DNA of 64,000 nucleotides. It comes from Terebella lapidaria. Lineage: Eukaryota > Annelida > Polychaeta > Terebellida > Terebellidae. The notes beneath the pieces were generated by a model. The model saw only the letters and a program-made list of their open reading frames with translations, was not told the origin of the DNA and did no database searches. The DNA lies in the NCBI GenBank assembly GCA_949152475.1, contig OX424556.1, positions 248,001-312,000 of the forward strand, written 5' to 3'. Numbering within the stretch: the first letter of the stretch is position 1; each line of letters opens with the position of its first letter. This document shows positions 1-64,000 of the stretch, piece by piece. The translations under genes were made by a program, and so were the position numbers.

Positions 1-21
1 AGAAATCAATGATAGACTTAC

Positions 22-106
22 TGTCTGTGTCTTCGGAGCGGCTGCCCTCCTCAAGCTCTGTAACATCGTTAAGACCTCTCCTCACTCGACTGTCATCCTC
101 AGACGC
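22..106 (-). CDS. MORC2: MORC2 exon: last one visible in the window
   Basis: It encodes [18 protein letters not shown] and [10 protein letters not shown]. The acceptor is TTTGATCAG. A consensus GTAAGT donor at 16-21 probably ends it, leaving phase 1. If that donor is not used, the frame stays open to position 1. Confidence 0.75.
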
Positions 107-3100
107 CTGATCAAACAAATACACATCATGCAGAAACCCACAGATAAACTCAGACTCGGTCACCAAGGTTCGTAAGTCTATCACATGACCTCAGGGACTT
201 GGTCACCAAGGTCCGTAAGTCTACCACATGACCTCAGGGACTTGGTCACCAAGGTCCGTAAGTCTACCACATGACCTCAGGGACTTGGTCACCAAGGTCC
301 GTAAGTCTACCACATGACCTCAGGGACTTGGTCACCAAGGTCCGTAAGTCTACCACATGACCTCAGGGGCTTGGTCACCAAGGTCCGTAAGTCTACCACA
401 TGACCTCAGGGGCTTGGTCACCAAGGTCCGTAAGTCTACCACATGACCTCAGGGGCTTGGTCACCAAGGTTCGTAAGTCTACCACATGACCTCAGGGGCT
501 TGGTCACCAAGGTTCGTAAGTCTACCACATGACCTCAGGGGCTTGGTCACCAAGGTCCGTAAGTCTACCACATGACCTCAGGGACTTGGTCACCAAGGTC
601 CGTAAGTCTACCACATGACCTCAGGGACTTGGTCACCAAGGTCCGTAAGTCTACCACATGACCTCAGGGACTTGGTCACCAAGGTCCGTAAGTCTACCAC
701 ATGACCTCAGGGACTTGGTCACCAAGGTCCGTAAGTCTACCACATGACCTCAGGGACTTGGTCACCAAGGTCCGTAAGTCTACCACTTGACCTCAGGGAC
801 TTGGTCACCAAGGTCCCTAAGTCTACCACATGACCTCAGGGATTTGGTCACCAAGGTCCGTAAGTCTACCACATGACCTCAGAGACTTGGTCACCAAGGT
901 CCGTAAGTCTACCACTTGACCTCAGGGACTTGGTCAATAAGGTCCGTAAGTCTACCACATGACCTCAGAGACTTGGTCACCAAGGTCAGTAAGTCTACCA
1001 CTTGACCTCAGGGACTTGGTCACCAAGGTCCGTAAGTCTACCACTTGATCTCAGTCTGTGACAGACCTGACGATGTCGAGATGGAGTCTCGTCCTCAATC
1101 TCTAGATCATCCAGCTCCTCATCATCATCGTCAGGACTCGAGGGGCTCAGATGACGGCCCGCACCTCGCGCCAGCTTCTCCAACACGCCGGTCCGCTGCC
1201 GGGTCTTGATAACACAGACACAATTGTTAGTTCATACTGATTCCGAGCATATATCAGTTGTAGTAAGTTTGAGGATTGTACAATTTCCCTGAAAATCTGA
1301 TGCTGTACACTTGTCTGATAGTGTATTGATTGATGAAGCCTGATTATCTGTTTGAGAAAAACTTGCCTTTGGCTTGGATTTGTGGTTGTGTTTGGGGGCG
1401 GGTACACGTTTTTTGGGTGGTTCATCATCGAAGTCATCAGGATCTGAGTCTGTTGACACACGTGATCGACTGATTGGTCGTTTGGTCGGAGACTGCAATG
1501 TCCAGTTCAACCAGCAGTCAAAACAACAGTGACATGGAGAAGCACATTGGCACGATGTATGACGTTACAGGCTACTACTCTTTTAGAACCTACAATGTCC
1601 CGGCAACAGAACCTGATGCTAAACTCTATCTTGTTCAGACAACAGACACCTGGAGCTAAACTCTACCTTGTCCAGACAACAGACACATGGTGCTAAACTC
1701 TACCTTGTCCAGACAACAGACACCTGATGCTAAACTCTACCTTGTCCAGACAACAGACACCTGATGCTAAACTCTACCTTGTCCAGACAACAGACACCTG
1801 GAGCTAAACTCTACCTTGTCCAGACAACAGACACCTGATGCTAAACTCTACCTTGTCCAGACAACAGACGCATGGTGCTATAAACTCTACCTTGTCCAGA
1901 CAACAGACACCTGATGCTAAACTCTACCTTGTCAAGACAACAGACACCTGGAGCTAAACTCTACCTTGTCAAGACAACAGACACCTGATGCTAAACTCTA
2001 CCTTGTCCAGACAACAGACACCTGATGCTAAACTCTACCTTGTCCAGACAACAAACACCTGGTGCTAAACTGTACCTTGCTTCTAGATGAGTAGGTTGCA
2101 ATTTTTTCACTCTTGACTTTCTTCTGTTGACTGAGCTAAAAGTAGAACAGCAAAATATCATAATCAGGAGACTGTCAGGATTGAGGAGATAAACGCTAGA
2201 TAAACGTCAGTCTGTGGGAGCTGACCTTGACTTCTCGGTCTCGCTCCCGCTCCTGTTTCTCTTGTTCCTCGTCTCGTTCCTCTTCCAGCTCTCGTACCTG
2301 TCGCGACGACGTCACTTGTTTCTGCCGAATAAAACAAACACAGCTAACGTCAGATAGCGGACTCTATTGGTGATCAAACGACACTTAATGATATTGTGAT
2401 AACTAGACAATTCCGGTCGCCTACGACCGCTTGGGTGTATCCCCCGTAGCCTTATCATCCCTGTTGCCCCAAATATATTACTGATAAGTATGGAAAAATT
2501 AGCCCAAAGGCTAAGATAGGTTACCGGACAATTTTGGTTTGGCCATGGCAGCATTGGCAGGTAACAGACCTTGAGATTTACCAATCAAGGTTCGCAGTGT
2601 AAACATATGACCTTGGGATTTACCAATCAAGGTCATCCGTATGAACTTCGATGTAACCATTACATGTATGTGTGCGGCATTTGATATTCTATATGTTGGG
2701 TGGAATCGTTTAGGCCGCTCAGGTTAATTTACACATTCCAAGTCAGACATTTGGCACTCAAGGTCATCTGACGTCAAGTTCAAGGTTATCATTAGTTGTG
2801 CCATATATGTCTTCCTATATGTTCATAATGCAAACAGGAGCTCTATCTGCAAGCATTTCATCTACAAAGGCAAATCTGGGCATTTTTTGACCCCAAAATG
2901 GCTGTTTTGACCTTTCAAGGTCATCCAAGGTCAAATTCAAGGTCACCACACAAGTCGCCATATATGACTTCCGATTTGAAAGTGCCAATTTCTAAGCTCT
3001 ATCTTCAAGCGTTCTATGAGTACAGTCCGGACAGCTCCCATTATGAAGGAAAAAAGTGCCGAAAATTTTCCAAGTCCAAAATTTTTTTCAAAGGGTGAAA

Positions 3101-6100
3101 ATTTTTTTTTGCCTAGAAATGGCCCAAAATGGATAGTAATGTTATTTGGGGCGAAAATTTTTTTTTTCGCCGACTCGTCAAAAATTCAAAATGGCCGCCC
3201 CACTGAGATCGGCGATTCAAGGGCAACAAAACTTATACACGTCGCAGAGGTATATAAGAGGAATCTTTTTAAGCAAAAATCTCAAAACTGATCAGAGAGT
3301 TTTTGAGAAAATACAGACCAGGTGCGAATTTGAGCGTTTTTCGACCCAAAAATGGCTGTTTTGACCTTTCAAGGTCATCCAAGGTCAAATTCAAGGTCAC
3401 CACACAAGTCGCCATATATGACTTCCCATTTGAAAGTGCCAATTTCTAAGCTCTATCTTCAAGCGTTCTATGAGTACAGTCCGGACAGCTCCCATTATGA
3501 AGGGAAAAAGTGCCGAAAATTTTCTAAGTCCAAAATTTTTTTCAAAGGGTGAAAATTTTTTTTTGCTCTAGAAATGGCCCAAAATGGATAGTAATGCGAT
3601 CTGGGGCGAAAAAAATTTTTTTCGCCGACCCGCCAAAAATTCAAAATGGCCGCCACTTGAAAACCGGCAGATTTAGGGCAACCAAACTTATACATATCAC
3701 AGAGGTATATGAGGGGAATCTTTTGAAACCAAAAACTCAAAACTGATCAGACAGTTTTTGAGAAAATGGCCGTCAAAGTCCAAAATTGAGCGTTTTTCGA
3801 CAAAAACGGCCGCCATTTTGAAAAAAATGCGAAAATCAAAAAACAAAAAAATACCTCCTTCTCAAAATATTTTTAGGCATTTTTGTGCAAAATTTCAGAA
3901 AGATTCGATCGTTAACTTTAAAGATAAAAATGTTAACGCCGGACGGACGGACGGACGGACGGACGGACGGACGGACGGACGGACGACGGACGCAACGCCA
4001 TGCCAATAGGTTATCGGACCAAAGGTCCGGTAACCTAAAAATTAGCCCAAAGGCTAAGATAGGTTACCGGACAATTTCGGTTGGGCCATGGCAGCATTGG
4101 CAGGTAACAGACCTTGAGATTTACCAATCAAGGTTCGCAGTGTAAACATATGACCTTGGGATTTACCAATCAAGGTCATCCGTATGAACCTCGATGTAAC
4201 CATTACATGTATGTGTGCGGCATTTGATATTCTATATGTTGGGTGGAATCGTTTAGGCCGCTCAGGTCAATTTACACATTCCAAGTCAGACATTTGGCAC
4301 TCAAGGTCATCTGACGTCAAGTTCAAGGTCATCATTAGTTGTGCCATATATGTCTTCCTATATGTTCATAATGCAAACATGAGCTCTATCTGCAAGCATT
4401 TCATCTACAAAGGCAAATCTGGGCATTTTTTGACCCCAAAATGGCTGTTTTGACCATTCAAGGTCATCGAAGGTCAAATTCAAGGTCACCACACAAGTCG
4501 CCATATATGACTTCCCATTTGAAAGTGCCAATTTCTAAGCTCTATCTTCAAGCGTTCTATGAGTACAGTCCTGACAGCTCCCATTATGAAGGAAAAAAGT
4601 GCCGAAAATTTTCTAAGTCCAAAATTTTTTTCAAAGGGTGAACATTTTTTTTTGCCCTAGAAATGGCCCAAAATGGATAGTAATGCGATTTGGGGCGAAA
4701 AAAATTTTTTTCGCTGACCCGCCAAAAATTCAAAATGGCCGCCACACAGAAACCGGCAGATTTAGGGCAACCAAACTTATACATATCACAGAGGTATATG
4801 AGGGGAATCTTTTGAAACCAAAAACTCAAAACTGATCAGACAGTTTTTGAGAAAATGGCCGTCAAAGTCCAAAATTGAGCGTTTTTCGACAAAAAAAAAT
4901 ACCTCCTTCTCAAAATATTTTTAGGCATTTTTGTGCAAAATTTCAGAAAGATTCGATCGTTAACTTTAAAGATAAAAATGTTAACGCCGGACGGACGGAC
5001 GGACGGACGGACGGACGGACGCAACGCCATGCCAATAGGTTATCGGACCAAAGGTCCGGTAACCTAACTAGAGCAAGGGCTAAAAAAGATTACTAGAGAA
5101 ATGTAAAATCTTAAGCCACAACTGTTTTGTTTTCCACCAAAGTTGCTGCATTGATCTTTCAAGATTATTGAAAGTCAAATTCAAGATCACCTCCAAAATC
5201 ACTGCATATGGATTTCCATTTCGACATGTTTGACAAAATAACGAAATTACAGCCAGATCAATCTTTCCACCTGAAGTTATATGTCAACCCAGAATAGTTG
5301 ACAAACCTGGTTCAAAGTAGATATTCAGAGTAAAAATTGACCAAAACTGCATTTCAAGTTGAAGAAATTGAAACCAGATTGAACTTTTCGCCATGGGTTA
5401 TATTTTAACTCATAATATGTGCCAAACTTGGTTTCAAGTTGAAATTCAATGTAAAAGTTGACCAAAACTGCATTTCAAGATGACGAAATTGAAGCCAGAT
5501 CGAACTTTTCGTCATAAGTTATATTTTAACTCATAATATGTGCCAAACTTGGTTTCAAGTTGAAATTCAAACTAAAAATTGACCAAAACTGCATTTCAAG
5601 ATAACAAATTTGGAGCCAGATCGAACCTTTCACCATAACGTATATTTTATCTCATGATATGTGCCAAACTTGGTTTCAAGTTGAAATTCAAAGTAAAAGT
5701 TGACCAAAACTGCATTTCAAGATGACAAAATGGGAGCCAGATCAATGTTTTCACAAAAAAGTATATTTTCACCTGAAATATGTTCCAAATTAGATTTGAA
5801 TGTGAAATTCCATTACCTGGTTCAGCTCAAAATTAGTTTCCCGTCTTAACTATTCTTTTGAGGTAAATAATAGACTTAACTAGCAAAAATAATGTTAACT
5901 TATTTGGTTACAGCCATAAAACCTCTACTGAACAGAACCTTGTTGAGCCCTTGTTGAGCCTAATAATAAATATTTCTTGTCTTAACTATTTTTATTGTGG
6001 TCAATAATAGACTTAACTAGTAAAAACTAGACGTCAAGGCCTAAAGATGCCTTGGAGGCATTTCAGTGTGATGATTAATTTATAATATATACTAGATATC

Positions 6101-9100
6101 GACGAAAAAGAAAAATGCCGACTCGGCAAAAAAATTTCGGGTCAAAGTCAAAGTTCATCCATAATACCAATTAGACATGTTTGTCTAGGGCGACGAGTCC
6201 AAAAATAACGTCCGTTTCGCTCTACGAAGCACCGTTTCCGAGATATCGACGAAAACGAAAAATGCCGACTCGGCAAAAAAATTTCGGGTCAAGGTCAAAG
6301 TTCATCCATAATACCCCTTAGACATGTTTGTCTAGGGCGACGAGTCCGAAAATAACGTCCGTTTCGCTCTACGACGCACCGTTTCCGAGATATCGACGAA
6401 AACGAAAAATGCCGACTCGGCAAAAAAATTCAAGGTCAAGGTCAAAGTTCATCCATAATACCCCTTAGACATGTTTGTCTAGGGCGACGAGTCCGAAAAT
6501 AACGTCCGTTTCGCTCTACGACGCACCGTTTCCGAGATATGCAGGATGCCTCATGGATGACTCAGCAAAAAATTATTTTGACCTCTAGGTCAAAGGTCGT
6601 TTGACGTATCGATCCCAAAATCAATAGGGTTCTTCCCTGTTGATATATAAACCTTCATGCAAAATTCTGCAACTATTGCCTGAATATTTTTCGAGTTATC
6701 GTCCGGAAACCAAGTTTCAAGATCAGCCTCGATTTCATCCTCAAGGACCTCACGGACCTCGGAGCCGGATCAAAAAAATTAGCCCAATGGGCTAGTAAGG
6801 TTACCGGAGAAATATACAGAGTTAAGCCGAGAAAGTTGAAAGTCAAATTCAAGGTGACCACTGAAATCGCCATATCTCTAACCGTGAAAATGGGATCAAA
6901 GGTTAAATTCTAGATCACCAAACTATTCAGCATACATCATTTCCTATATGTTCACTATGGACCCCTAAGCTGTAAATTTGATAATAAGCGAGATATAAGC
7001 CATTTTGTAATCTGACTTTGAAAATAAAATGACTGACCTTGAAATTTAGGTCAAAGGTCAAACTCAATATCATTAAAATATTCAGAATATCTCATTTCCT
7101 ATATGTTCACAATTGATTCCTAAGCTGTAAAGTCGATAATAAGCAAGATATTAGCCATTTTGTCCTGTTGACCTTGAAAATGAAGTCAAAGGTCAAATTC
7201 AAGGTCATGAGAATTTTCAGCATATATCATTTCCTATATGTTCACAATTAATTCCTAAGCTGTAAAGTCGCTAATAAGCAAGATATTGGCCATTTTGTCC
7301 TGTGACCTTGAAAATAGGTCAAAGGTCAAATTCAAGGTCACGAGCATTTTCAGCATATATCATTGCCTATATGTTCACAATTGATTCCTAAGCTGTAAAG
7401 TCGCTAATAAGCAAGATATTGGCCATTTTGTCCTGTGACCTTGGAAATAGGTCAAAGGTCAAATTCAAGGTCACGAGCATTTTCAGCATATATCATTTCC
7501 TATATGTTCAAAATTGATTCCTAAGCTGTGAAGTCGCTAATAAGCAAGATATTGGCCATTTTGTCCTGTGACCTTGAAAATGAGGTCAAAGGTCAAATTC
7601 AAGGTCACGAGAATATTCAGCATATATCATTTCCCATATGTTCACAATTGATTCCTAAGCTGTGAAGTCGATAATAAGCAAGATATCAGCAATTTTGTCC
7701 TGTGACCTTGGAAATGAGGTCAAAGGTCAAATTCAAGGTCATGAGAATATTCTGCGTATATCATTTCCTTTATGTTCACAATTGATTCCTAAGCTGTAAA
7801 GTCGATAATAAGCGAGATCTTAGCCATTTTGTCATGTGACCTTCAAAATGAGGTCAAAGGTCAAATTCAAGGTCATGAGAATTTTCAGCATATATCATTT
7901 CCTATATGTTCACAATTGATTTCCAAGCTGTTAAGTCGCTGATAAGCAAGATATTGGCCATTTTGTCCTGTGACCTTGAAAATGAGGTCAAAGGTCAAAT
8001 TCAAGGTCACGAGAATTTTCAGCATATATCATTTCCTATATGTTCACAATTGATTCCTAAGCTGTAAAGTCGCTAATAAGCAAGGGATTGGCCAATTTGT
8101 CCTGTGACCTTGAAAATGAGGTCAAAGGTCAAATTCAAGGTCATGAGAATATTCAGCATATATCATTTCCTATATGTTCACAATTGATTCCTAAGCTGTA
8201 AAGTCGATAATAAGTGAGATATTAGCAATTTTGTCCTGTGACCTTGGAAATGAGGTCAGGGTCAAATTCAAGGTCATGAAAATATTCAGCATATATCATT
8301 TCCTATATGTTCACAATTGATTCCTAAACTGTAAAGTCGATAATAAGCGAGATATTAGCCATTTTGTCATGTGACCTTGAAAATGAGGTCAAAGGTCAAA
8401 TTCAAGGTCACGAGAATATTCAGCATATATCATTTCCTATATGTTCACAATTGATTCCTAAGCTGTAAAGACGATAATAAGCGAGATATTAGCCATTTTG
8501 TCCTGTGACCTTGAAAATGAGGTCAAAGGTCAAATTCAAGGTCACGAGAATTTTCAGCATATATCATTTCCTATATGTTCACAATCGATTCCTAAGCTGT
8601 AAAGTTGCTAATAAGCAAGATATTGGCCATTTTGTCCTGTGACCTTGAAAATGAGGTCAAAGCTCAAATTCAAGGCCACGAGAATATTCAGCATATATCA
8701 TTTCCTATATGTTCACAATTGATTCCTAAGCCGAAATGCCTTAATAATGTCAACTTTTTCGGTTACATCCATGAAATCTGTACTGGACAAAACCTTTATC
8801 TTGTTGAGCTCAATAATAAATGTTTCTCGTCTTAACTATTTATATTGAGGTCAATAATAGACTTAACTAGACGCTTCCGGTCGCCTACGACCGCTTGGGT
8901 GTATCCCCCGTAGCCCTATCATCCCTGTTGCCCCAAATATATCGCTGATGTACATTGTGAGTGTGAAACCTTTCAAGCTTATTGAAGGTCGAATTCAAGA
9001 TCACCACTAAAATCATTGCATTCGAATTTCCATTTCGACATGTTCGAAAATACCGAAAAATAAAAAAAATAACGAAATTACAGCCAGATAAAAGTTTTCA

Positions 9101-12100
9101 CCTAAAGCTATATTTCAACTCATAATATTTGACAAACTTGGTTCCAAGTTGCGAGATGACTAAATTGGAGCCAGATCGAACTTTTCACTATAAGTTATAT
9201 TTCAACTCATACTACCGGTATGTGCCAAACTTGGTTCCAAGTTGAAATTCAAAGTAAAAGTTGACCAAAACTACATTTCAAGATGACAAAATTGGAGCCA
9301 GATCAACTTTTAACTATAGTTTAAATTTTAATTCATAATATGTGCCAAACTTGGTTTCAAGTTGAAATTCGAAGTAAAAATTGACTTTACTGGTAAAAAT
9401 AATGTTAACTTATCCGATTACACCCATGAAATCTCTACTGGACAAAAATTTTAAATTGTTGAGCTCAATAATAAATGTTTCTTGTCTTAACTATTTTTCT
9501 TGAGGTCAATAATAGACTTAACTAGTAAAAATGATGTTAACTTATTCGGCTACAGCCATGAAATCTCTACTGCAAAGAAGCTTTACCTTGTTGAGCCCAA
9601 TAATGAATGTTTCTTGTCTTAACTATTTTTATTGCGGTCAATAATAGACTTAACTAGTAAAAATAATGTTAACTTATTCGGTTACACCTGTGAAATCTCT
9701 ACTGGACAAAACCTTTACCTTGTTGAGCTCAATAATAAATGTTTCTTGTCTTAACTATTTTTCTTGAGGTCAATAATAGACTTAACTAGTAAAACCAATG
9801 TTAACTTATTCAGTAATATTGTTCTTTTTTCACCAAAAACATCAGTTCTGTATTCTGAACAAGAATCCAGTGCAATTTGCTTTCATAGTACAGGTTATTG
9901 GAGTGATCACACATGTCAAAGTAGGTATTTTAATTGTCGTAATAAGTTAACCTCTCAAACTTATTAATATTTATTCGATCATTCTGAAAAACAATAGGTT
10001 TCGTGTGATGGTCTTTCTCATTGAGCCTGTGCGATTTCATCATCATTCATTGAAAACTCCCACCCGTAGAGCGTTCACAACCCATGTGTGTTAAACAGGC
10101 TAATTTGACCACAAAATGTTACGCCAATCGGCTATTTTGGTTGCTATGGCAACCAAAATCGATAGGTGTCCAGATCTCACCATAAGACATGTCCATATGA
10201 AATATTATCAAAATTGGTTCATATTTGCAAGCTGCAGCGCGTTCACAAGAAAGTGTCTGCGGACGCGGATGCGGACGCGGACGCGGACGCGGCGGCGGCG
10301 GCGCGACGATCGTAAATCCATAGTATCCGCCGAACTTTGTTCGGGGGATACAACTAGCAAAAATAATGTTAACTTATTTGGCTAAACCCACAAAATCTCT
10401 ACTGGACATAACCTTTACCTTGTTGAGCCCAATAATAAATATATCTTGTCTTAACTATTTTTATTGTGGTCAATAATAGACTTAACCAGTAAAAATAATT
10501 TCAACTTATTCGGTTACACCCATGAAATTTGTACAGGACGAAATTTTTACCTTGTTGAGCTTAATAATAAATGTTTCTCATCTTAACTATTTTTATTGTG
10601 GGAAATAATAGACCTAACTAGTAAAACTAACGTTAACTTATTCAATAATATTGTTCTGTTTTCACCCAAAACATCCGTTCTCTATTCTGAACAAGAATCC
10701 ATTGCCATTTACTTTCATAATACAGGGTATTGGAGTGAGCACAGATGTCAAAGTGGGTATTTTAAAGGTCGTAATAAGTTAGTCCATTAACTAATTAATA
10801 TTTATTTGATCATTCTGAAAAACAATAGGTTTCGTGTGACGGTCTTTCTCATCGAGCCTGTGCGATTTCATGATCATTCAATGGAAACTCCCACTTGTAC
10901 AGCGTTCACAAGCCATGTGTGTTAAACAGTCTAATTTGAGCACAAAATGTGTCGCCAATCGGCCAATTTGGTCGCTATGGCAACCAAAATCGATTGGTGT
11001 CGGGATCTTACCATAAGATGTGTCTGTATAAAGAATTATTAGAATCGGTTATGATTTGCAACCTGTAGAGCGTTCACAAGAAAATCTCTACGGCGGACGC
11101 GGCGCGACGGAGACAAATCCATAGTATCCGCCGAACTTCGTTCGGGGGATACAATTACAACCACAGCCATTGTTGCTACAGAAATCATTGTCTAACTCGA
11201 TCATTCGTAGCATGTATGTTACATACACATGACCCTACAACAATAAACATAACCTAACAGCATTTTAAAAGCTGTATGTTTCAAACAAGACAAACATGTA
11301 GAAAAATTAGCCCAAGGGCTAAGAAAGGCTATCGGACCATATATATTTTAGATATCAGTATTTTGTCCTGTGACCTTGAAAATAAGGTCATTGGTCAATT
11401 CAAGAACACGATAATATTCGGCATATGTCATTTCTAATATGTCCACAATTGATTCCTAAGCTGTAAAGGCGATAATAAGCGAGATATTAGCCATTTTGTC
11501 CTGTGACCTTGAAAATTAGGCCAAAGGTGAAGTTCAAGGTCATGACAATGTTCAGAATATATCATTTTCTATATGTTCACAATTAATTGCTAAGCTGTAA
11601 AGTCGATAAAAAGCAAGATATTAGCCAGTTCGTTCTCTGACCTTGAAAATGAAATGAGGTCAAAGGTCAAATTCAAGGTCATAGCAATATTCAACATATA
11701 TCATTTCCTATATGTTCATAATTGATTCCTCAGCTGTAAAGTCGATAATAAGCGAAATATTAGCCATTTTGTCCTGCGACCTTGAAAATGAGGTCAAAAG
11801 TCAAATTCAAGGTTATGAGCATATTCAGCATATATCACTTCCTATATGTCCACAATTGATTGCTAATCTCTAATTTCAATATTAAGTGAGATATTTGGAA
11901 ACATAGGCCCAAGGGACCTGTAGCTTACTGGATAGCAAATAGGTGATCGGACCGATGGTCTGGTAACTTCATGGTTGCAAATTTATTCAGAATATATCAT
12001 TTCCTATATGTCTGCAATTGATTCCTAAGCTGTAAAGTCGATAAAAAGCGAGATATCAGCCATTTTGTGCTCTGACCTTAAAAATGAGGCCAAAGGTCAC

Positions 12101-15100
12101 ATTCAAAGTCACAAGAATATTCAGCTCATATCATTTCGTATATGTCCACAATTGATTCCCAAGCTGCAAAGTGAATAATAGGCGAGATATTAGCGATTTT
12201 TTGCTCTGACTTTGAAAATGAGGTCAAAGGTCAAATTCAGGGTCTTCAGAATATTTGACATATATCATTTCCTATATGGTCACAATAGATTTCTAAGCTG
12301 TAAAGTCGATAATAAGCGAGATATTAGCCATTTTGTACTCTGGCCTTGAAAATGAGGTCAAAGGTCAACTTCAGGGTCATGACAAAATTCAGCATATATA
12401 TCATTTCTTATCTGTCCACAATTGATTCTCAAGTTGTAAAGTCGATAATAAGGAAGATATTAGCCATTTTGTTCTTTGACCTTGAAAATGAGGCTTTATC
12501 GCTTCCTATATGTGCAAAATTGATTCGTAAACTGTAAAGTCGATAATTAGAGAGATATTAGCCATTTTGTGCTCTGGCCTTGAAATGAGGTCAAAGGTCA
12601 AATTCAAGGTCATGACAATATTCAGCATAAATCATTTCTTATCTGTCCACAATTGATTCTCAAGTTGTGAAGTTGATAATAAGGGAGATATTAGCCATTT
12701 TGTTCTTTGACCTTGAAAATGAGGTCAAAAGTCAAATCCAAGGTCATCACAATATTCGGACTATATCATTTCCTATATGTCCACAATTGATTCATAAGCT
12801 GTAAATTCGATAATGACCGAGATGTTAGCCATTTTGTGCTCTGACCTTGAAAATGAGGTCAAATTTCAAATTCAAGGTCATCAGAATATTCGGCATATGT
12901 CATTTCCTACATGTCCACAATTGATTCCTAAGCTGTAATCAATAATAAGTGAGATACTAGCCATTTTGTGCTCTGACCTTGAAAACGAGGTCAGAGGTCA
13001 ACTTCAAGGTCACGAGAATATTCGGCATATATCATTTCCTATATGTCCACAATTGATTCCTAGTCTCTAATCTCAATATTAAGTGAGATATTAGGCTTAA
13101 TGTGTTCCATTATGAAGCATAAGATAATTTAACATGGGAAAGTCCCATTTGGGCTGAGTTTGGGCCCAAAATGGCCCACTTTGAGCGATTCAAGGGCAAC
13201 GAAATTTATACATGTCACAAGGGTACATATGAGGAGTGTTATGCATCAATAAGAAAAAATTAGCCCAAAGGCTAAGATAGGTTACCGGACAATTTTGGTT
13301 TGGCCATGGCAGCATTGGCAGGTAACAGACCTTGAGATTTACCAATCAAGGTTCGCAGTGTAAACATATGACCTTGGGATTTACCAATCAAGGTCATCCG
13401 TATGAACTTCGATGTAACCATTACATGTATGTGTGCGGCATTTGATATTCTATATGTTGGGTGGAATCGTTTAGGCCGCTCAGGTCAATTTACACATTCC
13501 AAGTCAGACATTTGGCACTCAAGGTCATCTGACGTCAAGTTCAAGGTCATCATTAGTTGTGCCATATATGTCTTCCTATATGTTCATAATGCAAACAGGA
13601 GCTCTATCTGCAAGCATTTCATCTACAAAGGCAAATCTGGGCATTTTTTGACCCCAAAATGGCTGTTTTGACCTTTCAAGGTCATCCAAGGTCAAATTCA
13701 AGGTCCCCACACAAGTCGCCATATATGACTTCCCATTTGAAAGTGCCAATTTCTAAGCTCTATCTTCAAGCGTTCTATGAGTACAGTCCGGACAGCTCCC
13801 ATTATGAAGGAAAAAAGTGCCGAGAATTTTCTAAGTCCAAAATTTTTTTCAAAGGGTGAAAATTATTTTTTGCCTAGAAATGGCCCGAAATGGATAGTAA
13901 TGTTATTTGGGGCGAAAAATATTTTTTTCGCCGACTCGTCAAAAATTCAAAATGGCCGCCACATGAGATCGGCGATTCAAGGGCAACAAAACTTATACAC
14001 GTCGCAGAGGTATATAAGAGGAATCTTTTTAAGCCAAAATCTCAAAACTGATCAGAGAGTTTTTGAGAAAATACAGACCAGGTGCAAATTTGAGCGTTTT
14101 TCGACCCAAAAATGGCTGTTTTGACCTTTCAAGGTCATCCAAGGTCAAATTCAAGGTCACCACACAAGTCGCCATATATGACTTCCCATTTGAAAGTGCC
14201 AATTTCTAAGCTCTATCTTCAAGCGTTCTATGAGTACAGTCCGGACAGCTCCCATTATGAAGGAAAAAAGTGCCGAAAATTTTCTAAGTCCAAAATTTTG
14301 TTCAAAGGGTGAAAATTTTTTTTTGCTCTAGAAATGGCCCAAAATGGATAGTAATGCGATCTGGGGCGAAAAAAATTTTTTTCGCCGACCCGCCAAAAAT
14401 TCAAAATGGCCGCCACACGAAAACCGGCAGATTTAGGGCAACCAAACTTATACATATCACAGAGGTATATGAGGGGAATCTTTTGAAACCAAAAACTCAA
14501 AACTGATCAGACAGTTTTTGAGAAAATGGCCGTCAAAGTCCAAAATTGAGCGTTTTTCGACAAAAACGGCCGCCATTTTGAAAAAAATGCGAAAATCAAA
14601 AAACAAAAAAATACCTCCTTCTTAAAATATTTTTAGGCATTTTTGTGCAAAATTTCAGAAAGATTCGATCGTTAACTTTAAAGATAAAAATGTTAACGCC
14701 GGACGGACGGACGGACGGACGGACGGACGGACGGACGGACGACGGACGCAACGCCATGCCAATAGGTTATCGGACCAAAGGTCCGGTAACCTAAAAATTA
14801 GCCCAAGGGCTAAGATAGGTTACCGGAAAATTTTAGTTTTAAGCATTGCGGGTGACATTACTGACATATGACCTTGAGATTTACCAATCAAGGTCATGTT
14901 TGTGAACTGCAATGTCATCATTAGGTATGCTGCATATGACTTCATAATACAAACATAAAAGCTCTATCAACAAGTATTTTGTCTCTAGAGGTCAATTTAC
15001 ACATGTCAGGTCAGGTCAGATTGTGAGAATGCCTTCACATATAAGGTCAAATTCGAGGTTACCAAAAGATTTGCCATAAGTACATGACTTCATGTAAGCT

Positions 15101-18100
15101 TAAGTCCAAAAAGTTTTTCCAAAGGGTGAAATTTTTTTTTTGCCTAGAAATGACCCAAAATGGATTTGGGGCGAAAAATTTTTTTTTCGCCGACCCGTCA
15201 AAAATTCAAAATGGCCGCCATGCGGAGACCGGCGATTCAAGGGCAACAAAACTTAAACACATCATAGAGGTGAATAAGGGGAATCTTTTAAAACAAAAAT
15301 CTCAAAACTGATCAGACAGTTTTTGAGAAAATAGCCGCCAAAGTCCAAAATTGGCCATTTTTCGTTAAAAATGGCCGCCATTTTGGGAAAAATGCGAAAA
15401 TAGAAAACTAAAAGAAAACCCTCTCTTGAAATATTTTTAGGCATTTTTGTGCAAATTTTCAGAAAAATCAGCCTGTTAACTTTAAAGATACAGATGTGGA
15501 CGGACGACGGACGACAGACGACGGACGGACGACGGACGTACGCAACGCGACGGCAATAGGTTATCGGACCATAGGTCCGGTAACCTAAAAATGTGGACGG
15601 ACGACGCCGACGGACGCAACGCCATGCCAATAGGTTATCGGACCAAAGGTTCGGTAACCTAAAATGTAGACGGACGACGGCGGACGCAATGCCACGGCAA
15701 TAGGTTATCGGACCAAAGGTCCGGTAACCTAAAAACTGTTCTAACTGTTTGATCAATATGCTATTTAGCATAAATACCTGCATCTTTTCCAGTTGCTCTT
15801 GTTTCTTCCGAATGTCCTGTTAAGCAAAAAGAACAGTGTTTGACAATCAGCAAACAACCTGGGAGTATATGCCACTGCCAGAACAATCAACATTCAACAC
15901 TCACATCTGCCAGATCTTTCTCCTTTTGTTCCCGTGACTTAGTCTCTTTTCTTAGAACACCTTCAGATATATTCAATTTCTGTTCGGGAGCTGAACACCT
16001 AGAATAAATCAGAACAGATCTGTTGACCGATCTGCTAAATCACAAAAATTTTAAGATACGTTTTCTGGGGCGATGAGTCTCATGGATACTCAGCAAAAAT
16101 GCTTTCCAGGATTCTTAGCATTCTTCCTGAGTGGTATAGTGGAACCTCTATGCAAAGTATCACAGCAATTGTCTGAATACTTTTCAAGTTATTGTCCAGA
16201 AACCAAACCCAAACATAAGGCCAAGTGCTCTGTAGATCCCATGGAGTCTAACAAAATATTTCATTCAATGTACATGTTCTCATCAATTATAATAAAATTC
16301 CCTTCATTCCTGTAACATGTGACATAATACAAACTTCAGAACCTGAGTCGCAATCTGAAATGTGACATTTTTTGTGACACACCTGTTGTGAGCGGGTTCC
16401 GGATTCATGGAGCACACCCAGTCATCTGGAAAGTTCTTGCCGATATTGTTAGCAGAAAACGGTAGAACACGCCACTTCAAGCACAGGTCTGAAAAGATCA
16501 AAGTTTCCCCTTCACTAACTATGGACTGAAAACGTAAGAAACCCCAACATCCCGTTTCTACATTACTGGCTATGTTTACAAAACATAGGCCCAAGGGACA
16601 TGTAGCTTACCGGCTAGCCAATAGCTGATTGGACCGATGGTCTGGTAACTTCAAGGTTACAAGTATATTCAGCATATATCATTTCCTATGACCTTGAAAA
16701 TGACGTCAGAGGTCAAATTCAAGGTCACGAGAATATTCAGCATATATCATTCCCTATATGTCCACAATTGATTCCTAAGTTGTAAGATCGATAATAAGTG
16801 AGATATTAGCCATTTTGCCCTGTGACCTTGAAAATGAGGTCAAAGGTCAAATTCAAAATCACGAGAATATTCAGCATATATCATTTCCTATATGTTCACA
16901 ATTGATTCCATAGCTGTAAAGTTGATAATAAGCGAGATATTAGCCATTTTGTCCTGTGTCCTTGAAAACGAGGTCAAAGGTCAAATTCAAGGTCACGAGA
17001 CCTCTCTTAGCCAGCATATATCATTTCCTATATGTTCACAATTGATTCCTAAACTGTAAAGTCGATAATAAGCGAGATATTAGCCATTTTGTCCTGCGAC
17101 CTTGAAAATGAGGTCAAAGGTCAAATTCAAGGTCATCAAAATATTCAGACTATATCATTTCCTATATGCGCACAATAGATTCCTAAGCTGTAAAGTCGAT
17201 AATAAGCAAGATATTAGCTGTTTAGTTTTTGACCTTGAGAATGAGGTCGAAGGTCAAATTCAAGGTCATCAGAATATTCGGATTATATCATTTCCTATAT
17301 GTGCACAATTGATTCCTAAGCTGTAAAGTCGATAATAAGCAAGATATTAGCCATTTTGTGCTCTGACCTTGAAAATGAGGTCAAAGGTCAAATTCATGAC
17401 AATAATCAGCATATAGCATTTCCTATTTGTCCATAATTGATTCCTAGTCTCTAATCTCAATAATAAGTGAGATATTAGGCATAATGTGTCCCATTATAAA
17501 GCATAGGAGAATTTAACATGGAAAAGTCCCATTTGGGACCCGTCGAGGAAATGAAAATGGCCGCTACACGCCGACCGGCGATTCAGGGGCAACGAAACCT
17601 ATACACATCACAGAGGTATGTGAGAGCAATCTTTTGAAATAAAAATCTCAAAACTGTCTGAACAGTTTTTGAGAAAATGGCCGCCAAAGTCAGAAATTGG
17701 CTGTTTTTCGGCGAAAATGGCCGCCATTTTGAAAAAAAATGCGAAAATCAAATAACAAAAAAATAGCCCCCTCTTGAAATATTTTTAGGTATTTTTGTGC
17801 AAAATTTCAGAAAGATCCGATTGTAAACTTCAAAGATAAAAATTAGCCCAAGGGCTAAGAAAGGTTACCGGACAATATACATTTTAGATATTAGCCTTTT
17901 GTCCAGTGACCTTGAAAATAAAGTCACTGATAAATTCAAGGTCATGAAATTTTCAACAAATATATCACTTCTAGTATGTCCACAATAAATTCCTAAGCTG
18001 TAAAGTCGATATTAAGTGAGACATTAGCCATTCTGTGATGTGACCTTGAAAATGAGGTCAAAGTTCAAGTTCAAGTTCAAGGTTATGAAAATATTCAGTA

Positions 18101-21100
18101 TATATCATTCCTCTATATTCGCAATTGATTCCTATGCTGTAAATGTAAGTATCAATCTATTACCACCAATACAATCAGATTTTGATGATGCCAATAAGAA
18201 ACGTAAAATACTACATTTTGCAATAGAAACAAACAAAGTCCGACCAAATAGTTTATCCAAAGACACACTGGCGTCTTCAGGGGCAGACAATGTGTTAAAT
18301 GTAGTTGTTTCTACTGTACACCAGATGGAATTAGTATACAACTGCCCAACAACCTATGAAAATAATTTAGAAATCCGAATCTAACCCCATTGAATAGATA
18401 CATGACAAGTACAAAAGTACCCAATCACAAGCCCGAAGGCTACTGAGTTGATGGTATCCTCGGGGACAGATTTAACGTCCGCCAGCAGTGACACCGACTC
18501 AGTGGTACAAATGTAAGTATCAATCTATTACCACCAATACAATCAAATTTTGATTATGCCAATAAGAAAGGTAAAATACAACATTTTGCAATAGAAACAA
18601 AGCCCGACCAAATAGTTTATCCAAAGACACACTGGCGTCATCAGGGGCAGATGTAAAGATGATAATAAGCGACATATTAGCCATTTTGTTCTCTGACCTT
18701 GAAAATGAGATCAAAGGTCAAATTCTAGATCACCAAAATATTCAGCATACATCATTTCCTATATGTTCACTATGGACCCCTAAGCTGTAAATTTGATAAT
18801 AAGCGAGATTTAAGCCATTTTGTATTCTGACCTTGAAAATAAAATGACTAACCTTGAAATTTAGGTCAAGGGTCAAATTCAAGGTCACTAGAATATTCAG
18901 CATATATCATTTCCTATATGTTCACAATTGATTCCTAAGCTGCAAAGTCGCTAATAAGCAAGATATTGGCCATTTTGTCCTGTGACCTTGAAAATGAGGT
19001 CAAAGGTCAAATTCAAGGTCACGCGAATATTCAGCATATATCATTTCCTATATGTTCACAATTGATTCCTAAGCCGTAAAGTCGATAATAAGCGAGATAT
19101 TAGCAATTTTGTCCTGTGACCTTGGAAATGAGGTCAAAGGTCAAATTCAAGGTCACGAGAATATTCAGCATATATCATTTCCTATATGTTCACAATTGAT
19201 TCCTAAGCCGTAAAGTCGATAATAAGCGAGATATTAGCAATTTTGTGCTATGACCTTGAAAATAAGGTCAAAGGTCAAATTTCAGGTCATCAGAACATTC
19301 AGCGTATATCCTTTCCTGTATGTCCATATTTGATTCCTAAGCTGTAAAGTCGATAATAAGCGAGATATTAGCCATTTTGTCCCGTGACCTTGAAAATGAG
19401 GTCAAAGGTCAAATTCAAGGTCACGTGAATATTCAGCATATATCATTTCCTACATGTCCACAATTGATCACTAAGCTGTAAAATCGATAATAAGTGAGAT
19501 ATTAGCCATTTTGTCCCGTGACCTTGAAAATGAGGTCGAAGGTCAAATTCAAGGTCATGACAATAATCTGCATATATCATTTCCTATATGTTCATAATTG
19601 ATTCCTAAGCTGTAAAGTCAATAAGAAGTGAGATATTAGCCATTTTGTCCTGTGACCTTGAAAATGAGGTCAAAGGTCAAATTCAAGGTCATCAGAATAT
19701 TCGGTATATATCATTTCTTATATGTCCACAATTGATTTCTAAGCTGTAAAGTCGATAATAAGCGAGATATTAGCCATTTTGTTCTTTGACCTTGAAACTG
19801 AGGTCAGAGGTCAAACTCAAGGTCACGAGAATATTCAGCATATATCATTTCCTATATGTCCACAATTGATTCCTAGTCTCTAATCTCAATATTAAGTGAG
19901 ATATAAGGCATAATGTGTCCCATTATAAAGCATAGGAAAATTTAACATGGGAAAGTCCCATTTGGGCCAAGTTTGGCCCAAAATGGCCCACTTCGAGCGA
20001 TTCAAGCGCAACGAAACTTATACACATCACAGGAGTACATATGAGGAGTGTTGTGTATCAAAAAGAAAAAAAGTTACTGAACAGTTTTTGAGAAAATGGC
20101 CGTCAAAGTCCAAAATCAGGCATTTTTCGTCGAAAACGGCCGCCATTTTGAAAAAAATGCGAAAATCGAAAAACAAAAAAAAACCTTTCCTTGAAATATT
20201 TTTAGGTATTTTTGTGCAAAATTTCAGAAAGATTCGATCATATACTTTAAAGATAAAAATGTGAACGGACGACGGACGGACGGACGGACGGACGGCTAGA
20301 CGGACGACGGACGACGGACGCAACGCCATGCCAATAGGTTATCGGACCATAGGTCCGGTAACCTAAAAATGTGGACGGACGACGCCGACGGACGACGGAC
20401 GCAACGCCATGCCAATAGGTTATCGGACCATAGGTCCGGTAACCGAAAAATACCCCCTTTTTTAATTATTTTTTAGGCATTTTTGTGCAAAATTTCAGAA
20501 AGATTCACTCGTAAACTTTAAAGATAAAATTAGCCCAATGGGCTAGAAAGGTTACCAGAGAAATATACAGAGTTAAGCCGAGAAAGTTGAAGGTCAAATT
20601 CAAGGTGACCACTGAAATCGCCATATCTCTAACCTTGAAAATGGGATCAAAGGTTAAATTCTAGATCACCAAACTATACAGCATACATCATTTCCTATAT
20701 GTTCACTATGGACCCCTAAGCTGTAAATTTGATAATAAGCGAGATATAAACCGTTTTGTAATCTGACTTTGAAAATAAAATGACTGACCTTGAAATTTAG
20801 GCCAAAGGTCAAATTCAATATCATTAAAATATTCAGAATACATCATTTCCTATATGTTCACAATTGATTCCTAAGCTGTAAAGTCGATAATAAGCGAGAT
20901 ATTAGCCATTTTGTCCTGTTGACCTTGAAAATGAGGTCAAAAGTCAAATTCAAGGTCACTAGAATATTCAGCATATATCATTTCCTATATGTTCACAACT
21001 GATTTCTAAGCTGTAAAGGCGCTAATAAGCAAGATATTGGCCATTTTGTCCTGTGACCTTGAAAATGAGTTCAAAGGTCAAATTCAAGGTCATGAGAATA

Positions 21101-24100
21101 TTCAACATATATCATTTCCTATATGTTCACAATTGATTCCTAAGCTGTAAAGTCGATAATAAGCGAGATATTAGCACATTTGTCCTGTGACCTTGGAAAT
21201 GAGGTCAAAGGTCAAATTCAAGGTCATGAGAATATTCAGCATATATCATTCCCTATATGTTCACAATTGATTCCTAAGCTGTAAAGTCGATAATAAGCAA
21301 GATATTAGCCATTTTGTCATGTGACCTAGAAAAAATTAGCCCAATGGGCTAGAAAGGTTACCGGAGAAATATACAGAGTTAAGCCGAGAAAGTTGAAGGT
21401 CAAATTCAAGGTGACCACTGAAATCGCCATATCTCTAACCTTGAAAATGGGATCAAAGGTTAAATTCTAGATCACCAAACTATTCAGCATACATCATTTC
21501 CTATATGTTCACTATGGACCCCTAAGCTGTAAATTTGATAATAAGCGAGATATAAGCCATTTTGTAATTTGACTTTGAAAATAAAATGACTGACCTTGAA
21601 ATTTAGGTCAAAGGTCAAATTCAATATCATTAAAATATTCAGAATATCTCATTTCCTATATGTTCACAATTGATTCCTAAGCTGTAAAGTCGATAATAAG
21701 CGAGATATTAGCCATTTTGTCCTGTTGACCTTGAAAATGAGGTCAAAAGTCAAATTCAAGGTCACTAGAATATTCAGCATATATCATTTCCTATATGTTC
21801 ACAATTGATTCCTAAGCTGTAAAGTCGATAATAAGCGAGATATTAGCCATTTTGTCCAGTTGACCTTGAAAATGAGGTCAAAAGTCAAATTCAAGGTCAC
21901 TAGAATATTCAGCATATATCATTTCCTATATGTTCACAATTGATTTCTAAGCTGTAAAGGCGCTAATAAGCAAGATATTGGCCATTTTGTCTTGTGACCT
22001 TGAAAATGAGGTCAAAGGTCAAATTCAAGGCCACGAGAATATTCAGCATATATCATTTCCTATATGTTCACAATTGCTTCCTAAGCTGTAAAGTCGATAA
22101 TAAGCGAGATATTAGCAATTTTGTCCTGCGACCTTGGAAATGAGGTCAAAGGTCAAATTCAAGGTCACGAAAATATTCAGCATATATCATTTCCTATATG
22201 TTCACAATTGATTCCTAAACTGTAAAGTCGATAATAAGCGAGATATTAGCCATTTTGTCATGTGACCTTGAAAATGAGGTCAAAGGTCAAATTCAAGGTC
22301 ACAAGAATATTCAGCATATATCATTTCCTATATGTTCACAACTGATTCCTAAGCTGTACAGTCGATAATAAGCGAGATATTAGCCATTTTGTCCTGTGAC
22401 CTTGAAAATGAGGTCAAAAGTCAAATTCAAGGTCACGAGAATATTCAGCATATATCATTTCCTATATGTCCACAATTCATTCCTAGTCTCTAATTTCAAT
22501 ATTAAGTGAGATATTAGGCTTAATGTGTGCCATTATAAAGCATGGGAAAATTTAACATGGGAAAGTCACATTTGGGCCGAGTTTGGGCCCAAAATGGCCC
22601 ACTTCAAGCGATTCAAGCGCAACGAAATTTATACATGTCACAGGGGTACATATGAGGAGTGTTTTTTGAAAAAAATGCGAAAATCAAAAAACTAACAAGG
22701 GCCACTGGCCTCAAAGGAAGAGCTTCGAAAATGTTTGCACAGAACTATTTAAAAACCCTTGAATATTGTAATTTGATTTGGTACATATATGTTGTGGCCA
22801 TATTGTAACTCTACTGGGCAGAATCTATACCTTGTTGGGCCAATAAATTTGTCATGTAACTATTTTCTTGTCATGTAACTATTTTTATTGTGGTCAATAA
22901 TAGACTTAACTAGTAAAACTAATGATAACCTATTCGGATAGTTATGACTGGATAGAACTTTTTAGGACCCGAGTGAGTCGGAAATTTCCGAACCGGGTAC
23001 CTGTGTCGTCTGACCCGACCCGTCCAAATATATAGCAAAATTTGAATGATACTCACTGAAGCAATTTGTAACACGTAAACGCCAGACATTGATCTTTGAC
23101 ACATATTATTTGTTTCGTCAGTAATTACTGGTATTTTCAAGTTTGAGAAAGATCACAATGTCATGACCTCATAAAACTATCGTTTTTTTTCCTGATGATT
23201 TCCTTGTCATTCTTGTGATTTTACTAGTGTTTATCACAAATATTCAAAACTATATCTTTATTTGTTCTCAAATACGAGTAACAAAATTCCGATCCAGGTA
23301 ATTGTATGACCCGCCCCGAATTTAGGTACCTGTCGACTCGTCTGGGCCCCAGAACCTTTACATTGTTGAACCCAATAATAAATGTTTCTTGTAATAATTA
23401 TTTTTATTGTGGCCAATAAGACTTAATCAATAAAACTAATGTTACTTATTCCGTTACAGCCATGAAATCTCTACATGTCAGAAGCTTTACCTTGTTGAAC
23501 ACGTTTAAAAATCACCCGACTATTTTTGGGACCAATGTGTAAGATTTTCAAGGTTCTGATTATGTTTTTTCTGATTTAGGAGGCACAATGTTTTTTGAGC
23601 TTTTTAGTCTTAGATTTAAATTTCTTTATGGATTTTTTTTCAGTGTTTTGATTTGTACTGCAGAGACATTTCAGTAACTTGTCTGCATTTCCAATAATTC
23701 ATGACATGCATGAACGCTTTTTTCATCAATGCGATCATGTTTCTCCTTGCCCAAATGTTGGTTTGAAGATCAGCGCACATGTTGTGTCAGTGTGCAGTGT
23801 GTAGTGTCAGCTGCCAAATACTGAAGTAGCCCAGGCACACCCCCCACCCCGAATCGCCGCTCGTGTGACTGCTATCAAAATCAGCACTGACAATTCTCGT
23901 CGGCAATATGAAACTATCATAAACATGATAAAAGTGCTAGATCTAGTATCCATTTGTTTCTGCTTATTTTAGGAGGAAACTAAGTTTTTTCCCGTGTAAA
24001 AGCTCCGCAAATCTGCCAAGTTTTGTTTGTTTGTTTCCGACTGTTCCTTTTAGTCAAATCTCGTTGAAATCTCGCTTCACTTCAATGGCATTTTTAATTA

Positions 24101-27100
24101 AATTCCCAGTGAAGTATTACCAGTGAAGTAGGAAAGAGTCATAGAAAAGACCATTTATTTGGGTCGTAACAAGTATTTCCACAAATACCGCACTCACTCA
24201 GTTGGACGATCTCTTGGCGGCTGGCATTTTGACCTTGACCCTGCAGCAATTTTTTGGGGCAGTACGCTAATTGGCGGGACTCGCTCATGTGATCATTTGC
24301 ATATCATTATATCCACGTGTATTTCATAAACATGTGGGTGTGTCCGCCAAGACAGCTTCCCGATTGGACAATTCAGTGACTCTCTGGCTGGCGGGCCGAC
24401 TGCCGTGACTGCTTATCGGGGCCACACGAGAATTGAATTTGCCCACTGGAATATGGAATACCACCACTAACACATAATTATTATGTTGCCGTATCAACTT
24501 GTTTTTCATTGTTGCAATACCATACTGTATCTATATATTGTGCGGAATGTATATCCAAAACTTTGAGTGCATATGATTGCAAGAAAGCACTGTTCCAGTG
24601 GAGATCAAAACGGGAGTGGTGATGGGTATGAAACGGTGACATACAAAAAAAAAAACGGTCGGAACACACGTCTCCTGGGATTATTATCGCTAATAACTTA
24701 TTACATTAACCATGATTAGGTACACGGGCGTCATTTTCCTCCCAACGGGCCCCGGGCCCTCCCAATTAGCCACAGTTGAATAGCCTGTTGTGGTTCCAAG
24801 TGGCACTTTCAAGAATGTAAACAAAAGAAAAAATTCAAAAAACCAAAAAAAACCAACATCATAGAGGAAGAGCCCTGCTCTTCCTAAAAATACCTCCCTG
24901 TCGAAATATTTTTAGGCATTTTGTGCAAAATTTCAGAAAAATTTGATCGTAAACTTTAAAGATAAAATTGTTGACGGACGACGACGACGACGCCGGACGC
25001 ATCGCCATGCCAATAGGTTACGGACCATAGGTCCGTTAACCTAAAAATGTGGACGGACGATTCCGATGCCGACGACGAACGATGGACGCAACGCCATGCC
25101 AATAGGTTATCGGACCATATGATTCTCATAGGGCATCAATCAAGTTCCAAAACATACATACACGGTCATTTCATATACTCACCTTTGGTGAACAAAAAAT
25201 GTATATAAGGGGAATCTTTTGAAACAAAAATCATTCTCACTATTATCAGTGGTATCACCGTTGTGTGATACCGATTCCTTACCACACTGTAGTGTAATCT
25301 GGATCTGCATCGCTCGCTTGCGGATGTATTTCGGATCCTGTGAAGGCGGATCTCGCCAGTTGGGACTGATGTAGCCAAAGTTCTCCCTGTCAGCAAAACA
25401 CAAGATAATATTAGCTGAAGTGTTTGTTATAGAGGTAAAAGTATGAGAGTAATATAGACTACCATCATCTGCTCAAAAGGGGCTTCGAGAACAGCAATTT
25501 TGTAGTCCACTCACCAGAATTTGGTGACTCCTTGCTGGGCTACAAAAGACAAACAAATTGTCAGTCAAATTCAGTTAAATGTTATATACATTAGCTGTTT
25601 TATAATGATGGACATGATGATAACACAATACGTTATGGTAATGGTATATATCAAAGCAGACACTCTCCGCTTCCTGACACCTGCGTGGATATGTATGTTT
25701 CCCTTCCAGTACACGTTTACCTGTGGATACATCCCTCCAGTACATGTTTACCTGTGTATATATCCCTCCAGTACATGTTTACCTGTAGATACATCCCTCC
25801 AGTACATGTTTACCTATGGATACATCCTTCCAGTACATGTTAACCTATGGATATATCCCTCCAGTACATGCTTACCTATGGATACATCCTTCCAGTACAT
25901 GTTTACCTATGGATACATCCTTCCAGTATGTGTTTACCTATGAATACATCCCTCCAGTACATGCTTACCTATGGATACATCCTTCCAGTACATGTTTACC
26001 TATGGATACATCCCTCCAGTAAATGTTTACCTGTGTATATATCCTTCCAGTACATGCTTACCTATGGATACATCCCTCCAGTAAATGTTTACCTGTGTAT
26101 ATATCCTTCCAGTACATGTTTACCTATGGATACATCCCTTCAGTACATGTTTACCTATGGATACATCCCTCCAGTACATGTCTACCTGTGGATACATAAC
26201 TCCAGTACATGCTTACCTATGGATACATCCCTTCAGTACATGTTTACCTATGGATACATCCCTCCAGTACATGTTTACCTATGGATACATAACTCCAGTA
26301 CATGCTTACCTGTGGATACATCCCTCCAGTACATGTTTACCTATGGATATATCCTTCCAGTACATGTTTACCTGTGTATATATCCTTCCAGTACATGCTT
26401 ACCTATGGATACATCCCTCCAGTAAATGTTTACCTGTGTATACATCCCTCCAGTACATGTTTACCTGTGTATACATCCTTCCAGTACATGTTTACCTATG
26501 GATATATCCCTCCAGTACATGTTTACCTATGGATATATCCTTCCAGTACTGTACGACGTGTTCTCCCATTGCCCGCTGTAGATGTCTATATTCCTTGGCA
26601 TCAGCAAAGTCCTGTTTGTTGTGTGTGGGCTCAAGGACGAGATATGGGACGTCCACGACTCCAACAACACCGCTACAGAAACTGGCAGATGGACGAACGG
26701 ACAGAAGTGAGACAATAACATGTTTAGCAAGAGATAAAACACACTGTCAGAGACTGTTAGAGTAACCATGGTACACTTACACGCCACCGTCAGCTTGAGG
26801 CCCCACTTTCTGGTACATCTTGATCAGTCGACTGCAGTTGTACACAAACATACCATCCTGATTGCGGTCGTTAATGTTGATGCCAAAGATGAAGTTTAAT
26901 GTCTTCGGTTCTCGAAGGCCCCTTGAACAGAGCATAGTAAACTCAGTATCACACAAGCAAGCTATTGGTGGCATGTATAAGTTACAAGCAAGCTATTGGT
27001 GGCATGTATAAGTTACAAGCAAGCTATTAGTTACATGTATAAGTTACAAACAAGACTATTGGTGGCATGTATAAGTTACAAGAAAGCTATTGGTGGCATG

Positions 27101-30100
27101 TATAAGTTACAAGCAAGCTATTGGTGGCATGTATAAGTTACAAGCAAGCTATTGGTGGCATGTATAAGTTACAAGCAAGCTATTGGTGGCATGTATAAGT
27201 TACAAGCAAGCTATTAGTGGCATGTATAAGTTACAAGCAAGCTATTAGTTACATGTATAAGTTACAAACAAGACTATTGGTGGCATGTATAAGTTACAAG
27301 CAAGCTATTGGTGGCATGTATAAGTTACAAGAAAGCTATTGGTGGCATGTATAAGTTACAAGCAAGCTATTGGTGGCATGCATAAGTTACAATCAAGCTA
27401 TTGGTGGCATGCATAAGTTACAAGCAAGCTATTGGTGGCATGTATAAGTTACAAGCAAGCTATTGGTGGCATGTATAAGTTACAAGCAAGCTATTGGTGG
27501 CATGTATAAGTTACAAGCAAGCTTTTGGTGGCATGTATAAGTTACAAGAAAGCTATTGGTGGCATGTATAAGTTACAAGCAAGCTATTGGTGGCATGTAT
27601 AAGTTACAAGCAAGCTTTTGGTGGCATGTATAAGTTACAAGCAAGCTTTTGGTGGCATGTATAAGTTACAAGCAAGCTTTTGGTGGCATGTATAAGTTAC
27701 AAGAAAGCTATTGGTGGCATGTATAAGTTACAAACAAGACTATTGGTGGCATGTATAAGTTACAAGCAAGCTATTGGTGGCATGTATAAGTTACAAGCAA
27801 GCTATTGGTGGCATGTATAAGTTACAAGCAAGCTATTGGTGGCATGTATAAGTTACAAGCAAGCTATTGGTGGCATGTATAAGTTACATGCAAGCTATTG
27901 GTGGCATGCATAAGTTACAAGCAAGCTATTGGTGGCATGCATAAGTTACAAGCAAGCTATTGGTGGCATGTATAAGTTACAAGCAAGCTATTGGTGGCAT
28001 GTATAAGTTACAAGCAAGCTATTGGTGGCATGTATAAGTTACATGCAAGCTATTGGTGGCATGTATAAGTTACAAGGAAGCTATTGGTGGCATGCATAAG
28101 TTACAAGCAAGCTATTGGTGGCATGTATAAGTTACAAGCAAGCTATTGGTGGCATGTATAAGTTACAAGCAAGCTATTGGTGGCATGTATAAGTTACAAG
28201 CAAGCTATTGGTGGCATGTACAAGCAAGCTATTGGTGGCATGTATAAGTTACAAGCAAGCTATTGGTGGCATGTACAAGCAAGCTATTGGTGGCATGTAT
28301 ACCGTATTCGCGCGCATACAGTCGCATGTGCGTTTATCCGAAATTTGCTTGTTTTGGGCCAGTTATAATTTGGAAAATATTTCGTACATACGCACATGTG
28401 CGATCGTTTTCGATAAGGGGTTGACTGCAAATCCCTTGGATCAGGCTCAGATAGTTTGACAGTTATATCAAGAGGCCGACACGACTGTCAAAACCGCCCG
28501 ACTCGTCAATTGCAATTTTATGGTTTGGTGCACGAATGAATTTTACTGTGTACAGCGCTGTACACAGTAAGAATGAATTCAGACATCGGTACTTGTGTTG
28601 GTGTATGTGCGTGATGTATAATCTATTGTTGTGTGAAGCTGTTGGGACTTCGGGAAACAAATAAAATTTGTTGTTTGGGTCGTTGCTATTTCAAAACAAA
28701 TCCACATGTCACTTGGAAGAAGAAAGTGAAACAAGCAACCTGATTGGTGGGGTTTTTTATGACGTCATATCTGGCCTTTCACCATTGGCTGATTCGTTTT
28801 GAAAGGTAACTTAGGATTGGTTGGAATGTGAATCACCTCATGAATATTAATGAGTAGGCATGCTAGAAAAATGGCAACTTCCTGCTGGGCGGCAAACATC
28901 ACAAACACAAACGAAACAAGCGCTTTTCAAGATATTTATTTCACACTCATGAACAGAAATGACACATCCCGATCATAAGATGTCAAAGGAAATCACAAGT
29001 GTCAATTACACTCACCGTAATTAGGCAATCAACATCACAACTTATTTGACAGTTTGCAATCCATTGACCGCAGACACAGCCGCGATTGACACGAACTGAC
29101 GAAGTCACGATTGCATGAAATCAGTCAAGCACATGACATGGAACCGATGATCTTACGATCAAAATTTTTTTACTGTCATTCTTGATTTTGATTTTTTCTT
29201 CAATCACAAGCACATGTGCGTATATTCGAAATATACGCACACCTTCGACTATACGCACATGCGACTGTATGCGCGCGAATACGGAAAGTTACAAGCAAGC
29301 TATTGGTGGCATGTACAAGTTACATGCAAGCTATTGGTGGCATGTATAAGTTACAAGCAAGCTATTGGTGGCATGTATAAGTTACAAGCAAGCTATTGGT
29401 GGCATGTATAAGTTACAAGGAAGCTTTTGGTGGCATGTATAAGTTACAAGCAAGCTATTGGTGGCATGTATAAGTTACAAGCAAGCTATTGGTGGCATGT
29501 ATAAGTTACAAGCAAGCTATTGGTGGCATGTATAAGTTACAAGCAAGCTTTTGGTGGCATGTATAAGTTACAAGCAAGCTATTGGTGGCATGTATAAGTT
29601 ACAAGCAAGCTATTGGTGGCATGTATAAGTTACATGCAAGCTATTGGTGGCATGTATAAGTTACAAGCAAGCTATTGGTGGCATGTATAAGTTACAAGCA
29701 AGCTATTGCTGGCATGTATAAGTTACAAGCAAGCTATTGGTGGCATGTATAAGTTACAAGCAAGCTATTGGTGGCATGTATAAGTTACAAGGAAGCTATT
29801 GGTGGCATGTATCAGTTACAAGAAAGCTATTGGTGGCATGTATAAGTTACAAGCAAGCTATTGGTGGCATGTATAAGTTACAAGCAAGCTATTGGTGGTA
29901 TGTATAAGTTACAAGCAAGCTATTGGTTGCATGTATAAGTTACAAGCAAGCTATTGGTGGCATGTATAAGTTACAAGCAAGCTATTGGTGGCATGTATAA
30001 GTTACAAGCAAGCTATTGGTGGCATGTATAAGTTACAAGCAAGCTATTGGTGGCATGTATATGTTACAAGCAAGCTATTGGTGGCATGTATAAGTTACAA

Positions 30101-32141
30101 GCAAGCTATTGGTGGCATGTATAAGTTACAAGGAAGCTATTGGTGGCATGTATAAGTTACAAGCAAGCTATTGGTTGCATGTATAAGTTACATGCAAGCT
30201 ATTGGTGGCATGTATAAGTTACAAGCAAGCTATTGGTGGCATGTACAAGCAAGCTATTGGTGGCATGTATAAGTTACAAGCAAGCTATTGGTGGCATGTA
30301 TAAGTTACAAGCAAGCTATTGGTGGCATGTATAAGTTACAAGCAAGCTTTTGGTGGCATGTATAAGTTACATGCAAGCTATTGGTGGCATGTATAAGTTA
30401 CAAGCAAGCTATTGGTGGCATGTATAAGTTACAAGAAAGCTATTGGTGGCATGTATAAGTTACAAACAAGACTATTGGTGGCATGTATAAGTTACAAGCA
30501 AGCTATTGGTGGCATGTATAAGTTACAAGCAAGCTATTGGTGGCATGTATAAGTTACAAGAAAGCTATTGGTGGCATGTATAAGTTACAAGCAAGCTATT
30601 GGTGGCATGTATAAGTTACATGCAAGCTTTTGGTGGCATGTATAAGTTACAAGCAAGCTATTGGTGGCATGTATAAGTTACAAGCAAGCTATTGGTGGCA
30701 TGTATAAGTTACATGCAAGCTTTTGGTGGCATGTATAAGTTACAAGCAAGCTTTTGGTGGCATGTATAAGTTACAAGCAAGCTATTGGTGGCATGTACAA
30801 GTTACAAGCAAGCTATTGGTGGCATGTATATGTTACAAGCAAGCTTTTGGTGGCATGTATAAGTTACATGCAAGCTTTTGGTGGCATGTATAAGTTACAA
30901 GCAAGTTATTGGTGGCATGTATAAGTTACAAGCAAGCTATTGGTGGCATGTATAAGTTACAAGCAAGCTTTTGGTGGCATGTATAAGTTACAAGCAAGCT
31001 TTTGGTGGCATGTATAAGTTACAAGCAAGCTTTTGGTGGCATGTATAAGTTACAAGCAAGCTATTGGTGGCATGTATAAGTTACAAGCAAGCTTTTGGTG
31101 GCATGTATAAGCTACAAGCAAGCTATTGGTGGCATGTATAAGTTACAAGCAAGCTTTTGGTGGCATGTATAAGTTACAAGCAAAGCTATTGGTGGCATGT
31201 ATAAGTTACAAGCAAGCTATTGGTGGCATGTATAAGTTACATGCAAGCTATTGGTGGCATGTATAAGTTACAAGCAAGCTATTGGTGGCATGTATAAGTT
31301 ACAAGCAAGCTATTGGTGGCATGTATAAGTTACATGCAAGCTATTGGTTGCATGTATAAGTTACAAGCAATCTTTTGGTGGCATGTATAAGTTACAAGCA
31401 AGCTTTTGGTGGCATGTATAAGTTACAAGCAAGCTATTGGTGGCATGTATAACTGTTATAACTCACTTGAGTTTTCTATCTGCAACAGTTTTTCGAATCT
31501 GTGCCTCTTTTCGAAGCTCGAGTGCTGTAGTCTGTGCTTTCCGTAGTTCAGCCTGAAACCACAAAACAGGTGATGCTGAGCATTGATGCAGATAGAGTGA
31601 ACATATCAATTATCACATGCATGTGAACGTACCAAATGTTACATGCAAATGAACATACCCTGTTGTCCTTTGTTGTTCCTGCCTTCGCTTCTAGAGCCCT
31701 TCGAACACAACAGATTTATACCGGTCAGTAAGCATTACAATTGCCAATGTTTGAGGAGATATGTTTTGGGCAGTAAAGTTGGTGTAGAGTGTTCAGCAAG
31801 GCACTTACCTTGCTTTACTCTCAGCTTCTCGCGCTTTGTTGTCAGCTAAATCAAGAAATGGCCCAACATTAACAGGCAGCAGTTTTGATAGTCTTGCATT
31901 ACCAACAGGGCACATCTAGTGTGTGTACTTACCAACTTTAGCTTCTTCCTTGGCTTTCATGGCTTCCATCTCACATCGGTTCTTGAAACGCACTGACGAG
32001 TATTTGTAGGAGCGTGGCTTGAACAGACAGTTGGCGAGTCGCTTGGTGCGAACTTTCTTGCCCTGGATGTAGATGCGCATTCGTGGATCCACATACAGGA
32101 TGGAGGCATACGCACGAAACGACTTGCGTTCTGGCATCAGC
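22..32141 (-). CDS. MORC2: MORC2-like gene, 15 internal exons (partial)
   Basis: Fifteen minus-strand exons join in one frame and read as the middle of a MORC2 family protein. In order they give the S5/transducer strand ([19 protein letters not shown]), coiled coil 1 rich in K/R/E, the second transducer block ([66 protein letters not shown]), a four-cysteine CW finger, coiled coil 2, then an acidic and basic linker. I know the family order from vertebrate MORC2, a nuclear GHKL ATPase that compacts chromatin and works with HUSH in transposon silencing. The GHKL ATPase exons are not found between 32142 and 64000, and the chromo-like domain and coiled coil 3 lie past position 1. Exon phases agree at all 14 internal junctions. 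Introns are large because of element insertions: over 31.8 kb upstream, then 4.5, 8.8 and 13.5 kb. MORC2 fits better than other MORC paralogues because of the inserted coiled coil 1. Confidence 0.93.
153..1050. repeat. 43-bp minisatellite, about 21 copies
   Basis: Tandem units contain ACTTGGTCACCAAGGTCCGT and AAGTCTACCACATGACCTCA. The copies are very similar, so the array is young. It fills the intron between exons 1067-1204 and 22-106 and begins about 15 bp past the 5' splice site of exon 1067-1204. Confidence 0.97.
1067..1204 (-). CDS. MORC2: MORC2 exon: acidic linker
   Basis: This 138-nt, phase 0-0 exon encodes [18 protein letters not shown], then [20 protein letters not shown] and TPSRHRQ. 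The acceptor is TTATCAAG and the donor GTCTGT. A Ser/Asp/Glu-rich linker at this position is typical of MORC2 before the chromo-like domain. Confidence 0.85.
1205..1366 (-). other. Predicted GC-AG intron, 162 nt
   Basis: Read on the minus strand this intron starts AAG then GCAAGT and ends TTATCAAG. The extended AG before GC and AAGT after it is the strong donor context typical of GC-AG introns. Phase 0 at both ends supports it. Confidence 0.7.
1367..1492 (-). CDS. MORC2: MORC2 exon: acidic patch and basic cluster
   Basis: This 126-nt exon encodes [18 protein letters not shown], then [18 protein letters not shown]. The EPPKKRV cluster resembles a nuclear localisation signal. The acceptor is CATTGCAG. 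The only donor giving the right phase and a reasonable intron is AAG followed by GCAAGT, a GC donor. Reading on to a GTATGA donor at 1237 would leave an intron of only 33 nt. Confidence 0.78.
1608..2076. repeat. 37-bp minisatellite, about 12 copies
   Basis: Units contain GCTAAACTCTACCTTGTCCA followed by GACAACAGACACCTG(A/G). The array lies inside the intron between exons 2226-2321 and 1367-1492. Units vary slightly, for example ACACATGG in place of ACACCTGA. Confidence 0.96.
2226..2321 (-). CDS. MORC2: MORC2 exon: charged helix
   Basis: This 96-nt, phase 0-0 exon encodes [18 protein letters not shown] and a run of E/K/R ending RDREVK, predicted to be helical or coiled coil. The acceptor is TTCGGCAG and the donor GTCAGC. 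It is separated from the previous exon by 13.5 kb of elements. Confidence 0.85.
2499..4038 (+). mobile_element. Helitron-like element A1, copy 1
   Basis: It starts TTAGCCCAAAGGCTAA, a hairpin, then carries the key TAGGTTACCGGAC. Inside are two tandem 454-bp units beginning near ATGGCTGTTTTGACC, then a GGAC microsatellite. It ends with a hairpin of arms TAGGTTATCGGACC and GGTCCGGTAACCTA, loop AAA, and the tip CTAA. There is no protein gene; short open frames recur in every copy only because the DNA is repeated. Confidence 0.85.
3941..3986 (+). repeat. GGAC microsatellite before an A 3' end
   Basis: About eleven GGAC repeats lie just upstream of the hairpin. The same feature, at different lengths, precedes the ends at 5030, 14740, 34720, 36245, 41750, 41860 and 60950. 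B elements have GCGGAC repeats at the equivalent place. Confidence 0.95.
4042..5067 (+). mobile_element. Helitron-like element A1, copy 2 (one unit)
   Basis: It lies head-to-tail with copy 1, separated by AAA. It has one internal 454-bp unit instead of two and the same ends. The pair sits precisely between GGAAAAA and CTAGAGCAAGG of B1; B3 has those two sequences joined at 42985-43000. Confidence 0.85.
6027..8744 (+). mobile_element. Helitron-like element C, copy 1 (contains an A2 insertion)
   Basis: It begins CTAGACGTCAAGGCCTAAAG with the key GGAGGCATTT, then about 142-bp units containing CGACTCGGCAAAAAAATT and CTCTACGACGCACCGTTTCC. At 6779 an A2 element interrupts it. Only the last bases of the 3' end (CCGAAATGCCTTAA) remain at 8731-8744. 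B1 resumes exactly afterwards. Confidence 0.7.
6779..8730 (+). mobile_element. A2 element, 5' end and 134-bp array, 3' end lost
   Basis: It starts TTAGCCCAATGGGCTAG with key AGGTTACCGGAG. About 14 tandem 134-bp units follow, each with TGACCTTGA, AGGTCAAAGGTCA and TCAAGGTCA and the phrase CATTTCCTATATGTTCACAA. It is cut off against the 3' tip of the surrounding C element, so a deletion removed both 3' parts. Confidence 0.8.
8877..10353 (+). mobile_element. Helitron-like element B2, complete, 1477 bp
   Basis: The 5' end is CTAGACGCTTCCGGTCGCCT with key GTGTATCCCCC. The 3' end has GC-rich GCGGAC repeats (10258-10300) and a hairpin at 10323-10352 with tip ACAA. It sits in B1 between GACTTAA and CTAGCAAAAA, which are contiguous elsewhere in B repeats, so the insertion is exact with no duplication. 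Confidence 0.85.
11307..13259 (+). mobile_element. A2 element with diverged 134-bp array
   Basis: It starts TTAGCCCAAGGGCTAAGAAA and contains about 13 units, more diverged from each other than in other arrays. It ends in the A2 3' section (CCCATTTGGGCTGAGTTTGG, GAGGAGTGTTATGCATCAAT), where an A1 copy has inserted. Confidence 0.8.
11904..11969 (+). other. Short E-like end pair, about 66 bp
   Basis: It reads TAGGCCCAAGGGACCTGTAG then CTTACTGG and runs straight into a decayed 3'-type hairpin (GGTGATCGGACC and GGTCTGGTAACTT). A second copy is at 16586-16652. It looks like an element reduced to its two ends, or an older end inside A2. Confidence 0.5.
13260..14794 (+). mobile_element. Helitron-like element A1, copy 3
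   Basis: Complete, with two 453-bp units, a GGAC microsatellite at about 14700-14740 and the usual 3' hairpin and CTAA tip. It is very similar to the copies at 2499, 34775 and 37857. Confidence 0.85.
14798..15588 (+). mobile_element. A3-type element, shortened
   Basis: It starts TTAGCCCAAGGGCTAAGATA three bases after the previous element and shares the A 3' half (GGCATTTTTGTGCAAA) and the hairpin end with loop ATA. The internal array is reduced. Confidence 0.75.
15589..15732 (+). repeat. Two extra A-type 3' ends in series
   Basis: After the true 3' end at 15588, two further segments of about 70 bp repeat only the tail: AATGTGGACGGACGACG, then the hairpin and CTAA, ending at 15662 and 15732. 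Neither has a 5' end of its own. Confidence 0.85.
15778..15816 (-). CDS. MORC2: MORC2 39-nt exon: coiled coil 2
   Basis: It encodes [13 protein letters not shown], equivalent to IRQQQEKLEALQ of vertebrate MORC2. It is phase 0 at both ends, with acceptor TTAACAG and donor GTATTT. An A-family element tail ends about 45 bp beyond the donor. Confidence 0.9.
15905..15998 (-). CDS. MORC2: MORC2 exon: last CW cysteine and coiled coil 2
   Basis: It begins [18 protein letters not shown], whose Cys is the fourth CW ligand, and continues into the charged helix [12 protein letters not shown]. The acceptor is TATTCTAG and the donor GTGAGT. Confidence 0.93.
16035..16215 (+). repeat. Decayed C-family relic in a host intron
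   Basis: The stretch GATGAGTCTCATGGATACTC, AGCAAAAA, then TGCAAAGTATCACAGCAATT and TTTTCAAGTTATTGTCCAGA matches the 3' region of C elements (6540-6715 and 54835-55015) with many differences. This is an old copy, showing that C was active long before the recent copies. Confidence 0.65.
16383..16488 (-). CDS. MORC2: MORC2 exon: CW zinc finger core
   Basis: It encodes [16 protein letters not shown], then [17 protein letters not shown]. This gives the second and third Cys ligands and the CW tryptophans (KWR and DDW). The acceptor is CTTTTCAG and the donor GTGTGT. CW domains in other MORC proteins can read histone H3 K4 methylation; in vertebrate MORC2 that binding is reported lost. I cannot judge binding from sequence alone. 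Confidence 0.96.
16586..17842 (+). mobile_element. A2/E-type element, interrupted before its tail
   Basis: It opens TAGGCCCAAGGGACATGTAG with key TAGCTTACCGGC, then about six 134-bp units. The A-type 3' section follows, as far as CTTCAAAGATAAAA, where another A2 element starts. The host tail probably resumes at 20367. Confidence 0.7.
17843..20366 (+). mobile_element. A2 element carrying a captured protein-like segment, copy 1
   Basis: It starts TTAGCCCAAGGGCTAAGAAA, has 134-bp units on both sides of a foreign segment (18138-18655), and ends with the A hairpin at 20366. Nearly identical over its whole length to 39288-41808. A few single-base and short indel differences are visible. Confidence 0.85.
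18138..18655 (+). pseudogene. Captured protein-coding-like segment (copy 1)
   Basis: This segment is unlike the 134-bp units around it. Its plus frame reads [20 protein letters not shown], then [20 protein letters not shown] and [20 protein letters not shown], with coding-like composition. The first 150 bp or so recurs at 18508-18655, each time after AAATGTAAGTATCAATC, which holds a GTAAGT. It interrupts a 134-bp unit between GCTGTAAA and GATAATAAGCGA. I do not recognise the protein. It may be a host exon picked up by the element, with no sign that it is expressed. Confidence 0.55.
20530..21335 (+). mobile_element. A2 element, 5' part
   Basis: It starts TTAGCCCAATGGGCTAGAAA directly after AAAGATAAAA of an older A copy, contains about five 134-bp units and is interrupted at 21336 by another copy of its own family. 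Confidence 0.8.
21336..25034 (+). mobile_element. A2 element with an F element inside
   Basis: Same start as the copy at 20530 and about nine units up to 22500, then the A2 3' section. Element F interrupts it at 22692-24886. The tail resumes at 24887 with AAATACCTCC, a GACGAC repeat and a hairpin ending at 25034. A further truncated tail runs to 25116. Confidence 0.8.
22692..24886 (+). mobile_element. Helitron-like element F, 2.2 kb, complete ends
   Basis: It starts CTAACAAGGGCCACTGGCCT, a hairpin, then the key AAAGGAAGAGC. It ends with a hairpin of arms AGGAAGAGC and GCTCTTCCT, loop CCT, at 24864-24884 and tip CTAA. The interior has B-like units (22800-22930, 23350-23500) and about 1.3 kb of unrecognised sequence. 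Uninterrupted A copies read CAAAAAACTAAAAAATACCT at the insertion point (for example near 37552), confirming both boundaries. Confidence 0.8.
25283..25386 (-). CDS. MORC2: MORC2 exon: lead-in to CW finger
   Basis: It encodes [18 protein letters not shown] and [16 protein letters not shown]. The terminal Cys is the first zinc ligand of the CW domain. The acceptor is CTGACAG and the donor GTAAGG. Confidence 0.95.
25515..25539 (-). CDS. MORC2: MORC2 25-nt micro-exon
   Basis: It encodes only AQQGVTKFW across its two borders, matching IAQRGIIKFW of vertebrate MORC2. The acceptor is TTTTGTAG and the donor GTGAGT. Both neighbouring exons need exactly these phases, which confirms it despite its size. 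Confidence 0.9.
25705..26552. repeat. 32-bp minisatellite copying an exon end and its splice donor
   Basis: About 26 tandem units of TCCAGTACATGTTTACCTAT plus GGATACATCCCT. On the gene's strand each unit reads TGGA..GGATATATCCATAG then GTAAAC, the same bases as the 3' end and donor of exon 26527-26672. Because 32 is not a multiple of three, three units make a 96-bp frame, which gives long but meaningless open frames on the plus strand. Confidence 0.95.
26527..26672 (-). CDS. MORC2: MORC2 exon: [18 protein letters not shown] block
   Basis: This 146-nt exon encodes [18 protein letters not shown] and [18 protein letters not shown], ending QYWKDISI. It is one of the most conserved MORC2 stretches. 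The acceptor is TCTGTAG. The donor is ATAG followed by GTAAAC at 26521-26526. The last 13 or so exon bases plus the donor are repeated about 26 times in the adjoining minisatellite. Confidence 0.95.
26781..26921 (-). CDS. MORC2: MORC2 exon: second transducer segment
   Basis: This 141-nt exon encodes [18 protein letters not shown] followed by [18 protein letters not shown] and PQADGGV. It is nearly colinear with the vertebrate block [20 protein letters not shown] and [17 protein letters not shown]. The donor is GTAAGT and the acceptor TTCAAG. Confidence 0.95.
26953..28301. repeat. 31-bp minisatellite, left block (about 43 copies)
   Basis: Units contain AAGTTACAAGCAAGCTATTG and GTGGCATGTAT, with minor variants (AGCTTTTGG, ACATGCAAGC) and a shorter form lacking TAAGTTA. 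The block is continuous with 29285-31452 apart from one transposon insertion. Confidence 0.98.
28302..29284. mobile_element. 983-bp TIR element inserted in the 31-bp array
   Basis: The ends are inverted repeats of about 32 bp starting CCGTATTCGCGCGCATACAG. The flanks are TA on the left and AA on the right of an otherwise continuous minisatellite, fitting a TA target duplication with one later change. Motifs of the form CGCACATGTGCG recur near both ends, as transposase sites often do. I see no transposase reading frame, so it is a non-autonomous (MITE-like) copy, possibly Tc1/mariner-related. It is younger than the array it splits. Confidence 0.85.
28543..28570. other. Perfect 28-bp palindrome
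   Basis: The half-site TTACTGTGTACAGC is followed directly by its exact reverse complement, with no loop. It lies inside the TIR element at 28302-29284. Confidence 0.95.
29285..31452. repeat. 31-bp minisatellite, right block (about 70 copies)
   Basis: Same unit as 26953-28301. It ends only about 15 bp from the GTGAGT donor of exon 31467-31552. Together the two blocks make up nearly all of the 4.5-kb intron. Confidence 0.98.
31467..31552 (-). CDS. MORC2: MORC2 exon: coiled coil 1 returning helix
   Basis: It encodes [18 protein letters not shown] and [10 protein letters not shown], a basic/acidic heptad-like helix that returns toward the globular domain. The donor GTGAGT lies only about 15 bp from the start of the 31-bp minisatellite that fills the next intron. 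Confidence 0.9.
31659..31698 (-). CDS. MORC2: MORC2 exon: coiled coil 1, 40 nt
   Basis: It encodes [14 protein letters not shown] in frame with both neighbours. The donor is GTATGT. The acceptor (TTCGAAG) has a weak pyrimidine tract, so the exact start is less sure than for other exons. In vertebrate MORC2 this is the tip of the coiled coil 1 hairpin. Confidence 0.75.
31809..31845 (-). CDS. MORC2: MORC2 exon: coiled coil 1, 37 nt
   Basis: It encodes [12 protein letters not shown], closely matching the vertebrate MORC2 coiled coil 1 segment [12 protein letters not shown]. The acceptor is ATTTAG and the donor GTAAGT, and the phases fit both neighbours. Confidence 0.9.
31933..32141 (-). CDS. 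MORC2: MORC2 exon: transducer strand and start of coiled coil 1
   Basis: This 209-nt exon encodes [19 protein letters not shown], then [19 protein letters not shown], ending in a charged helix ([12 protein letters not shown]). The acceptor is CTGCAG at 32142-32147 and the donor is GTAAGT below 31933. The segment matches the end of the MORC2 ATPase/S5 module and the first helix of coiled coil 1. It is the most upstream exon that I can find. Confidence 0.94.
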
Positions 32142-32935
32142 CTGCAGATGAGACGAGATGAGAAGGGTGTACAGCAGAAAGACATATGATCGGCTTATGA
32201 GAATCCGGGAAGTTAAGGAATGTCTGTTGAATAATAAACTAGATACGACAGTCATGCGTGTGTTTTTTGTCCAATCATTATCCGCACACTTGAAACAATA
32301 CTTTTGTGACAGAAATTTTGAAAAGCACAACAGAGAAAGTTTGAAAACGAATGCTTAACGAGTGCATGTTTTGTGCAATCGTCAATGTATAAGAGCAAGC
32401 AGTTTCCGGGAACCGGCCACGAAGCTACGAAACGAATACCCAGACTTCTAATCCGTTGGGTGCGATAATTTTTTTCCCCCTTTTTATTACAAATATAAAG
32501 GCATGTATAAATACATGCAATATAAAGGATGTATCAGGTATTGTAATGCATAAAAACATGAATACAAACTCGAAACGAACACAATACCTGGATATGATTA
32601 ATAAAATTGACACAAAAATGTGATTTCAAGTCATGTTCGAGTAATTATCACAAAGGCACCCAAAAATCAATTTCAGTTCTGCCTTTATTTAGTTCTTCAT
32701 TGTAGGAAGCTCTGTATGTCCTTTTTAATTAGGAAAAATGTTTTTCTGATGCCTCTGGTAGTGGAAAATAAACATGAAAGGGATAATCATTGTGAAACAC
32801 TGTTGCTATCTAGTAACGACATAAACTATAGATGAAGTTTCAGCAACTAACATACTTTTATTACACAGGCTACAGAGGGCTTTCTGACTTTAACGCATTT
32901 GACAAACAAAATGTCTAAGGACATATTGTTATTCT
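32142..32935. other. Intron stretch without recognised features
   Basis: About 790 bp of AT-rich, apparently single-copy intron upstream of the first visible MORC2 exon. I find no further ATPase exon here and no repeat end. Confidence 0.6.
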
Positions 32936-33691
32936 GCAAATTAGAGCATTTTTCGACCCAAAAATGGCTGTTTTAACCTTTCAAGGTCATCCAAGGTCAA
33001 ATTCAAGGTCACCACACAAGTCACCATATATGACTTCCCATTTGAAAGTGCCAATTTCTAAGCTCTATCTTCAAGCGTTCTATGAGTACAGTCCTGACAG
33101 CTCCCATATGAAGGAAAAAAGTGCTGAAAATTTTCTAAGTCCAAAATTTTTTTCAAAGGGTGAAATTTTTTTTTTGCCTAGAAATGGCCCAAAATGGATA
33201 GTAATGTTATTTGGGGCGAAAAAAAATTTTTTCGCCGACTCGTCAAAAATTCAAAATGGCCGCCAAAATGGATAGTAATGCGATTTTGGGCGAAAAATTT
33301 GTTTTCTCGCCGACTTGTCAAAAATTCAAAATGGCCGCCACACGGAGACCGGCGATTCAAGCGCAACCAAACTTATACATATCACAGAGATATAGGGGAA
33401 TCTTTTGAAACCAAAAACTCAAAACTGATCAGACAGTTTTTGAGAAAATGGCCGTCAAAGTTCAAAATTGACCGTTTTTCGACGAAAACGGCAGCCATGT
33501 TGAAAGAAATTAAAAAATAAAAAAAATAAAAAATACCCCCTTCTCAAATTATTTTAAGGTATCTTTTCCCAAATTTTCAGAAAGATTGGACCGTAAACTT
33601 TAAAGATAAAAATGCGGACGGACGCCGACGGACGGACGACGGACGCAACGCCACGGCAATATGTTATCGGACCATAGGTCCGGTAACCTAA
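32936..33691 (+). mobile_element. A1 fragment, 5' truncated
   Basis: It starts inside the 454-bp unit (GCATTTTTCGACCCAAAAAT) and has a short internal duplication near 33260-33340 (two AAAATTCAAAATGGCCGCCA segments). It ends with the normal A hairpin at 33691, the first of four consecutive A-type 3' ends. Confidence 0.8.
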
Positions 33692-33694
33692 AAA

Positions 33695-34771
33695 TTAGCC
33701 CAAAGGCTAAGATAGGTTACCGGACAATTTTGGTTTGGCCATGGCAGCATTGGCAGGTAACAGACCTTGAGATTTACCAATCAAGGTTCGCAGTGTAAAC
33801 ATATGACCTTGGGATTTACCAATCAAGGTCATCCGTATGAACTTCGATGTAACCATTACATGTATGTGTGCGGCATTTGATATTCTATATGTTGGGTGGA
33901 ATCGTTTAGGCCGCTCAGGTCAATTTACACATTCCAAGTCAGACATTTGGCACTCAAGGTCATCTGACGTCAAGTTCAAGGTCATCATTAGTTGTGCCAT
34001 ATATGTCTTCCTATATGTTCATAATGCAAACATGAGCTCTATCTGCAAGCTTTTCATCTACAAAGGCAAATCTGGGCATTTTTTGACCCCAAAATGGCTG
34101 TTTTGACCTTTCAAGGTCATCGAAGGTCAAATTCAAGGTCACCACACAAGTCACCATATATGACTTCCCATTTGAAAGTGCCAATTTCTAAGCTCTATCT
34201 TCAAGCGTTCTATGAGTACAGTCCGGACAGCTCCCACTATGAAGGAAAAAAGTGCCGAAAATTTTCTAAGTCCAATTTTTTTTCAAAGGGTGAAAATTTT
34301 TTTTTGCCCTAGAAATAGCCCAAAATGGATAGTAATGCGATTTGGGGCGAAAAATTTTTTTTTCGCCGACCCGACAAAAATTCAAAATGGCCGCCACACG
34401 GAAACCGGCGAATTTAGGGCAACCAAACTTATACATATCACAGAGGTATATGAGGGGAATCTTTTGAAACCAAAAACTCAAAACTGATCAGACAGTTTTT
34501 GAGAAAATGGCCGTCAAAGTCCAAAATTGAGCGTTTTTCGACAAAAACGGCCGCCATTTTGAAAAAAATGCGAAAATCAAAAAACAAAAAAATACCTCCT
34601 TCTCAAAATATTTTTAGGCATTTTTGTGCAAAATTTCAGAAAGATTCGATCGTTAACTTTAAAGATAAAAATGTTAACGCCGGACGGACGGACGGACGGA
34701 CGGACGGACGGACGGACGACGGACGCAACGCCATGCCAATAGGTTATCGGACCAAAGGTCCGGTAACCTAA
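33695..34771 (+). mobile_element. A1 element, one unit, head-to-tail array
   Basis: Complete ends, one 454-bp unit and a GGAC microsatellite at 34681-34720. Three A residues separate it from the preceding and following copies. Confidence 0.87.
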
Positions 34772-34774
34772 AAA

Positions 34775-36299
34775 TTAGCCCAAAGGCTAAGATAGGTTAC
34801 CGGACAATTTTGGTTTGGCCATGGCAGCATTGGCAGGTAACAGACCTTGAGATTTACCAATCAAGGTTCGCAGTGTAAACATATGACCTTGGGATTTACC
34901 AATCAAGGTCATCCGTATGAACTTCGATGTAACCATTACATGTATGTGATTTTCTATATGTTGGGTGGAATCGTTTAGGCCGCTCAGGTCAATTTACACA
35001 TTCCAAGTCAGACATTTGGCACTCAAGGTCATCTGACGTCAAGTTCAAGGTCATCATTAGTTGTGCCATATATGTCTTCCTATATGTTCATAATGCAAAC
35101 ATGAGCTCTATCTGCAAGCATTTCATGTACAAAGGCAAATCTGGGCATTTTTTGACCCCAAAATGGCTGTTTTGACCTTTCAAGGTCATTCAAGGTCAAA
35201 TTCAAGGTCACCACACAAGTCGCCATATATGACTTTCCATTTGAAAGTGCCAATTTCTAAGCTCTATCTTCAAGCGTTCTATGAGTACAGTCCTGACAGC
35301 TCCCATTATGAAGGAAAAAAGTGCCGAAAATTTTCCGAGTCCAAAATTTTTTTCAAAGGGTGAAAATTTTTTTTTGCCTAGAAATGGCCCAAAATGGATA
35401 GTAATGTTATTTGGGGCGAAAAATTTTTTTTTCGCCGACTCGTCAAAAATTCAAAATGGCCGCCACACTGAGATCGGCGATTCAAGGGCAACAAAACTTA
35501 TACACGTCACAGAGGTATATAAGAGGAATCTTTTAAAGCAAAAATCTCAAAACTGATCAGAGAGTTTTTGAGAAAATACAGACCAGGTGCAAATTTGAGC
35601 GTTTTTCGACCCAAAAATGGCTGTTTTGACCTTTCAAGGTCATCGAAGGTCAAATTCAAGGTCACCACACAAGTCGCCATATATGACTTCCCATTTGAAA
35701 GTGCCAATTTCTAAGCTCTATCTTCAAGCGTTCTATGAGTACAGTCCGGACAGCTCCCATTATGAAGGGAAAAAGTGCCAAAAATTTTCTAAGTCCAAAA
35801 TTTTTTTCAAAGGGTGAAAATTTTTTTTTGCTCTAGAAATGGCCCAAAATGGATAGTAATGCGATCTGGGGCGAAAAAAATTTTTTTCGCCGACCCGCCA
35901 AAAATTCAAAATGGCCGCCATACGGAAACCGGCAGATTTAGGGCAACCAAACTTATACATATCACAGAGGTATATGAGGGGAATCTTTTGAAACCAAAAA
36001 CTCAAAACTGATCAGACAGTTTTTGAGAAAATGGCCGTCAAAGTCCAAAATTGAGCGTTTTTCGACAAAAACGGCCGCCATTTTGAAAAAAATGCAAAAA
36101 TCAAAAAACAAAAAAATACCTCCTTCTCAAAATATTTTTAGGCATTTTTGTGCAAAATTTCAGAAAGATTCGATCGTTAACTTTAAAGATAAAAATGTTA
36201 ACGCCGGACGGACGGACGGACGGACGGACGGACGGACGGACGGACGACGGACGCAACGCCATGCCAATAGGTTATCGGACCAAAGGTCCGGTAACCTAA
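34775..36299 (+). mobile_element. A1 element, two units, head-to-tail array
   Basis: Complete ends and two 454-bp units. Compared with the other copies it lacks a short stretch near 34948 (GTGTGCGGCATTT). Confidence 0.87.
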
Positions 36300-36301
36300 A
36301 A

Positions 36302-37735
36302 TTAGGCCAAGGGCCAAAGATAGGTTACCGGACAATGTTTAATATTTTAGGTGTTAGCCAGGTCACTGGTTGAATTCAAGGTCAAGAGAATATTCAGCAT
36401 ATATAACATTAAGCATATATCATGTCCACAGTTGATTGCTAAGCTGTAAGTTCAATAATCAGAGAGATATTAGCAATTTTATGCTGTAGCCTTGAAAATG
36501 AAGGGGTAAAGGTCAAATTCAAGGTCATCAAAATATTCAGTGTATATCATTTTCTATATCATGTATATCATGTCCACAATTGATTCCCAAGCCATACAGT
36601 CAATAGAGGAGCAAGATATGAGCCAGTTTGTCCTTGGACCTTGGAAATGAGGTCAGAGGTCAAATTCAAGGTCACGAGAATATTCAGCATATATCATTTC
36701 CTATATGTCCACAATTGATTCCTAAGCTGTAAAATCGATAATAAGTGAGATATTAGCCATTTTGTCCTGTGACCTTGAAAATGAGGTCAAAGGTCAAATT
36801 CAAGGTCATGACAATAATCTGCATATATCATTTCCTATATGTTTATAATTGATTGCTAAGCTGTAAAGTCGATAATAAGCGAGATATAAGCCATTTTGTC
36901 CTGTGACCTTGAAAATGAGGTCGAAGGTCAAATTCAAGGTCATCAGAATATTCAGCATATATCATTTCCTATATGTCCACAATTGATTCCCAAGCTGTAG
37001 AGTCGATAATAAGCGAGATATAAGCCATTTTGTGCTCTGACCTTGAAACTGAGGTCAGAGGTCAAATTCAAGGTCACGAGAATATTCAGAATATATCATT
37101 TCCTATATGTCCACCATTGATTCCTAAGCTGTAGAGTCGATAATAAGCGAGATATAAGCCATTTTGTGCTCTGACCTTGAAAGTGAGGTCAGAGGTCAAA
37201 TTCAAGGTCACGAGAATATTCAGCATATATCATTTCCTATAGGTCCACAATTGATTCCTAGTCTCTAATCTCAATATCAAGTGAGATATTAGGCATAATG
37301 TGTCCCATTATAAAGCATAGGCGAATTTAACATGGAAAAGTCCCATTTGAGCCGAGTTTGGGCCAAAATGGCCCACTTCGAGCGATTCAAGCGCAACGAA
37401 ATTTATAGACATCATAGGAGTACATATGAGGAGTGTTATTTATCAAAAAGAAAAAAAGTTACTGAACAGATTTTGAGAAAATGGCCGCCAAAGTCCAAAA
37501 TCAGGCATTTTTCGTCGAAAATGGCCGCCATTTTGAAAAAAATGCGAAAATCAAAAAACTAAAAAATACCTCCTTCTTGAATTATTTTTAAGTATTTTTG
37601 TGCAAAATTTCAGAAAAATTCGCCTGTAAACAAAAAAGATAAAAATGTGGACGACGACGACGACGGACGACGACGACGGACGACGGACGCAACGCCATGC
37701 CAATAGGTTATCGGACCATAGGTCCGGTAACCTAA
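36302..37735 (+). mobile_element. A2 element, complete, 1434 bp
   Basis: It starts TTAGGCCAAGGGCCAAAGAT with key AGGTTACCGGAC. It has about seven 134-bp units, the A2 3' section, a GACGAC repeat and the 3' hairpin with loop ATA. This is the simplest intact A2 copy in the window. Confidence 0.87.
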
Positions 37736-37856
37736 AAAAAAAAAACAGTAGAATGTTCTATGCACATAATATATTTAACATATAGGTGTTTTAGTGAGGC
37801 AAAAGTAGCTTTCATGGCTTCGGCGAAGACGACTTATGCCGATCCAGGAAAAAAAA

Positions 37857-40800
37857 TTAGCCCAAAGGCTAAGATAGGTTACCGGACAATTTTGGTTTGG
37901 TCATGGCAGCATTGGCAGGTAACAGACCTTGAGATTTACCAATCAAGGTTCGCAGTGTAAACATATGACCTTGGGATTTACCAATCAAGGTCATCCGTAT
38001 GAACTTCGATGTAACCATTACATGTATGTGTGCGGCATTTGATATTCTATATGTTGGGTGGAATCGTTTAGGCCGCTCAGGTCAATTTACACATTCCAAG
38101 TCAGACATTTGGCACTCAAGGTCATCTGACGTCAAGTTCAAGGTCATCATTAGTTGTGCCATATATGTCTTCCTATATGTTCATAATGCAAACAGGAGCT
38201 CTATCTGCAAGCATTTCATCTACAAAGGCCAATCTGGGCATTTTTTGACCCCAAAATGGCTGTTTTGACCTTTCAAGGTCATCCAAGGTCAAATTCAAGG
38301 TCACCACACAAGTCGCCATATATGACTTCCGATTTGAAAGTGCCAATTTCTAAGCTCTATCTTCAAGTGTTCTATGAGTACAGTCCTGACAGCTCCCATT
38401 ATGAAGGAAAAAAGTGCCGAAAATTTTCTAAGTCCAAAATTTTTTTCAAAGGGTGAAAATTTTTTTTTGCCTAGAAATGGCCCAAAATGGATAGTAATGT
38501 TATTTGGGGCGAAAAAAATTTTTTTCGCCGACTCGTCAAAAATTCAAAATGGCCGCCACACTGAGATCGGCGATTCAAGGGCAACAAAACTTATACACGT
38601 CGCAGAGGTATATAAGAGGAATCTTTTTAAGCAAAAATCTCAAAACTGATCAGAGAGTTTTTGAGAAAATACAGACCAGGTGCAAATTTGAGCGTTTTTC
38701 GACCCAAAAATGGCTGTTTTGACCTTTCAAGGTCATCCAAGGTCAAATTCAAGGTCACCACACAAGTCGCCATATATGACTTCCCATTTGAAAGTGCCAA
38801 TTTCTAAGCTCTATCTTCAAGCGTTCTATGAGTACAGTCCGGACAGCTCCCATTATGAAGGGAAAAAGTGCCGAAAATTTTCCAAGTCCAAAATTTTTTT
38901 CAAAGGGTGAAAATTTTTTTTTGCTCTAGAAATGGCCCAAAATGGATAGTAATGCGATCTGGGGCGAAAAAATTTTTTTTCGCCGACCCGCCAAAAATTC
39001 AAAATGGCCGCCACACGAAAACCGGCAGATTTAGGGCAACCAAACTTATACATATCACAGAGGTATATGAGGGGAATCTTTTGAAACCAAAAACTCAAAA
39101 CTGATCAGACAGTTTTTGAGAAAATGGCCGTCAAAGTCCAAAATTGAGCGTTTTTCGACAAAAACGGCCGCCATTTTGAAAAAAATGCGAAAATCAAAAA
39201 ACAAAAAAATACCTCCTTCTCAAAATATTTTTAGGCATTTTTGTGCAAAATTTCAGAAAGATTCGATCGTTACCTTTAAAGATAAAATTAGCCCAAGGGC
39301 TAAGAAAGGTTACCGGACAATATACATTTTAGATATTAGCCTTTTTTTGTCCAGTGACCTTGAAAATAAAGTCACTGATAAATTCAAGGTCATGAAATTT
39401 TCAACAAATATATCACTTCTAGTATGTCCACAATAAATTCCTAAGCTGTAAAGTCGATAATAAGTGAGACATTAGCCATTCTGTGATGTGACCTTGAAAA
39501 TGAGGTCAAAGTTCAAGTTCAAGGCTATGAAAATATTCAGTATATATCATTCCTCTATATTCGCAATTGATTCCTATGCTGTAAATGTAAGTATCAATCT
39601 ATTACCACCAATACAATCAGATTTTGATGATGCCAATAAGAAACGTAAAATACTACATTTTGCAATAGAAACAAACAAAGCCCGACCAAATAGTTTATCC
39701 AAAGACACACTGGCGTTTTCAGGGGCAGACAATGTGTTAAATGTAGTTGTTTCTACTGTACACCAGATGGAATTAGTATACAACTGCCCAACAACCTATG
39801 AAAATAATTTAGAAATCCGAATCTAACCCCATGGAATAGATACGTGACAAGTACAAAAGTACCCAATCACAAGCCCGAAGGCTACTGAGTTGATGGTATC
39901 CTCGGGGACAGATTTAACGTCCGCCAGCAGTGACACCGACTCAGTGGTACAAATGTAAGTATCAATCTATTACCACCAATACAATCAAATTTTGATGATG
40001 ACAATAAGAAAGGTAAAATACAACATTTTGCAATAGAAACAAAGCCCGACCAAATAGTTTATCCAAAGACACACTGGCGTCATCAGGGGCAGATGTAAAG
40101 ATGATAATAAGCGACATATTAGCCATTTTGTTCTCTGACCTTGAAAATGAGATCAAAGGTCAAATTCTAGATCACCAAAATATTCAGCATACATCATTTC
40201 CTATATGTTCACTATGGACCCCTAAGCTGTAAATTTGATAATAAGCGAGATATAAGCCATTTTGTATTCTGACCTTGAAAATAAAATGACTAACCTTGAA
40301 ATTTAGGTCAAGGGTCAAATTCAAGGTCACTAGAATATTCAGCATATATCATTTCCTATATGTTCACAATTGATTCCTAAGCTGCAAAGTCGCTAATAAG
40401 CAAGATATTGGCCATTTTGTCCTGTGACCTTGAAAATGAGGTCAAAGGTCAAATTCAAGGTCACGAGAATATTCAGCATATATCATTTCCTATATGTTCA
40501 CAATTGATTCCTAAGCCGTAAAGTCGATAATAAGCGAGATATTAGCAATTTTGTCCTGTGACCTTGGAAATGAGGTCAAAGGTCAAATTCAAGGTCACGA
40601 GAATATTCAGCATATATCATTTCCTATATGTTCACAATTGACTCCTAAGCCGTAAAGTCGATAATAAGCGAGATATTAGCAATTTTGTGCTATGACCTTG
40701 AAAATGAGGTCAAAGGTCAAATTTGAGGTCATCAGAATATTCAGCGTATATCCTTTCCTGTATGTCCATATTTGATTCCTAAGCTGTAAAGTCGATAATA

Positions 40801-41915
40801 AGCGAGATATTAGCCATTTTGTCCCGTGACCTTGAAAATGAGGTCAAAGGTCAAATTCAAGGTCACGTGAATATTCAGCATATATCATTTCCTACATGTC
40901 CACAATTGATCACTAAGCTGTAAAATCGATAATAAGTGAGATATTAGCCATTTTGTCCCGTGACCTTGAAAATGAGGTCGAAGGTCAAATTCAAGGTCAT
41001 GACAATAATCTGCATATATCATTTCCTATATGTTCATAATTGATTCCTAAGCTGTAAAGTCGATAAGAAGTGAGATATTAGCCATTTTGTCCTGTGACCT
41101 TGAAAATGAGGTCAAAGGTCAAATTCAAGGTCATCAGAATATTCAGTATATATCATTTCTTATATGTCCACAATTGATTCCTAAGCTGTAAAGTCGATAA
41201 TAAGCGAGATATTAGCCATTTTGTTCTTTGACCTTGAAACTGAGGTCAGAGGTCAAACTCAAGGTCACGAGAATATTCAGCATATATCATTTCCTATATG
41301 TCCACAATTGATTCCTAGTCTCTAATCTCAATATTAAGTGAGATATAAGGCATAATGTGTCCCATTATAAAGCATAGGAAAATTTAACATGGGAAAGTCC
41401 CATTTGGGCCAAGTTTGGCCCAAAATGGCCCACTTCGAGCGATTCAAGCGCAACGAAACTTATACACATCACAGGAGTACATATGAGGAGTGTTGTGTAT
41501 CAAAAAGAAAAAAAGTTACTGAACAGTTTTTGAGAAAATGGCCGCCAAAGTCCAAAATCAGGCATTTTTCGTCGAAAACGGCCGCCATTTTGAAAAAAAT
41601 GCGAAAATCGAAAAACAAAAAAAAACCTTACCTTGAAATATTTTTAGGTATTTTTGTGCAAAATTTCATAAAGATTCGATCATATACTTTAAAGATAAAA
41701 ATGTGAACGGACGACGGACGGACGGACGGACGGACGGACGGACGGACGACGGACGACGGACGCAACGCCATGCCAATAGGTTATCGGACCATAGGTCCGG
41801 TAACCTAAAAATGTTAACGCCGGACGGACGGACGGACGGACGGACGGACGGACGGACGGACGACGGACGCAACGCCATGCCAATAGGTTATCGGACCAAA
41901 GGTCCGGTAACCTAA
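37857..41915 (+). mobile_element. A1 element split by the captured-segment A2
   Basis: The 5' end and two 454-bp units run to 39287 (TTTAAAGATAAAA). After the inserted A2 (39288-41808) the tail resumes with AAATGTTAACGCCGGACGG and ends with its own hairpin at 41915. The rejoined sequence is the standard A1 tail. Confidence 0.87.
39288..41808 (+). mobile_element. A2 element carrying a captured segment, copy 2
   Basis: Near-identical twin of 17843-20366, including the captured segment (39580-40096). Both copies sit at the same position of an A-family host element, but the host copies differ, which argues for separate insertions rather than a simple block duplication. Confidence 0.87.
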
Positions 41916-42320
41916 AATGGCCGTCAAAGTCCAAAATTGAGCGTTTTTCGACAAAAACGGCCGCCATTTTGAAAAAAATGCGAAAATCAAAAAACAAAAA
42001 AATACCTCCTTCTCAAAATATTTTTAGGCATTTTTGTGCAAAATTTCAGAAAGATTCGATCGTTAACTTTAAAGATAAAAATGTTAACGCCGGACGGACG
42101 GACGGACGGACGACGGACGCAACACCATGCCAATAGGTTATCGGACCAAAGGTCCGGTAACCTAAAATGTGAACGGATGACGACGAACGGACGGATGGAC
42201 GCAACACCATGGCAATAGGTTATCGGAAAATAGGTCCGGTTACATAAAATGTAGATGGACGACGATGACGGACGCAACGCCATGGCAATAGGTTATCGGA
42301 CCACAGGTCCGGTAACCTAA
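41916..42320 (+). repeat. Three further A-type 3' ends in series
   Basis: A 250-bp piece of the A1 3' half ends at 42165. Two short tails follow, ending at 42247 (decayed hairpin) and 42320. With 41808 and 41915 this makes five 3' ends within about 510 bp and no 5' end among the last three. Confidence 0.82.
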
Positions 42321-42421
42321 AATAAAAATGTATGCTCACATTTTCAATGTTTTTAGTAATCTCAATATCACTACAGCCATATATACAGTTGCTACATAGC
42401 AAACGCGACATCGTGGTAAAT

Positions 42422-42472
42422 CCAACATGTGTCGGTTTTTCCGCGTGACGCGGAAAAAACGACATATGTTGG
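42422..42472. other. 51-bp inverted repeat (strong hairpin)
   Basis: Arms of about 24 bp, beginning CCAACATGTGTCGG on the left and ending CGACATATGTTGG on the right, meet at TTTCCGCG, TGA and CGCGGAAA. There are two mismatches. It lies in otherwise unrecognised intron sequence (42321-42830). Confidence 0.88.
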
Positions 42473-42832
42473 TTTTTCTACAGCAAGAAAATTCCCTGTG
42501 GGAAAAGCGACATGCATGGCAAAAGCGACATATTGCTGCGGGACTGTTATAGAGAAACAGACATATCGACCATACACGTGAAATAAGCAACACATTACTG
42601 CGAGGCTGCAGTATTACATAATAATCTAAGCCTATAGCAAAACCGACATGGTGAGACATCACATATAGGCACGACCAGAAATCATGATGATGACTGACGA
42701 TACGGTGACTAATAAATTCATTACAAGTAGTCTAGAATATACCAGGTATATCGTTTTCATCATTATGACCCACTGGCGCATGACATATAATCTAGAAACA
42801 TGACATTCAGCAGACTTGTGGATATACGGAAA

Positions 42833-45783
42833 GCCAGTGGGGACATAGGAATTAGGAAATCCACAGTATTAAACCATGATTTACCACGGAATACATATAG
42901 AACTAGACGCTTCCGGTCGCCTACGACCGCTTGGGTGTATCCCCCGTAGCCCTATCATCTCTGTTGCCCCAAATATATCACTGTCAAGTGTGAAAAACTA
43001 GAGCAAGGGCTAAAAAAGATTACCAGAGAAATGTTAAATCTCAAGTCACAACTGTTTTCTTTTCCCCACAAAAATTGCTGCACTGATTTTCCGAGGTTAT
43101 TGAAGGTCGAATTCAAAATCACCACTGAAATCTCTTTATCTGAATTTCCATTCGACATGTTTGATAAAATAACGAAAATACAGCAAGATCAATCTTTTCA
43201 CCTATTTATATTTCAACTCAGAATATTTTACAAACTTGGTTCCAAGTTGAAATTCAAAGTAAAATTTGACCAAAAATGCATTTCAAGATGACAAAATTGG
43301 AGCCAGATTGAACTTCTCACCATAAGTTATATTTCGATTCATAATACATGTATATGCCAAACATGGTTTCAAGTTGAAATTCAAAGTAAAAGTTAATCAA
43401 AACTGCATTTCAAGATGACTATATTGGAGCCAGATCAAACTTTTCATCATGAGTTATATTTTAACTCATAATACCTGCCCAACTTGATTTCAAGTTGAAA
43501 TTCAAATTAAAGTTGACCAGAACTGCATTTCAAGATGACGAAACTGGAGCCAGATCAAACTTTTCGCCATGAGTTATATTTCAACTCATAATATGTGCCA
43601 AACTTGGTATTAAGTTGAAATTCAATGTAAAAGTTGACCAAAACTGCATTTCAAGATGACAAAATTGGAGCCAGATAGAACTTTTCGTCATAAGTTATAT
43701 TTTAACTCATAATATGTGCCAAACTTGGTTTTAAGTTGAAATTCAAGCTAAAAGTTTACCAAAACTGCATTTCAAGATGAAGAAATTGGAGCCAGATTGA
43801 AGTTTTCATCATAAGTTATATTTTAACTCATAATATGTGCCAAACTTGGTTTCAAGTTGAAATTCAAACTAAAAATTGACCAAAACTGCATTTCAAGATG
43901 ACGAAAATGGAGCCAGATCGAACTTTTCACCATAAGTAATATTTTGACTTATAATATGTGCCAAACATGCTTTCAAGTTGAAATTCAAAGTAAAAGTTGA
44001 CCAAAACTGCATTTCAAGATGACGAAATTGGAGCCAGATCGAATTTTTCACCATAAGTTATAATTTAACTCATAATTTGTGCCAAACATGGTCTCAAGTT
44101 GAAATTCAAAGTAAAAGTTGATCAATGTTTTCATAAAAAGCTATTGTGATCAATAATAGACTTAACTAGCAAAAAAATAATGTTAACTTATTTGGTCACA
44201 GCCATAAAAACTCTACTGGACAAAGCCTTCACCTTGTTGAGCCCAATAATAAATATTTCTTGTCTTAACTATTTTCATTGTGGTTAATAATAGACTTAAC
44301 ATGTTAAAATAGAGTTAACTTATTCGGTTACACCCAGAAATTTCTACTGGACAAAACCTTAACCTTGTTGAGCTCAATAATAATTGTTTCTCAACTATTT
44401 TTATTGAGGTCAATAATAGACTTAACTAGCAGAAAAAATGTTAACTTATTTGGTTACAGACATAAAATGTCTACTGGACAGAATCTTTACCTTGTTGAGC
44501 CCAATAATAAATATTTCTTGTCTTAACTATTTTTATTGTGGTCGATAATAGACTAAACTAGTAAAAATAATGTTAACTTATTCAGTACACCCATGAAATC
44601 TGTACTGGACATACTTTCACCTTGTTGAGCTTAATAATAAATATTTCTCATCTTAACTATTTTTATTGTGGTCAATAATAGACTTAACTATTTTTATTGT
44701 GGTCAATAATAGACTTAACTAGTGAAAATAATGTTAACTTATTCGGTTACACCAATGAAATTTGTACTGGACAAAACATTTACCTTGTTGAGGTTAATGA
44801 TAAATATTTCTTGTCTTAACTATTTTTATTGTGGTCAATAATAGATTTAACTATTAAAAATAATGTTAACTTATTCAGTTACACCCATGAAATCTGTACT
44901 GGACAAAACCTTTACCTTGTTGAGCTTAATAATAAATGTTTCTCGTCTTAACTATTTTTGTTGTGGACAATAATAGACTTAACTAGTAAAACTAATGTTA
45001 ACTTATTCAGTAATATTGTCCTGTTTTCACTGAAAACTTCAGTTCTCCATTCTGAACAAGAAACCAGTGTCATTACCTTCCGTTGTACAGGCTATTGGAA
45101 TGATCGTACATGTCAAAATGGATATTTCAAAATTCTGTAATAAGTTAGGCTGTTAACATATTAATATTTATATGATCATTCTAAAAAACGATTGGTTTCG
45201 TGTGACAGCCCTTCCCAACAACACTTCCAAATATTATCAAGATTCGTCAAAAATTGCCATCTGTAGAGCGTTCACAAGCCATGTGTCTCAAACAGGCTGT
45301 TTTCAATGCAAAATGTGTCCCCAAACGACCAATTCAGTTGCCACGGCAACCAAAATCGATTGGTGTCGGGATCTTACCATAATATATGTGCCTCCAAAAA
45401 ATAATGGTGATTGGGTGAGAATTGCGGCCTGTAGCGCGTTCACAAGCCATGTGTCTCAAACAGGCTGTTTTCAATGCAAAATGTGTCCCCAAACGACCAA
45501 TTCAGTTGCCACGGCAACCAAAATCGATTGGTGTCGGGATCTTACCATTATATATGTGCCTGCAAAAAATAATGGTGATCGGGTGAGAATTGCGGCCTGT
45601 AGCGCGTTCACAAGAAAATCTCTGCGGACGCGGACGACGAAGCCAAATCCATAGTATCCGCCGAACTTTGTTCGGGGGATACAATAATATAGTGGTAACT
45701 TGGGAATTTTGTTTCTGGAAATTTCAGGATGTTAAATCATGGTTTACTACTGCGGAATTCCCAATTCCTGTGTCCCCACTGGC
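42833..45783. mobile_element. Inverted-repeat element split by B3
   Basis: GCCAGTGGGGACATAGGAAT and AAACCATGATTTA on the left recur inverted at about 45725-45783. The copies are imperfect, roughly 50-60 bp. B3 lies between them. With B3 removed, this is a small palindromic or foldback element with a short centre. Confidence 0.6.
42903..45684 (+). mobile_element. Helitron-like element B3, complete, 2782 bp
   Basis: It starts CTAGACGCTTCCGGTCGCCT and ends with the hairpin arms GTATCCGCCGAAC and GTTCG..GGATAC and tip ACAA. It has about eight 125-bp units, about six 135-bp units and a duplicated segment with GCGTTCACAAGCCATGTGTC. It is the only uninterrupted long B copy and shows what B1 looked like before its insertions. 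Confidence 0.87.
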
Positions 45784-46058
45784 TCGTCGTTATATGTGTT
45801 ATGTTGGTTTATTTATTCATAGTGAGAACTTCAATATATTTAAAACTTTAATCATAACAATTAAAAAATATATATTTTGTTGATTTCAAATGTATGATGT
45901 ACTAGCTAGTAACAATAATTCATTCTACCTTCAAGTACACATTTTTTAAAAACATATACCAGATGTTATATATTGTATGCTGATGCATGAAGTCTTTATT
46001 TGTGGCTTGTAGATGCAGAAGCGAATATAGTAAATGAAAGATAAAATTTTTTAAAAAA

Positions 46059-47326
46059 TTAGGCCAAGGGCCGAAGATAGGTTACCGGACAATATTTAAT
46101 ATTTTAGATGTTAGCCAGGTCACTGGTTGAATTCAAGGTCAAGAGAATATTCAGCATATATAACATTAAGCATATATCATGTCCACAGTTGATTGCTAAG
46201 CTGTAAATTCAATAATCAGAGAGATATTAGCAATTTTTTGCTGTGGCCTTGAGAATGAAGGGGCAAAGGCGAATTCAAGGTCATCAAAATATTCAATGTA
46301 TATCATTTTCTATATCATGTCCACAATTGATTCCCAAGCCATACAGTCAATAGATGAGCAAGATATGAGCCAGTTTGTCCTGTGACCTTGAAAATGAGGT
46401 CAGAGGTCAAATTCAAGGTCCCGAGAATATTAAGCATATATCATCTCCTATATGTCCACAATTGATTCCAAAGCTGTAAAATCGATAATAAGTGAGCTAT
46501 TAGCCATTTTGTCCTGTGACCTTGAAAGTGAGGTCAAAGGTCAAATTCAAGGTCATGACAATAATCTGCATATATCATTTCCTATATGTTCATAATTGAT
46601 TGCTAAGCTGTAAAGTCGATAACAAGCGAGATATTAGCCATTTTGTCCTGTGACCTTGAAAATGAGGTCGAAGGTCAAATTCAAGGTCATCAGAATATTC
46701 AGCATATATCATTTCCTATATGTCCACAATTGATTCCTAAGCTGTAGAGTCGATAATAAGCGAGATATAAGCCATTTCGTGCTCTGACCTTGAAACTGAG
46801 GTCAGAGGTCAAATTCAAGGTCACGAGAATATTCAGCATATATTATTTCCTATATGTCCACAATTGATTCCTAAGCTGTAGAGTCGATAATAAGCGAGAT
46901 ATAAGCCATTTCGTGCTCTGACCTTGAAACTGAGGTCAGAGGTCAAATTCAAGGTCACGAGAATATTCAGCATATATCATTTCCTATATGTCCACAATTG
47001 ATTCCTAGTCTCTAATCTCAATATTAAGTGAGATATTAGGCATAATGTGTCCCATTATAAAGCATAGGAGAAGTTAACATGGAAAAGTCCCATTTGGGAC
47101 CCGTCGAGAAAATGAAAATGGCCGCTACACGCCGACCGGCGATTCAGGGACGACGAAATCTATACACATCACAGAGGTATGTGAGAGCAATCTTTTGGAA
47201 TAAAAATCTCAAAACTGTCTGAACAATTTTTGAGAAAATGGCCGCCAAAGTCAGAAATTGGCCGTTTTTCGACGAAAATGGCAGCCATTTTGAAAAAAAT
47301 GCGAAAATCAAAAAACAAAAACATAG
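46059..47326 (+). mobile_element. A2 element, tail missing
   Basis: It starts TTAGGCCAAGGGCCGAAGAT, has about seven units and the A2 3' section up to AAATCAAAAAACAAAAA, then meets TAGCACCAAGGGTGCTGTAG, the start of another element. Confidence 0.78.
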
Positions 47327-47462
47327 CACCAAGGGTGCTGTAGCTCACCGGCAATCATGTGAATTGCAAAGAATACTGAATACATATAAATTGTTACACT
47401 GATGTTAAAATCAATATGTTAAAACATCTTCGTAAATGTTGATAGAAACACATTTTCTGTAT
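47327..47462 (+). mobile_element. 5' end of a probable E-family element
   Basis: TAGCACCAAGGGTGCT forms a hairpin and is followed by the key TAGCTCACCGGC, the same plan as A with changed bases. Its matching 3' hairpin may be the E-type end at 61479-61510, which would make one 14-kb nest. Confidence 0.5.
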
Positions 47463-47867
47463 GCACAGTGCACAATCAGTTTGAAGATTTGGTCACTGGA
47501 GGTGGTTCTTTTCTGCAAATTTCATGGAATACAGGCAAGTCCAATTTTAGGCTGTTGAGTTCGGTGATGTAAATGCATACTAAAATCGGAGAACTACTCA
47601 ATAGAATAATGTAGTTACGTTCAATACACTCAAAACTGATTATTAGAGGCGATTGAACAACATGACAGCAGATATTTTTTGATGCAGAGCGAGCACAATG
47701 TAAACATTCCCCATTTATCACCCATTTCACACCCAAACGTATCAATTTCTCCGTTATATTTGACTGTGTCACGCATCAAATTTGACATTAGATGAGCGAT
47801 TCAACACTTTATCATATACACACGCTAGAACCATGGGGGTTCCTCTGATCTTGACAAAATCTATTTG

Positions 47868-48757
47868 TTTTTGACATTAGAGCATTGGGGGCGAAGCCCC
47901 CAACTCTCTACATGTCTATGTGCTGACTTTTTTATGGAGGTTTCATACCAACCTATGGACGCCCGTTTTGGCATGTAAACCTTTGTATACCTACTTCAAA
48001 TAAGGATTTTCTTCGTCCTTGGCATAAAATCTCTCGATTGGATGGCAAGCTTTGAATTTTCCACAGATATATAATGCATAAATCGATGTGTTAGGTTTGA
48101 GAAAATTACGCAAAATGGTCAACTCGTCTGAAAAACGTCAAAATGGCGGAGCCGATGGAAATTCATGTTCCCAGAATGCAAAGCAAATTTTACCGCAATG
48201 ACGCGTACTTTGGAACGCACAATTTTCTGTGCAGCATTTTGTGCATGCATGTACATGTAACTTTGCGTGTGGCCTTTTTTGGCGTTATGAAGTAAACACA
48301 ACGATTCGTCTGCTGTACCACGACTACATTTACCGTAATTGGACATATTTTATCACATGAGAAGGTGTTCCTTGCTGGGTTGCGAAAACTTTTTATTTTA
48401 AACTGGTCTTTCAATTTACTCAGTATGCATGTGTTATCTATATCATGATATCAGATGCATTTCAGAGATATTTTAAGGATATTTTATTGAGCTTCATTAT
48501 CATTTAATCAGGCATATCTGTTTCATTGAGTTCAAAATAAATGTTTACTTATTAGGAATATGATTGAAGTACGATTATGTGTTTCATCATAATATAGGGA
48601 ATGAATTGGAATCATGTGGGGCATGATATGGTTCAGTTTTAATTTTTTGCAGATGGGGGGGGGGGGGGTAACGTTGTGTGAGATACATTCAGCTGTCGTG
48701 GTGCTGATGATGTGCTCGAGCTCTAATGTCATCTCCCGCATTTAGCTGCATTTTCTT
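47868..48757. other. Extra segment in the left arm of the long-TIR transposon
   Basis: It is absent from the opposite arm, where CTATTTGTTTTT joins directly to GTGGTTTGCC. It holds a hairpin (TTGGGGGC, GAA, GCCCCCAA at about 47889), a run of about 15 G at 48655 and a minus-strand frame starting MSNYGKCSRGTADESLCLLH. It could be an insertion here or a deletion in the other arm. Confidence 0.6.
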
Positions 48758-48900
48758 GTTGTGGTTTGCCGAGTCCCATATGAGATGCAGATCTGACCCA
48801 CTAGGCGATGCATCATTGACTCACAAGGGGATGAAGAAATGTACCACCATTTCGGTCCATGAAATTCGTTTTTCTTTGTAGAAAATCCCATATTTACTCA

Positions 48901-49664
48901 TTTCATGTTATTTTTTCCTAATTCAAAACTTCTAGAATGGATAGTACACGAATAAACGTGTCATTAAATCTAAGTGTGTTATAATGCAATAAACTTGCAA
49001 GTGATGGTTATCGTGGTGCATGGTTTGAGAAGTATCATTATACCAGGAAATGAGCACCAAAAAAGACCATGTTGTCGAAGAACATACAACATCTCTGGTA
49101 ACATTTCGACATTTGCCTGTAACTCTTCGTCCTGGGGAGTGAAGGAAGTATGAGATTCGCCTGCATCATCATAACTGTTTCCGAATAAATTTTTCTTCTT
49201 CAATGATTTTATTTCATCAAGAACTTTTTTTGTTTGGCTGCTGGACTCTTCCCAGGAGTTATAGTCAATGCACTCACGTTAACGGAGAGGTCTTCCTCTA
49301 CCTGTATACAGAATATATTTTGTTCTGTAATGTGTCCCCTAAAACTCCATATGTCTTTGAGTGCATGTTGCATGGTCCGTCCACTCTGTTCACACAACTG
49401 TGGTACTCTCATTTTTACCCAGTGTTCTGGGTGATGATTAATGAAATGCTCTAATACTGAAAACGCATGATGTGACTTGTAGTCACAATATCCACAGGTT
49501 ATTAGATTTTCCATTGTGATCTTGTACGCGTTTCTGAACTGTTAATGACTGTTAACCATCACATGCAAGTTTATTGCTTTATACCATACTAATATTCGAT
49601 GACACGTTTATTCGTGTACTATTCCATTCTAGAAGTTTTGAATTAGGAAAGAAATAATATGAAA
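48901..49664. repeat. Inner inverted repeats of the long-TIR transposon
   Basis: TCCTAATTCAAAACTTCTAG and ACACGAATAAACGTGTCA on the left reappear inverted on the right, over about 100 bp with few mismatches. They form the inner part of the arms. Confidence 0.85.
49209..49514 (-). CDS. Small C2H2-like zinc-finger reading frame in a transposon core
   Basis: The reading frame of 101 codons starts MENLITCGYCDYKSHHAF and continues SVLEHFINHHPEHWVKM, giving C-x2-C-x12-H-x4-H or a nearby His pair. The zinc-finger part is followed by LCEQSGRTMQHALKDIW. A possible splice donor (ACAG then GTAGAG) lies after FCIQ. Another frame downstream to about 48990 reads LPEMLYVLRQHGLFW and could be a second exon. 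I take it as the N-terminal part of a transposase-like or accessory protein of the surrounding element, not a host gene. Confidence 0.4.
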   Translation of the reverse strand: MENLITCGYCDYKSHHAFSVLEHFINHHPEHWVKMRVPQLCEQSGRTMQHALKDIWSFRGHITEQNIFCIQVEEDLSVNVSALTITPGKSPAAKQKKFLMK

Positions 49665-50166
49665 CTAGACGTCAAGGCCTAAAGATGCCTTGGGGCATTT
49701 AGCTCTATTCCTACCTAATATGTAACGAAGAGACCAGGTCTAGAAGCATGATGATCCTGAAGACGTCCGTGGTCAAAGTTTAACTGACATACCCCTTAGG
49801 CATCTTTGTGTAGACTGTCTGTTCTGATTTATGACACACCGTTCCTGAGATATCGACTAAAATCAAGAATGCTGAATTAGCAGAAAAGTTCAGGTCAAGG
49901 TCAGAGTTCATCCCTGATATTCTTTAGACATGTTTGTCTAAGGCGACGAGTCTAAAAATAACACCCGTTTTGCTCTACGACGCACCGTTTCTGAGATATC
50001 GAAAACATTGAATCGAAGAAAATTTCGACACCAGGAGTCGTCGCCACCCAATATACCCCCTAGACTAGTTTGTCTAGTGCCAGGAGGCGAAACTCCGTTT
50101 TGCTCTATGACGCACCGTTTCCAAGATATGGCCAAACAGGAATTGCTGAGTCGGAGAAAAAAAAAA

Positions 50167-51831
50167 TTAGCCCAAGGGCTAAGATAGGTTACCGGACAAC
50201 TTTAGTTGAAACAGGACAGGTGAGATATGACGTTAAGATAAACCAATCATCTTCGTGAACGTCAATGTCATCATTAAGTGTGCAGCATATAACCTTGTAT
50301 TCATGTATGTTCAAAATACAAATACAAGGTCTATCTACAAGTCTTTTGTCTATAAACGAAATTTACACATTTCTTGTTGGACGTGACACTGAGATATAGC
50401 ACTCAATGTCATCTGACGTCAAGTTCAACGTCACCCAAAAAAGCCACATATATATGTGGTATACATGTATATGACTTCCAATTCCAGCTATACCTACAAA
50501 CATTTTTTGGCTGTAGAGGCCAATTTACACACTCAAGGGGCCTTTTAAGCAATTCAAAGCACTCCATCTTTATACACAATGTCAGGGACCCCAATTAGCA
50601 TGTTTTATAACAAAAATCTCAAAACTGATCAGATAAATTTGAAGGAAAACGACCAAAAATTAAATTTGGGGCCTATTCAGCCTAAATTTCTAGCCTTTTG
50701 AGCAATTCAAGGCACTTTATACACTATATACATATTTATACACATCATGTCAAAAACCCCAATTACTATGTTTTGAAATAAAAATCTCAAAAGTGATCAG
50801 GCAGTTTTCGATTAAAGACAAACAAGGTGCAAATTTGGGCATTTTTCGACTCAAAAATGGCTGTTTTGACATTTCAAGGTCATCCAAGGTCAAATTCAAG
50901 GTCACCACACAAGTCTTCATATATGACTTCCCATTCGAAAGTGCTAATTTCTAAGCTCTATCTTCAAGCATTCTATGAGTACAGTCTAGGCAGCTCCCAT
51001 TATGATTCGTCGACCCGTCAAAAATTCAAAATGGCCGCCACACGGAGACCAGCGATTCAAGGGCAACAAAACTTATACACATCATAAAGGTACATAGAGG
51101 GAATCTTCTGAAACGAAAATCTCAAAACTGATCAGACAGTTTTCGAGAAAAGACAGAAAAGCTGCAAATTTGGGCATTTTTCGACCCAAAAATGGCTATT
51201 TTGACCTTTCAAGGTCATCCAAGGTCAAATTCAAGGTCACCACACAAGTCGCCATATATGACTTCCCATTTGAAAGTGCCAATATCTAAGCTCTATCTTT
51301 AAGCGTTCTATGAGTACAGTCCGGGCAGCTCCCATTATGAAGGAAAAAGGTGCCGAAAATTTTCCAAGTCCAAAATTTTTTTCAAAGGGTGAAAAATTTT
51401 TTTTTGCCTAGAAATGGCCCGAAAATTTTTTTTCGCCGACCCGTCAAAAATTCAAAATGGCCGCCACACGGAGACCGGCGATTCAAGGGCAACAAAACTT
51501 ATACACATCATAAAGGTACATAAGGGGAATCTTTTGAAACAAAAATCTCAAAACTGATCAGACAGTTTTTGAGAAAATGGCCGCCAAAGTCCAAAATTGG
51601 CCATTTTTCGTCAAAAATGGCCGCCATTTTGAGAAAAATGCGAAAATCAAAAAACTAAAAAAAAACCCCCTCTTGAAATATTTTTAGGCATTTTTGTGCA
51701 AAATTTCAGAAAAATCCGCCTGTAAACTTTCAAGATACAGCTGTGGACGGACGACGGACGCCGGACGACGGACGGACGACGGACGCAACGTGACGGCAAT
51801 AGGTTATCGGACCATAGGTCCGGTAACCTAA
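50167..51831 (+). mobile_element. A3 element, copy 1
   Basis: It starts TTAGCCCAAGGGCTAAGATA with key AGGTTACCGGAC, then sequence special to A3 (GAAACAGGACAGGTGAGATA). It contains two 454-bp-type units in shortened form and a GACGGAC-rich tail with a hairpin. It is inserted in a C unit between GGAGAAAAA and TTGACACCAGG. Confidence 0.85.
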
Positions 51832-52315
51832 AAATTGACACCAGGGGTCGTATCGACCCGATAAAACCCCCTAGACTAATTCGTCTATAGTGTGAAGAGG
51901 CCGAAATTAAGCTCCGTTTCGCTCTATGACGCACCGTTTCCGAGATAGGCCAAACAGGAAGTGCCGAGTCGGAGCAAAAAAAGTGGTCTTCTCGACCCAA
52001 GATACCACCCTAGCCTAGTTTGTCTAGTGTCACGAGGCCGAAATTGAGCTCCGTTTCGCTCTACGACGCACCGTTTCCGAGATACGGCCAAACAGGAAGT
52101 GCCGAGTCGCAGAAAAAAAATTTGACACCAGGTGTTGTCTCGACCCCAGATACCCGCTAGGCTAGTTTGTCTAGTGGCACGAGGCAGAAATTCAGCTCCG
52201 TTTCCGAGATACGGCCAAACAGGAAGTGCCGAGTCGGCGAAAAAAAAGTCGACATCAGTGGTCGTCTCAACCCAAGATACCCCCTAGACTAGTTTATCTA
52301 GTGCCAGGAGGCCGA

Positions 52316-54349
52316 AATCAAGCTCCGTTTCGCTCTATGACGCACCGTTTCCGAGATAAGGCCAAACGAGAAGTGCCGAGTCGGCGAAAAAAAAATCGAC
52401 ACCAGGGGTCTTCTCGACCCAAGATACCACCCTAGCCTAGTTTGTCTAGTGCCACGAGGCAGAAATTGAGCTCCATTTCGCTCTACGACGCACCGTTTCC
52501 GAGATACGGCCAGACAGGAAATGCCGAGTGGGCGTAAGAAAATTCGACACCAGGGGTCTTCTTGACCCAAGATACCACCCTAGCCTAGTTTGTCTAGTGC
52601 CACGAGGCAGAAATTGAGCTCCGTTTTGCGCTACGATGCACCATTTCCAAGATACGGCCAAACAGGAAATGCCGAGTCGGCGAAAAAAAACTCGACACCA
52701 GTGGTCGTCTCGACCCAAGATACCCCCTAGACTAGTTTGTCTAGTGCCAGGAGGCCGAAATTAAGCTCCGTTTCACTCTATGACGCACCGTTCCTGAGAT
52801 ACGGCCAAACAGGAAGTGCCGAGTCGGCGAAACAAAATTCGACTCCAGGGGTCTTCTCCACCCAAGCCTAGTTTGTCTAGTGCCACGAGGCAGAAATTGA
52901 GCTCCGTTTCGCTCTACGATGCACCGATTCCGAGATACGGCCAAACAGGAAGTGCCGAGTGGGCGCAGGAAAATTCGACACCAGGGGTCTTCTCGACCCA
53001 AGATACCACCCTAGCATAGTTTGTCTAGTGCCAGGAGGCCGAAATTAAGCTCCGTTTCGCTCTACGACGCACCGTTTCCGAGATACGGCCAAACAGGAAG
53101 TGCCATGTCGGCCAAGAAGAAATTCGACATCAGGGGTCTTCTCGACCCAAGATGCGACGGTAGCCTAGTTTGTCTAGTGCCACGAGGCAGAAATTGAGCT
53201 CCGTTTCGCTCTACGATGCACCGTTATACGGCCAAACAGGAAGTGCCGAGTCGGCGAAACAAATTCAACACCAGGGGTCTTCTCGACTCGAGATACCATT
53301 CTAGTCTAGTTTGTCTAGTGCCAGCAGGCCGAAATCAAGCTCCGTTTCGCTCTATGACGCACCGTTTCCGAGATACGGCCAAACGAGAAGTGCCGAGTCG
53401 GCGAAAAAAAAATCGACACCAGGGGTCTTCTCGACCCAAGATACCACCCTAGCCTAGTTTGTCTAGTGCCACGAGGCAGAAATTGAGCTCCATTTCGCTC
53501 TACGACGCACCGTTTCCGAGATACGGCCAGACAGGAAATGCCGAGTGGGCGTAAGAAAATTCGACACCAGGGGTCTTCTTGACCCAAGATACCACCCTAG
53601 CCTAGTTTGTCTAGTGCCACGAGGCAGAAATTGAGCTCCGTTTTGCGCTACGATGCACCATTTCCAAGATACGGCCAAACAGGAAATGCCGAGTCGGCGA
53701 AAAAAAACTCGACACCAGTGGTCGTCTCGACCCAAGATACCCCCTAGACTAGTTTGTCTAGTGCCAGGAGGCCGAAATTAAGCTCCGTTTCACTCTATGA
53801 CGCACCGTTCCTGAGATACGGCCAAACAGGAAGTGCCGAGTCGGCGAAACAAAATTCGACTCCAGGGGTCTTCTCCACCCAAGCCTAGTTTGTCTAGTGC
53901 CACGAGGCAGAAATTGAGCTCCGTTTCGCTCTACGATGCACCGATTCCGAGATACGGCCAAACAGGAAGTGCCGAGTGGGCGCAGGAAAATTCGACACCA
54001 GGGGTCTTCTCGACCCAAGATACCACCCTAGCATAGTTTGTCTAGTGCCAGGAGGCCGAAATTAAGCTCCGTTTCGCTCTACGACGCACCGTTTCCGAGA
54101 TACGGCCAAACAGGAAGTGCCATGTCGGCCAAGAAGAAATTCGACATCAGGGGTCTTCTCGACCCAAGATGCAACGGTAGCCTAGTTTGTCTAGTGCCAC
54201 GAGGCAGAAATTGAGCTCCGTTTCGCTCTACGATGCACCGTTATACGGCCAAACAGGAAGTGCCGAGTCGGCGAAACAAATTCAACACCAGGGGTCTTCT
54301 CGACTCGAGATACCATTCTAGTCTAGTTTGTCTAGTGCCAGCAGGCCGA
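52316..54349. repeat. Higher-order tandem duplication, 2 x 1017 bp, in C
   Basis: Seven C units (52316-53332) are repeated as a block at 53333-54349, offset 1017 bp, with only a few substitutions seen. Neighbouring single units differ far more from each other than the two blocks do. Confidence 0.92.
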
Positions 54350-55814
54350 AATTAAGCTCCGTTTCGCTCTACGACGCACCGTTTCCGAGATACGGCCAAT
54401 CAGGAATTGCTGAGTGGGCGTAAGAAAATTCGACACCAGGGGTCTTCTCGACCCAAGATACCACCCTAGCCTAGTTTGTCTAGTGTCAGGAGGCCAAAAT
54501 TAAGCTCCGTTTCGCTCTACGACGCACCGTTTCCGAGATACGGCCAAACAGGAAGTGCCGAGGCGGCGAAAAAAATTCAACACCGGGGGTCGTCTCGACC
54601 CAAGATACCCCCTAGACTAGTTTGTCTAGTGCCAGAAGGCCGAAATTAAGCTCCGTTTCGCTCTACGATGCACCGTTTCCGAGATACGGCCAAACAGGAA
54701 GTGCCGAATCGGCGAAAAAAAATTCAACACCAGGGGTCGTCTCGACCCAAGATACCCCCTAGACTAGTTTGTTTCTAGTGCCAGGAGGCCGAAATTAAGC
54801 TCCGTTTCACTCTACGACGGACCGTTTCCGAGATATGCATAAAAGACTCAAGGATGAATCGGCAAAAAATCTTTCGAGCTGTAGGCCAAAGGTCGTTCGA
54901 CGAACTGTCCCCAAAATCAATAGGGTTCTTCCCTGGTGGTATGTGAACCTCCATGCACAGTTATACAGAATATTTTAGGAAGACTTTTTGAGTTATCGCT
55001 CAGAAACCAAGTCCAAAAATAAACATTGAATCAGGCCTCACGGACCTCACGGACCCCGGAGCCGGCTCAAAAACAATAGGGGTCTTCCATGTAATATTTC
55101 TGACCACTGGTGTAAATTTGGACAAGATCCGTTCAGGCGTTCCCGAGTTATTGATCAGAAACCAAAACGGCGGAAAGTGAAAAGAAAAGAAAAAAAAACA
55201 AAAAACAAAAACAGACAAAACGATAAGGGCATTTCGTGCCGAAATGCCCTAATTAGTAAATTGGTGATTTTCTACAAAGAAAAACGATTTTCATGGACCG
55301 AAATAGTGGTACATTTCTTCATCCCCTTGTGGGTCAATGATGCATCGCCTAGTGGGTCACATCTGCATCTCATATGGGACTCGGCAAACCACAAAAACAA
55401 ATAGATTTTGTCAAAATCAGAGGAACCCCCATGGTTCTAGCGTGTGCTTACGATAAAGTGATGAATCGCTCATCTAATATCAAATTTGATGCGTGACACA
55501 GTCAAATATAACGGAGCAATTAATACCTTTGGGTGTGAAAAGGGTGATAAATGGGGAATGTTTACATTGTGCTCGCTCTGCATCAAAAAATATCTGCTGT
55601 CATGCTGTTTAATCGCCGCTAATAATCCGTTTTGAGTATATTGAACGTAACTACAGTATTCTATTGAGTAGTTCTCCGGATTTAGTATGCATTTGCATCA
55701 CCAAACTGAACAGCCTAAAATTTACCTTGCCTTTTTTCCGCGAAATTTGGAGAAAAGCACCACCTCCAGTGACCAAATCTTCAAACTGATTGCGCACTGT
55801 GGTATGGACTATAA

Positions 55815-56296
55815 TACAAAATCAAGTTACATCTTGAAAGATTTTTTTTGTTAATGACAAATTTTCACAGATAGTCGATTCAAAGGCAACAAAACTTATA
55901 CACATCACAAACGTACATAAGGATGATCTTATACATGATTTTGAGGAAAACTGTCTGAATAAATTTCGATAAAATGACCACCAAAGGCAAAATTCATCGT
56001 TTTTTCGACAAAAAAGGTCGTTTTGACCTTTCAAGGTCATTGAAGGTCAAATTCAAGGTCACCACTCAATCCGCAATATATGATTTCCCATTTGAATGTG
56101 CCAATACTTAGGCTCTGTGCCAATCTTGAAGTGTTCTATGAGAATACTCTGCATATCTCCCATTATGAAAGAAAAATTGGGTGAAATTTTCCAAGTCAAA
56201 AAAAAATTTTCAATGGTCAAAAAAAAAAATTGGCTCAAAACGAATAGTGACTTGATTTGGGACAAAAAATTTTTTTTTTTGCCGACTCGTCAAAAA
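55815..56296 (+). repeat. Diverged A/E-type unit
   Basis: It resembles the 454-bp A1 unit (TTTTGACCTTTCAAGGTCAT, GCAACAAAACTTATACACAT) but with many differences. Similar diverged units recur at 61007-61440, ahead of the E-type 3' end. Confidence 0.65.
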
Positions 56297-58402
56297 TTAG
56301 CCCAATGGGCTAGAAAGGTTACCGGAGAAATATACAGAGTTAAGCTGAGAAAGTTGAAGGTCAAATTCAAGGTGACCACTGAAATCGCCATATCTCAAAC
56401 CTTGAAAATGGGATCAAAGGTTAAATTCTAGATCACCAAACTATTCAGCATACATCATTTCCTATATGTTCACTATGGACCCCTAAGCTGTAAATTTGAT
56501 AATAAGCGAGATATAAGCCATTTTGTAATCTGACTTTGAAAATAAAATGACTGACCTTGAAATTTAGGTCAAAGGTCAAATTCAATATCATTAAAATATT
56601 CAGAATATCTCATTTCCTATATGTTCACAATTGATTCCTAAGCTGTAAAGTCGATAATAAGCGAGATATTAGCCATTTTGTCCTGTTGACCTTGAAAATG
56701 AGGTCAAAAGTCAAATTCAAGGTCACAAGAACATTCAGCATATATCATTTCCTATATGTTCACAATTGATTCCTAAGCTGTAAAGTCGATAATAAGCGAG
56801 ATATTAGCCATTTTGTCCTGTTGACCTTGAAAATGAGGTCAAAAGTCAAATTCAAGGTCACTAGAATATTCAGCATATATCATTTCCTATATGTTCACAA
56901 TTGATTTCTAAGCTGTAAAGGCCCTAATAAGCAAGATATTGGCCATTTTGTCCTGTGACCTTGAAAATGAGGTCAAAGGTCAAATTCAAGGTCATGAGAA
57001 TATTCAGCATATATCATTTCCTATATGTTCACAATTGATTCCTAAGCTGTAAAGTTGATAATAAGCGAGATATTAGCCATTTTGTCATGTGACCTTGAAA
57101 ATGAGGTCAAAGGTCAAATTCAAGGTCATGAGAATTTTCAGCATATATCATTTCCTATACGTTCACCATTGATTCCTAAGCTGTAAAGTCGCTAATAAGC
57201 AAGATATTGGTCGTTTTGTCCTGTGACCTTGAAAATGAGGTCAAAGGTCAAATTCAAAGTCACGAGAATTTTCAGCATATATCATTTCCTATATGTTCAC
57301 AATGATTCCTAAGCTGTAAAGTCGCTAATAAGCAAGATATTGGCCATTTTGTCCTGTGACCTTGAAAATGAGGTCAAAGCTCAAATTCAAGGCCACAAGA
57401 ATATTCAGCATATATCATTTCCTATATGTTCACAATTGATTCCTAAGCTGTAAAGTCGATAATAAGCGAGATATTAGCAATTTTGTCCTGCGACCTTGGA
57501 AATGAGGTCAAAGGTGAAATTCAAGGTCACGAAAATATTCAGCATATATCATTTCCTATATGTTCACAATTGATTCCTAAACTGTAAAGTCGATAATAAG
57601 CGAGATATTAGCCATTTTGTCATGTGACCTTGAAAATGAGGTCAAAGGTCAAATTCAAGGTCACAAGAATATTCAGCATATATCATTTCCTATATGTTCA
57701 CAACTGATTCCTGAGCTGTAAAGTCGATAATAAGCGAGATATTAGCCATTTTGTCCTGTGACCTTGAAAATGAGGTCAAAAGTCAAATTCAAGGTCACGA
57801 GAATATTCAGCATATATCATTTCCTATATGTCCACAATTCATTCCTAGTCTCTAATTTCAATATTAAGTGAGATATTAGGCTTAATGTGTGCCATTATAA
57901 AGCATAGGAAAATTTAACATGGGAAAGTCACATTTGGGCCGAGTTTGGGCCCAAAATGGCCCACTTCAAGCGATTCAAGCGCAACGAAATTTATACATGC
58001 CACAGGGGTACATATGAGGAGTGTTTTTCATCAATAAGAAAAAAAAGTTACTGAACAGATTTTGAGAAAACGACCGTCGAAGTCCAAAATTGGCCATTTT
58101 TCGACGAAAACGGCCGCTCTGACCTTGAAACCAAGGTCAGAGGTCAAATTCAAGGTCATGACAATATTCAGCATATATCATTTCCTATATGTCCACAATT
58201 GATTCCTAGTCTCTAATCTCAAAATTAAGTGAGATATTAGGCTTTAATGTGTCCCATTATAAAGCATAGGAGAATTTAACATGGGAAAGTCCCATTTGGG
58301 CCGAGTTCGGGCCCAAAATGGCCCACTTCGAGCGATTCAAGCGCAACGAAATTTATACATGTCACAGGGGTACATATGAGGAGTGTTATGCATCAATAAA
58401 AA
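56297..58402 (+). mobile_element. A2 element, about 13 units, A1 inserted in its 3' section
   Basis: It starts TTAGCCCAATGGGCTAGAAA and closely follows the copy at 21336, then shows a partly repeated 3' section (57890-58110 and 58250-58400). A1 begins after ATGCATCAATAAAAA, the same point as at 13260. Confidence 0.8.
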
Positions 58403-61006
58403 TTAGCCCAAAGGCTAAGATAGGTTACCGGACAATTTTGGTTTGGCCATGGCAGCATTGGCAGGTAACAGACCTTGAGATTTACCAATCAAGGTTCGCA
58501 GTGTAAACATATGACCTTGGGATTTACCAATCAAGGTCATCCGTATGAACTTCGATGTAACCATTACATGTATGTGTGCGGCATTTGATATTCTATATGT
58601 TGGGTGGAATCGTTTAGGCCGCCTAGGTCAATTTACACATTCCAAGTCAGACATTTGGCACTCAAGGTCATCTGACGTCAAGTTCAAGGTCATCATTAGT
58701 TGTGCCATATATGTCTTCCTATATGTTCATAATGCAAACATGAGCTCTATCTGCAAGCATTTCATCTACAAAGGCAAATCTGGGCATTTTTTGACCCCAA
58801 AATGGCTGTTTTGACCTTTCAAGGTCATCGAAGGTCAAATTCAAGGTCACCACACAAGTCGCCATATATGACTTCCCATTTGAAAGTGCCAATTTCTAAG
58901 CTCTATCTTCAAGCGTTCTATGAGTACAGTCCTGACAGCTCCCATTATGAAGGAAAAAAGTGCCGAAAATTTTGTCCAAAATTTTTTTCAAAGGGTAAAA
59001 AATTTTTTTTGCCTAGAAATGGCCCAAAATGGATAGTAATGTTATTTGGGGCGAAAAAAATTTTTTTCGCCAACTTGTCAAAAATTCAAAATGGCCGCCA
59101 CACTGAAGTCGGCGATTCAAGGGCAACAAAACTTATACACGTCACAGAGGTATATAAGAGGAATCTTTTTAAGCAAAAATCTCAAAACTGATCAGACAGT
59201 TTTTGAGAAAATACAGACCAGGTGCAAATTTGAGCGTTTTTCGAACCAAAAATGGCTGTTTTGACCTTTCAAGGTCATCCAAGGTCAAATTCAAGGTCAC
59301 CACACAAGTCGCCATATATGACTTCCCATTTGAAAGTGCCAATTTCTAAGCTCTATCTTCAAGTGTTTTATGAGTACAGTCCTGACAGCTGCCATTATGA
59401 AGGAAAAAAGTGCCGAAAATTTTCCAAGTCCAAAATTTTTTTCAAAGGGTGAAAAATTTTTTTTGCCTAGAAATGGCCCAAAATGGATAGTAATGCGATT
59501 TGGGGCGAAAAAATTTTTTTTCGCCTACTCGTCAAAAATTCAAAATGGCCGCCACACGGAGATCGGCGATACAAGGGCAACAAAACTTATACACGTCACA
59601 GAGGTATATATAAGAGGAATCTTTTTAAACAAAAATCTCAAAACTGATCAGACAGTTTCCGAGAAAATACAGACCAGGTGTAAATTTGGGCATTTTTCGA
59701 CCCAAAAATGGCTGTTCTGACCTTTCAAGGTCATCCAAGGTCAAATTCAAGGTCACCACACAAGTCGCCATATATGACTTCCCATTTGAAAGTGCCTATT
59801 TCTAAGCTCTATCTTCAAGTGTTCTATGAGTACAGTCCGGACAGCTCCCATTATGAAGGAAAAAAGTGCCGAAAATTTTCCAAGTCCAAAATTTTTTTCA
59901 AAGGGTGAAAAAATGTTTTTTTACACAAGTCGCCATATATGACTTCCCATTTGAAAGTGCCAATTTCTAAGCTCTATCTTCAAGTGTTTTATGAGTACAG
60001 TCCTGACAGCTGCCATTATGAAGGAAAAAAGTGCCGAAAATTTTCCAAGTCCAAAATTTTTTTCAAAGGGTGAAAAATTTTTTTTGCCTAGAAATGGCCC
60101 AAAATGGATAGTAATGCGATTTGGGGCGAAAAATTTTTTTTTCGCCTACTCGTCAAAAATTCAAAATGGCCGCCACACGGAGATCGGCGATACAAGGGCA
60201 ACAAAACTTATACACGTCACAGAGGTATATATAAGAGGAATCTTTTTAAACAAAAATCTCAAAACTGATCAGACAGTTTCCGAGAAAATACAGACCAGGT
60301 GTAAATTTGGGCATTTTTCGACCCAAAAATGGCTGTTCTGACCTTTCAAGGTCATCCAAGGTCAAATTCAAGGTCACCACACAAGTCGCCATATATGACT
60401 TCCCATTTGAAAGTGCCAATTTCTAAGCTCTATCTTCAAGTGTTCTATGAGTACAGTCCGGACAGCTCCCATTATGAAGGAAAAAAGTGCCGAAAATTTT
60501 CCAAGTCCAAAATTTTTTTCAAAGGGTGAAAAAATGTTTTTGCCTAGAAATGGCCCAAAATGGATAGTAATGCGATTTGGGGCGAAAAAAATTTTTTTCG
60601 CCGACCCGCCAAAAATTCAAAATGGCCGCCACACGGAAACCGGCGAATTTAGGGCAACCAAACTTATACATATCACAGAGGTATATGAGGGGAATCTTTT
60701 GAAACCAAAAACTCAAAACTGATCAGACAGTTTTTGAGAAAATGGCCGTCAAAGTCCAAAATTGAGCGTTTTTCGACAAAAACGGCCGCCATTTTGAAAA
60801 AAATGCGAAAATCAAAAAACAAAAAAATACCTCCTTCTCAAAATATTTTTAGGCATTTTTGTGCAAAATTTCAGAAAGATTCGATCGTTGACTTTAAAGA
60901 TAAAAATGTTAACGCCGGACGGACGGACGGACGGCTAGACGGACGGACGGACGACGGACGCAACGCCATGCCAATAGGTTATCGGACCAAAGGTCCGGTA
61001 ACCTAA
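58403..61006 (+). mobile_element. A1 element, expanded to four units
   Basis: The ends are as in other A1 copies, but the 454-bp unit is present in four forms (starting near 58802, 59252, 59708 and 60329). The third step is 621 bp because of a partial duplication. The GGAC repeat is broken by GGCTAGAC at about 60935. Confidence 0.85.
59297..60545. repeat. 621-bp tandem duplication inside A1
   Basis: Sequence from about 59304 to 59924 is repeated at 59925-60545, almost identically (one or two differences in the A/T runs). The join, at TGTTTTT then TTACACAAGTCGCC, lacks part of a unit. Confidence 0.85.
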
Positions 61007-61510
61007 AAATTGGGTGAAATTTTTCAAGTCCAAAAAATGTTCAATGGCCAAAAAAAATTTTTTTTTTTTTTTTGCTGGAAATGGCTCAAAACGAATAGTG
61101 ACTTGATTTGAGACCAAAAAAATTTTTTTCGTCGACCCGTCAAAAAATCAAAATGGCCGCCACACGCAGACCGGCGATTCAAGGGCAACGAAACTTATAC
61201 ACATCATAGAGGTACATGAGGAGAATGTTTTGAAACAAAAATCTCAAAACTGATCAGACAGTTTTTGAGAAAATGGCCACCAAAGTCCAAAATTGGCAAT
61301 TTTTCGTCAAAAATGGCCGCCAAATCGGCAAAAACGATTCAATAAAAAAAATCAAAAAATTTTTTTAGATATTGGCCTAAGGTATGTTCTGACAAATTTA
61401 TGGAAAAATTCATCATGCCAAAAAAAAGTTACAGACCCGGACGGACGACGGACGGACGCAGACGAAAAACCACGATAATAGCTTATCGGCCCAAAGGGCC
61501 GGTAAGCTAA
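61007..61510 (+). mobile_element. E-family 3' end with covarying hairpin
   Basis: Diverged A-like 3' half followed by ATAGCTTATCGGCCC, loop AAA, GGGCCGGTAAGCTA and tip CTAA (61479-61510). Compared with A hairpins, two base pairs are changed on both sides, so pairing is kept. Confidence 0.8.
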
Positions 61511-61513
61511 AAA

Positions 61514-62829
61514 TTAGCCCAAGGGCTAAGATAGGTTACCGGACAACTTTAGTTGAAACAGGACAGGTGAGATATGACGTTAAGATAAACCAATCATCTT
61601 CGTGAACTTCAATGTCATCATTAAGTGTGCAGCATATAACCTTGTATTCATGTATGTTCAAAATACAAATACAAGGTCTATCTACAAGTCTTTTGTCTAT
61701 AAACGAAATTTACACATTTCTTGTTGGACGTGACACTGAGATATAGCACTCAATGTCATCTGACGTCAAGTTCAACCTCACCCAAAAAAGCCACATATAT
61801 ATGTGGTATACATGTATATGACTTCCAATTCCAGCTATACCTACAAACATTTTTTGGCTGTAGAGGCCAATTTACACACTCAAGGGGCCTTTTAAGCAAT
61901 TCAAAGCACTCCATCTTTATACACAATGTCAGGGACCCCAATTAGCATGTTTTATAACAAAAATCTCAAAACTGATCAGATAAATTTGAAGGAAAACGAC
62001 CAAAAATTAAATTTGGGGCCTATTCAGCCTAAATTTCTAGCCTTTTGAGCAATTCAAGGCACTTTATACACTATATACATATTTATACACATCATGTCAA
62101 AAACCCCAATTACTATGTTTTGAAATAACATAATTTTCGATTAAAGACAAACAAGGTGCAAATTTGGGCATTTTTCGACTCAAAAATGGCTGTTTTGACA
62201 TTTCAAGGTCATCCAAGGTCAAATTCAAGGTCACCACACAAGTCTTCATATATGACTTCCCATTTGAAAGTGCTAATTTCTAAGCTCTATCTTCAAGCAT
62301 TCTATGAGTACAGTCTAGGCAGCTCCCATTATGAAGGAAAAAAGTGCCGAAAATTTTCAGTCCCAAATTTTTTTCAAAGGGTGAAAAAATTTTTTTTGCC
62401 TAGAAATGGCCCAAAATGGATAGTAACGCAATTTGGGGCAAAAAAAAATTTTTTCGTCGACCCGTCAAAAATTCAAAATGGCCGCCACACGGAGACCAGC
62501 AATTCAAGGGCAACAAAACTTATACACATCATAAAGGTACATAGAGGGAATCTTCTGAAATGAAAATCTCAAAACTGATCAGACAGTTTTTGAGAAAATG
62601 GCCGCCAAAGTCCAAAATTGGCCATTTTTCGTCAAAAATGGCCGCCATTTTGAGAAAAATGCTAAAATAAAAAAACTAAAAAAAAAACCCCTCTTGAAAT
62701 ATTTTTAGGCATTTTTGTGCAAAAAATCCGCCTGTAAACTTTAAAGATACAGCTGTGGACGGACGACGGACGGACGACGGACGCAACGTGACGGCAATAG
62801 GTTATCGGACCATAGGTCCGGTAACCTAA
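61514..62829 (+). mobile_element. A3 element, copy 2
   Basis: Near-identical to 50167-51831 over the first 590 bp, but with one 454-bp-type unit and shorter middle. It ends with a hairpin (loop ATA) at 62829, followed by one more partial tail to 62902. Confidence 0.85.
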
Positions 62830-63197
62830 AAATGTGGACGGACGACGCCGACGCCGCCGACGAAGGACGCAACGCCATGCCAATAGGTTATCGGACCATA
62901 GGACCATATATCGCTGATTACTCATTTCGTAGCGCTGCCGCCTGGTGAGTGGTCAGTTTTGGCATCTGACAAGTTGATTTCATTCGTTGTTTCAATCAAA
63001 ATTTTGATCGTAAATTTGCTTGTTCGAACTAAACGAGTCAATTTGAAAATTATTGTCTTTAATAATTTTTAGGTTACCGGACCTATGGTCCGATAACCTA
63101 TTGGCATGGCGTTGCGTCCTTCGTCGGCGGCGTCGGCGTCGTCCGTCCACATTTTTAGGTTACCGGACCTATGGTCCGATAACCTATTGCCGTCACG
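62787..63197. repeat. Inverted pair of A-type tails around a 180-bp spacer
   Basis: The two-tail segment 62787-62902 reappears inverted at about 63082-63197, including the same GACGCCGACGCCGCCGACGA stretch, with no differences that I could see by eye. The spacer (62903-63068) is not repeated elsewhere in the window. Confidence 0.88.
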
Positions 63198-64000
63198 GGC
63201 TCATAATGTACCTCTATGATATGAGCAGAAATATTGAAAGCGCGGACCTCAGAGTGCCAGGCGGTTTGCGAAGTTTTTCCGATTCGAGTGACTCGATTGC
63301 ACATGCAATATGACTAGAATTTAGTATTGATCAATGTGAGATTATAAACAACAGTTACCGAGTGATTTAGCAGCCAGTTATTCGAGTTTTCTAAAAATGT
63401 TAGTTGTCTGCGGTTAACCTATCAATCGTACAGTACAAACCCTAGTTCCAACCACCATGATGAATGGTATCTGTCAACTCGCATATGATAAATCTGGGTT
63501 TGCGTTTTTTTTCCGTTTTAACGGACGATTTTATCGTGAATCTAATAATTCGAACATTTCAAAATTTAATTATTTTTAGCTGTTCGAACTAATTGAATAA
63601 ATACGGTATGATGGATTCCATGTTATATTGCAGCAATTGTTATACCAAGTTTTATAACAAACACGTGGATAGCCCTGAGATTTATATCTGTAGACCCCGA
63701 GAGTGGGGTTGCGGCTAACCATGAAATCCAAAGAAATTATTATTCCTACAAAAGCACAAAAGTAATTATTGTAATAAAACCATGCCAAACAAAATAATCA
63801 CCCGAAACACAAGCATTTTCAATACTTCCATTTGGTTAAATCAGATTACAGCTGGGACAAAACTTTGCACACAGATTCCTAACTCAACAAAGATACAGCA
63901 AAGGGAAAACCTGTTATCATAACATCATACAGGAAAGTAGCCAGATCTATGAACACCTCCACCAAATGGCAATGGTTTGTATAATGGTGTAAACTAGACG
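63198..64000. other. Intron stretch, mostly unrecognised
   Basis: About 800 bp of AT-rich sequence without a recognised exon or repeat. The last seven bases (CTAGACG after AA) match the 5' start of B and C elements, so another element may begin at 63994. Confidence 0.4.

Follow-up and report, generated by a model that had tools for sequence, protein, structure and literature searches.

Five families of repeated elements, designated A, B, C, E and F, lie in the window analysed here, a stretch of 64,000 nucleotides from the annelid Terebella lapidaria (contig OX424556.1, positions 248,001 to 312,000). According to a preliminary description, each family bears near one end a short "key" that recurs in the arms of a hairpin at the other. 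What kind of elements are these, and is the relation between their ends a new rule? We consider them to be non-autonomous rolling-circle transposons of the Helitron2/Helentron (HINE) kind, with a probability of about 0.9. The families are new; their architecture is already published. Four or five families in the window follow the end plan published for Helitron2, and nested copies fix several boundaries.

Throughout, "tail" denotes the end previously taken as 5' (small hairpin plus key) and "head" the hairpin previously taken as 3'. Element strands are given in Helitron2 orientation, which is the minus strand; the preliminary reading corresponds to the plus strand.

Organization and orientation of element ends

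All key and hairpin strings quoted for the five families were found in the window, and in each family the sequence beside the small hairpin of the tail reappears in the head hairpin, with uneven strength. The proposed likeness to Helitron2/Helentron ends is right, the published end plan fitting when the elements are read on the other strand. An element of that plan begins 5' with the ATIR hairpin, the small hairpin being placed at its 3' end. Because it appears on the opposite strand, the 5' and 3' ends of the preliminary description are probably swapped. The ATIR is what was described as the "matched key"; its constant relation to the hairpin has already been published for Helitron2, so that no new rule is involved.

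The ends can be seen directly. On the minus strand, a T-rich target is followed by the 5' ATIR hairpin, a microsatellite (in A and B2), a body often containing tandem arrays, and the 3' ATIR. Behind the latter come the small hairpin, CTAG or CTAA (with variants in E and F) and T-rich target. A start in (C/T)TAG or CTAA, as previously described for every family on the plus strand, fails for E, which starts with CATAG. The arm of the 5' ATIR measures 14 nt in A and E, 13 in B, 11 in C and 9 in F, and in all five families it folds onto downstream bases with a 3-nt loop. Short ATIRs, terminal at the 5' end and subterminal at the 3' end, are clear in A, B and F, fair in E and weak in C. The distance from element end to key, about 20-30 bp in the Helitron2/Helentron plan, is 18 nt in A, 19 in E, 22-24 in F, 28 in C and 35 in B. 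Between 3' ATIR and 3' end, the small hairpin was detected by scan in A, B and F and by inspection in C and in the E tail at 47322; it is poor in the E tail at 16584.

CGGA-type microsatellite arrays adjoin several A heads and GCGGAC adjoins the B2 head; no such microsatellite is listed alongside C and F heads. Tandem arrays within elements are built of 134-, 132- and 148-bp monomers. Other tandem arrays in the window comprise two of 31 bp with different units (26953-31452, about 145 copies; 25700-26549, about 27 copies), one of 43 bp (153-1054) and one of 37 bp (1596-2079).

Following published work on such elements, a Rep/helicase supplied in trans would nick the 5' end and copy round, and pairing between 5' and 3' ATIRs, together with the small hairpin, would act as replication stop. 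If ATIR pairing serves as the stop, the two ends should match.

Families and their ends

Twelve A tails were found, 11 with the exact 13-nt key and one (14816) with a single change. Seven further tails are A-type: two have an AAGG variant, four belong to sister type X (key AAGGTTACC), and the one at 11307 is diverged, with T at key position 8. The A subfamily of 17843..20365 carries the key AAGGTTACCGGAC. A heads amount to 19 full-length copies on the plus strand plus two inverted ones. Three heads and three tails belong to B, and one of each to F. Besides the head and tail of C already described, we detected a second tail (6025) and a half head (8732). E has a single head (61479). Its exact key occurs at 16603 only, and the tail paired with the E head (47341) departs from it by a single base; the third E-type tail, at 11921, is diverged. 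Weak head-like matches are drawn from among the matches listed. Mapped elements are summarized in Table 1.

Five families with keys of their own are indeed present, but A and E are relatives, so only about four are independent. The key was said to be repeated in both arms of the hairpin: in A and B the reverse complement of the right arm equals the key exactly, but the left arm is one base off.

Table 1. Elements mapped in the window, with the outcome of joining their flanks (strand in Helitron2 orientation)
Element	Position	Strand	Ends and contents	Joined flanks
B1	2402..11152	-	tail 2402, key 2437-2446, head hairpin 11124-11152; encloses A, C2/X, B2	
Two tandem A in B1	2499..5066 (2499-4037, 4042-5066)	-		uninterrupted B 42901-43197, 87%
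C2	6025..8742	-	tail 6025; half head, one arm only, 8732-8742; X (A-type) nested from 6779	16 alignments without insert, most in 132-bp-type repeats
B2	8866..10351	-	key 8901-8910, head 10323-10351	132-bp array without insert, several places
A	13260..14793	-	key 13278-13290, head 14763-14793	no clean empty site
A	14798..15731	-	adjoins preceding A head; three stacked heads 15557, 15631, 15701	
A subfamily	17843..20365	-	in AAAGATA(n) site of other A-type element	many A paralogues
X (A-type)	20530..~25043	-	damaged A head 25014-25043; encloses F	15 alignments at same A-type site, 14 outside own head region
F	22691..24885	-	key 22713-22723, head 24865-24885	15 A-type loci without insert
Three tandem A	33695..37734 (33695-34770, 34775-36298, 36302-37734)	-		no clean empty site
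A subfamily	39288..41807	-	in AAAGATA(n) site of A 37857-41914	A paralogues, at most 98%
B3	42902..45682	-	key 42937-42946, head 45654-45682	no uninterrupted paralogue found
E	47322..61509	-	tail 47322, key 47341, head 61479-61509; C1, X, A copies inside	no empty site
C1	49664..55253	-	key about 49692, head 55226-55250; 8-nt key match only	inverted copy 49010-48752, 89%
A in 148-bp array of C1	50167..51830	-		many array units
A	58403..61005	-	key 58421, head 60975-61005	no empty site
A adjoining E head	61514..62828	-	head 62798-62828	no clean empty site

Specificity of the match between heads and tails

To score the match, regions of 60 nt from the tail start were compared with the outer arm of every family's head, the best ungapped match (+1/-2) being taken; the tails were those already named by the preliminary description (for E, 47322), and the test is not blind. 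Own-family scores were 13 for A, 10 for B, 9 for F, 9 for E and 8 for C. Assignment of each tail to the head of its own family ranks top of 120 permutations (49; runner-up 41). Among 20,000 shuffled 60-mers, the own score was reached at a frequency of 0 for A and B, 0.00015 for F, 0.00045 for E and 0.0022 for C. The family-specific match is thus directly observed: within the window, the expectation that each key fits its own hairpin better than those of other families holds strongly for A, B and F and less so for E and C.

An untargeted scan was also performed for hairpins whose outer-arm 9-mer recurs at most 9 kb upstream with a small hairpin alongside. On the plus strand (62 hairpins) it recovered A, B and F, together with two hairpins unrelated to them; on the minus strand (63 hairpins) it gave four matches, all unrelated. 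E, with ends 14 kb apart, and C, with its 8-nt match, were missed because of the limits of the scan. The hairpin at 42430-42464 was considered as a new family and rejected: no plus-strand match passed the small-hairpin filter, and on the minus strand there is one 9-mer, 184 bases off.

We regard it as unlikely that the matches of C and E reflect chance or decay, with the rule holding in A, B and F only. The shortness of the C match, the absence of both families from the untargeted scan (by its limits) and the pairing energies of C and of E tail 47341, which do not favour the own tail (see below), would agree with chance. On the other hand, C2 has the same layout, and in C and E the longest common runs are 8 and 9 nt between own ends versus 7 and 8 nt between crossed ends. 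Moreover, positions 4 and 12 have changed in concert between A and E, the head arm, its opposite arm and the tail all being altered.

Among the 19 A heads, the two arms vary by 0.75% and 1.5%, the loop by 19% and the adjoining 20 bp by 8.3%. One apparent clash of types was encountered: the head downstream of E-type tail 16584 is an A head (20416-20446), though a decayed head-like stretch is found beside this tail at 16617. Joined flanks of that pair gave no empty site in the window.

Insertion sites, nesting and tandem copies

To examine element boundaries, the sequences on either side of an element were joined, and an uninterrupted paralogue of the product was sought in the window. Such paralogues were accepted for nine insertions or insertion groups, representing A, B, C, F and X, all with A-rich targets; none of the nine sites shows a target duplication. 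In the first round, 17 of 23 joined queries aligned across the joint and six were accepted (the A tandem in B1, B2, C1, A 50167-51830, A 17843-20365 and A 39288-41807). For C1 the paralogue is a single inverted copy, gapped by 9 bases next to the joint. In the second round, the joint was crossed by 8 of 22 queries, of which F, X and C2 were accepted, C1 being counted from the first round and the first-round F crossing being set aside as superseded. The remaining 14 gave no crossing alignment within the window, nor did, in the first round, B1, B3, E, A 58403, the outer A 37857-41914 and the 13260-15731 pair.

Several crossings were rejected. Those of A 2499, 4042, 13260, 14798 (both versions), 33695, 34775, 36302 and 61514 taken singly represent the element itself or its tandem neighbour, and the same is true for the first-round match of the 33695 tandem. 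Second-round crossings of E, the 33695 tandem and 33254-33690 are artefacts. The joint of the stacked heads at 14797-15661 was crossed in nine alignments and is left out of the evidence. X plus A (56297-61005) is not claimed as a single unit, the pairwise alignment not being clean.

Tail and head of B1 are paired by inference, as the window gave no uninterrupted paralogue. E 47322-61509 was likewise joined into one element because an identical E-specific 26-mer stands on both sides of its inner insert, at 56234 and 61085; the A-type version of this 26-mer occurs at 17 other places, with at most four changes.

Insertion between As (Ts on the Helitron2 strand) and nesting are directly observed. 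All 27 tails listed have AA at their start (TT on the Helitron2 strand). Elements are mostly in one orientation and often nested in one another. Six of the 27 tails adjoin a head directly. Another three are located at an A-run near an A-type head (AAAGATA-n), which A-type elements offer at 15 sites, these three included, and two at a second A-run (GAAAATCAAAA), present at 10 sites including those two. Tandem and read-through arrangements have been described for Helitrons (PMC4067079; Helraiser, PMC4778049).

A heads also occur in stacks of three (15557-15731) and four (41777-42319), 70-250 bp apart and with few matching tails. They may have arisen through successive insertions into a single site or through bypass of an end; as evidence for copying direction they were discarded, being compatible with both directions. 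At 62798-62905 two A heads stand together, the second of them truncated, and a similar inverted copy of the pair lies about 165 bp off, at 63070-63186. The truncated heads at 25103 and 62884 (A) and 8732 (C) are all broken within or beside the hairpin loop. C1 is flanked by an inverted repeat (47464-47873 / 55392-55801, 92% identity), possibly an older inverted-repeat element; another inverted stretch lies at 48752-49010.

Two other readings of these elements have to be weighed against rolling-circle transposons of reversed orientation. If the original orientation were right, the elements would start with the small hairpin and end with the large one, a new end plan. Tandem, nested and stacked copies fit both directions and no coding sequence orients the elements, yet the features given in the texts on Helitron2 and Helentron termini, i.e. 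terminal ATIR hairpin at the 5' end, subterminal ATIR and small hairpin at the 3' end and microsatellite near the 5' end, all fit the other strand, which makes this reading quite improbable. Still less credible are cut-and-paste MITEs with ordinary terminal inverted repeats. They would explain one short sequence inverted at both ends, but the repeats are asymmetric, with one of them in a hairpin, and the accepted joined-flank tests lack target duplication. Target duplications, which the preliminary description named, along with a transposase having TIR-type ends, as contrary to its reading, are not seen at the accepted empty sites.

Coding content and copies outside the window

Of 59 stop-to-stop frames of at least 95 aa in the window, 20 were compared with Pfam. 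No Rep/helicase was found among these 20, so that no protein ties these ends to Helitron2/Helentron. Non-autonomous copies are by definition devoid of Rep/helicase, a protein that in Helentrons includes an endonuclease domain. The sole frame of the 20 above a family cut-off is zf-CW (16304-16606, minus strand, E 2e-11), the closest solved structures being MORC2; intronic sequence of a MORC2-like minus-strand gene may lie in the window.

The A head, A tail, 134-bp monomer and B head each had no exact-pattern match in viral contigs, nor had the A head any in prokaryotic genome contigs. These results say little because the collections are viral and prokaryotic. Six end and repeat strings of the families had no match in the literature searched, a search to which Repbase did not belong.

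A constant mismatch in the 5' hairpins of A, E and B

All 22 counted heads of A and E (19 A, two inverted A and one E) have a non-partner opposite the eighth base of the 5' ATIR; damaged head 25014, truncated heads 25103 and 62884 and diverged heads 11936 and 16617 stand outside this count. In B, it is the seventh base that is unpaired, in 3/3 heads. In both cases the mismatch is the seventh pair from the loop, on the inner hairpin arm, and read on the Helitron2 strand it is C.A in A and E and C.C in B. The 3' ATIR fits the terminal arm at the mismatch base in 18 of 19 A-type tails (diverged 11307 being the exception), in all three E-type and in all three B tails. C and F have no such mismatch, their stems being perfect and shorter.

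When folded with DNA parameters, A, E and B lose about 5 kcal/mol through the flaw on the Helitron2 strand, compared with about 2.3-3.4 on the opposite one. Pairing of the terminal arm, again on the Helitron2 strand, is stronger to its own tail than to the hairpin arm in A (-16.5 vs -12.6 kcal/mol), B (-14.7 vs -11.2) and F (-11.5 vs -10.5). In C the hairpin arm is the stronger partner (-14.3 vs -10.5 for the tail). E tail 47341 is level with the arm (-14.0 vs -14.2), and the other E tail is stronger (-16.4). On the strand of the preliminary reading, E tail 47341 reaches -12.9 against -15.6 for the arm, and an A tail is no worse (-13.1).

Selection could conceivably, though rather doubtfully, keep the 5' ATIR hairpin imperfect, so that the far-end ATIR would displace the arm as stop and/or Rep would read the unpaired base for strand and family. 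The idea draws on bacterial analogues. As described in the text of PMC8266576, HUH transposases read unpaired bases (T17 in IS608, a mismatched base in ISDra2), and the bulge of the E. coli REP is required for activity; since another REP group consists of perfect palindromes, an unpaired base is no general need of HUH enzymes.

A copies share ancestry, and 22/22 therefore does not mean 22 events. Independent cases are only A/E and B, which makes the mismatch a lead and not a result. Their common seventh-pair position is weak alone, at an estimated chance of about 1 in 12 by position. The constant flaw may nevertheless be the part worth following: if functional, it would provide a testable cue to how eukaryotic rolling-circle transposases recognize ends and choose matching ones.

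Comparison with known systems

Helitron2 elements, according to the text of Bao & Jurka (2013, PMC3627910), have 8-15 bp ATIRs, the 5' one in a terminal hairpin and the 3' one upstream of a small hairpin, with compensatory changes and a T-rich target; duplications are rare in their short non-autonomous families. The elements described here resemble them in all these respects. ATIR pairing was suggested there to open the 5' hairpin and set the replication end, as a possible rolling-circle stop, and some Helitron2 contain reversed genes. The present elements differ in that no RepHel was seen (20 of 59 frames) and in the fixed 5' hairpin mismatch, of which the Helitron2 text, figures and supplements aside, makes no mention.

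FoHeli1/2 of Fusarium oxysporum likewise have ATIRs, hairpins at both ends and differing stems in related subgroups, but are autonomous, with other termini and target (text of PMC5148889). Helentrons and HINEs (DINE-1-like; text of Thomas et al. 2014, PMC4067079), compared by description and not by sequence, share 12-15 bp palindromic subTIRs, a 3' palindrome, insertion at TT, microsatellites, tandem repeats and empty sites without duplication. HINEs have no coding capacity, a microsatellite close to the 5' subTIR and, in some cases, tandem repeats in the centre, a description that the present elements fit; a partner Helentron was not found among the 20 of 59 frames compared. Cg_HINE of Crassostrea gigas, as presented in the text of PMC7492417, consists of a subTIR with complementary IR, a GTCC-type microsatellite beside the 5' subTIR, satellite-like central arrays, and then a subTIR and palindrome. 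A-type elements resemble it in both microsatellite and central arrays, the CGGA microsatellite beside the A head corresponding to the GTCC type. The 134-, 132- and 148-bp monomers of the window are likened to the oyster arrays by layout only.
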